Source of the DNA: Scilla litardierei
Lineage: Eukaryota; Streptophyta; Magnoliopsida; Asparagales; Asparagaceae
Length of the DNA: 64,000 nucleotides
NCBI GenBank assembly: GCA_030789695.1
Contig: CM061141.1
Location: 279,813,871-279,877,870, forward strand
Direction of reading: 5' to 3'
The notes below the pieces were generated by a model that was not told where the DNA came from, did not search any database, and saw only the letters and a list, made by a program, of their open reading frames with translations. Positions 1-64,000 of this stretch are shown here, piece by piece (position 1 is the stretch's first letter; each line of letters begins with the position of its first letter). Made by a program: the position numbers and the translations under genes.

Positions 1-429
1 TCGGTTCAAGCTCATTGACTGCCCGACTAGATCATCTTCTAGTCGGTCAGTGCTTGAACTGTGACCGACTAATTGCAACGGGGACAGTTGCGTCTTTTCG
101 CATTCCGACAGACTTATACTCCCTCTAACCGACTTATCTTCGATCTAGTCGGTTCATTTCTTCACTCTCAGCCAAAATCCCCCCGTGACCCTTCGTATTC
201 CGCCGTCTTCTCCGTCGATCCCGTCGATTTCCGACCTAGCTCCGGCCATCTTTCCGACCATATCTGCCTGTGCCATCGACCCCTCTCCTCCTCCTAGGTA
301 TCTCTCTCTATTCTAGGGCTAGATTTCAGCATCTAGGGTTAGGGCTTCATCTAGTTCTTTCGGTTTCTAGGGTTTGTGATCTTAGGGTTCTATCTTTCGA
401 TTTCGTGCGTATCTTGTCTCGTCACGCTT
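1..429 (+). promoter_or_regulatory. Sire-A internal leader with U3-like palindromes before the extra ORF
   Basis: Noncoding stretch at the window edge. It holds paired CCGACTAG/CTAGTCGG inverted repeats at about 27-50 and 127-153 and further single copies, the same motif that fills the U3 of the Sire-A LTR at 3362-3868. It then turns C/T-rich and has a possible splice donor at 297-302. The placement suggests a separate promoter or leader for the ORF that follows, but no clear TATA box is seen, so this is inference. Confidence 0.35.
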
Positions 430-1995
430 ATGGCGAAGACAAGGATCCCGATCCGACCCTCGAGCCCGTCCCCTATGACCGTAGAGTCACCTCCTAGGGA
501 ACCCTCGCAACCCAAATGCCGTTCGAAATCAACCCACCCATCATCGTCTTCGCCTCCTCTTAAGAAGAAGAGGACGGCGACCGCCAAACCCCGAGCCCGA
601 TCTCAGCCTAGGAAGCAACCAGTTTCACCAGCTTCGTTCCGTGCACCCACTCCTCCACCTAATTCCGACACAGAATACATACCTGAGACTAAGCCTAGCC
701 ATAGGGAACCTACTCCTCCACCCCGTTCTTCCACTCGTCAGCCTAAGGGGAAGGCTCCGATGCCAGCTGTCGGTGTCGATATTTCATTATGTCGTGATGA
801 CCCGTTATGTCTCGCGGCATATAACCGTATCGAACACTGTCCGCTGCTGTTGGAGTATTTCGTACAGTTTTCAGACTTCTCAGGCCTTGTTGATCTTCTG
901 TCGTCTTCCGGTCTTATCGATTATCTTTGATATGACCCTCAGGCGAATCCACACCCATACCCTTGTCTGGTCAAGCTATTCTACGCAAACCGTGTCCGGG
1001 GTCAGTACGACGAGACCCACTCCATTGAGACGACTGTCTTGGGGACACCGATTGTCCTCACGGCAGAAATCTTATGGGAGTTGATTGGTTGCTCCTCGTC
1101 TGGCCTCCTCCCTTCCGATATCTCCGTCGATGACATCTCTTCCCTTGACCAGGTCATACTTTCTGAGATTTTTCATGAGATTCCTCCTGCCATGAATGGC
1201 GTGCCATCTAAGTCTTTCAAGCCGAATGGCTGGGTCCTAAATCTGATCTTAAAGTCATGCCTCCTTCCGAAGTACGGCTCATCCTCCTTGCCATCCCAGC
1301 CTTTCCTTAAGATTATTTATGCCATCTTCATGGGGAGCGAGATTAACTCGGCTCGGATCATTCTCGATAAGATGGATTCTTTCGAGTGTATCCGAAAGTC
1401 CACGAAATCTGCTCATTTCCCATATCCGTGTCTTCTGACACTCGTATTCCGTCACTTCCATGTCCCTTTGCCCCCTGATGATGATCATCCTCTCGGTCCC
1501 CCTCTGAATGCGACGGCCGTCAAGAAGTCTCTTGCGGTACTTCGTCACGTTCAGAGGACGACCCCATCTGCTTCAGCCTCTGCTTCAGCCTCAGCTGCTC
1601 CTGCTCACTCTACTACTCTTGATGAGCTCGCACGTTTGGTGAAACATATGGAGTCTCGTTATGCTCGTACTGAGGAGATACTTGCTCGTATCGCTTCTCG
1701 TTTGGGCATTGAGATCCCTCCGTCAGTTTCTGACGAGGAGGAGTTGGATGAGGATGAGATCGAGGAGCTAGTTCATGTTTCTGCTGTTCGTGCCCTTGAG
1801 GGCACTTCTGGTGTTGCTGCTTCGTCTGCCGGTGAACCCGAGAGCACACCTGTTGCCATCGTTCCTGCGGTGGATACTTCGTCGGGTGCTCCCGAGGCCA
1901 CTCTCGTCGCTCCCGTGGACACTTCAGCTGATCCGGTGACCACCACTCCTCCTGCAGAGCCTGCTGCTGCTGCAGATCATCCCGCTGCCTCCTGA
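430..1995 (+). pseudogene. Sirevirus extra ORF (plant transposon-protein domain), one in-frame stop
   Basis: About 520 codons in a single frame, broken only by TGA at 928-930 (codon 167). The chosen start, 430, opens MAKTRIPIR; an in-frame ATG also lies at 376. Codons 1-120 are Pro/Ser/Lys-rich and low in complexity. Codons 125-370 look globular and resemble the domain annotated in plants as putative plant transposon protein, including the stretch VLGTPIVLTAEILWEL. A charged, probably helical segment follows (about 395-440), then an Ala/Pro/Thr-rich tail. It lies directly before repeated polypurine tracts and the 3' LTR, where Sireviruses carry their extra, sometimes envelope-like, ORF. The family resemblance is from memory and the function is unknown. 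Confidence 0.6.
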
Positions 1996-2935
1996 GCTTC
2001 TCTGAGGACTCTCTTAGAGCACTTTGGATGATTTATGTAGTGTGAGAGAGTTTGGGTAGGATAGTCTGGGTGGTTATGATTTTTGGATCGTTTTGATGTA
2101 TTTTGATGTATCTCATATGATGTTTTGAGGTTTTTGTAAGTTTAGTGATACTCTGATATCAGCTGTGTGCTATGATGTATTTTGTGCTTCGATCGTTGGA
2201 TCGCTTATGTATGTTGTCGATGTATCATTTTGATGTACTCATGTTTCATATATATATATATACATCGATGTTGACATTTATTCTCTTGTGCACATTATAT
2301 TCTTTTATGTCTCTGATGTTTGATATCGTCGCTCGACGATAATAACTTGGTTAAATAGAAATTATTTCTATGGAAACATAGAATTGTTTTCCATGCACTA
2401 AATTAACCAAGAATGTTGATATTGGAGAGTATATTCCATAACTCAATTCGTAAAATTAATTTGAATTTTTTGATGATTTTATTTATCGATTCGACTTTGG
2501 TCTCATTAACACGCTTTGATTTAATTCGTATTTTCCTTTGGTGTCATTTGGACCGTGGTCGTATTCTACGACTCCCGTGCTTTTATTTGAAGCCATTGTT
2601 GTTATCGTTGATCTCCTCCCGCTCTTTTTGCTAATGCCAAAGGGGGAGAGATATAATAATGATGATGAGCTAAATGATAATTTAAAGCATTTTTCCAAGA
2701 ATCTAATTTGATATGTTAGATTTAGGGGGAGTTAAGATATAAAAATGGATTTCAAATCCTAAATTTCAATAAATGAAATCTCATTCTTTACTTTCCTCGT
2801 CTGCTTGATGCGTATTATTATTATTCATTTTGGAACTAACGTGTCATCAATGCAGGGGGAGTAAGTAGATTACATTTGAATCATTATTTTTTATTATTAT
2901 TTATATTTGTTTGTCATCACCAAAAAGGGGGAGAA
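1996..2935 (+). other. Sire-A 3' noncoding region with multiple polypurine tracts
   Basis: AT-rich and without a plausible gene. AGGGGGAG-type purine tracts occur at 2639-2650, 2724-2732, 2853-2862 and 2922-2935; the last one touches the LTR. Repeated polypurine tracts ahead of the 3' LTR are a known mark of Sireviruses. A TA microsatellite lies near 2250-2263. Confidence 0.7.
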
Positions 2936-3361
2936 TGTTGAGTATTGGACTCCCCGGATTTGGTTTTGGATGATGAACAAACATAAATATATCGTGAACT
3001 AACACTTTGTGAGCGCAGTTATGGAGATCGTCGCCAAATTCATATGAACATCCAAAGCGACGTCTCAAGAATTCTCAAAGCACGTGATCGTATGCCTAAA
3101 GCTTCGTTGAAGCTCAAGGACCATTATAGAAGTCATGAAGATTCGATTGAAGCTTTCGAAGACGGTTCGTCAAGTTTTATTTATAGTCTTCTAGCTTCGT
3201 ATCGTAGAATGTTAAGCCTTGAGTAGGTCTTACGTTTTAATCTTCATAACGCTCATATCTTAGATATAGGATCTTAGTAGAAGTCCATACGAACTTTCCC
3301 GAAGCTTCGCGCTTCGATTCGCGACTTCTAGTGCATGTTAGTTGATTCAAGAAGAAGAACC

Positions 3362-3868
3362 AACCGACTAGATGGTGATCTAGTTGGTCGACAATGCTTC
3401 TTGGACCGACTAGTTTGCCTTCTCAATTCTAAGCTCTTTACTGTTTACAGTTAGTCGGTCTATGTTGACTCACCGACCGACTAGTTGATGAACTAGTCGG
3501 TCAGTGATCTTTCATAGACCGACTAGTTGAGCTTTCCCTGTACATGCCTAGTTACTGTTTATCGTTAGTCGATCTATGTACATTTGGCGACCGACTAGTT
3601 GATGAACTAGTCGGTCAACATTTGTTCTTGGACTGACTAAATCAATTTGTTCTCAGACTATTTGTTTTATCTCTTAGTCGGTCTAAGTTCACTCACCGAC
3701 TGACTAGTTTTGAAACTAGTCGGTTGGCAAGTCTTCTTGGACCGACTAGTTTTCTAAGTCTGAAACTTCATCTATTCACTGTTCACCTCTTAGTCGGTTC
3801 ATGTTGTTTCACCGACCGACTCGTTGATGAACTAGTCGGTCAGTGGTTGTTCTTTGACCGACTAGTTT
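3362..3868 (+). repeat. U3 array of ACCGACTAGT / ACTAGTCGGT palindromes (Sire-A)
   Basis: Roughly four degenerate units of about 120 bp. Each has TTAGTCGGTC, then a close inverted pair (GACCGACTAGTT and AACTAGTCGGTC), then another GACCGACTAGT. At 3475-3502 the pair forms a perfect 12-bp stem with a 4-nt loop. The array ends about 65 bp before the TATA box, a place expected for enhancer elements. Confidence 0.8.
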
Positions 3869-3933
3869 GGTTCAGAATAGAGCCGTTGGAGCTTTAATTG
3901 AAACGTTTTTCTCTCTCTCTCTTTCCTCTAACC

Positions 3934-3940
3934 TATAAAT
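3934..3940 (+). promoter_or_regulatory. TATA box of Sire-A LTR
   Basis: TATAAAT after a CT-rich tract and downstream of the U3 array. Putative start of the retroelement transcript about 30 bp further on. Confidence 0.7.
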
Positions 3941-4295
3941 ACTTGGTGTGATGCAGTCATTACACTCAAGGCTGATATTAAGAGAAGTTTAGAGATCAAA
4001 GAGAAAGCATTCAATCTCATTCAAAGCTCATTCATTTCCTTTCAAGAATCTCTCCCTCACTCTTATTTCAAAAGAGAGATTCATTGATTGTGAGCCTTCC
4101 AAGCCAAGTGCTTGATCCAAGGTCACCAACATCCACCTAGGACTCCATTGCTGGTCATCTACTTGGAGCTAGGGTTTGGTGCCTCTTCATCTTTCCCAAA
4201 ATCCGTTTTGCCCTAAATCGTAAGTTTACTCAAGGCATAGGATTTTGTCGGTAAGCAATTTCGTATTTCATTTACTTTCATATTGTAAGTGTTTC

Positions 4296-4523
4296 ACTCT
4301 CGGTTGTGAGAGTTTGTTTGTGATCCCGGGTTGTGGGAGTCACAATTTCATTTGTGTATGATTTGACTTTGTAAAGGTTTTTCACAAGTATTTCATAGTG
4401 CAAATCTTGAGTTAGGATTTCTAACTCAAGTATCCGGAGGGGATCCGGGTGATTGGGACGTAGGATCACCGGGAACAAGTCGGGAAGACTTGGGTGGATC
4501 CGAACCCATTAATATCGTGGGTT
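4296..4523 (+). other. Mini-hairpin array in Sire-A LTR
   Basis: Successive short perfect or near-perfect hairpins: ACTCTC/GAGAGT at 4296-4313 (loop GGTTGT); a similar one near 4320-4343 (loop GGGTTGT); a 10-bp stem CTTGAGTTAG/CTAACTCAAG at 4406-4430; CCGGA/TCCGG near 4435-4449; GGTGAT/ATCACC near 4448-4470; CAAGTC/GACTTG at 4476-4492 (loop GGGAA); AACCCA/TGGGTT at 4503-4523. The stems differ in sequence while some loops repeat. Confidence 0.65.
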
Positions 4524-4680
4524 TGCGATTGTCTTCTTTGTTGTCTAATATTTACATTTCCGCATTTCCGCATTATTGGTAGAGTTTGCAAGATAATTAG
4601 GAATTATCCTCTTAATTATTTTAAAGTACTATTCACCCCCCTCTAGTACTTGTGCAGTATCTTAGCAGGGCATTACAACA

Positions 4681-5787
4681 TCAACTCTTTAGTTATGGAT
4701 GTGATCACCTCATGTGATTACGTTAGGAAATCAAACTCATCTGTGGTTTGGTTCCCTAATGTTTAGGTTCCTCACACATATGCATATTGCATGGGTATTG
4801 TGCTTAAATGTTTATTTTTTTTATCATACCCATTGTTTGTGTGTGTTTCATGATTTTAAAAATGTTTTCAAACTTATTTTTCATGAAAATGGGGACCTTG
4901 GGGAATACATTGTCATGCATGCATTTGTTGATCCATATGTATGACAATGGGGGAGTTATTATATCTAATATGTTTAAAATACTTTAAAACATAGTTTAAC
5001 TCTCATTTTGGGTTTTGATATATATCATTATTTACTATTGGTTTTTATGGTCTTGATCTTAACCCATCGATATTGCCAACATGTTTCATGTTTTATTTTG
5101 TTTGGCAATGTCATTGTGTATCAATGAAGCTTGATTTTTCCATATCTATTGCTTTGATACACTTAGGCCCATGGCTCCAATATATGTATATCAATTAGTA
5201 AAGAGGGTTATTTTCCCAGATTCTTTTTCTATAATTGACAGTTTCATCAATTGTTAGAGATTGTTAATCTCCTTCTTTATAATTGGTGTTAGATCCTAGA
5301 AGTCTAAATTTGACCATTTCTATGATCTAGGGAGAGCATGCGATAGTGATTGATACCCACTAAAATTTTCAATTTGGTATCATACATCTCCTTATATCTT
5401 GCATATTGTCACATCTTGGTTAAGATGACAAAGGGGGATATTTTTGATGTCCACCTTTTTGACGATGTCAAGAGGGAGAGATATATGCATTATGTAAATG
5501 TCTATCTTGTATTTCATACATATGCATATTGGGGAGAGATATCTCTATGGGGAGAGATATATGGGATTTATATAAACCATTCATGTTTGCTTGATATTGT
5601 CTATTGCAATTGGTTTATGTAATCCATGCCTATTATATGTCACCATGATTTCATTTGGTAGAATGAGTATTTACTATTGTGTAGCTCATTGAATAATTGG
5701 TGCATATAAGTCGGGGGAGTTCATTAGCACTGCGCTTTAATTCTTTGTGTTTTACATAATGTGTGCCATCATCAAAAAAGGGGAGAT
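4681..5787 (+). other. 3' internal region of Sire-C with polypurine tracts
   Basis: No coding frame I would accept. Purine tracts of the GGGGGAG type occur at 4946-4955, 5430-5439, 5711-5720 and, against the LTR, 5774-5787. The Sire-A element was inserted into this region. The layout matches 1996-2935 although the sequences are only loosely alike. Confidence 0.6.
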
Positions 5788-6253
5788 TGTTGAGTATTTG
5801 TGTTTCATACCAATCTTATTTTGATGATGATCACAACATTATGTTGTTTCTAAAGACTCTCATGTTTTATTCTCACAGTTTTATTTCAAGAATATCTTTT
5901 TTGGAGACTAATCACTTGGTGCAAGGATGGACATCAAGTGGAGAAAGGCCAAACCTTGGACTCAAGGGGTGCCAAAGCTTGGAGATGATGGAGAGCATCA
6001 AGGCATCAAGATGGAAGAATTAGACTCTAAGAAAAGCAATGTAATCCATGTAATATTTCCTTTATTGCTTTCTCTCTCATTTGAGTCTAGGTTAATGTAA
6101 TGCCTTGATAGATGGTCTACGCATTCATGCATATGCATGTAACCATCTTAGTGAGCCTTAGGATTATCATAGAATCCAACCTAATAGGTTCATCTTGTCC
6201 AAAGACTCATTTGGAGTCTCTGGCTTTCCATCAGTTGCCTGATGAGGGATTCA

Positions 6254-6743
6254 CAGTCGACTGGGTGATTTCCAGTCGCATGTCGATCCTTCTACAGTCG
6301 ACTGATATGCACTGCTCAGTCAACATTTCCATTGAATCTACTTGAGCTTTATGCAACAGTCGACTGCTGCACAGTTTACAGTTGCATGTATGTTTACAGT
6401 CGCCTATAGATTGGTCAACAGTCGTCTGAGTAGCGTAAGTGCAATCTATGCCTCTTTCTGTTTTTCTCCATCTTCTGTAGCAGACGACTGATGAAGGTTT
6501 TATAGTTTACAGTCGACTATATTATTGACATCAGTCGCCCGTATGCTTATCAGGAGAAAGAGTGCAGCTCTCTGTTTTATTCCATCCCCTGCAGCAGTCG
6601 CCTGCTGAAGGTTTTACAGGCGCGTGTCCTGTTTTCAGTCGACTGTATTGTCTTCTTCAGTCAACTGTCCTGGCTCAGATTATAGCCGTTTGATATTTTC
6701 TATTCGTTGATCAGTCGACTATCTTATGATCTTCAGTCGACTG
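6254..6743 (+). repeat. U3 array of CAGTCGACTG palindromes (Sire-C)
   Basis: Perfect 10-bp palindromes CAGTCGACTG at 6254-6263 and 6734-6743, with many degenerate copies between them (CAGTCGCCTG, CAGACGACTG, CAGTCAACTG and similar). They are scattered rather than in strict tandem and end about 90 bp before the TATA box. Confidence 0.8.
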
Positions 6744-6830
6744 TTGCTGTCGTTTTCGCCTTGTTTCTAGCCGTTGCAGCTTTGGGCTGTTGGTTGTTTT
6801 CTTGGGTTTTGAGGGTTGATATAGGGTTCC

Positions 6831-6838
6831 TATATATA
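6831..6838 (+). promoter_or_regulatory. TATA box of Sire-C LTR
   Basis: TATATATA in the stretch after the palindrome array; the corresponding position in solo LTR P has TATATA at 16990-16995 on the opposite strand. Confidence 0.55.
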
Positions 6839-7301
6839 TGGGTGTGCTGATATCTCTAGAACTTCTTGATGCTATTGAAAATCTTTAGAGATTAATTATG
6901 CCACTCTCAATGTCACGCCCCGCTTCCTATTGTACTTGGGAGCGAGGACGCGACGAAGGTCCGCATGTGCTTAAAGCAAGAAGGGTGTACTTTTTTTTTC
7001 TTTTCTTCCCTCCTTGGTTTAAGCACATTACGCGTCTGTGATAACACTTGTAGATTCTTGCATGCGACTCAAACAACACAAATAATTAATTTATTACAAT
7101 CTTAAGTCTCAAACAGGTTTACAACAATGAAAGTAGAAAAAGCGGAAGGAGGGTCTAAGCCCATACAAATATTGAGAAAAGACAACTAATACAAAGATGA
7201 TGTGTAGTCACACTGCTCCTCAGCGAAGGAACTTAGCGGCAAAGCACTCCTGATCAACCTGCTCAGTCTCTAAGCAACTCCTCATCAAATCTGTCTAATA
7301 C

Positions 7302-7339
7302 CTGACGTATATTTCACAAAACAAGGAAATATACGTCAG
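7302..7339 (-). other. 14-bp-stem hairpin in LTR M
   Basis: CTGACGTATATTTC at 7302-7315 pairs perfectly with GAAATATACGTCAG at 7326-7339; the loop is 10 nt. The same stem with a different loop is in LTR E2 (20859-20903). LTR Q (58467-58498) has a version with a change in both arms. Confidence 0.75.
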
Positions 7340-7469
7340 CGAGGGTCGTTCGGCAAGATTTTAAAAGATAAAAAGAAACTTGACCCTCGGCAAGGTTTTC
7401 AAAAACGTTTACATAACAATATGAGTGACAAAACAAAAGTCACATTAGTTAAAGCATGGCAGCATAAGA

Positions 7470-7835
7470 AACATATGAGCACTGGCAAGTGTAGTGTGCA
7501 AAGCAGTGAGCAGGCGAGGTGTAGTGCACAAAGTAACGAACATGACAAGGTGTAATGTGCACAGCAATAAGCATGGCAAGTGTTTTGTGTACAGCAATAA
7601 GCATGGTAGGTGTGTGTACAACAATAACATGGCAAGCGTGGTGTGTACAGCAGTAAACATGGCAAGTGTGGTGTGTATAGCAGTGAACATGGCAAGTGTG
7701 GTGGGTACAGCAGTGAACATGGCAAGTGTGGTGTGTATAGCAGTGAACATGGCAAGTGTGGTGGGTACAGCAGTGAACATGGCAAGTGTGGTGTGTATAG
7801 CAATAAGCGTAGTGTGTACAGCAATAGGCATGATA
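7470..7835. repeat. 30-bp tandem repeat in LTR M
   Basis: Units of exactly 30 bp around the core AACATGGCAAGTGTGGTG are most regular at 7650-7810, with decayed units on both sides. Open frames crossing it on both strands are by-products of a repeat length divisible by three and are not genes. Confidence 0.85.
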
Positions 7836-8984
7836 TTAGTACACAAACAAGACAAGAGTAACCAACAGAGTACGCAAACCTCAATAGTAACAATATGATT
7901 AAAAGAACATGACAATCAGTCAAGTGTGCCTAGTGAAAAGACCAATGTCTGAGGGGGAAAAGTGACCAGCATTACACCCAAGCCAACGGGAGCTACCCGT
8001 GGCTCTCTACTCACCGACCCGGCCAGGTGTCGGTCAAGTTCACCACGAGAGTGCAATCCAGCATTCCAGCCTCTACTACATTGAACTACCCCACCCAAGT
8101 GTTCTGCTGGACACGAGCCATCCTAATCGATCACACGAGTTCACAAATGCTAAACCGTCATATACTGGAACACGAGCCTGACTAGTCATCATGTGACCCT
8201 ACTGGAACACGAGCCAGACTAGTCACATATGACCGACGGGAGTAGCCAATCAATAAGCACGATTTCACAATTTTCAAGGTATTCCGTTCTGTCAATATGT
8301 TCCATTAATACATGTTCCATCAATAACCTTTCAATCAAGAGTGAACGAGCATGATATGCAACATGATATAAAGCAAACCAGCAATTCTTGATTTAGCAGT
8401 TGAATGTAACGGTATTTAAAAGTTGTAAAAATGCACACTTGCCTGATTTGTCGATTTAGGTGACCAGGCGATCCAATGAGTGGTGTCTATCTGCGAGGTT
8501 GAATTCGCGTTATAAGCTAATCGTTCCCGGCCAATTAAAATATTCATTAAATCGAACACATTACATACTCGATTCCCTATTAAATATTTAAACAGATTCC
8601 AAACTAACTTACTAACTAGATAACTTACTCTGATAACATCTTACTACTAATTAATACATACTGGTTTAATACGAAAAGTAATATATCAATTAAAACTTAT
8701 TCACAGACATGCCAGCATGATTTTAATGAGTCAGCTTACTGATTTATGCCATTAACTGATTACACATTACAATAAGAACTAATTAAAAGGTATAATAGTA
8801 CTAACATCTATCAGGCTGTGAAGTACTGCTACATACATAGATCTTACTTTCATCTTATATATTAATAAACTAACCCTAACATAACATTAACATTGCCATC
8901 ATGTACAGCTAATGGATATATGTATGTGAACCTACTATAATAACTTAATGAAACTCACCTACTCCCCCCTTCTTCTTAACTCTC

Positions 8985-10260
8985 CGTCTATCTTCCCTTT
9001 TCTCTTTTCCTTGCAGAAGAGATCGAGGCAGCAAAGCGAGCTTGGTTCGGCGGTTGGAAAGAGGCAGTCGGCGCGGCAATCGGTGGTTCTGCAGGGCAAG
9101 GGGTAGCCTCGGGGATCAAGCGGTCGGTCGAAGGAGGCATGGATGGTGATCTGAGGCGGCGGGGGATCTTCGGGCGAATTCGACGGCGTGGGCAACGAGA
9201 GGGGGAGGACGACACGGTCTCGGGGCTGATCGGATGGGGGCGGTGGCGAGAGCGTAGGCCGGAGGAGAGGTCGGAAGTGAAGGAAGTCGGCGGCGGTGGG
9301 GTCCGCTGGTCAGAGCGGGGTCGATGGGAGCCCTCTGTTCGAAACAGAGGATGTGGATTCGAACAGGGGAGCGGGACGGGGTCTTGGTTCGGGTCACGAT
9401 GGAAGGAGGGTGAGGCGCGACGGGGTGACGCCGGAGATCTGGGAGGATGGTGGCTTGCGAGGTGGCCGGTGGGTTTAGAGAAGGACAGGGGGAAGGCAGG
9501 GCTCTGCGGGGCGGAGCATGACCCTAGGCGAGGATGCAGGCGGAGAAACAAAGGGGAGGTGGCTACAGCGAGTTTGCCAGAGCGTTGGACGGGCAGGAGA
9601 TGGGCGATGAAGTCTGCGAGGATGCCGACGGCGGAGGGCGGCACTCCAGGCGGAAGTGGGTTCGTTGAGGTGGAAGGGAAGTCCGCCGGAGGAGGGATGG
9701 CGGCGATTGGAAGTGAGCGGTCGGGGTTCGGCAAGGAGGCGGGAGGAGTCGGAACTGGCCTAGATTTGAAGCAGGGGAGGAGAATGGGTTTGCTGCCGGT
9801 GTGGGTTTGGGTTCGTGGTGGACTCGCCGGTATGCTCGAAGGGCGGAGAGGGGCTTGGCTGGTCGAACAGAGGGAACGGCAAGGCGCTGTGCGGGATGGA
9901 GAATGGCGGAGGCATCTGGGCGTCTGGTTACGGGGGTCCTAGGCTGGGAAGAGCGAGGCATCGAGAGTTGTCACCGGAGTGGGCACTGCGGGGAGGGACA
10001 GGGCTCGCCGGGACTCGGAGAAGTCGGAGGCACGTGTGGCGGTGGAGTAAGGAGGGGGGGTCTGTGGGGTTGGTTGGACGGCGGGGTCTTGATCCGAGGA
10101 AGGGGACATGGGTGAAGCGCCATCGGAGGGTGACTGGAGAGTAGTCGCTGCTGACGATGTTGATGTGAGGAGTTGGGAATGTTGCGAAAATGGAGGGAAG
10201 ATCGTTGCATATGGGTTTGTTTCTGCTTGAGCCTTTGGGTGGAAGAGCTACCAAAGTTTT
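8985..10260 (-). other. GC-rich segment of LTR M
   Basis: A 1.3-kb GC-rich, CpG-rich block in otherwise AT-rich DNA. It corresponds in place to 59690-60420 in LTR Q, where it follows the TATA box on the minus strand. Open frames up to 248-267 codons on both strands reflect composition; their products are Arg/Pro/Gly-rich and unlike each other. I read it as a long GC-rich transcript leader of the LTR. Confidence 0.5.
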
Positions 10261-11308
10261 AAAGAGGAAATGAGAGAGTAAGAGGAGAGGACGTGGATAG
10301 TTGGTTTGCTAAATAATAGGAGAGATGGAGTTAGCGGGTGTACGTGGGAGAGACGTGGGGTTGATCACGTGGGGATGCGAGGGTCATGGGGAAGATTGTT
10401 GGGACGTGGGATCAAATCGTTACGTGCGTGCGTGTGTAAAGCTGGGTGCGGCCATGTGTAGGTTTGGGTTCGGCCTCGGGTTCATAAGATAGAGCTAGAT
10501 ATATTAGGAAATGATTCGTATTAATAGAATTGATTATTCTTTATTAGAGAAATTGATTTAAAGAATGTTTGAAATATGAATATTAATATGGAGAGATTAA
10601 TGGATTTAGACAGATTAGGAAGGCTTAGAAAATTAAAAGATTTGCTTTTAAATATTATTCATTAGGGAATTAATAGTTAGATCAATTTGGAAGGGTTGAA
10701 ATGTACTAATAATTAGGGAATTAAAGCTAAGTAATTTTGGAATTTTGGAAACATACTATTAATTAGGGATTTAAGAGAAAGGGAAGAAAAAGAAGGTTTT
10801 TTTGAAATTTAAAAAGGATCTGTTTAAAACCTGCTTGATTTGATACGATTTGATCATGGGAAAATTAAAACTAACGTAATTTTGGAAAGTGGAATAATAC
10901 ATATTAATTGGGAGAAAGTAAAGGGGTTTAATTATAGAGTACCACTAAATTAGCTATAGACTTTATTAGAATTAAAATAGAAAGTTTTCAAAAGAATTTG
11001 AATTCATTTTTAAACATTTGAATTTTGGACACTTTTGAGTTTTGAAAACTTAAACCATTAATAATAAATTTAAATAAGCTAGCCTAATGCAAGTGTACTA
11101 ATGAGACAAACACATCAAGGGTAATAAATGAAATTAAGGGTTGGGTATGATTGGTCTAGTTTATAAAAGATTTGATTTGGGTATTGATTTAGTGAAGATT
11201 CTATTAGTATGAGAGATATGATTTGGGTGATCCGTTAACTAAGATATGACAATTTATTCGGTTAGAATATCTGATATATCTATATTACATTTGATAGAGT
11301 TTTTTGAA
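10261..11308 (-). other. AT-rich U3 side of LTR M, no gene
   Basis: AT-rich, with repeated TTAATTAGGGA-like phrases. It should correspond to the U3 of the minus-strand LTR. No coding frame and no palindrome array of the kind found in the other LTRs. Confidence 0.4.
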
Positions 11309-12228
11309 TCCTAGGGCTGACTAGGACAAGCTGACTAGGACAAAGGGGTTGATAAAAAAGGGTCAGGATTAAATCTTGGGAAAATAGACGGTTTAGATGG
11401 AGATTTGAGATAGTTTTGTTTGATTAGTGGGTCCCACTTCTTTCTTTGGGAGATCAATGGACTTTTGCGTGGGATTTGAGATGGGATAGGCTTTTCACGT
11501 GAGATGCTAGCTGTATAGCAACAGCCTGTTTTTTGGGATAGCAAAAGGCTTTTTTGGAAAGATCAACCGGCATTTAGCTTCCCAAGAATTGGTTTACAGA
11601 GTTGGGAAGCTCAAATTTCTCTACGTTATCAATTGTTCGCAGTGTTTTTCTCTTTGCGCCAGGCATCAAAATCCCTAGCATGTTCACGGTTTTCTTGATG
11701 GGGGTTCTTCTCAATTTTTCGTTTTCTAGACAGTATGTATTGCCTTCAGGAGCCTTGGTTCGGTCCCTAGCATGATTTTTTGACCGCTTTTTTGATTTTT
11801 TTTGGGCCTTGATTTCTTTAGTTTTTTTGTTTAAGCCTTGGATTTTTTGCACGGTTCACAGTGTTTTTTGCAAGATTTTTTGTTTGTTTAAGCCTTGCAA
11901 GAGACGACCTCACGCCTAATTGACCTCTTTTGTTTTCGTTTTGTTTAAACCAAAAGCACAGATCCGAAGGTTTATTTGAAGGTCTTGGCCTCGCCTCGCC
12001 TCGCTTCTGATGAGCCCAGCAGCACATATCCGAAGATCTTGGCCTATGGGAGCGTGGTTTATTTGAAGGGGGGAAAGGCGAGTAGATCCGAAGATCTTGG
12101 TACAATCTCTTAATTTTTTTGATAAAAATCTCATTTTTGATAAAAATCCCATTTCTTCTTCTTCTTCTTCCTCTAGATACAAGGCCAGCTTTTTTGTTTA
12201 TTTTTCGTGGGTTACGGCTGAATGACAT

Positions 12229-12393
12229 TCAGTGATTGTTTATTTTGTTGGTGGCGCTCATGGCCTGGAGCCAGACGATGGCCTGGATTTCGTGGGTGAC
12301 AGCTGAGTAGGCCGGGAAGTCGGTGTTGGTGGCGCTCATGGCCTGGAGCCAGACGATGGCCACCAGTGATATCCATGGGAACAGCTGAGACAT
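12229..12393 (-). pseudogene. Captured NFD4/nodulin-like transporter exon fragment, partly duplicated
   Basis: A 54-codon minus-strand frame opens MSQLFPWISLVAIVWLQAMS and continues ATNTDFPAYS, which I recognise as the first transmembrane helix region of plant NUCLEAR FUSION DEFECTIVE 4-like (nodulin-like, MFS-type) proteins. The part coding IVWLQAMSATN occurs twice (12247-12279 and 12325-12357), so the fragment was duplicated after capture. It ends at TGA. It is far too short to function and is typical of gene pieces carried by Helitrons. Confidence 0.65.
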
Positions 12394-12399
12394 GTTGTT

Positions 12400-13930
12400 A
12401 ATAATAATAATCAGTTTGTGTTAGTATCATAAAAATAAGATACAGGATGTACTTCTCCTATCAGTTTGTGTTAGTGTCATTCAGCTTCCTGCATCCAGAG
12501 GAAATGTGCTTCTCCTATCAGTTTGTGTTAGTATCATAAGTATTGCCTATGTTAGTATCATAAAAATAGAAATGGTTTTCTACGTATGTATAAACTACTA
12601 CTCATAAGTTTGTGTTTTACGCAGCATATACTTTCTATGAAAAAACGTCGAGCCATTGTCTACATCTTCAAACAGAATCAAATCCTTCGTTACATGTTTA
12701 ACTTACAGGGAAATCTTAATTAGATTGGACTATAATAATGGTCGGTTTCTCTTTAGTGGTCTGTAATTAATATTTGATCTCAATATAAATATTTTACGCT
12801 TCATAATGGTCAGTTTCAAAGTATTTTATGCTTCATGCATGTAAATATCAAAAAAGGATTAAGATGAATTGAAGGGTCTGATGGAATTTAATCGAATAGA
12901 GTAACCCAATGTGGTTGTATAGTATATGTGGAAGAGTACATGGCTGAAGGATGTAAACTGTTGAGTCATATATGAAACTTTGAAAAATTCCAGAACAAAT
13001 TGTTGCTATATGTTTGGTTGTACGAGTAAAATGCTGAATAGAACTTGACCAACATTCCAAGCTGGTTGGTGCTGCAGGGGAGGCACGGTGAGGAGTTGGT
13101 TGGTATGCACTAGATCATCCGCTCTCTATCTCTTCACTGCTTGCACGTAGAGTTGTTTTCAAATATGAAATGAGAAATTTACCCGCATGGGATCATTACA
13201 AAAGTTCTGTTTGCTACTTAATGAAATTCCATAATAAGATTTTCATAATGACTTTTTATAAGACGACTTATTTCATAATATGACTTTTTAATTGATGATT
13301 TTCATAATGAGAGATTTTCCTGAAATTGGTTGACTTTCATAATGAGGAATTTGCACAGATGTGAAAGTTATTTTATAAGATTTTACTGTGAAAATTATTT
13401 TATACGAAATTTCTCATTATTAAAACTCTTTCTCATTTTATAAGAAATTTGCACATGAAATTGGATGACTTTCTTAAAGAGAAATTGCACATGAAAATTT
13501 AATAGCGTTCTGTTATTCATGAATTTTGCCTTCTATGAAAATTTTTACATATGCTGAAACATTTCATGCTCAGGCTCGAGCTCGATAGATGCAGCGAATA
13601 ATTTTTGTAAGCTTGTGGATACGTCGGAGATGGTTAAAGGTCCATGTGATAGCCCGAGACATTGGTTGGTGAACAGTGGTAAGCTCGGTGCAGAGAAATG
13701 CAATTGAAGGGGGTTTTTGCTTATTGAACTATTGAAGGGGGTTTTTGCTTCAAGTAGAGAATGTTTGTGCAATTGATCAGTGAATTTTGTGTAACTCAAT
13801 TCAATTCAATTTTTCTACTTCATGTTTGTTTGAATTTTGCGGTAACAATCACATCTTCATCATATATACACATTTTAATTTTAATGTCCATGGAAATTTT
13901 AATTTTAAGATGAGAATAATTTCTCGCATC
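12400..13930. other. Helitron interior, no gene recognised
   Basis: AT-rich with repeated phrases (TATCAGTTTGTGTTAGTATCAT near 12410-12560; TTCATAATGA near 13220-13340). Small open frames show no recognisable domain. Confidence 0.4.
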
Positions 13931-13934
13931 GAAG

Positions 13935-14290
13935 GCTCCCGCACAATTTTTATACGCTAATTTGTTGTTCCACGTCGAAGGCGCCTACGCTGAATTTGTT
14001 GTTTCGCACCGAAGATGCACGCCGAATTTGTTGTTCCACGCCTAAGGCGCACGCGCTGAATTTGTTGTTCTATGCCGAAGTTATTGTTTCGCATCGAAGT
14101 TGTTCCGCGCCGAAGGTACCCGCTAAAATTTTTTACGCTAATTTGTTGTTTCGCACCGAATCTGTTGTTCTACGCCGAATTTGTTGTTCCACGCCGAAAG
14201 GGCCCGTGTCGAATTTGTTGTTTCGTGTCGAAGGAGCCAGTGCCGCTAAATATTTTTACGTTAATTTGTTGTTTCGTGCAATTTTGGTTG
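13935..14290. repeat. Degenerate repeats in the Helitron 3' part
   Basis: Irregular units of about 30-45 bp around GAATTTGTTGTTCCACGCCGAAG. Frames across it yield repeated Cys/Phe-rich peptides and are not taken as genes. Confidence 0.6.
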
Positions 14291-14343
14291 TGGAAATAAT
14301 TTTTTGGGGAACAAAGACTTTGCGGGGAAAAATCTTAAATGAA

Positions 14344-14371
14344 CCGTGCCCACGGGCACGGGTTATGACTA

Positions 14372-14372
<1 letters not shown>
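14344..14372 (+). other. Helitron 3' terminal hairpin and CTAG end
   Basis: CCGTGCCC (14344-14351) pairs with GGGCACGG (14354-14361); seven bases later the element ends in CTAG (14369-14372), followed by T. Confidence 0.75.

Positions 14373-14465
<93 letters not shown>
14373..14465. repeat. (TA)n microsatellite
   Basis: Unbroken TA repeat of about 46 units directly after the Helitron 3' end; it may have grown from the AT target site. Confidence 0.9.
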
Positions 14466-14469
<4 letters not shown>

Positions 14470-14768
14470 ATTGGATATGATCATCCATTCGGATAAGGTA
14501 TTGGTTAAGATTGGGTTAGCAGGAAATTAATTTAGTTAAGATTTGATCAAGATAAGATTTGATGGATAATCAGATTAGGGTAATCGGATTATTACGATCT
14601 CGCCCCTGTAAACAACATCAATCGAAGTTAAAGAAGGTATAAATGCGATCGCTAAGTTACGTCCTCGAGATACGAAATAATAATAAAACAAATCATACAT
14701 ACTAATACCCTAATAAATCACTATACTAATACATACGAAATATGTACATACAGAAACAGGCCGTTACA

Positions 14769-15435
14769 CTCAAACTCTATCATTTCCCTCTTAGAGCATA
14801 TTATCTCCTTCATGCATTGAAGTCAAGCTCAAAGGAAATCATCCAAGTGCATTTCTAGCAAATCTCATTACTTGGAGATCCTCTTCCATGCCTTGCATTC
14901 ATTTATGAGTAAGTTCATCTCAAGGCATAGGTAAGAGTATTTGTTTTACTTTGTTATTTTATTGTAACCCTAGCTTTCTGTGTGAGAGCTAGTTACTCTC
15001 TGTGTGAGAGTATAACCTTCTGTGTGAGGGTTGGTTGAGTCTCTCTGTGTGAGAGCTTAAGTCTTTCTGTGTGAAAGCAAGGATTTCTCTGTGTGAGAAT
15101 CCTAAATCCTCTGAGTGAGGTCTCTTTGTGTGAGAGTGAGGATATCTCTGTGTGAGAATCCAAATCATCTGTGTGAGGTATCTCTGTGTGAGATTGTATT
15201 CACTTTTCTGTGTGAGAATTATAGTGGATATTAGTGTGGCTGGACGTACCCAAGTTTGGGAAACCAGAGTAATTCTTGTGTTTGCGTTTGGATTGATTGT
15301 GTTGATTAATTCCTCTTACACTTATTATTCTGCATTTGCAAGTTTAATTTTAATTGCACAATTTATTGCCATTAATCTACTCACCCCCCCTGTAGATTGT
15401 TTGTTGTTAGTATTGCAAGGTAGACGGTCCTTACA
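14769..15435 (+). repeat. LTR of Sire-C, second part
   Basis: Resumes the Sire-C LTR after solo LTR M and ends ACGGTCCTTACA at 15435. With 5788-6910 the LTR is about 1.8 kb. It holds the clearest mini-hairpin array in the window. The bases that follow, aagag, are the expected TSD of Sire-C; the partner is outside the window. Confidence 0.8.
14971..15217 (+). other. Mini-hairpin array with TGTGT loops (Sire-C LTR)
   Basis: About twelve units, each a short stem around a TGTGT loop. Examples: TAGCTTTC/GAGAGCTA (14971-14991, one G.T pair), TACTCTC/GAGAGTA (14994-15012), AACCTTC/GAGGGTT (15014-15032, one G.T), CTTTC/GAAAG (15063-15077), GGATTTCTC/GAGAATCC (15081-15102, one bulge). The loop stays fixed while the outer stem bases change on both sides. 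Confidence 0.8.
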
Positions 15436-15441
15436 AAGAGC

Positions 15442-16096
15442 GCCCTATGCGACTTGAGGGCGAGCTTTAGCTTAATGCCCATCGGCATTTGCGAGAAGCA
15501 GAATCTCAGGGAGCTCCAACCCACGAATATGTCACTCCAATTAGCAAACCGCTTAGTGAAATACCCCTTGGAATAGTTTAGGATGTATCGTTGAAGATCG
15601 GGAAGATTTTGGTTCCATGCGACTTCGTCGTCATGGACATGCCGGAAGACGCACACATCCAAATCATCCTGGGTAGACCCTTCTTAGCTACGACGTGGGC
15701 CCTCATTGACGTAAAAGGAGTGAGACTCTCCCTCAACATTGGAAGAGAAAAGGATGAATTCGACCTAAAGAAGTCAATGAGGAACTTAAAGGAAGTCAGT
15801 CGTCGAGACGAAGTGGATCTCCTTGAAGAAGCAATGGAGGAGACCAGTCTGGATGAGCTATTTCTGAGTGACAATAATGAACCTCCCATGGGCCAATATG
15901 CCACGCTCAAGGAGATAGTGACAAAGGAAGATTGTGAAGAAACCTCCGAGAGAAATCTGAAGGAGAAACCACCACGACAGCATCCACTAGACCCCAGAGA
16001 AAAGAAGAGGCATGAAGAGGGCCACAATGAGCTGAACAACACGATAGAATATGGAGATGGCCACATTCGGGACCTCTCTACCATAAAACCGCCATG
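15442..16096 (+). pseudogene. pol: Athila/Tat-like Gypsy retropepsin fragment (element J)
   Basis: The protease begins near 15442 with CDLRASFSLMP, a decayed D-L-G-A-S active site (Gly to Arg, catalytic Asp kept). It runs in one frame to about 15570, where a shift is needed, and continues to a stop near 16096. The strand DAHIQIILGRPFLATTWAL matches the conserved protease C-terminal part of this lineage. An acidic linker follows. RT, RNase H and integrase are missing; the sequence passes straight to the usual post-pol phrase GCGCTTCTTGGGAGGCAAC. Confidence 0.75.
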
Positions 16097-16374
16097 ATGA
16101 CATCAAGATAGGGAGTTGAGCTCACGACTTAAAACGAGCGCTTCTTGGGAGGCAACTGTAAGGGACCCTGTGGGGCTACACATACACTAGAGGGGGGTGA
16201 ATAGTGTAATAGCAAGCAAAGTGCCTAATTAAAAGTTACTAAAATTAAAGCACAATAAGCAGCGGAAATTAAACAGAGTGCACAACAACACAATCACAAA
16301 CACAAGGATATTACCCTGGTTCCCCAAAACTTGGGTACATCCAGCCACACCAATATTCACTATAATCCCACAAA

Positions 16375-16615
16375 GAGAAGTGAATACAAATCCCACAAAG
16401 GGATTCGCTCCCACAAAGAGAGAGACCTCACCAAAAGGATTTTGCCCCACACAAGGACCCAACCAACCCTACACAAGGGTCAAACTCCCACCTAGAGAAT
16501 TACTAACTCCCACTCAGAGAATTAGGGTTAGCCCTACACTAGGACACTAAACTCCACAAAGAGAGTTACTTCCACAAAGAGAGTATCCTAATCCCACAAA
16601 GAGAAATAGGGTTTC
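16375..16615 (-). other. Mini-hairpin array in solo LTR P
   Basis: Counterpart of 14971-15217, read on the minus strand with TTTGT or TGTGT loops. Clear stems on the plus strand: AATCCC/GGGATT at 16389-16405 (loop ACAAA), ACCCT/AGGGT at 16466-16480 (loop ACACA), AACTC/GAGTT near 16552-16569. Several further units are imperfect. Confidence 0.7.
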
Positions 16616-17082
16616 GAACATAAAACAAAACGAAACAACACTTACCTATGCCTTGATATGATCTTACCAATGCGATGAAGAAGACATGCAAGTGAAACTC
16701 AAGTGCTTGAGATGAGGCTTTAATTGCACTTGATGATCTTTCTCTCTTCAAGGAATGAATCCTAACGCTACTCACTTGATTGTATGAAATGAAGAAAAGA
16801 AAGATGTTCTCCAAGAAAGGAATGAGGTTGAAATCCCTTGGAGAAAGTTCCCTAGAACTTAGATGGTATAGCATAAGAATGAAGCTCTAATTAGGGAATG
16901 AGGGTGGAGTGGCTTAGAGAAGAGATTAAATGATCTTCTATGAATTCCTAACCCTTTCAAGAAGTCTAAATGAACTAAGCCAATCCCAATATATAGGAAG
17001 CCAAAAAGAGCCACTAAACACAGCCAAAAACCCAAAGGGAAGAAATCTGCAACGGCTAGATTTTGGCAATTTACGACAAGAA

Positions 17083-17710
17083 CAGTCGACTGATGATCAT
17101 AAGGCAGTCGACTGATCAACGGCTAGAAAATATCCCAACGGCTATATTCTGAGCCAGGACAATCGACTGTAGAAGACTACACAGGCGAGTGAAAAGCAGA
17201 CAGTCGACTGTATATCCTTCATCAGGTGACTGCAGCAGGGATGGACAAGAAACAGAGAGCTGCACTCTTTCTCTAGATAAGCATACATGCGACTGATGTC
17301 AATAATACAGTCGACTGTCTTATAGTCAGGCGACTGTAATACCTTCATCACTCGACTGCTGTATAAGATGGAGAAAAGACAGAGAGAGATGCATATTTCG
17401 CACTTACGCCTTTCAGACGACTGATGGCCATTTCACAGGCGACTGTAAAAACAGCAACAGTCGACTGTCTTGCAAATTGGGAAAAAGCCCAGAAAATGCA
17501 AGAAGCGCACATGCGACTGTCGACCAATTCACAGGCGACTGTAAGAGTACATGCGACGGTAAATTGAACATCAGTCGACTGATGCGAAAAGCTCAAGATG
17601 AGTCAATAGAAAATTTGACTTGATCAGTGCATTACAGTTGACTGTAGAAGGCTCGACAGGCGACTGGAAATCACCCAGTCGACTGTTAATCCTTAAGCAG
17701 GCGATTGCAG
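17083..17710 (-). repeat. U3 array of CAGTCGACTG palindromes (LTR P)
   Basis: Perfect CAGTCGACTG at 17083-17092 and 17676-17685, with many perfect and degenerate copies between. It lies on the U3 side of TATATA (16990-16995) in minus orientation. Confidence 0.8.
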
Positions 17711-18278
17711 GAGAGCCAGAGACTCCAATTGAGTCTTTGGGCAAGATGAACCTATTGTGCTGGATTCTATAATAATCCTAAGGCTCACTAAGATGGTTAA
17801 AAGCATATGCATGAGAGTATGACCATCTATCAAGGCAGTACAAAAATCCTAGACTCAAAAAGAGAAATGCAAGTAATGTAAATTACATGGATTACAAATT
17901 GCATCTCATAGAGTCTAAATCTTCAAGCTCACTATACCTTGATGCTCTCCATCATCTCCAAGCTTTGGCGCTCTTTGATGAGCTTCCCTTCATCAAGCTC
18001 CAAGCTTTGACAATGCTTCTCTAGATGTCCATCCATCATCATGCTCCAAGCTTTGGCTTCATTAGATGATCTTCATGACTTCATCCAAGCTTGAGCACAC
18101 CATCACTCTTGGAGGTCTTTAAGATATCCCTTGTAATATCCTCCTAGCCTTATGCTTTGTCTCATCAACATATAATCATTAAGATAAACTGAGACTAAAA
18201 CATAAGATTGATTAGCACACTAATATAATGTATTGATCATCATCAAAACAACGTTATTCTTGAACTCAAGAACTAACA

Positions 18279-18483
18279 GCAACCCAAGTATTTCAATTTA
18301 GACTTTTATTTTAAATTTTCATATTAATTTTTAGACTTGGTTAATCTCGGTTTTTCTTCTTCAATAAATCCCCAAACCCAAGAAATTAACTAAGTGTTTG
18401 ATCGCTGGGTGAAAAAGAAGAATTATGGAGGAAAGGAACCCACATGGCCGCATCATACAAACTCACACGGCCGCGTGGATACT
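18279..18483 (+). other. 3' remnant of element J
   Basis: Continues the J sequence after solo LTR P (first five bases are the P TSD). AT-rich, noncoding, and ends at LTR D1. Confidence 0.5.
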
Positions 18484-19533
18484 TGATGTGCTCCGGATTT
18501 ACACCCAAAAACTACCACAAGTGCACAGTGTCAGAGCTTTGTAATATAGAAAGATATCGATCCCACAAGGTGGTGATGCTAATAAACTTGGGTATCTTCT
18601 AGATCTTAGAACGTAGTCAGCAGGCATACTCAAATTGGTTGTCACAAATATCTCTTATCACGGATTATCAACAATATAAAAAGACTACGACATTAGGAGT
18701 CACTTCTAGGATCGTCGGACGTCGATGCTAGACAAGAACTCTAACGTTGAATTGGCTTTATTAGGGAGAGATTGTTGCATCTAAAAATGTAGAACTCATG
18801 GCCAACTATCGTTGAGCCACTTTTCTAACATATCCCGCATTAGCCCCCACCTTGTGGATAACTCTCACGCAATACGTGTACTACGATCGACAACTATACT
18901 TAATTTTGCTCATACCTCCTCGCGGGAACTAGAGCTTGATATATGATTTGATGGCTCTCATGAGTAATATATGAATGCCAGTAGATCCCGTCAGAAGTTT
19001 GCACCACCTCGTGAGAATAGGAACCCTAATTGGATCTCCTAACATACCTAGTTAAGTCCATAGGATATCCGTCAGAATTCGCGTCACCTCGTGGGAATAC
19101 GAACCCTATATGGAATCTCCTACAAACTTGGCTGGATCAACCAAATCACATCCCTTTTATACCAAAACACCTAAAAATCCTAGCTTTACATCTAAATCCA
19201 AAGATCCTAGGGCTAATCCATCAGCCCTAGGTAACACTACTCATAGATCACGGAAATAACAATAAAGAATTTAATAAAAACAAGAGAGATCATCATCACA
19301 ATAGAAGGCATTAAAGTAAGCAATAGAAGATTAGAAATCGTTACCAAAATGTCGCAGCGCAATAGACAATCACAAAGAATTAAGGACTCAAGATTCCAAG
19401 CAAAAGCAATAGATAAAAATTCAATTTTTGTCTTCTACAAAATTGTGACGGCTAAGAAAAACTCTCTCTAAAACTAAACTAAAACTAAAACTAAGAAAAT
19501 TAGTCGTCTCCTTAAAGTAGGGTAAAAATAGTG

Positions 19534-19541
19534 CTTATATA
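19534..19541 (-). promoter_or_regulatory. TATA box of LTR D1
   Basis: TATATAAG on the minus strand, on the transcript side of the CTCGGTCGAG array. Confidence 0.6.
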
Positions 19542-19616
19542 AAAGTGGTAGAGACCCCACAAAAAGCTGAAAATATGGGCACTTAGGCCCACCAAGTAGT
19601 CCGGCCACGACGCCCT

Positions 19617-19974
19617 ACTCGGTCGAGTAGCGGCGTCGCTCGGTCGAGCTGATATGCGGCTTCCGCTTTGCTGCTGCTTTGGCACTAGGCTGATGCAGGC
19701 TACTCGATCGAGTAGCCCCTCCACTCGGTTGAGCTACAGTAGGCTGAAATTCTCCTCAGAACACTGTTCTATTTTTAATTGTGCTCGGTCGAGTAGAAGC
19801 TCTGCTCGGTCGATTCGCCATGCTTACGCGGTCGAGCTACAGTACTGGGAGTGTGACTTGAAATAGTCGCTCTGTTTGGAGTCAGCTCGATCGAGTAGAA
19901 GGTCTGCTTGGTCAAGTGCTGCATATCAGTTCTGAGAGTATCAGCTTGGTCGAGTGCTGAGCAGCTCGATCGAG
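19617..19974 (-). repeat. U3 array of ACTCGGTCGAGT palindromes (D1)
   Basis: Copies of GCTCGGTCGAGT and ACTCGGTCGAGT from 19617-19628 to the perfect palindrome GCTCGATCGAGC at 19963-19974, about ten in all, irregularly spaced. Confidence 0.75.
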
Positions 19975-20274
19975 CAGACAAGCTCCAAGTGCCCCTAGAG
20001 CTCTCAACTCTCGTTCTCTTCTCCTCTACTCCTCCAATCTTCTTCATCACCTTGCAGAACACCTGTTGGACCTTGCCAATGATGCTCTCGACGTCTCGGA
20101 TGTGTCCATGCCCTCTAAATGCTCCAATTCGCTCCAAAGTTCCTGAAAATCCACATTTCTATACGAAACTCAAATATAACATTAGAAGCGTGATAATATA
20201 TATAAATATGAACTTTGGATGGCGAATATGATATGAAATGATGCAGTAAATACATGAAAAATATGGGTACATCA

Positions 20275-20465
20275 AAATCCCACACGATTACCTCTTACTC
20301 GTCCTCGAGGACGACGAATACGAGGCTCACCAAGCGGAGAAAATAAAAAATAGGAAAAGGAATACGAAGTGGGGAGAGGCGCTAGATTATTCGTTCAGAT
20401 CTAAATCTATAAGCTACTTATCACGACACTTCGAAAATGAATCACATGCTATAGAAATTTCATAT
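20275..20465 (-). other. 3' end of D1 internal region with polypurine tract
   Basis: On the minus strand it contains the CTCGAGGACGAGTAAGAG phrase followed by GTGTGGGATTT, the presumed polypurine tract before the LTR. It is cut at 20466 by LTR E2. Confidence 0.55.
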
Positions 20466-20858
20466 TGTCACGCCCCGCTTCCCATTATACTTGGGAGCAA
20501 GGACGCGAGCGGGTCCGCATGTGCAAGTAAGGAGAATGTACTTTTGTTTTTCTTTCCTCCTTGACTTAGACACAATAAGCATCTGTGATTTCGACATTTC
20601 AGGTCCTTGCATGCAAACTCAGAACAATACAAATTATCAAAATTACAAAGTCAGTGTCAAGAATATGTACACAAATAAGGCCTAGCATGGCCATTAGAAA
20701 CAGTTACATAAAAAGGAATTACACTTGAACGCGATACAATAAAAAATATTATTCTTTAGCGGTGATGCAAAAGCACGCCGTTCTTCAGTAGTGGATCTCA
20801 GTGTCCAGGTACTAGCTCATCCTCAAGGTATGCTACTCTACAAAATCTGTCGCAGAAG

Positions 20859-20903
20859 CTGACGTATATTTCATATGATAACAAACAGGGAAATATACGT
20901 CAG
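20859..20903 (-). other. 14-bp-stem hairpin in LTR E2
   Basis: CTGACGTATATTTC (20859-20872) and GAAATATACGTCAG (20890-20903), loop 17 nt. Same stem as in M at 7302-7339. Confidence 0.75.
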
Positions 20904-21029
20904 GGAGGATCGCTCGGCAAGATTTAAAAATGTTTAGGAAAATGGACCCTCGACAAGATAGTAATATATATATAGTTTACAAAGCTTTGAAGGCGAGGGA
21001 AACATAATATGGCACGGTTAGAAAAAGGC

Positions 21030-21262
21030 ATGTCAGCGTAAAAAACGTGTGAGCATTGCAAAGAGTAGTGTACAAAGTAGTGAGCATGTCAAGTGTAGTG
21101 TGCAGAGTAGTGAGCATGGTAAGTGTCGTGTGCAAAGTAGTGAGCATGAAAAGTGTAGTGTGCAAAGTAGTGAGCATGGCAAAGTGTGGTGTACAGAGTA
21201 ACGAATAGTAAGCATGGCAATGTGTAGTATACATGGCAAGGTGTAGTGTACATAGCAAAACA
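21030..21262. repeat. Short tandem repeat in LTR E2
   Basis: Units of about 30 bp around AGTAGTGAGCATGGTAAGTG. Same relative place as the 30-bp array of LTR M but a different unit; frames through it are artefacts. Weaker repeats of ATGCCCGAAGGCCCAATGTT lie at 21570-21665. Confidence 0.75.
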
Positions 21263-22215
21263 TGGTAAGAGCTTAGCTAACAGTTTATACACTTTATGAT
21301 AGCAGCAGCAGAAGTAAAATAAGTTCCATTCAATAACTTAATCTAGTGACAAACCCAATGTCTGAGGGCGGAGGAGACTACAATTTCACCAAACCTTTGG
21401 GAGCTACCCAGTGGTTCTGTACTCACCGACCCCATCCGGACGACAGTTGAATTTACCAATATGGTGAAACCTAGCATTCTAGTGTCTACTACAGTGGACT
21501 ACCCCACCCAAAAGTGTCAATATGTGTATCCGTATAGTTCAATGTTTGCAGTGTGGCAAACATTCTGTAAATGCCCCGAGGGCCCAATATTCAGTAACTG
21601 CCTGAAGGCCTAATGTTCCGTAAATGCCCGAAGGCCCAATGTTCCGTAAATGCTCGAAGGCCCAATATCACAATTTATAAGGGGTGGACAATTCAAAGAT
21701 AAGATGACACAAAAATAATACAAGCAATAAGAGTGTACGATTTTAAAATGAGAAAACATTTGATATCTGTAAATTGTAGGTGATAATACTTGCCTGGTCG
21801 ATACGATTTTGGGTGTCCAGATGATCGGGACACGAGGCGATGATATATCTGCGAGAGCGGATTTGCGATATCAAGCTAAAAGTTTTTAACTAATAAAATA
21901 ATATTAAAATTTCACTTATATAACTTACTGTTAATATACTATAAATATAATATACCACTTATAATGTAACTGTAACATATTATAACATATATTAGTATAA
22001 TATAACGTATATAATATCAATAACATAATATAATGTATAACGTATATGATATAATATAACTCATATATATAATATGCTATTGTTCACATCAAAAAATGAG
22101 TTACTCATAGTTTTGTTTCATTTTTCCTCGCCATCGATACTTGCAGGTGGTGACGCGATGGAGAGCACCGGCGGGGCAATGGTCGGAGGTCTGGCAGTGG
22201 CGACAGAGGCGACTG

Positions 22216-22754
22216 CGAGGTGGGGCTCGAGGAAAAGAGAAGTTATGTGTAATACCATGTTTATTACAAAATTTTGTAAATAATTCATTTTCAAACTCTT
22301 CTCCATGATCACTACGAATAGTAATAATGGATGAAGACTTTAACTTTTGAATTCTTTTACAAAATATTGTAAATTCTTCAAATGCATCATTTTTATGCTT
22401 CAAAAATAATACACAAGTATATCTTGAAAAATCATCAACAATTACAAATGCATATTTATTGCCATTTAGAGAAACTATTCTAGAAGGACCAAATAAATCC
22501 AAATGAAAAAGTTCAAGAAGTCTTTTAGTAGAAATAGCATCTTTCAATTTAAAAGAAGATTTATGCATCTTACCTTGTTGACATGCATCACAAAATTGTG
22601 TATGAATAAAATATATATTAGGCATTCCAGATACTAACTTTTGTTTTGAAATACATGCCAAATGCTTAAAGTTAGTATGTCCAAAACGTTTATGCCATAA
22701 TAAAGTATTATCCGTGGAAGCTAGCAAACAATGATCATGTGATGATATTTTCAT
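22216..22754 (-). pseudogene. pol: Copia integrase fragment (Sire-F), truncated
   Basis: Minus frame with the GAG-pre-integrase motif LLWHKRFGHTNFKHL and the Zn-binding Cys pair CDACQQGK, then the integrase core with DLFGPS and RSDHGEEFEN. It stops at GITHNFS, just where the third catalytic region should follow, and passes into LTR E2. The upstream protease and gag of the same element are at 26335-28440, parted by a MITE and a LINE. Confidence 0.8.
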
Positions 22755-22787
22755 GCTTTATTTTTATATATATACATATATATATAT

Positions 22788-23155
22788 GGCAATCTTCGGG
22801 TGCGAAAAAAACCCGTGCGAAAACATTTTTTTTATTTTTTTGAAATTTTTTTTCAAAAATTCTTTTTTTGATGTTTAATCCATACAATTATATACCCCAG
22901 GGAAAATAATGGGTGAACCTGTTGGGGATTAGAGCACTCATCCACCCGTTACAAATTTAACGGTCTCAAAACATGCGAATTTGATGAAATGCCTTGATCG
23001 AAGGCCAAATGACATTATTTCTCAACCATTATTTTTTGAGGGGGGTATAACAACATATAATGAGGGTGGAAAAAAGATTTTTTGAAAAAAAAATTTCAAA
23101 AAAAAGATAAAAACATTTTCGCACCGTGCGAAATGTTCTCATATGAAGATTTACC
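22788..23155. mobile_element. MITE with long imperfect inverted repeats
   Basis: Ends GGCAATCTTC and GAAGATTTACC. The outer 60-70 bp on both sides are inverted repeats (TGCGAAAACATTTTTTT on the left, its complement on the right). 368 bp, no ORF, flanked by TA-rich DNA on both sides, fitting a TA target. The superfamily cannot be decided. Confidence 0.65.
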
Positions 23156-23254
23156 TATATATATATATATGTATATGTGTATACACACACACACACACAC
23201 ATATATATATGTATATATGTATATATATACACATATGTGTGTGTGTGTGTGTGT
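23156..23254. repeat. TA/CA/TG microsatellite
   Basis: Tracts of TA, CA and TG between the MITE and the LINE. Confidence 0.85.
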
Positions 23255-23343
23255 AATCCTGGAGTTCTATTCCAGGATTCAAAGAGTTCATTAGCAGTAA
23301 CTGGAGGCGCCATACTGGAAACTCAGACCTTCGTGGGATTCAA

Positions 23344-24129
23344 TTGCAATTAAGTAATATTAAGCATGTCCTTAAATCCTGGGCTGCTCATCATTTGCAA
23401 AATCTAAATGTTACCCTTTGCCGCACTAAACTCTGTGCTTTGCAATCCGATCCAAGTTTGAAATCTGATTGCAATTTACAAAGGCAGGAACATATTGCCA
23501 CCCACAATCTGGGAATGGCACTTAAAATAGAGGAGGAAGATCTACCACAAAAGAGTCGTCAAAATTGGCTTACACTTGGGGATAGCAATTCAAAATTTTT
23601 TTACACTTGTCTGAAAGCTAGACACTGTCACAACAATTTGCATCATCTTATTACTTCGGATGGGAATATGAATTCTAACTTTGACTCATTGAGGAAGGAG
23701 GCGCCTCTCTTTTACCAGAATTTATACCATCAGGAAGACTATTGGAATGTATTTCCAAATATTATTCCAAAGCGGAAACTCACCGAGGAGGCGGCTAGTT
23801 GGATTGAGTTGCCTGTGAAACCTGCAGAAATCAAAAATGCTTTATTCCAAATTGGTAAAGACAAAGCTCCAGGCCCTGATGGGTTTAACGCACATTTCTT
23901 TCAGTTTAATTGGGACATTGTTGGTCCTGAGGTAATTGCTGGGGTCTCTACTTTTTTCAAATCTGGTAGGATGATACCAAGTGTTAATCATGCATTCTTA
24001 ACCCTGGTACCTAAGAATGCAAACGCCTCTGGTCTTGGTGACTACAGGCCGATTGCCTGCTGCAATGTGCTATATAAAATTATCAGCAAATTATTATGCA
24101 ACAGACTTAAGCATGTCATTTGGATCTGA
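23344..24129 (+). pseudogene. LINE ORF2 fragment: RT N-terminal part
   Basis: Non-LTR reverse transcriptase. Visible motifs: LTLGDSNSKFFYTCLKARH (pre-RT), KDKAPGPDGFNAHFF (RT block 1) and DYRPIACCNVLYKIISK. The frame ends at TGA and the RT goes on in another frame from about 24222, so one or more frameshifts lie near 24120-24220. Confidence 0.85.
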
Positions 24130-24221
24130 TATCTTCAAATTAGGCGGCATTCCTAAAGGACAGGCTTCTGGCAGATTGCACCCTCCTTGCCCACGAATAG
24201 ATCCGTGACTTTAGCAACCCT

Positions 24222-24887
24222 ATGGGATCCCGAGCCTGTATTAAATTGGACCTACGTAAGGCATTTGACAGTGTTAATAGGGAGTTCGTACTTTTTCTCC
24301 TTCATCAGATGGGTTTCAGAGCCACCTTCATTAATTGGATCTCCCAGTGTATATCCACTCCTATGTTCTCTGTTTTAATTGACAGCTCCCCAGAAGGATA
24401 CTTTGGCTCCAATAGAGGTTTGCGCCAGGGCGATCCTCTTTCACCATACTTGTTTGTCCTCGTTATGGAATCCTTCTCTCTCCTAATGTCTGTGGCAGAG
24501 TCTACTGGTGCGATCCAACCAATGCGTAGATCTGGATCTATATCACACCTCCTCTTTGCAGATGGTCTTTTAGTATTCTGCCGAGCTAATTCACATTCCC
24601 TACATGGTCTTAAGGATCTAATTTTGAACTTTAAAATTCTCTCGGGTCTCCAAATAAATTGGGGAAAAAGTTCAGCCATCTTTAGCAAGGGGGTCCGCAA
24701 TTCGAGAAGCTTATCTGATATTTTAGGGATTAATTCGGTTACCTCTTTCACAACTTATTTGGGCCCCCCCTCTCATCAAATTATCCCAGAGCCTCTATGT
24801 TCTCTAGACTGGTGGACAAATGTAAAAAAAGACTTCTTGGATGGTCTTCCACTCTTCTATCCACCTCTGGGAAAATTGAACTGGTGA
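24222..24887 (+). pseudogene. LINE ORF2 fragment: RT catalytic part
   Basis: Continues the RT with IKLDLRKAFDSVNREF, GLRQGDPLSPYLF and SHLLFADGLLVF. The last should be F-A-D-D; the second catalytic Asp is Gly here, so the enzyme would be dead even without frameshifts. Confidence 0.85.
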
Positions 24888-25018
24888 GATCCGTCATATA
24901 CGGTATGGTCGCTTTTTGGATGTAAGCTTACTGTTTCCCCTCCTCTGTTATTAGAGCTATTAACACTGTTTGCAGAAAGTTTATTTGGGGTAGGAGGAAT
25001 CTATGGGCCTGGCAAGAT

Positions 25019-25945
25019 ATGTGTATCCCTAAAAAGGAGGGTGGCGTGGGGTTAAGGCACCTGGCGGACTTGAATAAGTCATCAGGAGTTCGTCTAACTT
25101 GGAGAATGCTATCTAATAAAGGCATCTGTGCGAGCTATATGAGAAGACACTATACTGCTGTGGATGGTGGTTTTTATATGGCCAGAGCTACCCCAACAAA
25201 CTCGGGCTCTTGGAAATTCATGCTGAAGAGCCGCCATCTATCACATCAACTCATTAAGCGCACTATTAAAGATGGGAAATCAACTTCGTACTGGTATGAT
25301 AACTGGCATCCTATGGGGCCTCTGTATCTCCTACATGAACCTCTTGTTGGCACTGATAAATTGCAGGTAGGGGATCTTTGGACCGGTACTTGCTGGGAAA
25401 ATGTACCGGTCATTCCTGGCTTGGGAAACCCTCTTCAGCATATCACTCTTTGTGATGAGAGAGATGAATGGAGATGGGCGTCTGGGCGCAATTGCTCCTT
25501 ACAGGAAATCTGGGAGAAGACCCAAGCACAGAGGCCGGCCTTCCCATTCTTTGACTCGGTTTGGTTTGTCCACCATGTGCCCAAATTCTCACTTGCATTA
25601 CTTCGGGCACTACGTGGGAAATTATTAACCAAAGACATTCTGCATAATTGGGGCAGCATTTTAGACCAATCTTGTGTCCTATGCTCAGGGAATGCATTGG
25701 AGAGTATCAATCATATATTTTTTGAGTCCGATTATTCTAAATATATTCTTGCTAGGAGCCTACTCAAGCTCGGAATTGCAAATCTTGTTCCATCATCAGT
25801 TTCTGAAGTTTGTGATCTTCTCCAAAATAGGTTTAAGAAGAAGGATCCGTTGAGCGTGTTGGCTAAAATGGCCTTATCTTCTATGGTTTGGCATATATGG
25901 AAGCAGCATAATAGTCGCATCTTTGAGGATAAGTCCACTACATAA
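25019..25945 (+). pseudogene. LINE ORF2 fragment: C-terminal part with zinc-binding domain
   Basis: Starts with CIPKKEGGVGLRHL and later has the RT-associated zinc-binding pattern (CVLCSGNALESINHIFFES), both usual after plant L1 RT. A third frame relative to the two pieces before it. Confidence 0.8.
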
Positions 25946-26241
25946 ACGGCATTGTTTGAGGAAATTGAGTCTGATGTCAAGATTGCTCTTAGCCGCTTAG
26001 AGACACAACCCCTTTTACAAATTGGGGTCTTGTAGCTGACTAATGACTTTGATTTTACTTTGTAGGCTTGTATTTTTGTATTATACTTTGAATACTCATT
26101 TCTAACAGATGGTAGTAGTGACTAATAGATGGTTGAGGGTGACGGCGCTTGTGCTCTATCCCCTCTCCGTTTATTATAATTATTGCTTTCTTGTTTAGGG
26201 ATGTTGTATATTATAGTTATTAATAAAGACTAACAATTACC

Positions 26242-26245
<4 letters not shown>

Positions 26246-26311
<66 letters not shown>
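26246..26311. repeat. (AT)n tail of the LINE
   Basis: Unbroken AT repeat right after the LINE 3' UTR; the Copia sequence resumes at about 26312. Confidence 0.85.
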
Positions 26312-26316
<5 letters not shown>

Positions 26317-26334
26317 CTTACGACTACCTTGAAA

Positions 26335-26658
26335 TTAAACATTAGTCATATTAAGATCATATATAATGCATGCATTCTTTTCAAAAACAATTTTAAAATC
26401 TTTATCGTATAATTGTGAAATGGATAAGAGATTGTGTTTCAAACCGTCAACGAGGAGCATGTTTTCGATGATTGGCTTAGTTGAATCACCAACTGTTCCA
26501 ATGCCAATAACTTTACCTTTGTTGTTATCACCAAAAGTAACGGTGCCACCATCTTTGAATTGAACGGTTGATAGAAGTTTGATGTTCCCGGTCATGTGTT
26601 TAGAAAATCCACTATCTAGTATCCATCTTTCTTTTATGGGTACCTGAAAGATAAACAA
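26335..26658 (-). pseudogene. pol: Copia protease region (Sire-F)
   Basis: Minus frame with ERWILDSGFSKHMTGN, the Copia retropepsin active site (the usual C of D-S-G-C/A is F here), followed by GTVTFGDNNKGKVIGIGTV and LLSISQLYDKDF. Ends at an in-frame TAA, after which the LINE insertion begins. Confidence 0.85.
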
Positions 26659-26694
26659 TAAATATTGATACCCGTTTTATATGGGTCCTTAGGA

Positions 26695-28440
26695 TTAGTC
26701 CTTAGGAAACCAAACCCAAGTGGAATTTGGTTTCTTTAAATAATTAGAAGAAAGAATAGCATTTTGCATAAAGTTAGAAACATGTAAATCCTTGTCATAT
26801 AAGCAAACATCTTTAGGAACCCAAAAAGTATTCATAATGGATTTCTTAGAAGATGTAACAAATTTGGTCTTCTTTAAAATATGGATAGTATCCGTTTTCA
26901 AATTAATAGAAGTGTCAACTTTCTTTGCTTTAATAAAAACATGTTGTTTCTTTTTCAAAGTAATAGCATAATAATTGGATTTGGAAATATGCTTATAACC
27001 CAAACCTTGTCGATGATTAGCAGGATGGTGTATGCTAAGTAAATCATCTAGATTATTCTTTCCTCTATTAAACTTACTAATATTAGAAGACATATTATCA
27101 TAATTCAATTTTAAAGATGAGATATCTTTATCTAAAATAGAAATGCGTAAAATCATACTATGATTCTCAGATTTGAGAAACTCATTATCATGAAGTAACT
27201 TATCATTTTTAGAAGATAATGAATCCTTCTCAATTTTAAGAATATCTAAAGAAGATGAAGATGAAGAAACTAAGTCTTGATTAGAAATTATTAGAGCATT
27301 GTGTTGTGCATTAAGCTTTTTAAATCTAATGAATAATTCATTCAAGGCATCTAATAATTCTTCATTATCTAACTTACTTACCACAGCTTCATTTTGTGCC
27401 ATGAAGCACATATGTGCATTTTCTTCATTAGAGTCTTCGTTGGTTTCTTCTTCTTCTTCAGACGATGAAGAATCCCATGTTGCTGCTAGTGCTTTCTTTT
27501 GTTTCTCGAACTTCTTACCCTTTCTGGAATTGTTGGATGTTCTCTCTTTTGGCTTTAGGAGTGGACAATCCTTTTTCATATGTCCAGTCATGTTACATTG
27601 AAAACATAGAGAAGCATCAGTAGTTTTAGGTTTGAAACTTTTAAACTTGCCTCTTCTTAGAAACTTCTTGAAGTTTCTAGTTATTAGTACCATGTCGTTA
27701 TCTTCCATGTCTGAATCATCAATGTCTGAAGATGCGTTGAAGGCAAGAGTTTTCTTCTTTGAGTCTGCTTGTTCTTTACGATCTTGGAGTTGTACTTCGT
27801 AGGCCATCAAGTTACCAACCAAGCTTTCAATTGTGAGAGTTTACAAGTCATTGGCTTCTTCTATGGATGTGGTCTTCTTCTCCCATTCTGATGTTAAGGC
27901 ATGAAGAACCTTCCTTACTTGTTCCGTTTGAGTATAAGTTTTGTCGAGCGCTATTATAGAGTTGACGATGTCGGTGAATCGAGTGATCATCTCTCCAATT
28001 GTTTCATTCTCCTTCATTCTAAATAACTCAAACCTGTGAACAAGAACAAAGATTTTAGTTTTCTTAACTTTACTAGTTCCTTCGTATGCTACCTGAAGTG
28101 TATACTAGATGTCATATGCTGATTTGGCCTAGGAGACACGATTGAACTCATTCTTGTCAATGGCGCAGAATAGTGCATTCATCGCTTTTGAGTTATGAGT
28201 TGCAACAGATTTGTCAATAGCGGTCCATTGAGCATAAGGAGTTGTAGGTTTCTCGTATCGAGTTTCCAACATGTTCCAAAATTCGTAGTCGATGCTTTGA
28301 AGATAGATCGTCATTCTTATTTTCCAATAGGAGTAGTTGGAACCATTGAATGGTGGAGGCCTTGTAGTAGAGTGCTCTTCTGGAAATTGTGATGAAGAAG
28401 TTGAATTGTTCATCGGATAGGTATAGGCCATCTTAACCAT
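26695..28440 (-). pseudogene. gag: Copia gag (Sire-F) with in-frame stops
   Basis: Starts near 28440, eleven bases into the element side of the PBS. N-terminal part PPFNGSNYSYWKIRMTIYL is typical of Sirevirus gag. The region 27823-28128 is in the same frame with about three stops (near 28129, 28110 and 27840). A CCHC zinc knuckle (CFQCNMTGHMKKDC) follows, then a long charged, coiled-coil-like segment to 26695, in agreement with the large gag of Sireviruses. Confidence 0.8.
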
Positions 28441-28443
28441 GAA

Positions 28444-28455
28444 GCTCTGATACCA
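28444..28455 (-). other. Primer binding site, initiator Met-tRNA type
   Basis: TGGTATCAGAGC on the minus strand, two bases from the LTR end: the standard PBS of plant Copia elements. Confidence 0.9.
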
Positions 28456-28651
28456 AATGTTGGATCTCCTGATATACCAAATACACTAGAGGGTGGGTGA
28501 ATAGTGTAAATCACGACGATATTAACAAATTAAAATGTAAATAAAAAATTGCAATTAGAGTGCGAAAATAAATGAACACAATCCAGAGAATTCCAAACGC
28601 AAACACAGAGATTTATCCTGGTTCGAATCCTTGTGATCTTACGTCCAGTCC

Positions 28652-28767
28652 TCTATCACGTAGAGATTTGAACCCACTAAAACACTTGCTGTCTGCAAGT
28701 AATCAACATACAAAGATGCCAACACTCCCCATGTTGCAAACTTGTACAATCTCTTCAACAAGAGATT
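28652..28767 (-). other. Mini-hairpins in the Sire-F LTR
   Basis: CTCTA/TAGAG at 28652-28666 (loop TCACG), ACTTGC/GCAAGT at 28684-28700 (loop TGTCT), an imperfect one near 28718-28737 (AACA/TGTT) and AATCTCTT/AAGAGATT at 28748-28767 (loop CAAC). Confidence 0.65.
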
Positions 28768-29060
28768 CACCAAATAAAGTAATAGAAAGAGTATGAAACA
28801 ATATCACATATAGCCTTGATAATATCGAAATTACAGCGTAAGGTTGGTGATGGAATCTCCAAGGTTCAAGATATGAATTGTGGTAAAACACTCTTGGAAA
28901 TTGGACTTCCTAAAGGAGAAAAATTTTAAAGGGGCAAAATTTCTGCAGAGGTTCCACTATGGAAATCTGAAAATCACACACTTTCTATCGAGAGAAAGAA
29001 AACTTAAGAAAAGAGAGAGTAAGTGAATTTTCTTGATTTTTACGCAAAGGTCTGGGGGTC

Positions 29061-29068
29061 TATTTATA
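29061..29068 (-). promoter_or_regulatory. TATA box of Sire-F LTR
   Basis: TATAAATA on the minus strand, between the palindromes and the hairpin region. Confidence 0.7.
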
Positions 29069-29143
29069 GCCCAAAAAGTTAGTTTTCGAACGTTGGACAA
29101 CTGCCTAAATTTTCAAAAAGTTCTGAACCGTTTTGTCAAAAAG

Positions 29144-29513
29144 TAGTCGACTAGGTAAAAGTGTTAGTCGACTAATAATGTTGTCAGACTAGAAAATGAC
29201 TGATGAAATGTCCTTTGATAGGAGATAGTTAATAAAAGGCTAGAAACTATCATAAACAGCTAGAAACTGTCCAAATCTATCCGTTGATAGGTAGTTATAA
29301 TTTCCATTAATTTATTAAAAATTAATTAATAGAAATCAGTTAAAATAACTGCTGATATAACTATTTGAAAAACTGTCTCGTAGACCAGGAAAACCTATTA
29401 GTCGACTAAGAACAAAAATTTGAGAAATTTTCAAAATCTGATCCTTATGATTGGAAAATATAAAATAATTTTATTTTTCTTAATAAAATAAGAAAAATTG
29501 TATTAGTCGACTA
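29144..29513 (-). repeat. U3 palindromes TAGTCGACTA (Sire-F)
   Basis: Four perfect 10-bp palindromes TAGTCGACTA at 29144-29153, 29165-29174, 29399-29408 and 29504-29513, all on the U3 side of the TATA box. Confidence 0.8.
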
Positions 29514-29842
29514 GAGGAAAGTGTTGGTCTGCTAATTTTCTGAGACTTGCATTTTGAGGGTGAACCGTAAAGAACTAAGATAGAGTATTATCATGGCTTT
29601 GAAAATCTAAAGTTATGCAAGAATAAAAAGAAAAATTACATCATCTTTCTCAAGATATAAGAATTCACCGTGAGCTTCGTCTTGTGTTTTGATGCTTTAT
29701 CTTGCAAAGTAACTTGACGATTGTCATATGTAAAGAAGTTGAGCTTGATAATCTGCATCCAAATATTTAGTAGACACACACGTGTATAAAATGATTGTAT
29801 CATCAAAAACTTTATGAGAAGAAAAACTTTATGTTTCCAACA

Positions 29843-31228
29843 TACCGGTCGCACCTAAACTCTCTCCTTCTGGGGCTCGTCAGTTGCATATTTTTCCTCT
29901 TCAATAATGGTCACTGTGGGTCTCTTTACTTCTTTACTTTTGTCTTCCTTAACTGGATTGTTATGCTTGGGGCTTTGAGTTTGAACCATGACGGGTGTCG
30001 TGTCCTTCCCGCATCTAGTAGTCACCGCCACCACTGCATTGACTTGGCCGGTGTTGCTCCTTGGATTTACCTCCGGTTGAGCCGTCAATTGATTTTGGGC
30101 TCTATTCAACAGCGTTATTTCCTCCGCCAGCTGTGCAACTATGGTGTTGAAACTATCTTGGCACGATGACAACTTGGCATTTATCTTCTTTTGTTCAGCC
30201 ATGAACTCCTTAACTCTTGTCTCGAGTTCAGATTTTTGCGGTGCTGGTGGCGGGTTTTGTGGCCTCTAACTCTGAATATATCCGGGGGGTCTATAAGGCC
30301 CTGCTTGTTGCCTTTACTAAAACAGCTGCTTCTGTGGTAGCCTCTGCTGATATTGTTGCTGCTTAGGTGGTGGGCGAGCTTGTTGTTGTGGTGGTTGTTG
30401 TTGAGGAGGGCTTAAGGCTCCATTGTTGTTCGCATATGAAAATCCGGGGTGCATTTTCCAAGCTGGATTCGTCCAATACCCATTATTTCCACCACCAGGC
30501 TTATAGTCTGAAACATATTGAACATGCTCCATAGGTTCCTCATTTGCCTCTGCTCCAACAAACATGACTTGGCCTTGGCCTTTCCAGTCATTCATGCTCC
30601 CATCGGATGTTGATGTATTTTGAGCACTAGATGGCTCACTCGGCTTCTTCTCAATCCTTTATACCACTCTCGATAGAGCATCAAATATCCCAGTCAAGTT
30701 TGACATTGCTTTCGCCTCATAAATGCTAGCTAGCTTCAAGGATGATTATGATTGGCCTCTCTCGTCGGCCCATTGTTGATTATTAGATGACATCTCTTCA
30801 AGTAGTGCGGTGGCCTCTTCAGGAGTCTTCGCTAAGATTGCCCCATTAGCAGTGGCATCTATAATCATTTTAGTATCCAGTTTCAGAACATTGTAGAAGC
30901 TATGTACCAACTCACAATTGTCGATGCTATGGTGGGTGCATTGGTGTTGAAGGTCTTTAAAGCACTCATACACCTCATACAAAGATTCCTGGGGTCTTTT
31001 CCTGAATGACATCAAAGAATTCCATAGCATGACAGTCTTCGATGGTGGATAGAACTTGTTGATGAAGGCACTTGCAAGATCTTCCCATGTAGTGAAGGTA
31101 ACATTCGCTTGCGTTCTTAGCCAATACAATGATTTATCCTTGAGTGTTAAAGGAAAGAGCCGCAGACAGATGGTGTCCTCTGATACACAAGGAACCTGAA
31201 AAGTAGCGCACTTTGCCAATAACATATT
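29843..31228 (-). pseudogene. gag: Athila-like gag, C-terminal part (element G), split by chromovirus B
   Basis: Minus frames covering the gag core (LRLFPLTLKDKSLYWLRTQ, INKFYPPSKT, DCELVHSFYN-like NCELVHSFYN, EEMSSNNQQWADE), then a Gln/Pro-rich stretch and the C-terminal part to 29855. Frames break at least twice (near 30745 and 30316). The N-terminal part is at 47953-48250, on the other side of element B; the site of B is marked by its TSD catat. Confidence 0.8.
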
Positions 31229-31518
31229 GTAACGACTGGTTTCCTTGTATCTGGATTTATTATATTATAATATATGTTTTGGTGGATTTTCTCCTCATGT
31301 GTGGTTTTCGTCTCCGTAGCATTCATTTTCGATCGTTTCGTCATGTTTTCTCGTTTCTTCCTTAGGATCGTCGATTTCGAAGTATGTCATTCGTGATGGA
31401 CTTCATAACGGTCGTATCTTACTACTAGATCAAGCCTAGGAGTCTTAGGAATCGATCCCGGAGCTCCGCGCTCCGTATCGGAACTTTTGGTGCACGTTAG
31501 CCGGTGTAAGAAGGGGCA

Positions 31519-31913
31519 CCGACCGACTAGATGACGATCCAGTCGGTCGGCAATGCTTCTTGGACCGACTAGTTGGCTTTCTAAATTATTCAAGAGTTAC
31601 TGTTTATCGTTAGTCGGTCTAAGAACGTTGGTTGACCGACTAGGTTGCAAACTAGTCGGTCGGCAATGCTTCTTTAACCGACTAACTCATCAACTATTTT
31701 TGACACTAGTTACTGTTCACTCTTAGTCGGTCTAAGAACGTTCACCGACCGACTAGATGTCAAACTAGTCGGTCTGTAGTTGTTCTTTGACCGACTAACT
31801 CTTAGTTCAGGTTTTTGACTGGAGTTACTGTTTACACTTAGTCGGTCTGCGTTGGTCCACCGACCGACTAGTTCTCAAACTAGTCGGTCAACAGTTGTTC
31901 CTTGACCGACTAA
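31519..31913 (+). repeat. U3 array of ACCGACTAG / CTAGTCGGTC palindromes (B, 5' LTR)
   Basis: Same unit as in Sire-A (3362-3868), including shared phrases such as CAATGCTTCTTGGACCGACT. At 31862-31889 a perfect 12-bp stem GACCGACTAGTT/AACTAGTCGGTC has a 4-nt loop. The copy in the 3' LTR is at about 45768-46163. Confidence 0.85.
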
Positions 31914-31957
31914 GCAGTGCAGGAAACCCTAGTTTTGCCCTAGCCTCCACCAAACTC

Positions 31958-31965
31958 TATAAATA
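31958..31965 (+). promoter_or_regulatory. TATA box of chromovirus B 5' LTR
   Basis: TATAAATA followed by a CT-rich leader; the copy in the 3' LTR is at 46208-46215. Confidence 0.8.
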
Positions 31966-32429
31966 CCCCTCCAAACGTTTTCTTCTCCTCCCTCACGACC
32001 TAAAACCCTAATTTCTCCCACATTGAGCCCCCATCTCCCTCAAACCATTAATCCTTCATCCCAAGCTCATCCTCCATCATCCAAACCCTCCCTCAACTCA
32101 TTCCACCTCTCATCTTCCCCAAATCTCCATCAAATCCCCAAAATCCCCCAAAACCCTATTTCTCCAAACTTCTCCAATCATTTCCAGATCTGAACCCTAG
32201 GTTCCCCGGAGCGTTTCTTCCGTCGCCGTGGTTGCTCGGCGTTATTCTCCCGTTCCTTACGCGGTAATACTCGATTCCTTTAGTTTTAGCATAACCCACA
32301 TTGACATTTGTGAAACCCTAATAAAATGGATTATTAGATGATTAGGGTTCTAATAAGAAACCTATTTAGAATCATTTCGCTAATGATTGTTTTGCCATAA
32401 CAGTGATCCATTCCGTAGTTAGCTTGTGT

Positions 32430-32594
32430 GACGATCTTCATTGCTCGTCAATCCCGGTATCAGGCAAGTGAAACTTGCATCTCTTGAATTGGGCCATGTC
32501 TTAGGCCATTTACCTTGCTTTAGCGTAAAAGAGACTAGACGGTGAAAGGATAGCCGTTTAGACGCCATTAACCTAGCTTGACAACGAAGCTTGG
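32430..32594 (+). other. Mini-hairpin series in chromovirus B LTR
   Basis: Six neighbouring hairpins: GACGA/TCGTC (32430-32449), GCAAGT/ACTTGC (32464-32478, loop GAA), GGCC/GGCC (32492-32507), a weak TTTA/TAAA one, TAGACGG/CCGTTTA (32536-32560), ACCTAGCTT/AAGCTTGGT with one mismatch (loop GACAACG, ending at 32594). LTR R has the same series with other stem sequences. Confidence 0.75.
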
Positions 32595-32639
32595 TCCGTC
32601 ACCTTCATCATGCTTGTATGTCACGTTTACTTTCCCTTA

Positions 32640-33060
32640 ACGGTACGCGAATTAACTGTTCATGTCATCCATGCATCCTTAACTGTTATTGCATTTTGCA
32701 TGTCACGTTTAAATACAATTAACGGTACGCGAATATGTTCATGTCATTGCATTTTGCATGTCACGTTTAAATACAATTAACGGTACGCGAATATCTGATC
32801 ATGTCATTGCATGCTCGAACACTCATCGTGATTGCATGGTTTCGCTACAAACTTGTACTATTGGTCCCGGCTAGGCACCCACCTTGCGTGGGCACAATCC
32901 TATGCCAACTTCACTTTCTGGCTCGTGTTCTAGAAGACGAGCTCAACACAGCCTGCAGGCAATAGGGCACTCGTTGAGTGATCCCTTGTACTTGATACTA
33001 GAACACAGCCTGCGAGCAATAGGGCACTCGTTGAGTGATCCCTTGTACTTGTACTTGTTA
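32640..33060 (+). repeat. Two tandem repeat groups in chromovirus B LTR
   Basis: First group: about 60-bp units around GTCACGTTTAAATACAATTA and CGGTACGCGAATA (three copies). Second group: about 65-bp units around CAATAGGGCACTCGTTGAGT (two copies). Copies are in the 3' LTR too. Confidence 0.8.
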
Positions 33061-33702
33061 CTTGACATTACATGTCACAACAACCACTTGCCACTTGTAC
33101 TCTCCTTTACTTTACTTGTTACCACCTTACTTTACTTGCCATGCACCATACTTTAACTGCTAGGTTGTTAGTCTACCTTTCTTTCCGTTTCCTTGCACAA
33201 GTCTGCCGACTTGCTGACATGTGCCCCTTTTCTCTTTTGGGTGACACATGTTAGAGCCCGAGCCCGAGTTACTTGCTGAGGACGTGGTGTTCGCTTACCC
33301 TGAGTCAGGACCCGCGTTGATCGAGGACTACGTCGACACTGGGGATCAGTCTTAGTGTCTTCGTTTAGCTACTTTTGTTAGACTGCTTAGTTGTCGGTGC
33401 GTGGTACCTAGTTGATACTCTGTTATGTTTGTGTTGCTTTTGTTTGGCCTTGTTCTGGGCCTTAGACTCTTTCCTGTTAGCCTGGTGGCTTTTCTGTGAT
33501 GTTGAATATTTTGTGGACAAACTTTGGGATTGGTTATTTCCTGTCCGTCTCTTGTTATTATTATTATTCTTGTTGTTCCTTTTGCGTTTACAGGGACCTG
33601 CTTATACTAAATTGACGCTTATCAGGCGTGTAGCTTCACAGCTCCACGTTTGAGCGGACCTTCTCACGTCTTGCCTCCATTTCAGGGAAGCGGGGCGTGA
33701 CA

Positions 33703-33845
33703 GGTTTTAGTGGTGGCCCATGCAGGTCTCTCTGTAACTGCAATTATCAGGGATAACAATAATAATATAAGATTGTCCAACAAATAAGTTCGATATCCGA
33801 GTCATAAGCTATGAGTCTAATCTACTTCGTTTTCTGTTTCACTAG
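33703..33845 (+). other. Leader of chromovirus B with unusual primer-site region
   Basis: Right after the LTR comes GGTTTTAGTGGTGGCCCATG instead of the usual initiator-Met PBS. The same block follows the related LTR Q in reverse (58020-58039), so it is conserved; TGGTGGCCCA could be the PBS of another tRNA. The tRNA was not identified. Confidence 0.45.
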
Positions 33846-34976
33846 ATGGCAGGAAGACGATTCACCCGTGGTGGGGTAGTGGTGCGCTCCCTCAAGATGA
33901 GGAGCCTGAGCGGGAACCCACCAACGGTGAGATGATGCGGATGATGCTCCAGATGATGCAAGTGCAGCAGGGCGTGCTCCTGCAAGTCCAGAATGATCCA
34001 CTTGCTCGAGCTGCCCGGGCTCTTCCGGATGCCCCTCGCTCTGAGCCGGGAGCGAAGCAATTTCGGGAGCTGGGTCCCGCATATTTTGATGGATCTGAGG
34101 GTCCTCTGGCTGCTGACGAGTGGATAAGCAACATTGAGGATAACCTGGCAATGGCGAAGATTAACCCGGCTGGATGGGTTGATTTGGCTAAGAGGCAGCT
34201 GAAGGACAATGCCAGGAATTGGTGGGATGCTGAAGAGAAGATGTTGGAGGAGACGATCGTCTGGGCTACCTTCAAGTCCAGATTTGATGGAGAGTTCTTT
34301 CCGAAGGCTGCTAGGCAGGTGATGCTGCAGCGCTTTATAGATCTGAAGCAGGGGAGCTTGTCGGTGGATCAGTACCACCAGGAGTTCACGAGGCTCAGTC
34401 GGTTTGCACCAAAGATGGTGCAAGATGCCGATGAGAAAGCTCAGCGATTTCTTCAGGGACTTGCCTTGGAGATTCAGAGCTTTGTGACCTCTTCTGACCT
34501 GTAGACATATCAGAAGGTTATGATTACTGCGAGGCGGCAAGAGTTGAATTTGAACCAGAGGAAGGGACATGTTTCCGGTGCTGGGAAGAGGCCTATGGAG
34601 TAGGCCAGGGCGGTGGTTAGGCCTGGTTTCAAGCCTAATCATCCGGTGCAGTTCAAGAGGCCAGGAGGGCCTATTTTGAAGACTTGCCATTTCTGTGGCA
34701 AGACTGGACACCTCAGGGATCAGTGTAGGAGGTTTCTAGGACAGTGCAGTGTCTACGGAGATCCTGCCCACACCATCCGGGAGTGTCCGAAGTCGAGGCA
34801 GCCTTGGCGGGCTCCTATTGCAGCACAGCCGTTGCAGCAGCGAGCTCCTGTGCCCGTTGGACGTGGAGCACCTCTTGTTCCACAGAGACAGGCCTTTCGG
34901 CAGGCTGTTCCGCCAAGAGGGCAGGCCTTTCTGATGACTGAGGAGGAGAGCATGGCCGTGGATGAGGTTATTACAG
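33846..34976 (+). pseudogene. gag: Chromovirus B gag
   Basis: ATG at 33846 (MAGRRFTRGG). A one-base shift near 33865 is needed to enter the main frame (33932 on). Retrotransposon gag core: FDGSEGPLAADEWISNIED, WWDAEEKML, FFPKAARQVMLQRFIDLKQG. In-frame TAG at 34502 and 34601, both where CAG would be natural. CCHC knuckles CHFCGKTGHLRDQC and a second one with its first Cys kept. It ends at a probable splice donor (34977). Confidence 0.85.
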
Positions 34977-35085
34977 GTAACGCTCATTCTAGTTATTTTT
35001 CTTCCTTAGTTTGATTGTTGATTTTGGTGGTTGCTTGCTCATGCTTGTTACTAGAATAGGATTTGATTGTTAGATTGGTTGTTAG
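34977..35085 (+). other. Probable intron between gag and protease of chromovirus B
   Basis: 109 nt, GTAACG...TTGTTAG, T-rich. The gag frame ends just inside it, and the protease frame, which differs, begins before its end. Removing it joins the frames (phase 1) and gives the linker common in this lineage, VITG followed by VLV before the protease strand. Confidence 0.6.
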
Positions 35086-36474
35086 GTGTGGTTTTGGTTT
35101 GCACGTTCCCTGCCCGAGTCCTCTTTGACTCAGGTGCGTCGATGTGCATTTTGGCCCGGAGCTTCGTGGAGAAGCATTCCTTGTCGATGTCCTCTCTTCC
35201 TAAGAGTTGGAATATCGTCACAGGGAACGGTGTAGTCTCGGTGCATCGTGGGTGCAATTCTTGCCCGTTGGTGGTTTGTGGACGTGAGCTTTGTGCTGAT
35301 TTCATTGTCCACGACATCATCAACTATGATGCAGTTCTTGGGATGGACTAGCTTGCGAGCTTCTATGCTACGATCGACTGTCGGAGAAAGAAGGTGGTGT
35401 TCGAGATTCCCGGACATCCAGTATTTGAGTTCAGTCGTGGTAGCAGTTCGCTTGGTCCTGTCAGATTTCGGGCCAGGCCGGTGGATGTCGTGGCTATGCA
35501 GATGGAGTTGCAGTGGCCAGCTGTGGTGCGTGATTTTGGCGACGTCTTCCCCGAGAAGATGTCTGGATTGCCGCCTGATCGAGCTTTGGAGTTTTCTATT
35601 GATCTTATCCCAGGTGCGCAGCCCATTTCGAAGGCACCATATCGTATGGCGCCGGCAGAGTTGGAGGAGTTGCGTAGGCAGCTGGATGAGCTTTTGCAGA
35701 AGGGTTATATCAATCCTAGTGTGTCTCCGTGGGGAGCACCGGTGTTGTTGGTGAAGAAGAAGGATGGTTCGCGTCGCATGTGCGTGAACTATCGGGAGTT
35801 GAATGCGGTGACCATTAAGAATAAATACACGTTGCCTCGCATCGATGATATTTTGATCAGCTTGGAGGTTCGAGGGTGTTTTCTAAATTGGATTTGAGGA
35901 GTGGTTACCATCAGTTGAAGGTGAAGAAGGATGATGTTCCGAAGACAGCGTTCAGGACGAAGTATGGACACTATGAGTTTGTGGTTACGCCTTTTGGCGT
36001 AACTAACGCACCCGCAGTTTTCATGAATCTGATGAACCTGATTTTCTACGACTTTTTGGATAAGTTTGTCGTTATATTTATTGACGACATTCTGATCTAT
36101 TCGAAGTCGGAGGAAGAGCATGCCTCGCACTTGAGGACGGTGTTGGAGATTCTCAGGAAGCATCGTTTGTATGCCAAGTTTTCAAAGTGCGAGTTCTGGC
36201 TGGATAGAGTTGCTTTTCTCGGGCATGTGATGACTGGAGATGGTATTTCAGTGGATCCCGAGAAGATTAGGGCCATCAGAGAGTGGCCTGTTCTGTCGTC
36301 TGCGTCTGAGATTCAGAGTTTCCTTGGACTTGCTGGTTACTATCGGCGATTCATTAAGGACTTTTCTCGTATTGCCGAGCCGATGACCAGGTTGACGCGG
36401 AAGGATGTTGCTTTTGTTTGGTCGGGTGATTGTGAGGGTGCTTTTGGCGTTCTGAAGGAGAGGCTGACGACTGC
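35086..36474 (+). pseudogene. pol: Chromovirus B protease, RT and start of RNase H
   Basis: Protease with ARVLFDSGASMCIL and ends at YDAVLGMD, where TAG (35349) stands for the conserved Trp. RT part: [39 protein letters not shown]; a lost G near 35853 shifts the frame; then [42 protein letters not shown] (catalytic Asp pair kept) and [12 protein letters not shown]. At 36474 element E interrupts the start of RNase H; the chain resumes at 43422. Confidence 0.9.
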
Positions 36475-37312
36475 TGATTTAGGTTCAATATTGCGTATTT
36501 AACCCCCCATTTAGCCCTATTTTGTGCTCATGAGATGCTACATTGTTCTCTAATTCATACGTATTTTCTACACATTTATTTATTAGAGAAAACACACTAT
36601 TTGAGCACAAAACAGCAATTAACGAAGTATTTCTGCACTTATTATATTTTTCCTAGCAAGGTCTCGTTCTCACGATTCCAACGACTATTTATTTGTATTT
36701 TTCTGAGATCTGTGCTAATTTTTATGAATTTTTGAATGCAAAATACAACTTAAATGGAGAAATACGCAAGAAACACGGATTATACGGCCGCCAGCCAATC
36801 AGAACGCGACGCGTGGCACCATCCTAGCCGTTCCCGCCTAATCCGACGGTCAGATCGCGCGGGCGATGCGATATTTTCTTGACCGTTGGATCAGCATCCA
36901 ACGGCGGATATCATCGCGGATCGCAGGGGAACTCTGGTGACGTGGCGCTTCCGGATCCATCCGATCGACATCTGACGGCATTCACGACTTGGGCGACGCG
37001 GCTCTTTCGTAGCCGCAAGATCGCAATCGAACGGCCGAAAACACGAGAGGCTCGAATTCGAAAGCGGAATCATCCGAGAGCTACGGGGGCGACGTGTCGG
37101 CATCCCGACGGTCCCCGCCTTCATCCAACAGTCATCAACAGCCCCACATCCGAATTCAGCGACGGCGACGTGGCGTAAAGGGAGCCGTGCGATCGCGATC
37201 GGACGGATGCGATCAATTCCGAAGCAGATGCGGGTTCACGAATGGCTGAGCGCGAAATTTGGCGAACACGTGGCGTGCCCACGTCCGATCCCGCTGCGAT
37301 GGACGGCCAGGA
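36475..37312 (+). repeat. Truncated 5' LTR of element E
   Basis: 838 bp, matching 41592-42430 with about 23 substitutions and one indel by eye. It ends at GACGGCCAGGAA, after which the 3' LTR goes on while here the pol ORF begins. The TATA-like site of the full LTR (42523-42530) is lost, so no promoter or PBS remains. The second half is GC- and CpG-rich. Confidence 0.9.
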
Positions 37313-40251
37313 ACCACACCCCTTCATCTGAGGTGGAAGATCCAAAGCCAGAGTTGAAGCCACTTCCTGACTACCTTAAGTACGCTTTTCTTGGAGATGA
37401 AAACAGCTTCCCTGTGGTAATATCTTCTAAACTTACTCTAGAACAGGAAAGCTCTTTACTTGATGTGCTGAGGAAACATAGAGGTGCTATTGGTTGGTCC
37501 ATTGCTGACATAAAAGGTTTAAGCCATATTGTATGCATGCATCATATTTATTTAGAGGATGCCGCCAAACCCACTAGAGAAATACAACGTAGGTTAAATC
37601 CAACATTAAAAGAAGTGGTGAAAGGCGAGGTTTTAAAACTATTGGATGCAGGCATTATTTATCCTATTTCTGACAGCAAGTGGGTTAGCCCTACACAGGT
37701 TGTTCCTAAAAAGTCTGGCCTCACCGTGGTTAAAAATGAGAATAATGAGCTTATCCCAGTTAGAGCCACCACAGGTTGGAGGATGTGCATAGACTATAGG
37801 AAGTTGAACTCCCGAACTAGAAAAGATCATTTCCCTCTTCCATTTCTTGACCAAATTTTAGAGAGGGTAGCTGGACATGAATATTATTGCTTTCTAGACG
37901 GTTATTCAGGTTATTACCAGATTGAGATTGCACCTGAGGACCAGAAAAAGACCACTTTTACCTGTCCCTTTGGTACTTTTGCATTTAAACGAATGCCGTT
38001 TGGTTTATGTAATGCTCCAGCTACTTTTCAGCGATGCATGCTCAGTATTTTTGATGATATGGTTGAGAAAATTGTTGAGGTATTTATGGATGATTTTTCA
38101 GTATATGGTAGCTCTTTTCATGAATGTTTAGCTAACTTGGCTCTTGTTCTCGACAGGTGCATTGAAAAGAACCTCCTATTGAATTGGGAGAAGTGTCATT
38201 TTATGACCACAGAGGGACTTGTCCTAGGTCACCTGGTTTCTAAAGATGGTATACAGGTAGACAGAGCCAAGGTAGCAGTAATTGAGAAGCTACCAAGTCC
38301 TAAATGCGTGAAGGACATCAGATCATTTTTGGGACATGCAGGATTTTATAGGCGGTTCATCAAAGATTTTAGCGCTATATCTCGCCCTCTTTGCAACTTA
38401 CTTACTTTAAATGTGGACTTTATTTGGACACCTGAGTGTCAACTTTCTATTGAAACTTTAAAGAAGTTGCTGATTTCTGCTCCCATGTTGCAGGTGCCAG
38501 ACTGGTCCCTACCATTTGAAATAATGTGTGACGCAAGCAATTACGCAGTTGGTGCAGTCCTAGGCCAAAGAAAAGACAAAGTTCCAGTAGTGATTTACTA
38601 CACCAGCAAGACATTAAATGACGCTCAAAGGAATTATACAACAACAGAGAAGGAGTTGCTGGCAGTAGTCTTTGCGTTGGAAAAATTCAGGAGCTATATT
38701 TTGGGATCACCAATTTTGATTTATACTGATCACTCTGCTTTAAAATATTTATTGTCTAAAAAATATGCTAAGCCCCGATTGATACGATGGATTTTATTGT
38801 TGCAGGAGTTCAATGTCACAATCAAGGACAAGAAAGGCGTGGAGAATCTAGTAGCTGACCATTTATCACGATTGACAGTAGGCCTTGATTCAGCAGATGT
38901 GCCTTTAAAGGACTCCTTTCCCGACGAGCATCTTTTTGGCGTTTCCACCTCTCCATGGTATGCTGATATCGTTAATTATCTGGTAACTGGTAAGACTCCT
39001 GACACTTGGTCTCTTCAAGAATTTAAATGGTTCAAGTACGAGGTAAAATATTTCTTCTTTGATGATCCGTACTTATATAAATATTGTAGTGACCAAATTG
39101 TTAGGAGATGCATTCCTGATCATGAAATAACCAGTGTGATACAATTTTGTCATGATGGAGTGTGTGGTGGACACTTTTCAGCAAACAAAACTGTGGCAAA
39201 AATCTCGCAATGTGGCTTTTATTGGCCATCTATGTTTAAAGACACACTTCATTATTGCAAGACTTGTGCTGCATGCCAACAGTTGGGGGGTATTACTAAA
39301 CGCAACATGATGCCTTTAAACCCCATTTTAGAAATTGAAATATTTGATTGTTGGGGCATAGACTTCATGGGACCTTTCCCACATTCATTTGGATATGCTT
39401 ATATTTTGGTTTGTATTGATTATGTTTCTAAATGGGTGGAAGCTATTCCTTGCAGGTCGAACGACACTTCCATTGTGCTTAAGTTCCTTAAAGAGAACAT
39501 TGTCTCTAGGTTTGGAGTGCCCAAGGCCTTGATCAGTGATGGAGGGTCTCATTTTTGCAACCGCATGTTCGCTACTTTAATGAAGAGGTTTGGGGTCACA
39601 CATAAAGTTTCTACTCCGTATCACCCCCAAACCAATGGCCAAGCAGAGTTGGCAAATAGGGAGATCAAAGGAATTCTACAGAAAACGGTGAATCCATCAA
39701 GGAAAGATTGGAGTTTGCGCTTACCTGAAGCGTTGTGGGCCTACAGGACGGCCTACAAAACAATTTTGGGGATGTCACAGTACCGTCTAGTATTTGGGAA
39801 GTCTTGTCACTTACCTGTTGAGATAGAGCATAGATCTTATTGGGCTATAAAGAAAATGAATTTTGATACTGATGTCTCTTTTTCTTCTCGCAGGTTACAA
39901 TTGTTGGAGCTGGAGGAGTTGAGGAGAAATGCGTACGACAACGCTAAAATTTCAAAAGAGAGGATGAAATCCGTCCACGACATGATGATTTTGAGGAGGG
40001 AGTTCACCCCAGGCCAAAAAGTACTCCTATACAATTCCAGGCTGCACATCTTTCCTGGGAAGCTTCGCTCTAGGTGGTATGGACCTTTCGTCGTCAAAGA
40101 AGTTTTCCCACATGGCGCTGTGCTCTTACTAAATGAAAAAGATGGAAGCGAGTTCAAGGTGAATGGCCAGAGATTGAAACATTTTCACGAGCCTTGGACC
40201 AAGGAAGCGAGCACCATGGATCTCACAGACCCACCTTCGGGTGGGAACTAA
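37207..40251 (+). CDS. pol: Intact pol ORF of element E: RT, RNase H, integrase, with an LTR-derived N-terminus
   Basis: 1014 codons without a stop. The first 36 residues are encoded by the truncated LTR; Gypsy pol begins about residue 37. RT (about 100-340): [59 protein letters not shown]. RNase H (about 420-560): [46 protein letters not shown]. Integrase (about 620-900): zinc finger with CKTCAACQQ, catalytic Asp in GIDFMGPF, Asp in LISDGGSHF, Glu in [10 protein letters not shown]. The protease is missing, and with no promoter or PBS the copy could act only if transcribed from outside. The normal start would be upstream in gag-pol; the ATG at 37207 is an accident of the deletion. Confidence 0.9.
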
Positions 40252-41591
40252 TCAGGTGTGTTCTTTTCATGATTCCCTCTTCCTAACATTGAGGACAATG
40301 TCTATTTTAAGTTGGGGGGAGGGAAATAACTTTTAGGATTTTTATTTTCTTTTTATTTTCTTTGGATTTTATTTTTTTTTTCTTTTTCTTTTAGGATTTT
40401 ATTTTTTTAGTTCCCTTTTTGCATTGAAAAAATTTTTTGAGTTAAGAAATATCACCAAAGTCTATCTTTACCTAGAAATGACCCCTATGTGATGAAATTT
40501 CTCGATATTTATTCACCACCGTACAGTCGTGATTTATTTTCCCCCACCACTATTATTCAACATTTCAATCTCATTTTACATGAATTTGAGTGCTTGTGGT
40601 GAGTTTCTTTTTATACATCTCAATGGCAAGATTGCTTGATGACTTAATGAATCTTAAAATTATGGATTAGCAAGTGGTATGCTCTCATTGGAACACACCA
40701 AAGTTCATGTACCAATAATTCATAAATTAACGGGAGCATTGTTCTTTATCTCGTATTTATTGCCATTTGCATGCTTGGTGTGATTTTGGGTAGAAAAACG
40801 TACCACGTCATTTAAAATGATTAGGATACCCATTCTTGTGAACAATTAAAGAATAGGAAGTTATCTTGCCAAGTTGTTTATGCACGCACAAAAGAAGAAA
40901 AAAAATGAGATGAATGAGGAAGAAAAGAATGAATAAATACGCTATTAAAGAAATAACTTGGTTGGCTTGAGTAGTACAGTCCGAGGGGCCCTTCTTGGCC
41001 TAATGCCCTATTATCGTCTGATTTGGGAGCCATTGACCGGAACCTCAATTATTTGATGGAGCGATCCAAGTTATATACTTTTCCGCGAATGTTGCTTGAA
41101 GCGCGTTACGCGGAACTATGGAGAAAAGTGAAAGAACATGGAGAATAAGTGTGCATGATTAGCGAGGCAAGAGAACTTCCAAAGCCTAATGAAAACGCAA
41201 GATGTGGTGTGAGCCCCTATGAATAGAGATTGACATGTGTATGTCTTGATACCACCCTATTTTTGATGCTTGCTTTGCATGAAACATCTACGCTCCAAGT
41301 TAAAATATTTGATTGAACGGTGTGGGCCATTGATTTTGTGTACTATGAGCCATGAAGTAATTGATAATGAATTTGAGTCTATTTTTTAACCATTTGAGAT
41401 GCTTGACTTTCATTTTTGAAAACCCACAAGTACCATTGCTTGATGAGTTTGAAATATTGATATTAGTGTTTGGTTATCTCTTTTGTCGTTGTAGTATGGT
41501 GGTGAATGATTTGAGATCTGATAAGGTGATCTAGGCGTATTTTTAATCGCTCCTTTTTGCTAGAGACTAGCAAAACGCTAGTTGTGGGGTG
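40252..41591 (+). other. Noncoding region between pol and 3' LTR of element E
   Basis: 1.34 kb with no acceptable ORF. It starts with the phrase TTGAGGACAATG...TTTAAGTTGGGGGGAGG, a purine tract common after pol in this group. Near its end a perfect hairpin TTTTGCTAG/CTAGCAAAA (41555-41575, loop AGA) precedes the LTR-adjacent tract GTTGTGGGGTG. Confidence 0.75.
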
Positions 41592-43421
41592 TGATTTAGG
41601 TTCAATATTGCGTATTTAACCCCCCATTTAGCCCTATTTTGTGCTCATGAGATGCTACATTGTTCTCTAATTCATACGTATTTTCTACACATTTATTTAT
41701 TAGAGAAAACACACTATTTGAGCACAAAACAGAAATTAACGAAGTATTTCTGCACTTATTATATTTTTCCTAGCAAGGTCTCGTTCTCACGATTCCAACG
41801 ACTATTTATTTGTATTTTTCTGAGATCTGTGCTAATTTCTATGAATTTTTGAATGCAGAATACAACTTAAATGGAGAAATACGCAAGAAATACAGATTAT
41901 ACGGCCGCCAGCCAATCAGAACGCGACACGTGGCACCATCCTAGCCGTTCCCCGCCTAATCCGACGGTCAGATCACGTGGGCGATGCGATATTTTCTTGA
42001 CCGTTGGATCAGCATCCAACGGCGGATATCATCGCGGATCGCAGCGGAACTCTGGTGACGTGGCGCGTCCGGATCCATCCGATCGACATCTGACGGCATT
42101 CACGACTTGGGCGACGCAGCTCTTTCGTAGCCGCAAGATCGCAATCGAACGGCCGAAAACGCGAGAGGCTCGAATTCGAAAGCGGAATCATCCGAGAGCT
42201 GCGGGGGCGACGTGTCAGCATCCCGACGGTCCCCGCCTTCATCCAACGGTCATCAACAGCCCCGCATCCAAATTCAGCGACGGCGACGTGGCGTAAAGGG
42301 AGTCGTCCGATCACGATCGGACGGAGGCGATCAATTCCGAAGCGGATGCGGGTTCGCGAATGGCTGAGCGCGAAATTTGGCGAACACGTGGCGTGCCCAC
42401 GTCCGATCCCGCTGCGATGGACGGCCAGGAATTGCCCCGCTTTAGATCTGCGGCCCAGATCAATTCGGGTGCAGTTTTTGTGCGGGTTTGAACCCGTTAA
42501 GCCCAATAAACCCGCAATCTTATTATTTAAGCGTATTCTAGGGTTTTTGGGCGTATAATTGGCGTATTGGAGCACTTAGGAGCCGTATTTTCTTCTGCAA
42601 AAATTCTGTAAATTTCCAGAGCCTATTTTCTTATTTCCAGAGAGTTTTGAAGACTTTTCAGAGGGAATTGGTGATATTTTCTTCAACTTTAGCTTGTATT
42701 TGGGTGTTTTAGCTTGTATTTTGCCTCTAAACTTCCGTATTTTGCTAATAAACTTATGAAATCTGATCTGAAATTTGTGTATTTCTGCACCATGAGTAGC
42801 TAAATATTTTATGTGCATGGTATGGAGTAATTAGGTGATGTGAATCGTATTCATTGGTTGTATTATTGCGCTTAATCGCTATATTTGCTAAAGTTTAATC
42901 GTCGCTCTTAAATCTACTTTTTCGTATTCCAAAAGAATTGTTCTAGTAGATGATCACCCCACAAGGGTGAGATTTGATCTCTCCAAAAGAGAGGTTCATA
43001 CTTCATATATACGTTTACAACTTTAGCAATATATTATTAGAATTGATGTGTTAACTTCCAAAAGGACATCTTCCGACGATTCGCTCCCAAAAGGAGGTTT
43101 CGTTGTGTTATACTTGATCAACCAAAGCTTACGATTCGCTGATCCTAATGAACCCATGCCATGTACATGCCTTTTATATCTATTTTCACAAACTAGAATT
43201 CGTTGTTTGCATTGATCGCACGTAACAATCCCATCACCACACACTTTTCATACCACTTTCACCATCACTATTAAAGTGCTTAGATTTTATTCGTAGTTAC
43301 TCTATTTGATTTGGACTTGTGGTTTCAACAGATTCTCCCGAGGATTCGACATCTGGACTCCCAAATTTTACTTCTTGAACGGACTCTTGCGCTTGAGAGA
43401 AGCACCTTTCCGGTCCCACCA
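41592..43421 (+). repeat. 3' LTR of element E
   Basis: 1830 bp from TGATTTAGG to CCCACCA. It has a GC/CpG-rich middle (about 41900-42440), a TATA-like TTATTTAA at 42523-42530 and short hairpins near 42954-43096. Confidence 0.9.
42954..43096 (+). other. Mini-hairpins with CAAAA loops (element E LTR)
   Basis: TCACCC/GGGTGA at 42954-42970 (loop CACAA), CTCTC/GAGAG at 42979-42993 (loop CAAAA), TCC/GGA at 43057-43066 (loop AAAA), CTCC/GGAG at 43084-43096 (loop CAAAA). Loops nearly constant, stems different. Confidence 0.7.
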
Positions 43422-43426
43422 ACTGC

Positions 43427-45430
43427 CCCTATTCTTGTTGTGCCTGATCGTAGCGGTGGATTCGAGATCTTTTGTGATGCTTCTGGCAAGGGTCTCGATT
43501 GTGTGTTGCATCAGCACGGGCATGTTGTGGCTTATGTGTCTCGTCAGCTTAAGGTTCATGAGAAGAATTACCCGACGCATGATTTGGAGTTGGCTGCCGT
43601 TGTGTTTGCTCTTAAGATTTGGAGGCACTTCCTGCTGAGTGAGAAAGTGAAGATTTTCACCGATCACAAAAGTTTGAAGTATATTTTTACTCAGAAGGAG
43701 CTCAACATGCGACAGCGTCGATGGTTGGAGCTTATGGCGGATTATGATATTGATTTGCAGTTTCACCCTGGCAAGGTGAATGTGGTCCCTGACGCGCTGA
43801 GTAGGCTTCCAGCGGTGATGATTTTGACCTCGCAGTGGAGATTGCAGCAGGATTTTTGCGAGTCTGGCGTGGAGATTGTTCTTCCTGGGGAGGATTCATC
43901 GTTGATGTACATGCAGGTACAGTCGACGATCGTGGATCGGATTAAGGCTGGCCAGGCTGAGGATCCGAAGCAGGTAAAGATTCGGGAGCAGGTGGGAGAC
44001 GGTCTGCGGACTGACTTTTTGATTCATGAGGATGGCTCGCTGAGGTTTGGAGCCAGGCTGTGTGTGCCAGCTGGGGATATCAGAGAGGAGTTGATGGTGG
44101 AGGCACACAGTTCGCCGTATTTTATGCATCCTGGTGGCACCAAGATGTACCAGGATCTTCGTCTGAATTATTGGTGGCATGGTATGAAGAGGAGTGTGGC
44201 TCGGAGTGTAGCCAAGTGCTTGGTTTGCCAGCAAGTGAAGGCGGAGCATCAGCGTACGGCCGGGTTGCTACAACCGCTTCCAATTCCGGAGTGGAAATGG
44301 CAACACATCACTATGGATTTCGTGACTGGACTACCTCGGAGTCCGAAGCAGAATGACGCGATTTGGGTGATCGTAGATCGATTGACCAAATCCGCGCACT
44401 TTATTCCGTTCCGAGTGGGACAGTCCACTGAGGCGCTAGCGAGGAGATATATGGAGGTAAAATTCTTTTACCCTCCGTTTTTATTTCCTTTTCCTAGTTT
44501 GGATAGTGATGTAACGTGAATCGTGCAGGAGGTCATGCGAATTCATGGAGTCCCCGTGAGTATCGTGTCGGACAGAGACACGAGGTTCACATCTCAGTTC
44601 TGGCAGAGTTTGCAGAAGAGTTTGGGTACGCGTCTGAGTTTCAGCATGGCGTACCATCCGCAGACGGATGGCCAGTCCGAGAGGACGATTCAGATTTTGG
44701 AAGACATGCTGAGGGCGTGCATGTTGGATTTCAAGGGTTCGTGGGAGGACCATCTGCATTTGGTGGAGTTTTCTTACAACAACAGCTTCCAGGCGAGTAT
44801 TGGCATGGCGCCTTTCGCCGCTCTTTATGGGAGGAAATGTCGATCGCCATTGAGTTGGGATGACGTCGGTGATCGGGAGTTGTTGGGACCTGAGATGATC
44901 GTGGAGGCCGTGGATATCGTCAGGAATATTCGGGAGAGGTTGAGAATTGCTCAGGACCGTTTTAAGCATTGGGCAGATGCTAAACGTCGTCCTTTGGAAT
45001 TTCAGCCGGGCGATCATGTGTTCTTGAAGATTTCCCCGAATCGGGGTGTGATCCATTTCGGGAAGCGAGGGAAGTTGAGCCCGTGATACATTGGACCGTT
45101 TGACATTTTGGAGAGGGTTGGCGAGGTAGCTTATCGCTTGGCCTTGCCGCCATCTTTCGAAGGAGTTCACAATGTTTTCCATGTATCGCAGCTTCGTCGA
45201 TACATTAGCGATCCATCTCATGCTGTGGATTTTTCGGAGATTACCGTTCGCCCCGATATGACGTATGACCAGCATCCAGTGCAGATTCTGGACAGGCGTC
45301 AGAAATCGCTTCAGAACAAGATTGTCAATCTTGTGAGGGTGATGTGGCGACACGGCTCACCTGGAGAGTCTACTTGGGAGAATGAGGATGAGATGCGAGA
45401 GCGTTTCCCACTTTTGTTTCCGGACACGTG
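43427..45430 (+). pseudogene. pol: Chromovirus B RNase H, integrase and chromodomain
   Basis: Continues pol after element E (TSD actgc at 43422-43426). RNase [48 protein letters not shown]. Integrase: zinc finger [10 protein letters not shown] and [40 protein letters not shown]. Near the C-terminus FHVSQLRRYI, then a chromodomain-like end (QILDRRQKSLQNKIVNLVRV, ESTWENEDEMRERFP) as in Tekay/Del chromoviruses. In-frame TGA at 45084 (Arg codon expected) and a probable 72-nt intron at 44457-44528. Confidence 0.9.
44457..44528 (+). other. Probable phase-0 intron in chromovirus B integrase
   Basis: 72 nt, GTAAAATTC...CGTGCAG, pyrimidine-rich, with an in-frame TGA at 44517. Integrase homology is unbroken if it is removed: ARRYME is followed by EVMRIHGVPVSIVSDRD, the usual spacing. 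The length is a multiple of three, so the frame is the same on both sides. Confidence 0.7.
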
Positions 45431-45477
45431 AGTGTTTGGAAATTCTGAGGACGGAATTTTTCTTAAGTTGGGGAGGA
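45431..45477 (+). other. Polypurine tract of chromovirus B
   Basis: TTAAGTTGGGGAGGA directly before the 3' LTR, as usual for chromoviruses. Confidence 0.85.
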
Positions 45478-47952
45478 TGTAACGACTGGTTTCCTTGTAT
45501 CTGGATTTATTATATTATAATATATGTTTTGGTGGATTTTCTCGTCATGTGTGGTTTTCGTCTCCGTAGCTTTCATTTTCGATCGTTTCGTCGTGTTTTC
45601 TCGTTTCTTCCTTAGGATCGTCGATTTCGAAGTATGTCATTCGTGACGGACTTCATAACGGTCGTATCTTACTACTAGATCAAGCCTAGGAGTCTTAGGA
45701 ATCGAGCCCGGAGCTCCGCGCTCCGTATCGGAACTTTTGGTGCACGTTAGCCGGTGTAAGAAGGGGCACCGACCGACTAGATGACGATCCAGTCGGTCGG
45801 CAATGCTTCTTGGACCGACTAGTTGGCTTTCTAAATTATTCAAGAGTTACTGTTTATCGTTAGTCGGTCTAAGAACGTTGGTTGACCGACTAGGTTGCAA
45901 ACTAGTCGGTCGGCAATGCTTCTTTAACCGACTAACTCATCAACTATTTTTGACACTAGTTACTGTTCACTCTTAGTCGGTCTAAGAACGTTCACCGACC
46001 GACTAGATGTCAAACTAGTCGGTCTGTAGTTGTTCTTTAACCGACTAACTCTTAGTTCAGGTTTTCGACTGGAGTTACTGTTTACACTTAGTCGGTTTGT
46101 GTTGGTCCACCGACCGACTAGTTCTCAAACTAGTCGGTCAACAGTTGTTCCTTGACCGACTAAGCAGTGCAGGAAACCCTAGTTTTGCCCTAGCCGCCAC
46201 CAAACTCTATAAATACCCCTCCAAACGTTTTCTTCTCCTCCCTCACGACCTAAAACCCTAATTTCTCCCACATTGAGCCCCCATCTCCCTCAAACCATTA
46301 ATCCTTCATCCCAAGCTCATCCTCCATCATCCAAACCCTCCCTCAACTCATTCCACCTCTCATCTTCCCCAAATCTCCATCAAATCCCCAAAATCCCCCA
46401 AAACCCTATTTCTCCAAACTTCTCCAATCATTTCCAGATCTAAACCCTAGGTTCCCCGGAGCGTTTCTTCCGTCGACGTGGTTGCTCGGCGTTATTCTCC
46501 CGTTCCTTACGCGGTAATACTCGATTCCTTTAGTTTTAGCATAACCCACATTGACATTTGTGAAACCCTAATAAAATGGATTATTAGATGATTAGGGTTC
46601 TAATAAGAAACCTATTTAGAATCATTTCGCTAATGATTGTTTTGCCATAACAGTGATCCATTCCGTAGTTAGCTTGTGTGACGATCTTCATTGCTCGTCA
46701 ATCCCGGTATCAGGCAAGTGAAACTTGCATCTCTTGAATTGGGCCATGTCTTAGGCCATTTACCTTGCTTTAGCGTAAAAGAGACTAGACGGTGAAAGTA
46801 TAGCCGTTTAGACGCCATTGACCTAGCTTGACAACGAAGCTTGGTCCGTCACCTTCATCATGCTTGTATGTCACGTTTACTTTCCCTTAACGGTACGCGA
46901 ATTAACTGTTCATGTCATCCATGCATCCTTAACTGTTATTGCATTTTGCATGTCACGTTTAAATACAATTAACGGTACGCGAATATGTTCATGTCATTGC
47001 ATTTTGCCTGTCACGTTTAAATACAATTAACGGTACGCGAATATCTGCTCATGTCATTGCATGCTCGAACACTCATCGTGATTGCGTGGTTTCGCTACAA
47101 ACTTGTACTATTGGTCCCGGCTAGGCACCCACCTTGCGTGGGCACAATCCTATGCCAACTTCACTTTCTGGCTCGTGTTCCAGAAGACGAGCTCAACACA
47201 GCCTGCGGGCAATAGGGCACTCGTTGAGTGATCCCTTGTACTTGATACTAGAACACAGCCTGCGGGCAATAGGGCACTCGTTGAGTGATCCCTTGTACTT
47301 GTACTTGTTACTTGACATTACATGTCACAACAACCACTTGCCACTTGTACTCTCATTTACTTTACTTGTTACCACCTTACTTTACTTGCCATGCACCATA
47401 CTTTAACTGCTAGGTTGTTAGTCTACCTTTCTTTCTGTTTCCTTGCACAAGTCTGCCGACTTGCTGACATTTGCCCCTTTTCTCTTTTGGGTGACACATG
47501 TTAGAGCCCGAGCCCGAGTTACTTGCTGAGGACGTGGTGTTCGCTGACCCTGAGTCAGGACCCGCGTTGATCGAGGACTACGTCGACACTGGGGATCAGT
47601 CTTAGTGTCTTTGTTTAGCTACTTTTGTTAGACTGCTTAGTTGTCGGTGCGTGGCACCTAGTTGATACTCTGTTATGTTTGTGTTGCTTTTGTTTGGCCT
47701 TGTTCTGGGCCTTAGACTCTTTCATGTTAGCCTGGTGGCTTTTCTGTGATGTTGAATATTTTGTGGACAAACTTTGGGATTGGTTATTTCCTGTCCATCT
47801 CTTGTTATTCTTATTATTCTTGTTGTTCCTTTTGCGTTTATAGGGACCTGCTTATACTAAATTGACGCTTATCAGGCGTGTAGCTTCACAGCTCCACGTT
47901 TGAGCGGACCTTCTCACGTCTCGCCTCCATTTCAGGGAAGCGGGGCGTGACA
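45478..47952 (+). repeat. 3' LTR of chromovirus B
   Basis: 2475 bp, nearly identical to the 5' LTR, with the same array, TATA (46208), hairpins and tandem repeats. Followed by the TSD catat. Confidence 0.95.
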
Positions 47953-48250
47953 CATATGGATATGATAATGTGGATTCTCATGCGCATTTCTTCGAAAAGG
48001 GTCTTGTTGCATAAGCACAACTAATCCTGTCTTCAGCTCAAAGTTTTTATCTGGTGGTAATTCTGGCATGAGAATGGATGAAGTAGCAGAGTTGTTTCGA
48101 GTAAGTCTGTCTGTGATGGAAATTACTCTGATGATCCTCGGTGTATTTTTCTCAGCCGCCATTTTGTTTTCCTCTAAAATATGCCTCTTCTCTGCTCTAA
48201 GTTTCCTTGTGGTTCGCTCGATCTCGGGATCAAGCAATGTCAATATGGCA
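47953..48250 (-). pseudogene. gag: Athila-like gag, N-terminal part (element G)
   Basis: Minus frame with LLDPEIERTTRKLRAEKRHI and, toward the insertion site, NAHENPHYHIHM, which leads into the gag core at 31228 once element B is ignored. The start codon is uncertain; the open frame reaches 48405, beyond the PBS, so the first part of it is not coding. Confidence 0.75.
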
Positions 48251-48357
48251 ATAGCCCTTAAGCATGTGTTCATGCACATAGAAAGAGAATCTGCAGAAAA
48301 AGTCAGCACAATAGAGCAATAGAAAAAGTAACCAAGTAAAAATAAAATACCGTTGCT

Positions 48358-48375
48358 TCCCCAGCAACGGCGCCA
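48358..48375 (-). other. Primer binding site, tRNA-Asp type (element G)
   Basis: TGGCGCCGTTGCTGGGGA on the minus strand, six bases from the LTR end; this is the Athila/Tat type PBS. Confidence 0.9.
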
Positions 48376-49423
48376 AAAACTTGATCGCGTCAAATGTACT
48401 CCCAAAACAATGTAGTTTTACCGTAATCGCACGGTTAAGTAGTGATCGGATATCAAATCACATGGAGGAACTGTTGGTATTATATTGGTTACTTGGTGGA
48501 GATGGAACAATGGTGGAGGAATATATGGTGTCACAAGCGAATAAACTGTCGGTTGTAAATTCAATCTATAAAAATGTCTAGGGCTAGAAATCCACACTAT
48601 AGATCTTCAAGCATAAATGTGAATATGAACTTCCATATTACTGCTCTTGATTTAGGGTGAAATTGTTGCAACCAAATTGGGAACCAAAGCATGCTCTCGT
48701 GCTACGCAAGTCTATAATAATCTAAACTAGAACATCGCTCTCTCGCAAGCCTAGTTAAAACTATTAGCATTAAGACCGACAATATAATTCAATTTCAACT
48801 AAAGTTCGCTCTCACGCAACATGAATTCGAATATAGATTATGATGGTTCGTATTTATTTTACCGTCGTACAAACGAATATATTTATAGAAATGTAATAAA
48901 GATGCTAGCGTTGGTTGCTCTCGCACACCAATTCTAGGAAATCTCGATTATAGATCTAAATCGGATATCTCGGGCTTCATATAGATCAAGATCCTCTCTC
49001 GAGCTCTCAAGATCCAATAAATATCCCTAGATATCCATATTAAATTAACCATAATCTAATCCTCAAACAAGTTTAGCAACATGGGTTTTCAATAGATTTC
49101 ATATATCAAACTTTAAATCCATATGGTTCATCCCTTTTGCCCTAGAGCAAAGAGACTACTCACAATTTAGCATGATCAAAGCAATAGAATTGGTAGATGT
49201 AATAGAAATCATCATAGACAAGAAATCTAAACAGAAATCAATTATAAAAACTAGAAACAATAGGAGTTTAGACAAACCAATTGTGTTCCAAGCTTTAATC
49301 CACAAAGAGAATCAAGAACTTTTGCACTCCAATCCTTAAGCAATAGCAAAATAAAATAAAACTTCTCCTTAAAACTCTAGCCGTCTCATCCTCTTTCTTT
49401 TTTTGACGACTCTCAAAACTACC

Positions 49424-49431
49424 TATTTATA
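49424..49431 (-). promoter_or_regulatory. TATA box of LTR G
   Basis: TATAAATA on the minus strand, about 85 bp past the palindrome array in transcript direction. Confidence 0.65.
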
Positions 49432-49516
49432 CTAACTAAAAAAATCTAGAAAAAAGATGACCAAAATACCCTTAACCTGAAGCAAACCCTAATTCTCAAA
49501 TCTAGGCAGGCAACAC

Positions 49517-49845
49517 ACTCGGCCGAGTGAAACTGTCACTCGGTCGAGTGGCATTTTTTGCAGAAAATCTTCAAAAATCAGCACTTTGTCTTCTATTGCC
49601 ACTCGGTCGGGTAGATTTATCACTCGGTTGAGTGAGATCTCCAGCAGACTTCTCCAAAAACAGTATCTGCCTCCAACTTTTCTTCTCTCCACTCGGTCGA
49701 GTTGGCTTCTCACTCGGTCGAGTGAAAGTTTCACTCGGTCGAGTGAAAGTTTCACTCGGTCGAGTGAATTTGACATTCTTCTTTGGTTGGGGCTGGGACG
49801 TATCTGCTTCACTCGGTCGAGTGGGCTGCATCACTCGGCCGAATA
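49517..49845 (-). repeat. U3 array of CACTCGGTCGAGTG palindromes (element G)
   Basis: About ten copies of ACTCGGTCGAGT or close variants; the most regular part (49720-49770) has three units of about 22 bp with AAAGTTT between. Frames across it give a repeated TRPSE peptide and are not genes. Confidence 0.85.
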
Positions 49846-50147
49846 GGCTGAGTTTTCATCTTTTTCTTCTTCTTCTCACTTCCTTCCTTCTTCTATTCTC
49901 CTCCTTTCACTTCTTGACTTCAAGCACTGTGAGTTCCTCGATATCGTCGCCAATGATGCTCCGGCACACGTATATATGCTCCTAGCTCCAAATTGATCCC
50001 GATTGCTCCATATTTCCTGAAAATCCAATGAAACATAGAAATAGTGAAATTCGTCGTGAAATCGTCGTTTAAGCTTTAAATTTTCGATATGAGCAATCAA
50101 TATGGCATGGAAATATGCAAAAATAAAGTGTAAAATATGAGCAATCA

Positions 50148-50638
50148 GTTGCGGCTAGGGTGTACTTTGAAGATAGGTTTTTGGCTGCTTGCTTTTGTGT
50201 GGAGAAGGCACTAGGGTTTCTAGTCCTATTTGTTTGCCGCATCTCCTATCTCATTTTTTGAAGGGGTTTTATATAGATAAAGGTGGTTGTATATGTGGTT
50301 GGGTTTGGGTCAAACCACATCTCTAAAAATAGGGATTGTATGGAGATTAATATGGGATTTGAGTCAATCAAGTTGGATTTGTTTTTTATTTGAATTTGTA
50401 TGGGATTCTAAGTTCAAATTAGCTTCCTTATCCCTCCATCTCTTGACCAAGTCCACCTTGAGTATGAATTGCTAAATTCTCCATCAATTTGACCAAGTCC
50501 CCCTTTGAATATTCACAAGCTTGCCATTGTCTTCGTATTTACATCATTGCCACTCCTGAAATACTTAGCAAACACATCAAAATGTTCACACGTGTTTGTT
50601 ATCATCAAACACAAAGTCATCGATCGTTGTATCCAACA
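50148..50638 (-). repeat. LTR fragment of Sirevirus H, minus strand
   Basis: Right end ATCCAACA next to a minus-strand polypurine tract; the left is cut by element G. 491 bp of U3 remain. Confidence 0.7.
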
Positions 50639-51740
50639 ATCTCCCCCTTTTGATGATGACAAACCATATATAAAATTTGAGCAATAAACATCCAAATAAT
50701 GTTATCGTGGCATGTGTGTTTGTGAGGTGTGATGATGGAGGGATTAATGCAATGATGTTCAATAATGATGTTCAAGTATGCTCCCCTATATGCATGCTCC
50801 TCCTTAAACAAATATCAATAAAACCAAATCTTCACCAAAAATATTCTCCCCCTTTTGTTATCATCAAAAGTGTACTAACGAAGTCAATGTCATATACCAT
50901 GCAAAAAATAGAGCATTATAAATTACATCAAACACTTGCATGTAGACATCCTTACAATAAACAGTTTGTATTCAATGAAAATTATAAACATTAAAGTACA
51001 TAGGGTGAAATTTCAAGAAAATCAACCAAAGCAAATCCACTTTTCCTTGTAACATGTCATTATGTAGGATTGATTGTCCCCACCGCATTGATAATGAGTT
51101 CAAGTTACCACACCCAAAACATAGCCTATAAGGACTCTTAGATGTGGGGTGGCATTGCTTGACGGGAATAACACCAATGCTGAAGTTTACTCTTAAAGCA
51201 TATGTTGGATACATGTGGGTTGTACGTTGCCATAGATCGTATCCATTTTTCATACAAAGCTCTTTTCCATTCACATTTATTTTTTTTTTTGTTTATTCAA
51301 TTCTTTTCAGCTCTAATTTTTATCCAAGTCACGACACATCATATCTCGTAGAATTTCAGTTAATTTATCCTCATTCAACCTCTTACCAATATTTCATGAA
51401 GGATATCTCCATATGTACAATACCATTTAATCCTTATGGAAGTGGAAAATGTAGGTGTAGAAATCAAGATATGCAAATCATTGGACATGTCATGGTTACT
51501 TAGAGAGTTTAATATTCTCATGTAATTGTAACAATAATACATCAATTTCTACATGTATATGAATATCATCCATTAATATCATTTTAATGAGCAAAAGAGG
51601 AATACACAATATGCACCATTTTTATAGCTTTTTATATTTTGTTTTTTAACACTGAAATAAGTTCTCCTAGCAAGCAAAAACTATCACACAAAGAAAAAAA
51701 ATCAAGCACACATAAAAAACAAATCGCACACTAATTTTTA
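50639..51740 (-). other. Sirevirus H 3' region with polypurine tracts
   Basis: On the minus strand AAAAGGGGGAGA tracts at about 50639-50652 and 50843-50856, and a weaker GGGGAGC near 50783, against AT-rich noncoding DNA. No ORF is accepted, although frames of 100-119 codons exist. Confidence 0.6.
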
Positions 51741-53045
51741 TCAATTATCCCAATTCTAGACGAAGACAACAAAAACGATCCTCAGCTAAAGGTTTGGTAA
51801 AAAGGTCTGTCAATTGTGAATCTGTGGGAACGAATTCTACTGACAAATCCTATTTAGTGAGATGATCCCTAAGAAAGTGATGTCTTACGTCAATGTGTTT
51901 AGTACGAGAATGGTGTACGGGATTGCTAGAGAGGTCTATGGCACTCTTGCTATCACATCTAAAAGGTACCCTCCTAAGAGCTAGTCTGTAGTCAGATAAT
52001 GTTTACACCATCCACAATACTTGGGCACGGCAACTCCCTAAGGCAATATACCCTGCTTCAGTGGTGGAAAGTGCAACACTATTTTGCTTACGGCTAGACC
52101 ACGAAACTAGAGAGTGTCCTAGGATAAACATGTGCCACTAGTGCTCAGACTCCCCGCATAGTCTGGATCAGAATAACCCATCAACTCAAAATTACCACCA
52201 GAGGGATACCAAAGGCTTAAAGTTGGTGTACTAATGAGATACCTAAAGATCCTCTTAATGGCATTTAAATGAGACTCTTTTGGGTTGGCTTGAAAGCGTG
52301 CACACATGCTTACAGAAAACATTATATCTGGCCTAGAAGCAGTCAAGTATAACAAAGAACCAATCATACCTCGATGGAGATTTTGGTCCATGGCGACTCC
52401 TTGTTCATCCTTATCCAATTTCACAGAGGGGCTCATTGGGGTTCCAATTCCTTTAGACTTCTTCATCCCGAACTTTTTCAAAAGCTCCTTGATGTACTTA
52501 GTTTGGGATATAAAGATGCCTTTTTCCTTGCTTGACTTGGAACTCCAAAAAGTATTTCACCTCTTCACAAGACTCATCTCAAATTTCTCATGCATGACTT
52601 TCTCAAACTTTTGACATAGAAGATCATTAGTAGCACCATAAATTATGTCATCGAAATATATTTGTACAATAAGAAAATAATCAGTTTCATGCAACAAAAT
52701 AATGTATTGTCTGCACTATCCTGTTTAAAATCATTTTCCAACAAATATGTGCTAAGACGGTCTTACCAAGTCCTTAGAGCTTGCTTAAGACCATACAAAG
52801 CTTTTTCTTGTTTGTATACATGTGCGGAAAATTATAACTGTCAAATCCTGTGGGTTGTACAACAAATGCATCTTCTTTTAGGTAGCCATTTTAGGTAGCC
52901 ATTAAGAAAAGCACCTTTTACATCCATTTGTTTTAGTTTGAGCCCTTTATAACTTGCAAAAGCTAGAATGTTTCTAATGGACACTAACCTAGCAACTGGA
53001 GCAAAAGTTTCATCCACATCAATTTCTTCACTTTGATTATCATAC
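51741..53045 (-). pseudogene. pol: Copia RT and RNase H of Sirevirus H, decayed
   Basis: Read from the right: EIDVDETFAPVARL, KGLKLKQMDVKGAFLNGYL, VQIYFDDIIYGAT (the catalytic Y-V-D-D is F-D-D here), KKFGMKKSKGIGTPMSPS, MIGSLLYLTASRPDIMFSV, then RNase H with STTEAGYIALG and KHIDVRHHFLRDH. Several stops and shifts. A 15-bp tandem duplication TTTTAGGTAGCCATT at about 52876-52905 breaks the RT. The part left of 52119 codes the last RNase H strand. Confidence 0.8.
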
Positions 53046-54829
53046 TAGAATACTATACCATTCTAAGATCTACGAGAGGCCCCTCCAATGCCCGTATCGC
53101 TGGTTGAGGTACCACTTTTCACTTATCCTGAGTGAAGTCCAGCTCCTTAATGTCCTATATTTTACATGGGTTTCCAAATACTAATTTTTAAGTTCAACAC
53201 CTGAAGATGAATGTAATTTGATCTCTTTAAACCTGTGGATATTCATGCAGTATTGTCTGTTTTACTTTAGTAGTTCTTTCTTTAAACCTGAAGATGAATG
53301 TTTCATTAGTATGTTAATATGCAATTGCTTCACTAGTATGTTCATATACCATACTAATAACCTTATGCTAATGTTAGCATATTCATTGTGTCTATATGCC
53401 ATTGCCTAATTATCATACTAGAATGCTACACCATTCTAAGAATGGTATCTCGCTAGTGTTGCTAGAAATCCTACCTTAATTACCTCCTTCCTTCAATCTT
53501 TGGCACTTCTTCTCCTTGAAGGCCTTAAGCTCCTTCTTCTTCAAACCCCCCTCCCCCCTCTTCTACAAACTCCTTCTTCAAAGATTTAGGTATGTGAATA
53601 TTTTGGTCTTGATGGAATGATGAATTTTTGTGGTTTATTAAAACTTGTGAGGAAAATTCGTTTGAAAGAGATGTTTGGGAGGTGTGAGGAGCTTGTGGTG
53701 GTTGGAGTGGGGAGAGGGTGGTGGAAGAGGAGGAGGGAGGTGGTGGAGTGGTGGTGGGAAAGGTGGAGCAAAGGAGAGGAGATGATGAAAATTTTGGTTT
53801 TGGGTTTTCTTTTTCCTTAAAATTTTCTCTTTTTTAAATCTCATCTCAAGGATGAATCACCCCTTAATTCCCTCTCTATATGCCACCTAGCTTGAAGTTA
53901 GGTGGGAATCATTCTCATAATGTCACATGAGGATGGGTTAGGGGAGAATTAATCTCCAAATGACACCTAGCTAAGTGAGGTGGCATGGCATGACAAATTA
54001 GGAATTAAATTTTTTAAATAAATAAGAATACTTGCATTAATATTTGGTATCTTCCATTATACATGTATTTACTCATGTATACTTCATTTATAAAATTCAT
54101 AAGATGGTTTAAAATTTATTAAAAATAATTTTGACTTCACAAAAATTAAATAAAAATTATGGGAATACAAAAAAATTTAAACGTACACATACATCCTAAA
54201 AATATGTATATATACACGTATATATAGATACTGAGTATTACAAGTTGCATGCTAAATTTTATGAGATAAATTCGTTGTTAATGCTTATATTTATGAAATA
54301 ATTATTAAAAAGGATTGTAATTTAATTTTATGCGATATTTTAAGTTGCTAGTCATCATGCTAATTTTATAAGATAAATTTTAGTTAATATATTTTAATGG
54401 TTATTTTAATTTCCTGCATATTATGTGATAATTCAAGAAAAACTCTTAGGATAGCCACTAAAGATTTTATAAAACTTATGAGATAAATTTTAGATGGACA
54501 TGCTATGTTTTACTAAATTGTTACAAAAATCAAATTCCTAATTCCTGATTAGGGTAGCCCTTTCTAACAATTATTATTTTAATCGTTCTGATAATAATTT
54601 TGATAAAGGGCTATATTTTAAATTGTTGTAATTTGAATTTATTAATTCCCTAATACATGATTTGGATAGCAAGATAAATCCTTATAGTTGATAAGGACTC
54701 TAATAAAAGTTATTAACCGATCATAATAATTTCGAATTTTAGGATTCACCTAGTTGATAGGATTAACTGGTTTTAATGAAGCCATTTTAATCTATGTCAA
54801 CACATATAAATAATTCAAATCCTTAAAGG
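53046..54829. other. Unassigned repeat-derived DNA, no gene
   Basis: AT-rich. A direct repeat of ATCATACTAGAATACTA...CATTCTAAGA lies at about 53038-53071 and 53416-53450. 53520-53830 is CT/GA-biased and, read on the minus strand, resembles the transcript-start region of an LTR; its short frames are compositional. 54000-54830 is AT-rich without signal. Confidence 0.35.
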
Positions 54830-55527
54830 ATCATGATCCGGTCTAGCGCTTTTTGACTAGTGTTGTGGATCACCCTAGCTGGACTGGGGATAGTGATCCT
54901 GGCCTAGTAAATCCCTGGCCGTGTTCTGCTGAACTAAAGATGTGAATTGTTATTATGTGAAACCATTGATTACACCTAGTCTAATACGTTTAAAATATTC
55001 TTCAAGATTAATCGTAGCCCTCCGTATTTTTGAATTAGGGGACTAAAAGACGCATGTCATGGTTGTTGAGTCTCCTCAAGCTATGACATGATCTCTTTAG
55101 AAACCGACTCCATCATATATATGATGTAGTCTGGTCTTAACATAAACCGCCGCATCGGGTCTCCTCGAGAGTCGATGTAAGTTAAGTTTAGACATGAAAA
55201 TAAGGGTTCAACTAAACTAGTCATTATGGTTTGTTGAGTCTTCTCAAGATCATAAGTGAATATGGGCAAAAACCAATAAGGAGTCACATGTGATGCGATT
55301 GATGAAGAGTTCATCTACCAATTACAGAGACGATTAATTTGTTGAGTCTCCTTAAGGTTGTGAAGCTCAGGGTGGTTGGATCCCTCTCCCACAAATTTTA
55401 AATAAAATAAATTGTTCATTATTATGGCTTAAACTGTTCATTAAAATAGTGGGAGAATATAGTTTAATAAAAACCTTTTAAACTATAAAAGAATATATGC
55501 TAATTCAAAATTCAATTAAAATGCAGT
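54830..55527 (+). other. Leader of Copia element K with repeated hairpin motif
   Basis: Noncoding stretch ahead of the K gag. The phrase TTGTTGAGTCTCCTCAAG occurs three times with small changes (55062, 55233, 55339); each can fold as TTGAG/CTCAA with a 4-nt loop. No clear LTR end or PBS was found. Confidence 0.5.
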
Positions 55528-56190
55528 ATGGAGTCAAGACTTAAGTTTATCATCGAAAAGAATGTGCTGAATGGAACAAATTATAAGGACTGGTTGAGGA
55601 ACATCAAGCTAGTTCTCTCATTAGCTGAAATCGGTTATATACTGACAGAAACTGCTCCTGAGAAACCCGACGACGAAGCCACTAACGAACAAAAGGAGTC
55701 CTACAAGCTATGGCAATGGGATGCAGAGAAGGCCAGGTGCCTTACTTTGGCCTCAATGAACAATGATTTGTAGATAAAGCTTAAACATATGGATGTTCAA
55801 AGCATGCTCTTAAATGCGGAGGAATTGTATGGTTAGCGTTCTAGGGCTGCTAGATTTGAGACCACATGTAACCTTTGGGAAACGAAGATGACGACAGGCC
55901 CCGTCCAAGATCATGTGATCGAGATGATCGGGTACATTGAGGATGCCACCAAGCTAGGATTTGTCCTTGATCATGAGATGAGCACTGACATAGTCCTAAA
56001 GTCTTTAACTCCTACTTTTAACCTGTTCATTACAAGCTTTAGAATGAACAACACTGAGGTGGAACTTCCAAGCCTCCTGAACATGCTCCGGCAGTTTGAG
56101 GAGAGAATCGAGAAGGACCCACCAATGTTGGTTGTTGGCTCTGCTTATTCTCACCGGCCCAAGAGCAACGATAAGCCAGATTGTAAATAA
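55528..56190 (+). pseudogene. gag: Copia gag fragment (element K)
   Basis: Starts MESRLKFIIEKNVLNGTNYK, typical for the N-terminus of non-Sirevirus Copia gag, followed by EKARCLTLASMNNDL and, after TAG codons at 55771 and 55849, a UBN2-like part (KMTTGPVQDHVIEMIGYIED, LPSLLNMLRQFEERI). One frame throughout. It ends at TAA (56188) before any zinc knuckle; nothing of pol follows. Confidence 0.8.
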
Positions 56191-56413
56191 CATGAAATGT
56201 GATAAGAAAATAAGGGATGTTACTCATATATATTATCACCATAGCTATTTCAGATTTATCAAGTAGCCAAAATATGAAATATTGGCACTACTTGAAAATG
56301 ATAGTTATTATGATGACGACATATGTTCGAACTTGGAAACCTGAGGAGATAAGTCCGTAGCAAGCTATTTGAAACACACCAAAAAGATGAACATAACGTC
56401 TAAAATTTTCAAC

Positions 56414-57052
56414 TCATATAAATGATGAGTACATGGTCTTAATCATGTAAATCATCGCCATAGCATACATAAACGTAAGGGCTAAACCTAGTGCATCCGC
56501 ACTGTTACAACTTAACCAGCTGAACACAAAGGACTTCATCTGCCATGCTACCCAATTATAAGCCAATATCCAGATCGACACTAAAAGGTAAATATAAGGC
56601 CAATTCTCACGGGTCAAGATCAGCGCTACCACTTCTTCCAGCAATCTCAATAACAACCAACAAGAAGTCAACATCCTAGCCGTCTCCCAAATCCGAGCAC
56701 AAGACTGACATCCAACTTCAACACCTAAGCCCAAAAGTATGCCAATACTCATCCCCAATGATACTGCTTGCCAATACCATTGGTCGACGTCTACGATTAT
56801 CACCATCAGCCCTAAACAATTCAACGACCAAAAACTCACGATCCAACAAACATACATAAGTAGACCCAAGAAGGAAACGAAGCGGGACATCTCTAGGGGT
56901 AAGACCCAGGACAAGAAGTTTGAAAGAACACCAAGAACGGCGAATTTCCAAGATCTTAACCCCACAGCAACAGCAATGGTGGCGGTGAGGGTTGTTGCTA
57001 AGCCCAACAATCCCCAGGGTCGTCGGTGGGCCATCGGTGGCCATCGATCCAT
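56414..57052 (-). CDS. Unrecognised 212-codon multi-pass membrane protein ORF
   Basis: Single frame, ATG at 57052 (MDRWPPMAHRRPWGLLG) to stop. About six or seven hydrophobic segments (near residues 12-31, 37-54, 58-88, 94-114, 127-147, 152-171, 176-205), few charges, Trp- and Cys-rich. No motif known to me. Upstream on the minus strand is a GC-rich stretch (57053-57299) joined to a chromovirus gag remnant; downstream is AT-rich DNA to the Copia K gag. It could be a host gene, a captured fragment or a chance frame. The length and even spread of hydrophobic segments argue against pure chance, but I cannot name it. Confidence 0.4.
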   Translation of the reverse strand: MDRWPPMAHRRPWGLLGLATTLTATIAVAVGLRSWKFAVLGVLSNFLSWVLPLEMSRFVSFLGLLMYVCWIVSFWSLNCLGLMVIIVDVDQWYWQAVSLGMSIGILLGLGVEVGCQSCARIWETARMLTSCWLLLRLLEEVVALILTRENWPYIYLLVSIWILAYNWVAWQMKSFVFSWLSCNSADALGLALTFMYAMAMIYMIKTMYSSFI

Positions 57053-57299
57053 GGCGGCGAGGGCTGCGACTGGCTGTTAATCCATGGCGGGGGCCTCCGG
57101 GATGGGGTGGAGTGGAAGCTGGTGGATCTTCGGGTGAGGCAGGTGGATCAGAGATCAGAGCAGTGATGCGAGGTCGAGTCGAGCTGGCTTGAGGAAGAGG
57201 CCGGGAGGAGGAGTGGGCGATGCCGGGGCGAAGGGGGAGATGTGGCGGCGGTGCCGGGAGCTAGGGCGACGACGGCTTCCAACTCAGTTTCCGTGGCTG
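57053..57299. other. GC-rich segment between the membrane ORF and a gag remnant
   Basis: GC-rich, not alike by eye to the gag that precedes it on the minus strand. It may be the 5' end of the sequence carrying the membrane ORF. The breakpoint with gag is somewhere near 57300. Confidence 0.35.
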
Positions 57300-57911
57300 T
57301 TATGGTGATGATCTGACGTCTCGGTTGGTTCTGCCTCTCCAATGCGAAAGCCTTCTGTTGTGGAGCCAAGGTGGTCCATACTGAGTAGTTGTTGGCTTGC
57401 TGGTGCAGCGAGTGCAGTCCCTGATAGCGTGTTCAGAGGCTCCACATATCAGGCATTGCCTCAACAACACCCGACAGTCCTTCTTGACATGCCCATGTCG
57501 GTTACAATGGTGGCACTTCATCTGATATCGGTTGTTGACTGGAGGTGCGGGCCTTTTAAACAGGGCAGCTTGTTTTGGTCCAAGAGCGTCTCTTGTTGGT
57601 TCCTCAGGATGCTTACTCCCTCCAACTTGGGCTGTCTCTCGAAGTTTATCTACATCCTCGTAGTTACGTGATGCTCCTAGTATTTCCTCATCGGGTGTTA
57701 GATCGGCAAATGTCCTTGGCGCTTGGACATTTTAGATTAAACCTTGACTGGACTGGAACGCTTGGTCTTCAGGATCCCCGACCAGATGAGGAGCGAAATG
57801 AATGAGCGCAGAGAATAATCGAGCTTAGAGTTCCATCATTTCTCTTACGAGTCCCACGATCTCGTTGTAGGCGTCACCATTTTCATTACGAGCGTTGGGT
57901 TGATCTGCCAT
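57300..57911 (-). pseudogene. gag: Chromovirus gag remnant with two zinc knuckles (element Q)
   Basis: ATG on the minus strand at 57911 (MADQPNARNENGDAYNEIVG), soon a stop; most of the gag core is deleted. The C-terminal part is open: FKRPAPPVNNRYQ, then CHHCNRHGHVKKDC and CLICGASEHAIRDC, two CCHC knuckles. It belongs with LTR Q to its right. Confidence 0.75.
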
Positions 57912-58039
57912 GCTGCAATCAAACAAGTAAATATTTGTGTACTAGTTTACCCAAACGATCTGGTTAGTAATAATATTTATACTATTCCTGAAGTGTCTCA
58001 CAGAGTGTAAGAGGACCTGCGTGGGCCACCACTAAAACC
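57912..58039 (-). other. Leader of element Q
   Basis: Read on the minus strand it begins GGTTTTAGTGGTGGCCCACG after the LTR, matching the chromovirus B leader at 33703; the rest is noncoding. Confidence 0.6.
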
Positions 58040-58466
58040 TGTCACGCCCCGCTTCCCAGTATACTTGGGGGCGAGGACGCGAGCGGGTCCACATGTGCTT
58101 AAAGCAAAGAAGAGGTACTTATTTTTTTCTTTCTTCTTCTTTCACTTAAGCACACTAAGTGTTTAATTAGCGAAGGCAGGTCCCTGCAAGCGAATTTCTC
58201 AGAAGCAGCATAAATATTCATTACATTACAATACCAGCGTCCAAAGCAAACACACACACTGTTAAGGCCTAGCATGGCCGTACAATCTGCTGAAAGCAAA
58301 CACACCTGAAAAATAACAATACAAATAATAAACTGAAATATAAATGTCCCGCTCTAGCCTTCCGCAGGGAGGATCTCAGTGTCCTCGTAAACCTGATCAG
58401 CGGTGTCCACCTCTAAGATGGGATCCTCAAAAGTAGGGTCCTCAAGGTACTTTGTCTCTAAACCTA

Positions 58467-58498
58467 ACATATATTTCATAAAACATTGAAATATATGT
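58467..58498 (-). other. Hairpin in LTR Q, compensated version of the M/E2 hairpin
   Basis: ACATATATTTCA (58467-58478) pairs perfectly with TGAAATATATGT (58487-58498). Compared with M and E2, a G-to-A in one arm is matched by C-to-T in the other. Confidence 0.75.
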
Positions 58499-58865
58499 CA
58501 GCGATAAGCTCGGCAAGATATTTAAAGTAATGAAACGAGGAACAACTATAAGAGGATAAAAGAGCGTTAGTACACAGTTATGAATAATAAGTGCAGAAAA
58601 GTGAGGTATGAGCATGCATGGATATTTTTGCAGTTAAAAGTAAAGTAAAACAGTTGTATATTGAGTATTTGATTGTTTGTGCACGTGATAAGTCCATGCC
58701 TGGGTAGGTGAAATGTTCTCGATACACCTTATCACCTGTGGTTTTACCGTGACGCTCCACACAATGGCTGCCTCCACCGGAGGGGCCGTAATCGTGTTCG
58801 AGACACACTCACAAACCCTACTGCAATGGACCAACCCCACCCAAAGTGTACTGTCTAGTCACCGA

Positions 58866-58995
58866 CTAGGTTTCACCCCATCTGTAATCGATGGTTTCAC
58901 CCCATCTGTATTCGATGGTATCACCCCATCTGTATTCGATGGTTATCACTCCATCTGTATTCGATGGTTATATCACATCTATATTCGATGGTTAT
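58866..58995. repeat. 25-bp tandem repeat in LTR Q
   Basis: Five to six units of CACCCCATCTGTATTCGATGG with short spacers, decaying to the right. Confidence 0.85.
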
Positions 58996-59689
58996 CACAT
59001 GTGTGTTTGTAACATACTCGTTTTTTCCAATTAATTTAGCTTATTAACATGCAGATAGTAAAACTGTAAAAGCAGTCCAATTAAGTTACAAGCATGTGGC
59101 AAATCGTTCCAAATGATCAACATTGATATGACTAGTCCATTTAAATTAGAAAGCAACAAGAATGAAAACAAGTTAAATGGGCTACCAGAAATTTACAAGT
59201 ACACCAGATTTAGCACTAAGTTGGAACGGCCAGATTTGCAATTCATTACTAAAAATACTTGCCTTGACGCGGGGGTGGGTGGTGGTGTCGTGAGGCACGT
59301 TTTATCTGCGCCAAATAGGCTAGTGGTCAACAACTCGTAAGATAAATTACACTAGCTTACTAAAAGGTAATAGTAACTAAAGAGAATTAATCATTAACTA
59401 TTTATTATAACGGAATTGTTAACACCTAAACTAGCATGGTAGCTAACTTAACTTAATTAACTTACTAGAAAATTAACAATTTAAACTTAAATTAAAACTT
59501 GTTTAAATAAATTACTAACAAGATAACTTTATTACTTACACAAATAATTTAATAAGTTATAATACTTTAACTTATAACCTTATAATAATAAACTTATAAC
59601 CTCATAAACTAATAATAATACTAATAATACTAAACTTATAATAATAATAATAATAATAATAATAACTTTAAAAACTTACATTAAATAAA

Positions 59690-60178
59690 ATCCCCCCCTT
59701 TCTCTGTTTCCCCCTCTCTCTCGTCTCCTCCCTCTGCCTCTTCTTTCTTTCCTTTTTTTCTTTTTTTTGTGCTGCAGGCGATCGACGACGGGGCGAAGGG
59801 CGACGGCTTCGGCGACGCCGATCCGGGGCTTGGGCGGCTTCGATCGGTCGGAGATCGAAGAGGGGCGGTGGCGACTGCTCGAAGACGGCGGGCGGCGGAT
59901 TCCACGACGGCGGCTTCGGATCGGCGCTCGACGGCTCTGATTGAGGCGGGCACGGGCGGATCGCGACGGCGGAGGCTCAGGCGAGCGGGCGGCGGACTCG
60001 TCGGAGCACGGGAGAAGCTCGGAGAGCAGGCGCTGTACGACGGGTGCTCCGGTGGGGGGTGTTTCGGGCGCTGCGGTGGAGGCCGCTGGAGGCCGCGGTG
60101 GCGGGGGCTCGTGCGGTGTTGCGAAGGTGGTCGGCGGCGTAACGAGACGGCGGCGGCAGTCAGGCCTCCGAGTGTGGG

Positions 60179-60220
<42 letters not shown>

Positions 60221-60420
60221 GCGGAGAGAGATAGATAGTGAGAGTGAGCGACGGAGAGAGAGAGAGAGACAGTGTACTATGTGTGTGAGTTTGGGTTTGA
60301 TCAAAAGAGAGAGAGAGCCTGTGTGCTTTGTATAGGGGAGAAGAGCATGGGTTCGAACGGGGAAAGGAGAGGGGTTACGGGCCTTGGGTTGGGTTTTGAA
60401 TGAACGAGAGAAAGAGAGAG
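59690..60420 (-). other. GC/CT-rich leader segment of LTR Q
   Basis: Follows the TATA box in minus orientation and is rich in CG, CT and GA runs. A 323-codon minus-strand frame across it (59681-60652) is Ser/Pro/Arg-rich and compositional. Confidence 0.5.
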
Positions 60421-60528
60421 ATGTAACTGGGTTTGGCCTTGAGAGCTGAGAGTGGAAGAAGGGACTGAGAGATAGGTAGAGGGTGGGTTCGTGCCTATGC
60501 ATGAAGAAGAGAAGAGAGTCTGGGAAAA

Positions 60529-60536
60529 TATTTATA
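60529..60536 (-). promoter_or_regulatory. TATA box of LTR Q
   Basis: TATAAATA on the minus strand at the border of the GC-rich leader. Confidence 0.6.
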
Positions 60537-61210
60537 GGGCTCGCAATTTGGTAGTTGGGGGGAAAGGGTTCCACGGTTAGCTGAGAGAGGGTAGATACGT
60601 TTAGATTAGGTAGGGTAATTAGAAAGGTGATTAATAATAAGTAAAACCTCAAAAGAAATTAGTGAAGATGATTAACAAAATTTTGTAACGAAATTACGAT
60701 TTTGCCCCTACTAGTAAACGTGTCTGGAAAATTACAACATCCGCACGAGATCGTATCGTCGCGAGGATCGCGAATACGCAGTCCATTTCAGGGTTTGAGC
60801 TATGAAGATACTAGTTTTAGGCCAAAACGTTTAGAAAGCGGGTTTGCGGGTTCTAGGTTGAAATGATATCAGGAAATTACGAAATTAATATGGAGAGCCC
60901 TAAATGATCATAGGATGCTACTGTAGAAGTTTGAAAATGTTTTGAAGACGTTTGTATAGAAAATAAATTCATTAAGTCAAAACGATAATAACTGAAAATG
61001 AATTTTTATCAGATCTTTTAGAGGTACTTGATGAAATCCGATTTTACTAAAATACTCCATAACTAGTCTGGTACTTCAAAATATTTTTATAAGAAATTTT
61101 TGAAATCAGTTTTGTTATAAAACTCTTGACTACATTTATAAAGTAATTTTGAATTGTTAAAAATATGTTAAGTACGTAAATTGAAGTGTTGAAAAATACA
61201 GGTCGTTACA

Positions 61211-62765
61211 GCAAAGTTTCCCCCAACAAATTTCACATGTACTGCAACCCAATAGGCCCCTTTGTAGAAAAAGATACATTGAACCCATGAGAACAAATGT
61301 CTGAGAGGAGGGACATTTCATGCATACATTTTTTGTGAAATATATTACATTTGTGATGGAGTTGATATGTATTTTCTGGGCTGAACATATATAGAAACAT
61401 GAGTACTAAAGCCAACGCCGATGAAGGCTCCTTCTCATGCCGTTCCTCTTGCCACTGCTGAGGATTCTCAAGCTCTGCGTTGAATTTGAAGAAGTTGGTC
61501 TCAAATCCGAGACCGATTCCCAAAACGAAGGCATGTTGGCTAATTTCTTTGTGACGATGCCGAGCTCCATGATCTACCCTCTATTTTCTTCTCCTTCTTG
61601 ATCTCATTTTTTTGAGAAAATTAATTTGTTACATCAAAGTACAAAAAAATAAGGAAAAAAGAGAGAAAAGAATAAAAGAAAAGAATGGAAACTAATTAAT
61701 TTGTCCATGATTCAGCTCTTTGATCAGCAATTGACACACAAACACATCCAGGTAGAAGCAAATTAAAAAGATCGATATAACGCAAGCATGAGCTCTCGAC
61801 GTTGGGTGCTTCTCGACGTTGGACTTCTTGCAGGTGGGAGTCTTCTCGGCCTTCACGGCTTCTCCTTGGACTTCGCCTTCGACTTCTTGTCCTAGTCAGC
61901 CGGCCGTCTCTCCCATAGCCCAAAACCTCATCTTTTTTCTGTGGATCCAAAAACATATCAAACGGAAACGAAGTGGAAAAAAAATGACTGAATTTTTAAC
62001 CGCAAAAATTCATTTAATAGCGATTTTACAGCGATTTTTCTGTGAGTGGTGCGAACATTACCTGAGCCACCAAAGGGGGGATGTTGTTGAACGCCTGAGG
62101 TTTGAACCTTGTCGCAAAGATCACCTGAGCCCGTGAGCCATATCTGAGTAGAGCCCTGACTGGCCACCGGTGCCTGGCTGTCGAAGCTTCTCCATGTGCC
62201 TCTCTCACTGCAGTATCCGCATCGGATACTGCAGAACTTTTGTCAGAACTTCGATCACTCCGATCCCAATCGATCGCCCGCTTCATCCTCAATGTCCCGA
62301 CCCCGCGCCCTTACTCCCTCGTTATCGTCTTCGATGCAGCCAAGCTCTGATGGAGAAACTCGGGTCCAAGCTGCTGGATGACGATGGAGAAGCTTCGAGA
62401 TGATGGAATCTGCTTGCTGATCTTCGACGCCGCCAATGCCTCATCTGGATGCCTTAATATCAGCCCTAAACATCCCCATCTCTCTCTCTCTCCTGCAATT
62501 AAATGCATGTTGCTCTCTTGGGAAAGATCTCAGCAATCAAATGACTGTTGCTATCCCCAAAAAATCCCCTTGCTCTCCCCCAAAAGCAGACTTGCTTTCC
62601 CAAGTCAAATGGCAGGTTACGAAAAAAAATGGGACCACAAAAACTCAAAAATACAAACCATTCATCTCAATTTTTATTCCCAACTGTTCATCATCTAAGA
62701 TTAAATCCTGGCCCTCTTTCTATCAACCGGTTTGTCCTAGTCAGCTTGTCCTAGTCAGCCCTAGG
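61211..62765 (-). mobile_element. Second Helitron copy, truncated, with captured exon pieces
   Basis: The right end, read on the minus strand, is CCTAGGGCTGACTAGGACAA and aligns with the 5' end of the Helitron at 11309 for about 350 bp, including the doubled GCTGACTAGGACAA. The terminal T/TC is cut off by LTR R. The 3' hairpin end is not found, so the left border is unknown and may be lost in element Q. It contains an OST3-like exon on the plus strand. A minus-strand frame at 61233-61523 and a Lys/Arg-rich one at 61696-61956 may be other captured pieces that I do not recognise. Confidence 0.55.
62171..62350 (+). pseudogene. Captured OST3/OST6-like exon fragment
   Basis: Plus frame from about 62171 with SASDTAELLSELRSLRSQS and, after IARFILN, VPTPRPYSLVIVFDAAKL, then TGA. 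This matches the start of the luminal thioredoxin-like domain of plant OST3/OST6 oligosaccharyltransferase subunits (T-P-R-P-Y-S-L and F-F-D-A motif). The family usually has about ten more residues between the two parts, so the exon is internally deleted. No signal peptide is visible. Non-functional cargo. Confidence 0.6.
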
Positions 62766-63299
62766 TGTCACGCCCCGCTTCCCAAAAACATGGAGGCGAA
62801 GCGTGAGAAGGTCCGCACGGACTTGAAGCTGCAAAGCTGCAAGTCCGATAAGCGTCAATAAAACGAAGTAGCAGGTCCCTGTAATGTGACTCAGAACAAC
62901 AATAACAATAATAGGAAAAAGAGGGAGACAATAATATAACATTAGTCCAGCTCATAGTCCAACAAAAATCCACAACCAGAAATGCCACCAGGCAACAAAA
63001 GAGTCAAAAGTACAAGGCCCAGCATGGCCAAAAGAAACTAACAAAACGGTGCTACTCACCGACAACCACAGCTAACAAAGAAAAGTACGGAAGATCTCTA
63101 AGATTGATCACCGGTATCTTCGTACTCCACGTCACCAACAGGTTCGGGCACAAACTCCACGAACTCGTCACACTCCGCAACTGTCTCTGGCTCAGCAACT
63201 AACATGCGTCACCCAAAGAGAAGGGGCACATGTCAGCAAGTCTAAAAAAAAGACTTGTGCAAGGAAACTATAAAAGTAAAGCAACCTAGCAGTTCTAAA

Positions 63300-63385
63300 G
63301 TAAGGTATGACATGGTATAGCATGGCAAATAACATGGCATGGCAAGTAACATGGCATGGCAAGTAACATGGCATGGCAAGTAAAC
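63300..63385. repeat. 17-bp tandem repeat in LTR R
   Basis: Units of AACATGGCATGGCAAGT, four to five copies; same relative place as the arrays in the related LTRs but another unit. Confidence 0.85.
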
Positions 63386-63799
63386 AAATAAAAAAAAGGA
63401 CAAGTACTGGAATTGTAATCACGTCGTGCACAGAGATTCCGCCCTTTGGCTAGAGTGGCTGTACGGGCCAACTCTTACGCTCAAGTGATCGTTTATCCCT
63501 ACCCCTCCACGTGTGTCGAGCCAGGGCATTACCCCCGAACACGGAATGCTCGCTTCTGGATCACGAGCCAGGAAGTGTTATTAACACGGATGGCGTAGGG
63601 TTATGCCCGCATAACGGGTGCCTAGCCGGTAACACGGAAACATGGATTTTGTACATGTAGTGTAGCGTGTGCTACGATGCAAGTTTAACTAGGATGACAT
63701 GTAAGATGCAATGCATGGCAGTTAACAATTCAAGTGCGTACAGTTAAAGGAATTTAAACATGGCAATTATCAATGCATGAATGATATGTCAAGGTGTCG

Positions 63800-63945
63800 G
63801 ATCTAGCTTCGTTGTCAAGCTAGATCTCAAAGTTGCGCCTAGATCGCTATCATTTCGCGATCTAGTCTCTTTCACGCTAGTACAAAGAATTGGCCTAAAA
63901 CATGGCCCTAAGAAGTGTTGGCAAGTTTCACTTGCCTGATACCGG
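63800..63945 (-). other. Mini-hairpin series in LTR R
   Basis: GATCTAGCTT/AAGCTAGATC at 63800-63826 (10-bp perfect stem, loop CGTTGTC), CTAGATCGC/GCGATCTAG at 63839-63865 (9-bp perfect stem), then TCTTT/AAAGA, GGCC/GGCC and GCAAGT/ACTTGC (with TTC) toward 63937. Order and loops match chromovirus B (32464-32594) read in reverse, the stems do not. Confidence 0.8.
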
Positions 63946-64000
63946 ATTGTTGATCGACGTGAGTAACGAGAACGATGTCCTACGGTAGATGAATTCGCTG

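Follow-up and report, generated by a model that had tools for sequence, protein, structure and literature searches.

Background

Sirevirus LTRs carry repeated palindromic motifs, termed 'RM', which start 200-400 bp into the LTR, extend for 300-500 bp upstream of the TATA box and are built on a CGG-CCG core (Tnd-1 is the exception) in at least 8 copies per element; the available portions of the original description call them Sirevirus-specific and absent elsewhere (Bousios et al. 2010, PMC2829016). In the accessible parts of a maize survey, local structure is concentrated in Copia LTRs, in a palindromic cis-region, with no obvious Ty3 peak (PMC10760457). A third point of comparison is the 5' RNA domain of Ty1, in which the available text describes two complementary-loop hairpins, nested in a pseudoknot and tested by mutation (PMC5454406).

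The whole 64-kb stretch of DNA analysed here (the window) contains two separate features: palindrome arrays in U3, upstream of the TATA box, and rows of hairpins downstream of it. The arrays share with RM, as far as the available portions describe it, their palindromic form, their many copies (more clearly by half-sites than by dyads), their start and extent and their position within the LTR, in its upper half and a short way before TATA, and as in Sireviruses additional copies precede a frame in the ENV position (23-153 before 931-1995) (PMC2829016). Unlike RM, they are also found in one chromovirus (O1, by Pfam) and two Athila-like LTRs (E1 has a Gypsy gag), so that the Sirevirus host is lacking there; their core in the Copia elements C, C' and D is GTCGAC instead of CGG-CCG; and the O1 module is homologous to that of a Copia LTR. 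Structure concentrated in Copia LTRs agrees with the maize survey, but here arrays also occur in three Gypsy-type LTRs, and the accessible parts of that survey hold no description of rows downstream of TATA (PMC10760457). Like the Ty1 domain, the rows would give the genomic RNA of a Copia-type element hairpins near its 5' end; unlike it, they are tandem and predicted, with loops that are not self-complementary (PMC5454406). An initial sequence-only reading of this DNA knew of no name for such structures, which is mistaken for the U3 arrays, since these fit RM. In the available portions of the literature examined (PMC2829016, PMC10760457, PMC3601003, PMC6911290, PMC5311732, PMC11656987, PMC12016029, PMC8794818, PMC1950507, PMC5454406) we found neither hairpin rows past the TATA box of Sire-type LTRs described nor arrays of RM type in the LTRs of chromoviruses or Athila; Bousios 2016 may contain more.

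Results

The excess of hairpins over chance in the window is real. Perfect hairpins (stem of at least 6, loop of 3-8, simple-repeat arms excluded) number 179, against 85-116 in 10 dinucleotide shuffles made in 500-base blocks, and 67 of 1,275 overlapping 250-bp windows hold at least 3 of them (shuffled mean 8.3). Local folding in 200-nt windows with a span of at most 40 yields z < -3 in 53 of 639 windows and z < -4 in 28. A few of the low-z folding windows are TA repeats (~14201-14600, ~23101-23400). Rfam models at gathering thresholds gave 0 matches over the 64 kb, and two protein-based scans of viral contigs gave no relatives: one produced no pattern match, and the single stretch that matched a pattern in the other encoded none. 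The features are collected in Table 1, and all family comparisons rest on element copies within the window.

Table 1. Positions of LTR features in the window; element letters were assigned in this analysis, except A and C/P, which are those of the sequence-only reading
Element	Feature	Position	Strand	Evidence
A, Copia (Sirevirus-like)	LTR	2936..4655	+	TGTTGAG start after PPT cluster; right end approximate
A	C-rich LTR end signal CACCCCCC	~4636	+	read
A	U3 palindrome array GACCGACTAG..CTAGTCGGTC, ~113-bp tandem units	3359..3868	+	segment z -9.7
A	TATAAATA after U3 array	3934-3941	+	read
A	nine predicted helices in row downstream of TATA	4296..4534	+	row z -5.3
	RM-like palindromes upstream of frame 931-1995, motif as in A array	23..153	+	1-74 vs 3794-3867, 76%
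C, Copia	LTR start	5788	+	read
C	U3 palindrome array CAGTCGACTG	6254..6745	+	z -3.1
C	TATATATAT	6831-6839	+	read
C	12 abutting hairpins with TGTGT loops, TGAGT in one	14970..15231	+	row z -7.2
C', Copia	U3 palindrome array CAGTCGACTG	17083..17690	-	z -4.8
C'	TATATATT	~16995-16988	-	read
C'	12 abutting hairpins, TTTGT loop in 6/12	16354..16610	-	row z -3.6
D, Copia	LTR	29842 to 28458	-	
D	PBS	28455-28444	-	
D	four TAGTCGACTA dyads in U3	29144..29513	-	z -5.6
D	TATAAATA	29068-29061	-	read
Q, Copia	TATAAATA	~54805	+	
Q	eight predicted helices in row downstream of TATA, putative LTR	55053..55378	+	row z -3.7
Q	gag	from ~55528	+	
O1, chromovirus	U3 module, homologue at 3154-3864 in Copia A	31327..31913	+	alignment
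O1, 5' LTR	U3 palindrome array, ~113-bp units	31497..31913	+	z -6.2
O1	TATAAATA	31958	+	
O1	integrase C-terminus, SH3_Tf2-1 + Chromo, adjoining 3' LTR	45087..45431	+	Pfam
O1, 3' LTR	second copy of U3 array	45747..46163	+	
E1, Athila-like	LTR	~50147 to 48382	-	
E1	U3 array CACTCGACCGAGTG	49516..49850	-	z -5.5
E1	TATAAATA	49431-49424	-	read
E2, Athila-like	U3 array CTACTCGACCGAGTAG	19615..19985	-	z -2.2, 2/100 shuffles as low
E2	TATATAAG	19541-19534	-	read
R4, chromovirus-type	LTR 3' end	62766	-	
R4	hairpins	63797..63936	-	z -2.8 for 63690-63960

Multiple PPTs upstream of the 3' LTR, as in Sireviruses, are present in A (GGGGGAG at 2642, 2725, 2855 and 2927, 4 in the 1,038 bp before the LTR) and in C, which has only 2 GGGGGAG in 1,132 bp yet 7 words of the looser A2+G4+A form; across the whole + strand the two words occur 9 and 21 times. 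The C-rich integrase signal that Sireviruses have near the LTR end is found as CTATTCACCCCCC in A and C' and as CTACTCACCCCCCC in C; D has CTATTCACCCACCC. Among the frames scanned, none was recognised as a pol belonging to A, C or C'. The C LTR is interrupted by the insertion R1, its right-hand portion being P. By its predicted domains O1 is a chromovirus, with Ty3/Gypsy Gag, RVT_1, RNase H and H2C2 integrase (Pfam), SH3_Tf2-1 at E 2.3e-18 and a Chromo domain (E 3.7e-5) whose 24.0 bits fall just below the curated cut-off of 25.1. E1 has its Gypsy gag at 30746-31264; we take its PBS to be of the tRNA-Asp type and use Athila-like as a presumed lineage label.

Palindrome arrays are present in 7 of the 9 elements with a readable TATA box (A, C, C', D, O1, E1 and E2) and absent from U3 of the Copia elements F50 and Q, though these have a TATA box. 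The gap from array end to TATA is 45-90 bp in all seven LTRs, and arrays start ~270-470 bp into the LTR, those of A and C slightly past 400 and that of C' further, by its approximate LTR start. With borders drawn after inspection of the sequence, array segments have z from -2.2 to -9.7, and the distal U3 parts of those LTRs range between -2.0 and +2.0. The seven arrays hold 48 dyads, 4-9 each, and 8-25 half-sites each. Five of the nine D dyads are AT-rich, unlike the RM motif. Only 0-2 nt separate the dyad arms in 30 of the 48, including 28 of 39 in C, C', D, E1 and E2, so there is no loop available for conservation in those 28; in A and O1 the spacer is 4-8 nt in 7 of 9, so the geometry there permits hairpins. 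YASTCG, a motif widened to cover the arrays, has a density of 29.6 per kb within eight arrays and 0.80 outside, and the closed dyad ASTCG-(0-2)-CGAST occurs 28 times in the window, always within arrays, with none in those of A or O1. Cores are CCG..CGG in A and O1, CGGCCG in E1, CGACCG in E1 and E2, and GTCGAC only in C, C' and D. RCCGAC, which we take to be the drought-element core, was considered as a factor site common to all arrays and rejected, because only the A and O1 arrays carry it at high density (18 and 20 copies).

The A and O1 arrays agree at 77% over 405 gap-free aligned nt, a score reached by 0 of 300 shuffles, and have units of like length (113-115 bp). The non-repetitive part before the array also aligns (SW 54; maximum 34 among 1,000 shuffles), and nothing clear follows after it (12/200 shuffles). 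Mere accumulation of one binding site in both elements is very unlikely given the unit length, the long alignment and the matching flank, even if a short half-site recurs in other LTRs that show no long homology, and even if the A pre-array part, compared with C', also scores higher than any of 300 shuffles (33, maximum 28), a match much weaker than the one to O1. The homology, which includes non-repetitive flank, shows that a U3 module was exchanged, with at least one transfer of the whole module between a Copia and a chromovirus element. Template switching or recombination may have effected it.

Downstream of TATA, rows are present in 4 of the 5 Copia elements folded (A, C/P, C' and Q, with z from -3.6 to -7.2; in each, 0/300 shuffles are as low). 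The fifth, D, is not above chance (z -1.3, 31/300). On the opposite strand, too, the rows of C and Q fold (z -6.3 and -4.0). Loops differ among A, C/C' and Q: GGTTGT recurs in 2 of 9 helices in A, two helices of Q have the same inner stem and loop region, and neither A nor Q loops are GU-repeats. Athila-like R/U5 is not clearly above chance (z -1.1, 15/100 shuffles; z -1.7, 3/100). The case for a row in chromoviruses is weak, O1 being at chance (z -0.5, 85/300) and R4 at 3/300. Two R4 hairpins nonetheless have compensatory changes relative to O1 32535-32595, with three double changes by eye, two of them also in the automatic comparison. Double changes in pairs kept in both refolds number 2 (32440-32720) and 3 (near the LTR end) for O1/R4, 2 each in R/U5 and U3 of C/C', 1 in U3 of A/O1, and 0 between the O1 5' and 3' LTRs.

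The sequence-only reading had proposed hairpin rows in R/U5 of at least six Copia and Gypsy elements and named shuffled sequence as the control. This stands for the four Copia rows (Q possibly being its F), which beat their shuffles; the Athila-like and O1 rows do not. The strongest structures, the U3 arrays, lie elsewhere than it placed them, and the Athila-like palindromes it assigned to R/U5 are upstream of TATA on the element's own strand, here the minus strand. Its conserved loop, with a stem changing on both arms, is borne out only in C and C', two copies of one family.

In this family the row consists of 12 abutting units with a retained loop and covarying stems. The C units are all 12 TG[TA]GTGA sites of R/U5 (2 of 14 sites from a looser word were left out), and 61 of their 84 positions form Watson-Crick pairs (permuted mean 49), a count reached in 0-1 of 20,000 permutations, which overstate independence because the units are related by duplication. 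For C', 12 units hand-picked from 49 candidate words after the folds were seen give 51 of 84 pairs (39.2 permuted; 6/20,000); with units chosen by rule, the count per 20,000 is 27 for 11 units, 122 for 14 units and 0 when all 25 candidate words are used, and the test fails under the narrowest rule (6 units, 1,215/20,000). Counting G-U as paired weakens the result for C (369-402/20,000; 2,611 with all 13 exact TGTGT). Shifting the 3' arm by 1-3 lowers the paired cells from 66 and 68 to 27-48. Of pairs doubly changed between C and C', only 12/30 and 16/27 remain paired.

G-U outnumbers A-C in the row stems by 18 to 2, but permuted arms show an equal or greater difference in 4,429 and 3,717 of 5,000 cases, so the excess gives no support for selection at the RNA level and we dropped it as a sign of RNA pairing. 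G-U in the stems is in fact below permuted arms (4 vs 8.9, 14 vs 17.5), Watson-Crick pairs being favoured; a separate count found 1 G-T and 1 A-C in all R/U5 segments and 2 and 6 in the U3 arrays. We discarded the idea of kissing loops in the C rows, since neither TGTGT nor TTTGT is self-complementary.

Discussion

To account for the observed positions, enrichment, arm covariation and A/O1 homology, we favour, with confidence evenly divided for and against, a reading in two systems: U3 arrays as transcription-factor enhancers and rows as an RNA docking site. Palindromic factor sites clustered just upstream of TATA would enhance the promoter of the element. In the C/C' family, one hairpin would have been multiplied in tandem to 12 units, its loop kept while the paired stems changed; if transcribed and folded, the row could serve, within the 5' leader, as a multivalent docking site. 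The element's own Gag, in packaging, is our first guess at the partner, and a rather doubtful one. Retroviral packaging signals consist of several stem-loops before or around the PBS with loop-specific Gag contact. The rows would likewise place several hairpins in the 5' leader; unlike them, retroviral signals are not tandem copies of one hairpin, and Gag contact by the rows is conjectural.

A mutational rather than selective origin, in which both kinds of palindrome are made and repaired by tandem duplication together with template switches that correct imperfect inverted repeats as the element is reverse-transcribed or replicated, is somewhat unlikely. According to the available portions of PMC8794818, hairpins with compensatory changes of several bases can arise and be maintained through template switching, and the Watson-Crick bias, with G-U below permuted arms and no G-U signature of RNA selection, is what repair would give; failure of the G-U control led us to raise our estimate for template switching and to lower that for the two-system reading. 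Loops that stay similar as stems change argue against it, as does the fixed place of the U3 arrays relative to TATA in three lineages. Convergence on, or exchange of, one structured RNA module in R/U5 of all families, as the sequence-only reading had it, is highly improbable: the Copia rows and the doubly changed chromovirus hairpins speak for it, but the Athila-like, O1 and D results do not, loops differ among A, C/C' and Q, and the exchange between superfamilies that it foresaw did take place, only in the U3 array, upstream of TATA.

We also think it unlikely that the structures are mainly host-side, templating silencing small RNAs and tolerated since transcription depends on the sites. In maize, the palindromes of Sireviruses are hotspots of small RNAs (Bousios 2016, as cited in the available parts of PMC10760457 and PMC5311732). 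This would account for a consequence, not for TATA-proximal placement or the retention of loops. A single hairpin of 15-40 nt is, moreover, short for a small-RNA substrate. That the rows instead govern translation or 3' end formation, whether through GU-rich loops acting as downstream elements in polyadenylation or through hairpins that impede scanning, is improbable to a like degree: the C/C' loops (TGTGT, TTTGT and similar) would suit it, but the published Sire R region is estimated at ~10 bp while the C' row begins ~385 nt past TATA, and the loops of A and Q are of another kind.

Under the two-system reading, we tentatively suggest that the U5/leader of plant Copia elements carries a tandemly amplified hairpin array, constant in its loop and covarying in its stems, as an apparently undescribed, multivalent RNA docking element, and that in these LTRs the U3 palindrome module is a mobile piece of promoter which Copia and Gypsy elements have passed between them. 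If U3 arrays are a general plant LTR promoter architecture, with modules crossing superfamilies, LTR regulation would evolve by exchange and could not be read from pol phylogeny. What singles out plant Copia RNAs for packaging is, to our knowledge, poorly understood; if the rows are docking sites, they would offer a visible handle on that selection.

Elements in the window

The window is plant DNA dense with LTR retrotransposons nested in one another. The elements were delimited by self-comparison, Pfam scans of stop-free frames, tandem-repeat search and reading of the sequence, with some ends set by eye and those of A, C', E1, E2 and Q placed only roughly; our sample is the set of copies inside the 64-kb window. 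O1 is called a chromovirus because of its integrase tail and chromodomain. Copia A and C are called Sirevirus-like because of their PPT clusters and C-rich end signals, which the available text of PMC2829016 gives as Sirevirus features; the Pfam scan of stop-free frames recognised no pol in either. O1 was apparently inserted within the gag of E1, and it holds a nested element at 36475-42431 that combines 840-bp repeats (97%) with a Gypsy pol frame of 1,091 aa. The O1 5' LTR is not followed (33703-33820) by any TGGTATCAGAGC-type primer site at two or fewer mismatches. The internal region of Copia D contains a LINE-type fragment (RVT_1, zf-RVT; 23257-25945), the chromovirus-type LTRs R1 and R2 have 30-bp tandem repeats in common (7475-7834 and 21049-21269), and Copia A, C, C' and D have a similar U5 stretch shortly before the LTR end, terminating in TTGTGTTTGCGTTTGG-like sequence.

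Coordinates and sequence features of the elements (a slash separates abutting dyad arms)
Element	LTR or extent	Strand	TATA	Dyad	Row after TATA	U5 stretch	Remarks
Copia A	2936 to ~4655	+	3934	GACCGACTAG..CTAGTCGGTC	4296-4534, nine helices	4450-4530	
Copia C	5788, interrupted by R1, resumes to ~15430	+	6831	CAGTC/GACTG	14970-15231, 12 abutting hairpins	15235-15300	"C with P" of the sequence-only reading
R1, chromovirus-type insertion in C LTR	6911-14768						target duplication CTCAA
Copia C', second copy of C family	~18282 to 16175	-	16995	CAGTC/GACTG	16610-16354, 12 abutting hairpins	16280-16335	
Athila-like E2	~20272 to 18430	-	19541	CTCGA/TCGAG			position from likeness to E1
Copia D	29842 to 28458	-	29068	TAGTC/GACTA		28580-28650	perfect primer-binding site 28455-28444
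Chromovirus O1	31228-33702, 45478-47952	+	31958	GACCGACTAG..CTAGTCGGTC			LTRs 98.7% identical; target duplication CATAT
Athila-like E1	~50147 to 48382	-	49431	CACTCG-ac-CGAGTG; CACTCGG/CCGAGTG			TGGCGCCGTTGCTGGGGA at 48375
Copia F50	LTR start 50636	-	~50275				interrupted by E1
Copia Q	gag from ~55528	+			55053-55378, eight helices		Retrotran_gag_2 5.3e-7 for 55837-56190
R4, chromovirus-type LTR	3' end 62766	-					truncated at window edge

Palindrome arrays upstream of the TATA box

Perfect hairpins number 179 in the window against 85-116 in ten shuffles, and 53 of 639 folding windows, a few of them TA repeats, have z < -3 (z being folding stability relative to shuffled sequence, more negative meaning more stable). 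With array and row borders and motifs picked after inspection, and 100 shuffles per segment, z from distal U3 to the TATA box is -9.7 in A, -3.1 in C, -4.8 in C', -5.6 in D, -5.5 in E1, -2.2 in E2 and -6.2 in O1; distal U3 parts lie between -2.0 and +2.0, and the entire U3 of F50 stands at +0.8. These same seven LTRs carry a palindrome array (class I) that ends 45-90 bp upstream of the TATA box. F50 and Q lack an array despite their TATA box, and YASTCG half-sites are absent from 50147 to 55528. The sequence-only reading had put the rows downstream of TATA in unrelated LTRs, a layout that fails for the Athila-like elements: these run in minus orientation, in which the array precedes TATA.

Arm spacing is 0-2 nt in 28 of 39 dyads in C, C', D, E1 and E2, and in 2 of 9 in A and O1, where it is otherwise 4-8 nt, so that geometry alone leaves hairpins possible in those two. 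Of 173 YASTCG half-sites in the window, 125 lie inside eight arrays (4,217 bp; both O1 LTRs counted separately). Because the consensus was broadened until all seven arrays were covered, its presence in all three kinds of LTR (Copia, chromovirus and Athila-like) gives a lead and no test. CpG observed/expected is 0.07-0.19, a strong depletion, in the C and C' LTRs (5788-6829, 14774-15430, 16175-18282) and 0.74 and 0.79 in their U3 arrays, which thus keep CpG in old copies. RCCGAC, the core of the drought/cold element, has 18 copies in the A array (3341-3931) and 20 in that of O1 (31491-31957), and none in the arrays of C, C', D, E1 and E2.

The arrays fit the available description by Bousios et al. 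of repeated motifs that are palindromic, occupy the LTR's upper half ahead of TATA and recur before the ENV gene; that account gives the motifs as Sirevirus-specific (PMC2829016). As in Sireviruses, copies of the A motif (23-153) precede a frame in the ENV position of Copia A (931-1995); that frame matches Pfam PF20167, a putative plant transposon protein, and no envelope family. A later maize survey, in its accessible part, reports that structure peaks in the LTRs of Copia, with nothing obvious in Ty3 (PMC10760457). In the window, three Gypsy-type LTRs carry arrays as well.

A U3 block shared by Copia A and chromovirus O1

Alignment indicates that the A and O1 LTRs share a homologous U3 block of about 590-710 bp that stops just before the promoter, because both the array and the part preceding it match, with no clear match in the TATA region and R/U5. 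The arrays have units of 113-115 bp and match at 77% across 405 gap-free aligned nt with a one-unit register shift. The non-repetitive pre-array parts score 54 (Smith-Waterman, 163 aligned nt) against a maximum of 34 in 1,000 shuffles; the TATA region with R/U5 scores 28, equalled in 12 of 200. As controls, the A pre-array part was compared with C, D, E1 and E2, whose scores were reached by 11, 34, 188 and 139 of 300 shuffles, and with C', where a weak, unexplained match scored 33 against a maximum of 28 (300 shuffles). The transfer more likely ran from the Copia to the chromovirus element, because the motif also lies upstream in the internal part of A, as in known Sireviruses. In Triticeae, the available account describes the fusion of two parent elements by template switching (PMC1950507).

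Hairpin rows downstream of the TATA box

In the rows after TATA (class II) of C and C', the units have mainly 5-nt loops on varying arms: TGTGT in 11 of 12 C units, TTTGT in 6 of 12 C' units and relatives in the others. Their arms covary. In C, 61 of 84 pairs are Watson-Crick, about 49 after re-dealing the 3' arms, and 61 was matched by 1 of 20,000 permutations in one run and 0 in another; 12 hand-picked C' units give 51 of 84 (6 of 20,000), rule-chosen sets of 11, 14 and 25 units give 27, 122 and 0 of 20,000, and the 6 exact TTTGTG units 1,215, all among units that share descent by duplication. With G-U scored as paired the counts are 369-402 for C and 23 for C' (of 20,000), and sliding an arm out of register disrupts pairing.

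R/U5 z values are -4.2 (A), -4.6 (C), -2.6 (C'), -1.6 (D), -2.7 (O1), -3.4 (R4, partial), -1.1 (E1) and -1.7 (E2); the O1 row itself is no more stable than shuffles. Two helices of the A row have the loop GGTTGT in common, and TTGAGTCTYCTYAA occurs in 3 of 4 stretches of the Q row that we selected, with a similar fold in two of the three. When O1 is set against R4, 16/17 and 17/17 pairs are retained in a couple of neighbouring hairpins, with three double changes by eye, 2 of them recovered by automatic comparison. If R is about 10 bp, as estimated for Sire LTRs in the available text of PMC3601003, the rows lie within U5 and hence within the 5' leader of genomic RNA.

Origin and function

Arm covariation may have been retained by RNA selection or by inverted-repeat repair, because the reverse strands of the C and Q rows fold about as stably and the G-U argument fails: we dropped the 18 G-U against 2 A-C mismatches as a sign of RNA pairing when permuted arms gave an equally large difference in 4,429 of 5,000 cases (C) and 3,717 of 5,000 (C'). 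This control and the rule-based C' tests weaken both our main reading and the more novel one given last, and strengthen template-switch repair as the source of the palindromes and hairpins (PMC8794818, in the part available), which we still consider unlikely. Control of translation or of the 3' end, and service as small-RNA templates, are rival roles for the rows. Kissing loops, described in the accessible text for Ty1 (PMC5454406), are improbable for loops that, like TGTGT and TTTGT, are not self-complementary.

Twelve copies of a conserved loop, each on a stem that is paired yet free in sequence, would fit a multivalent protein docking site; Gag, for packaging, may be the partner, a first guess that we regard as doubtful. 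The place and density of the class I arrays and one exchange are demonstrated, and factor binding is our proposal, by which these dyad arrays would serve as enhancers. Enhancer arrays and docking rows combined make a reading to which we give an even chance; that Copia elements carry a docking hairpin array and, in the same LTRs, a U3 palindrome module that is traded between Copia and Gypsy elements we put forward only tentatively.
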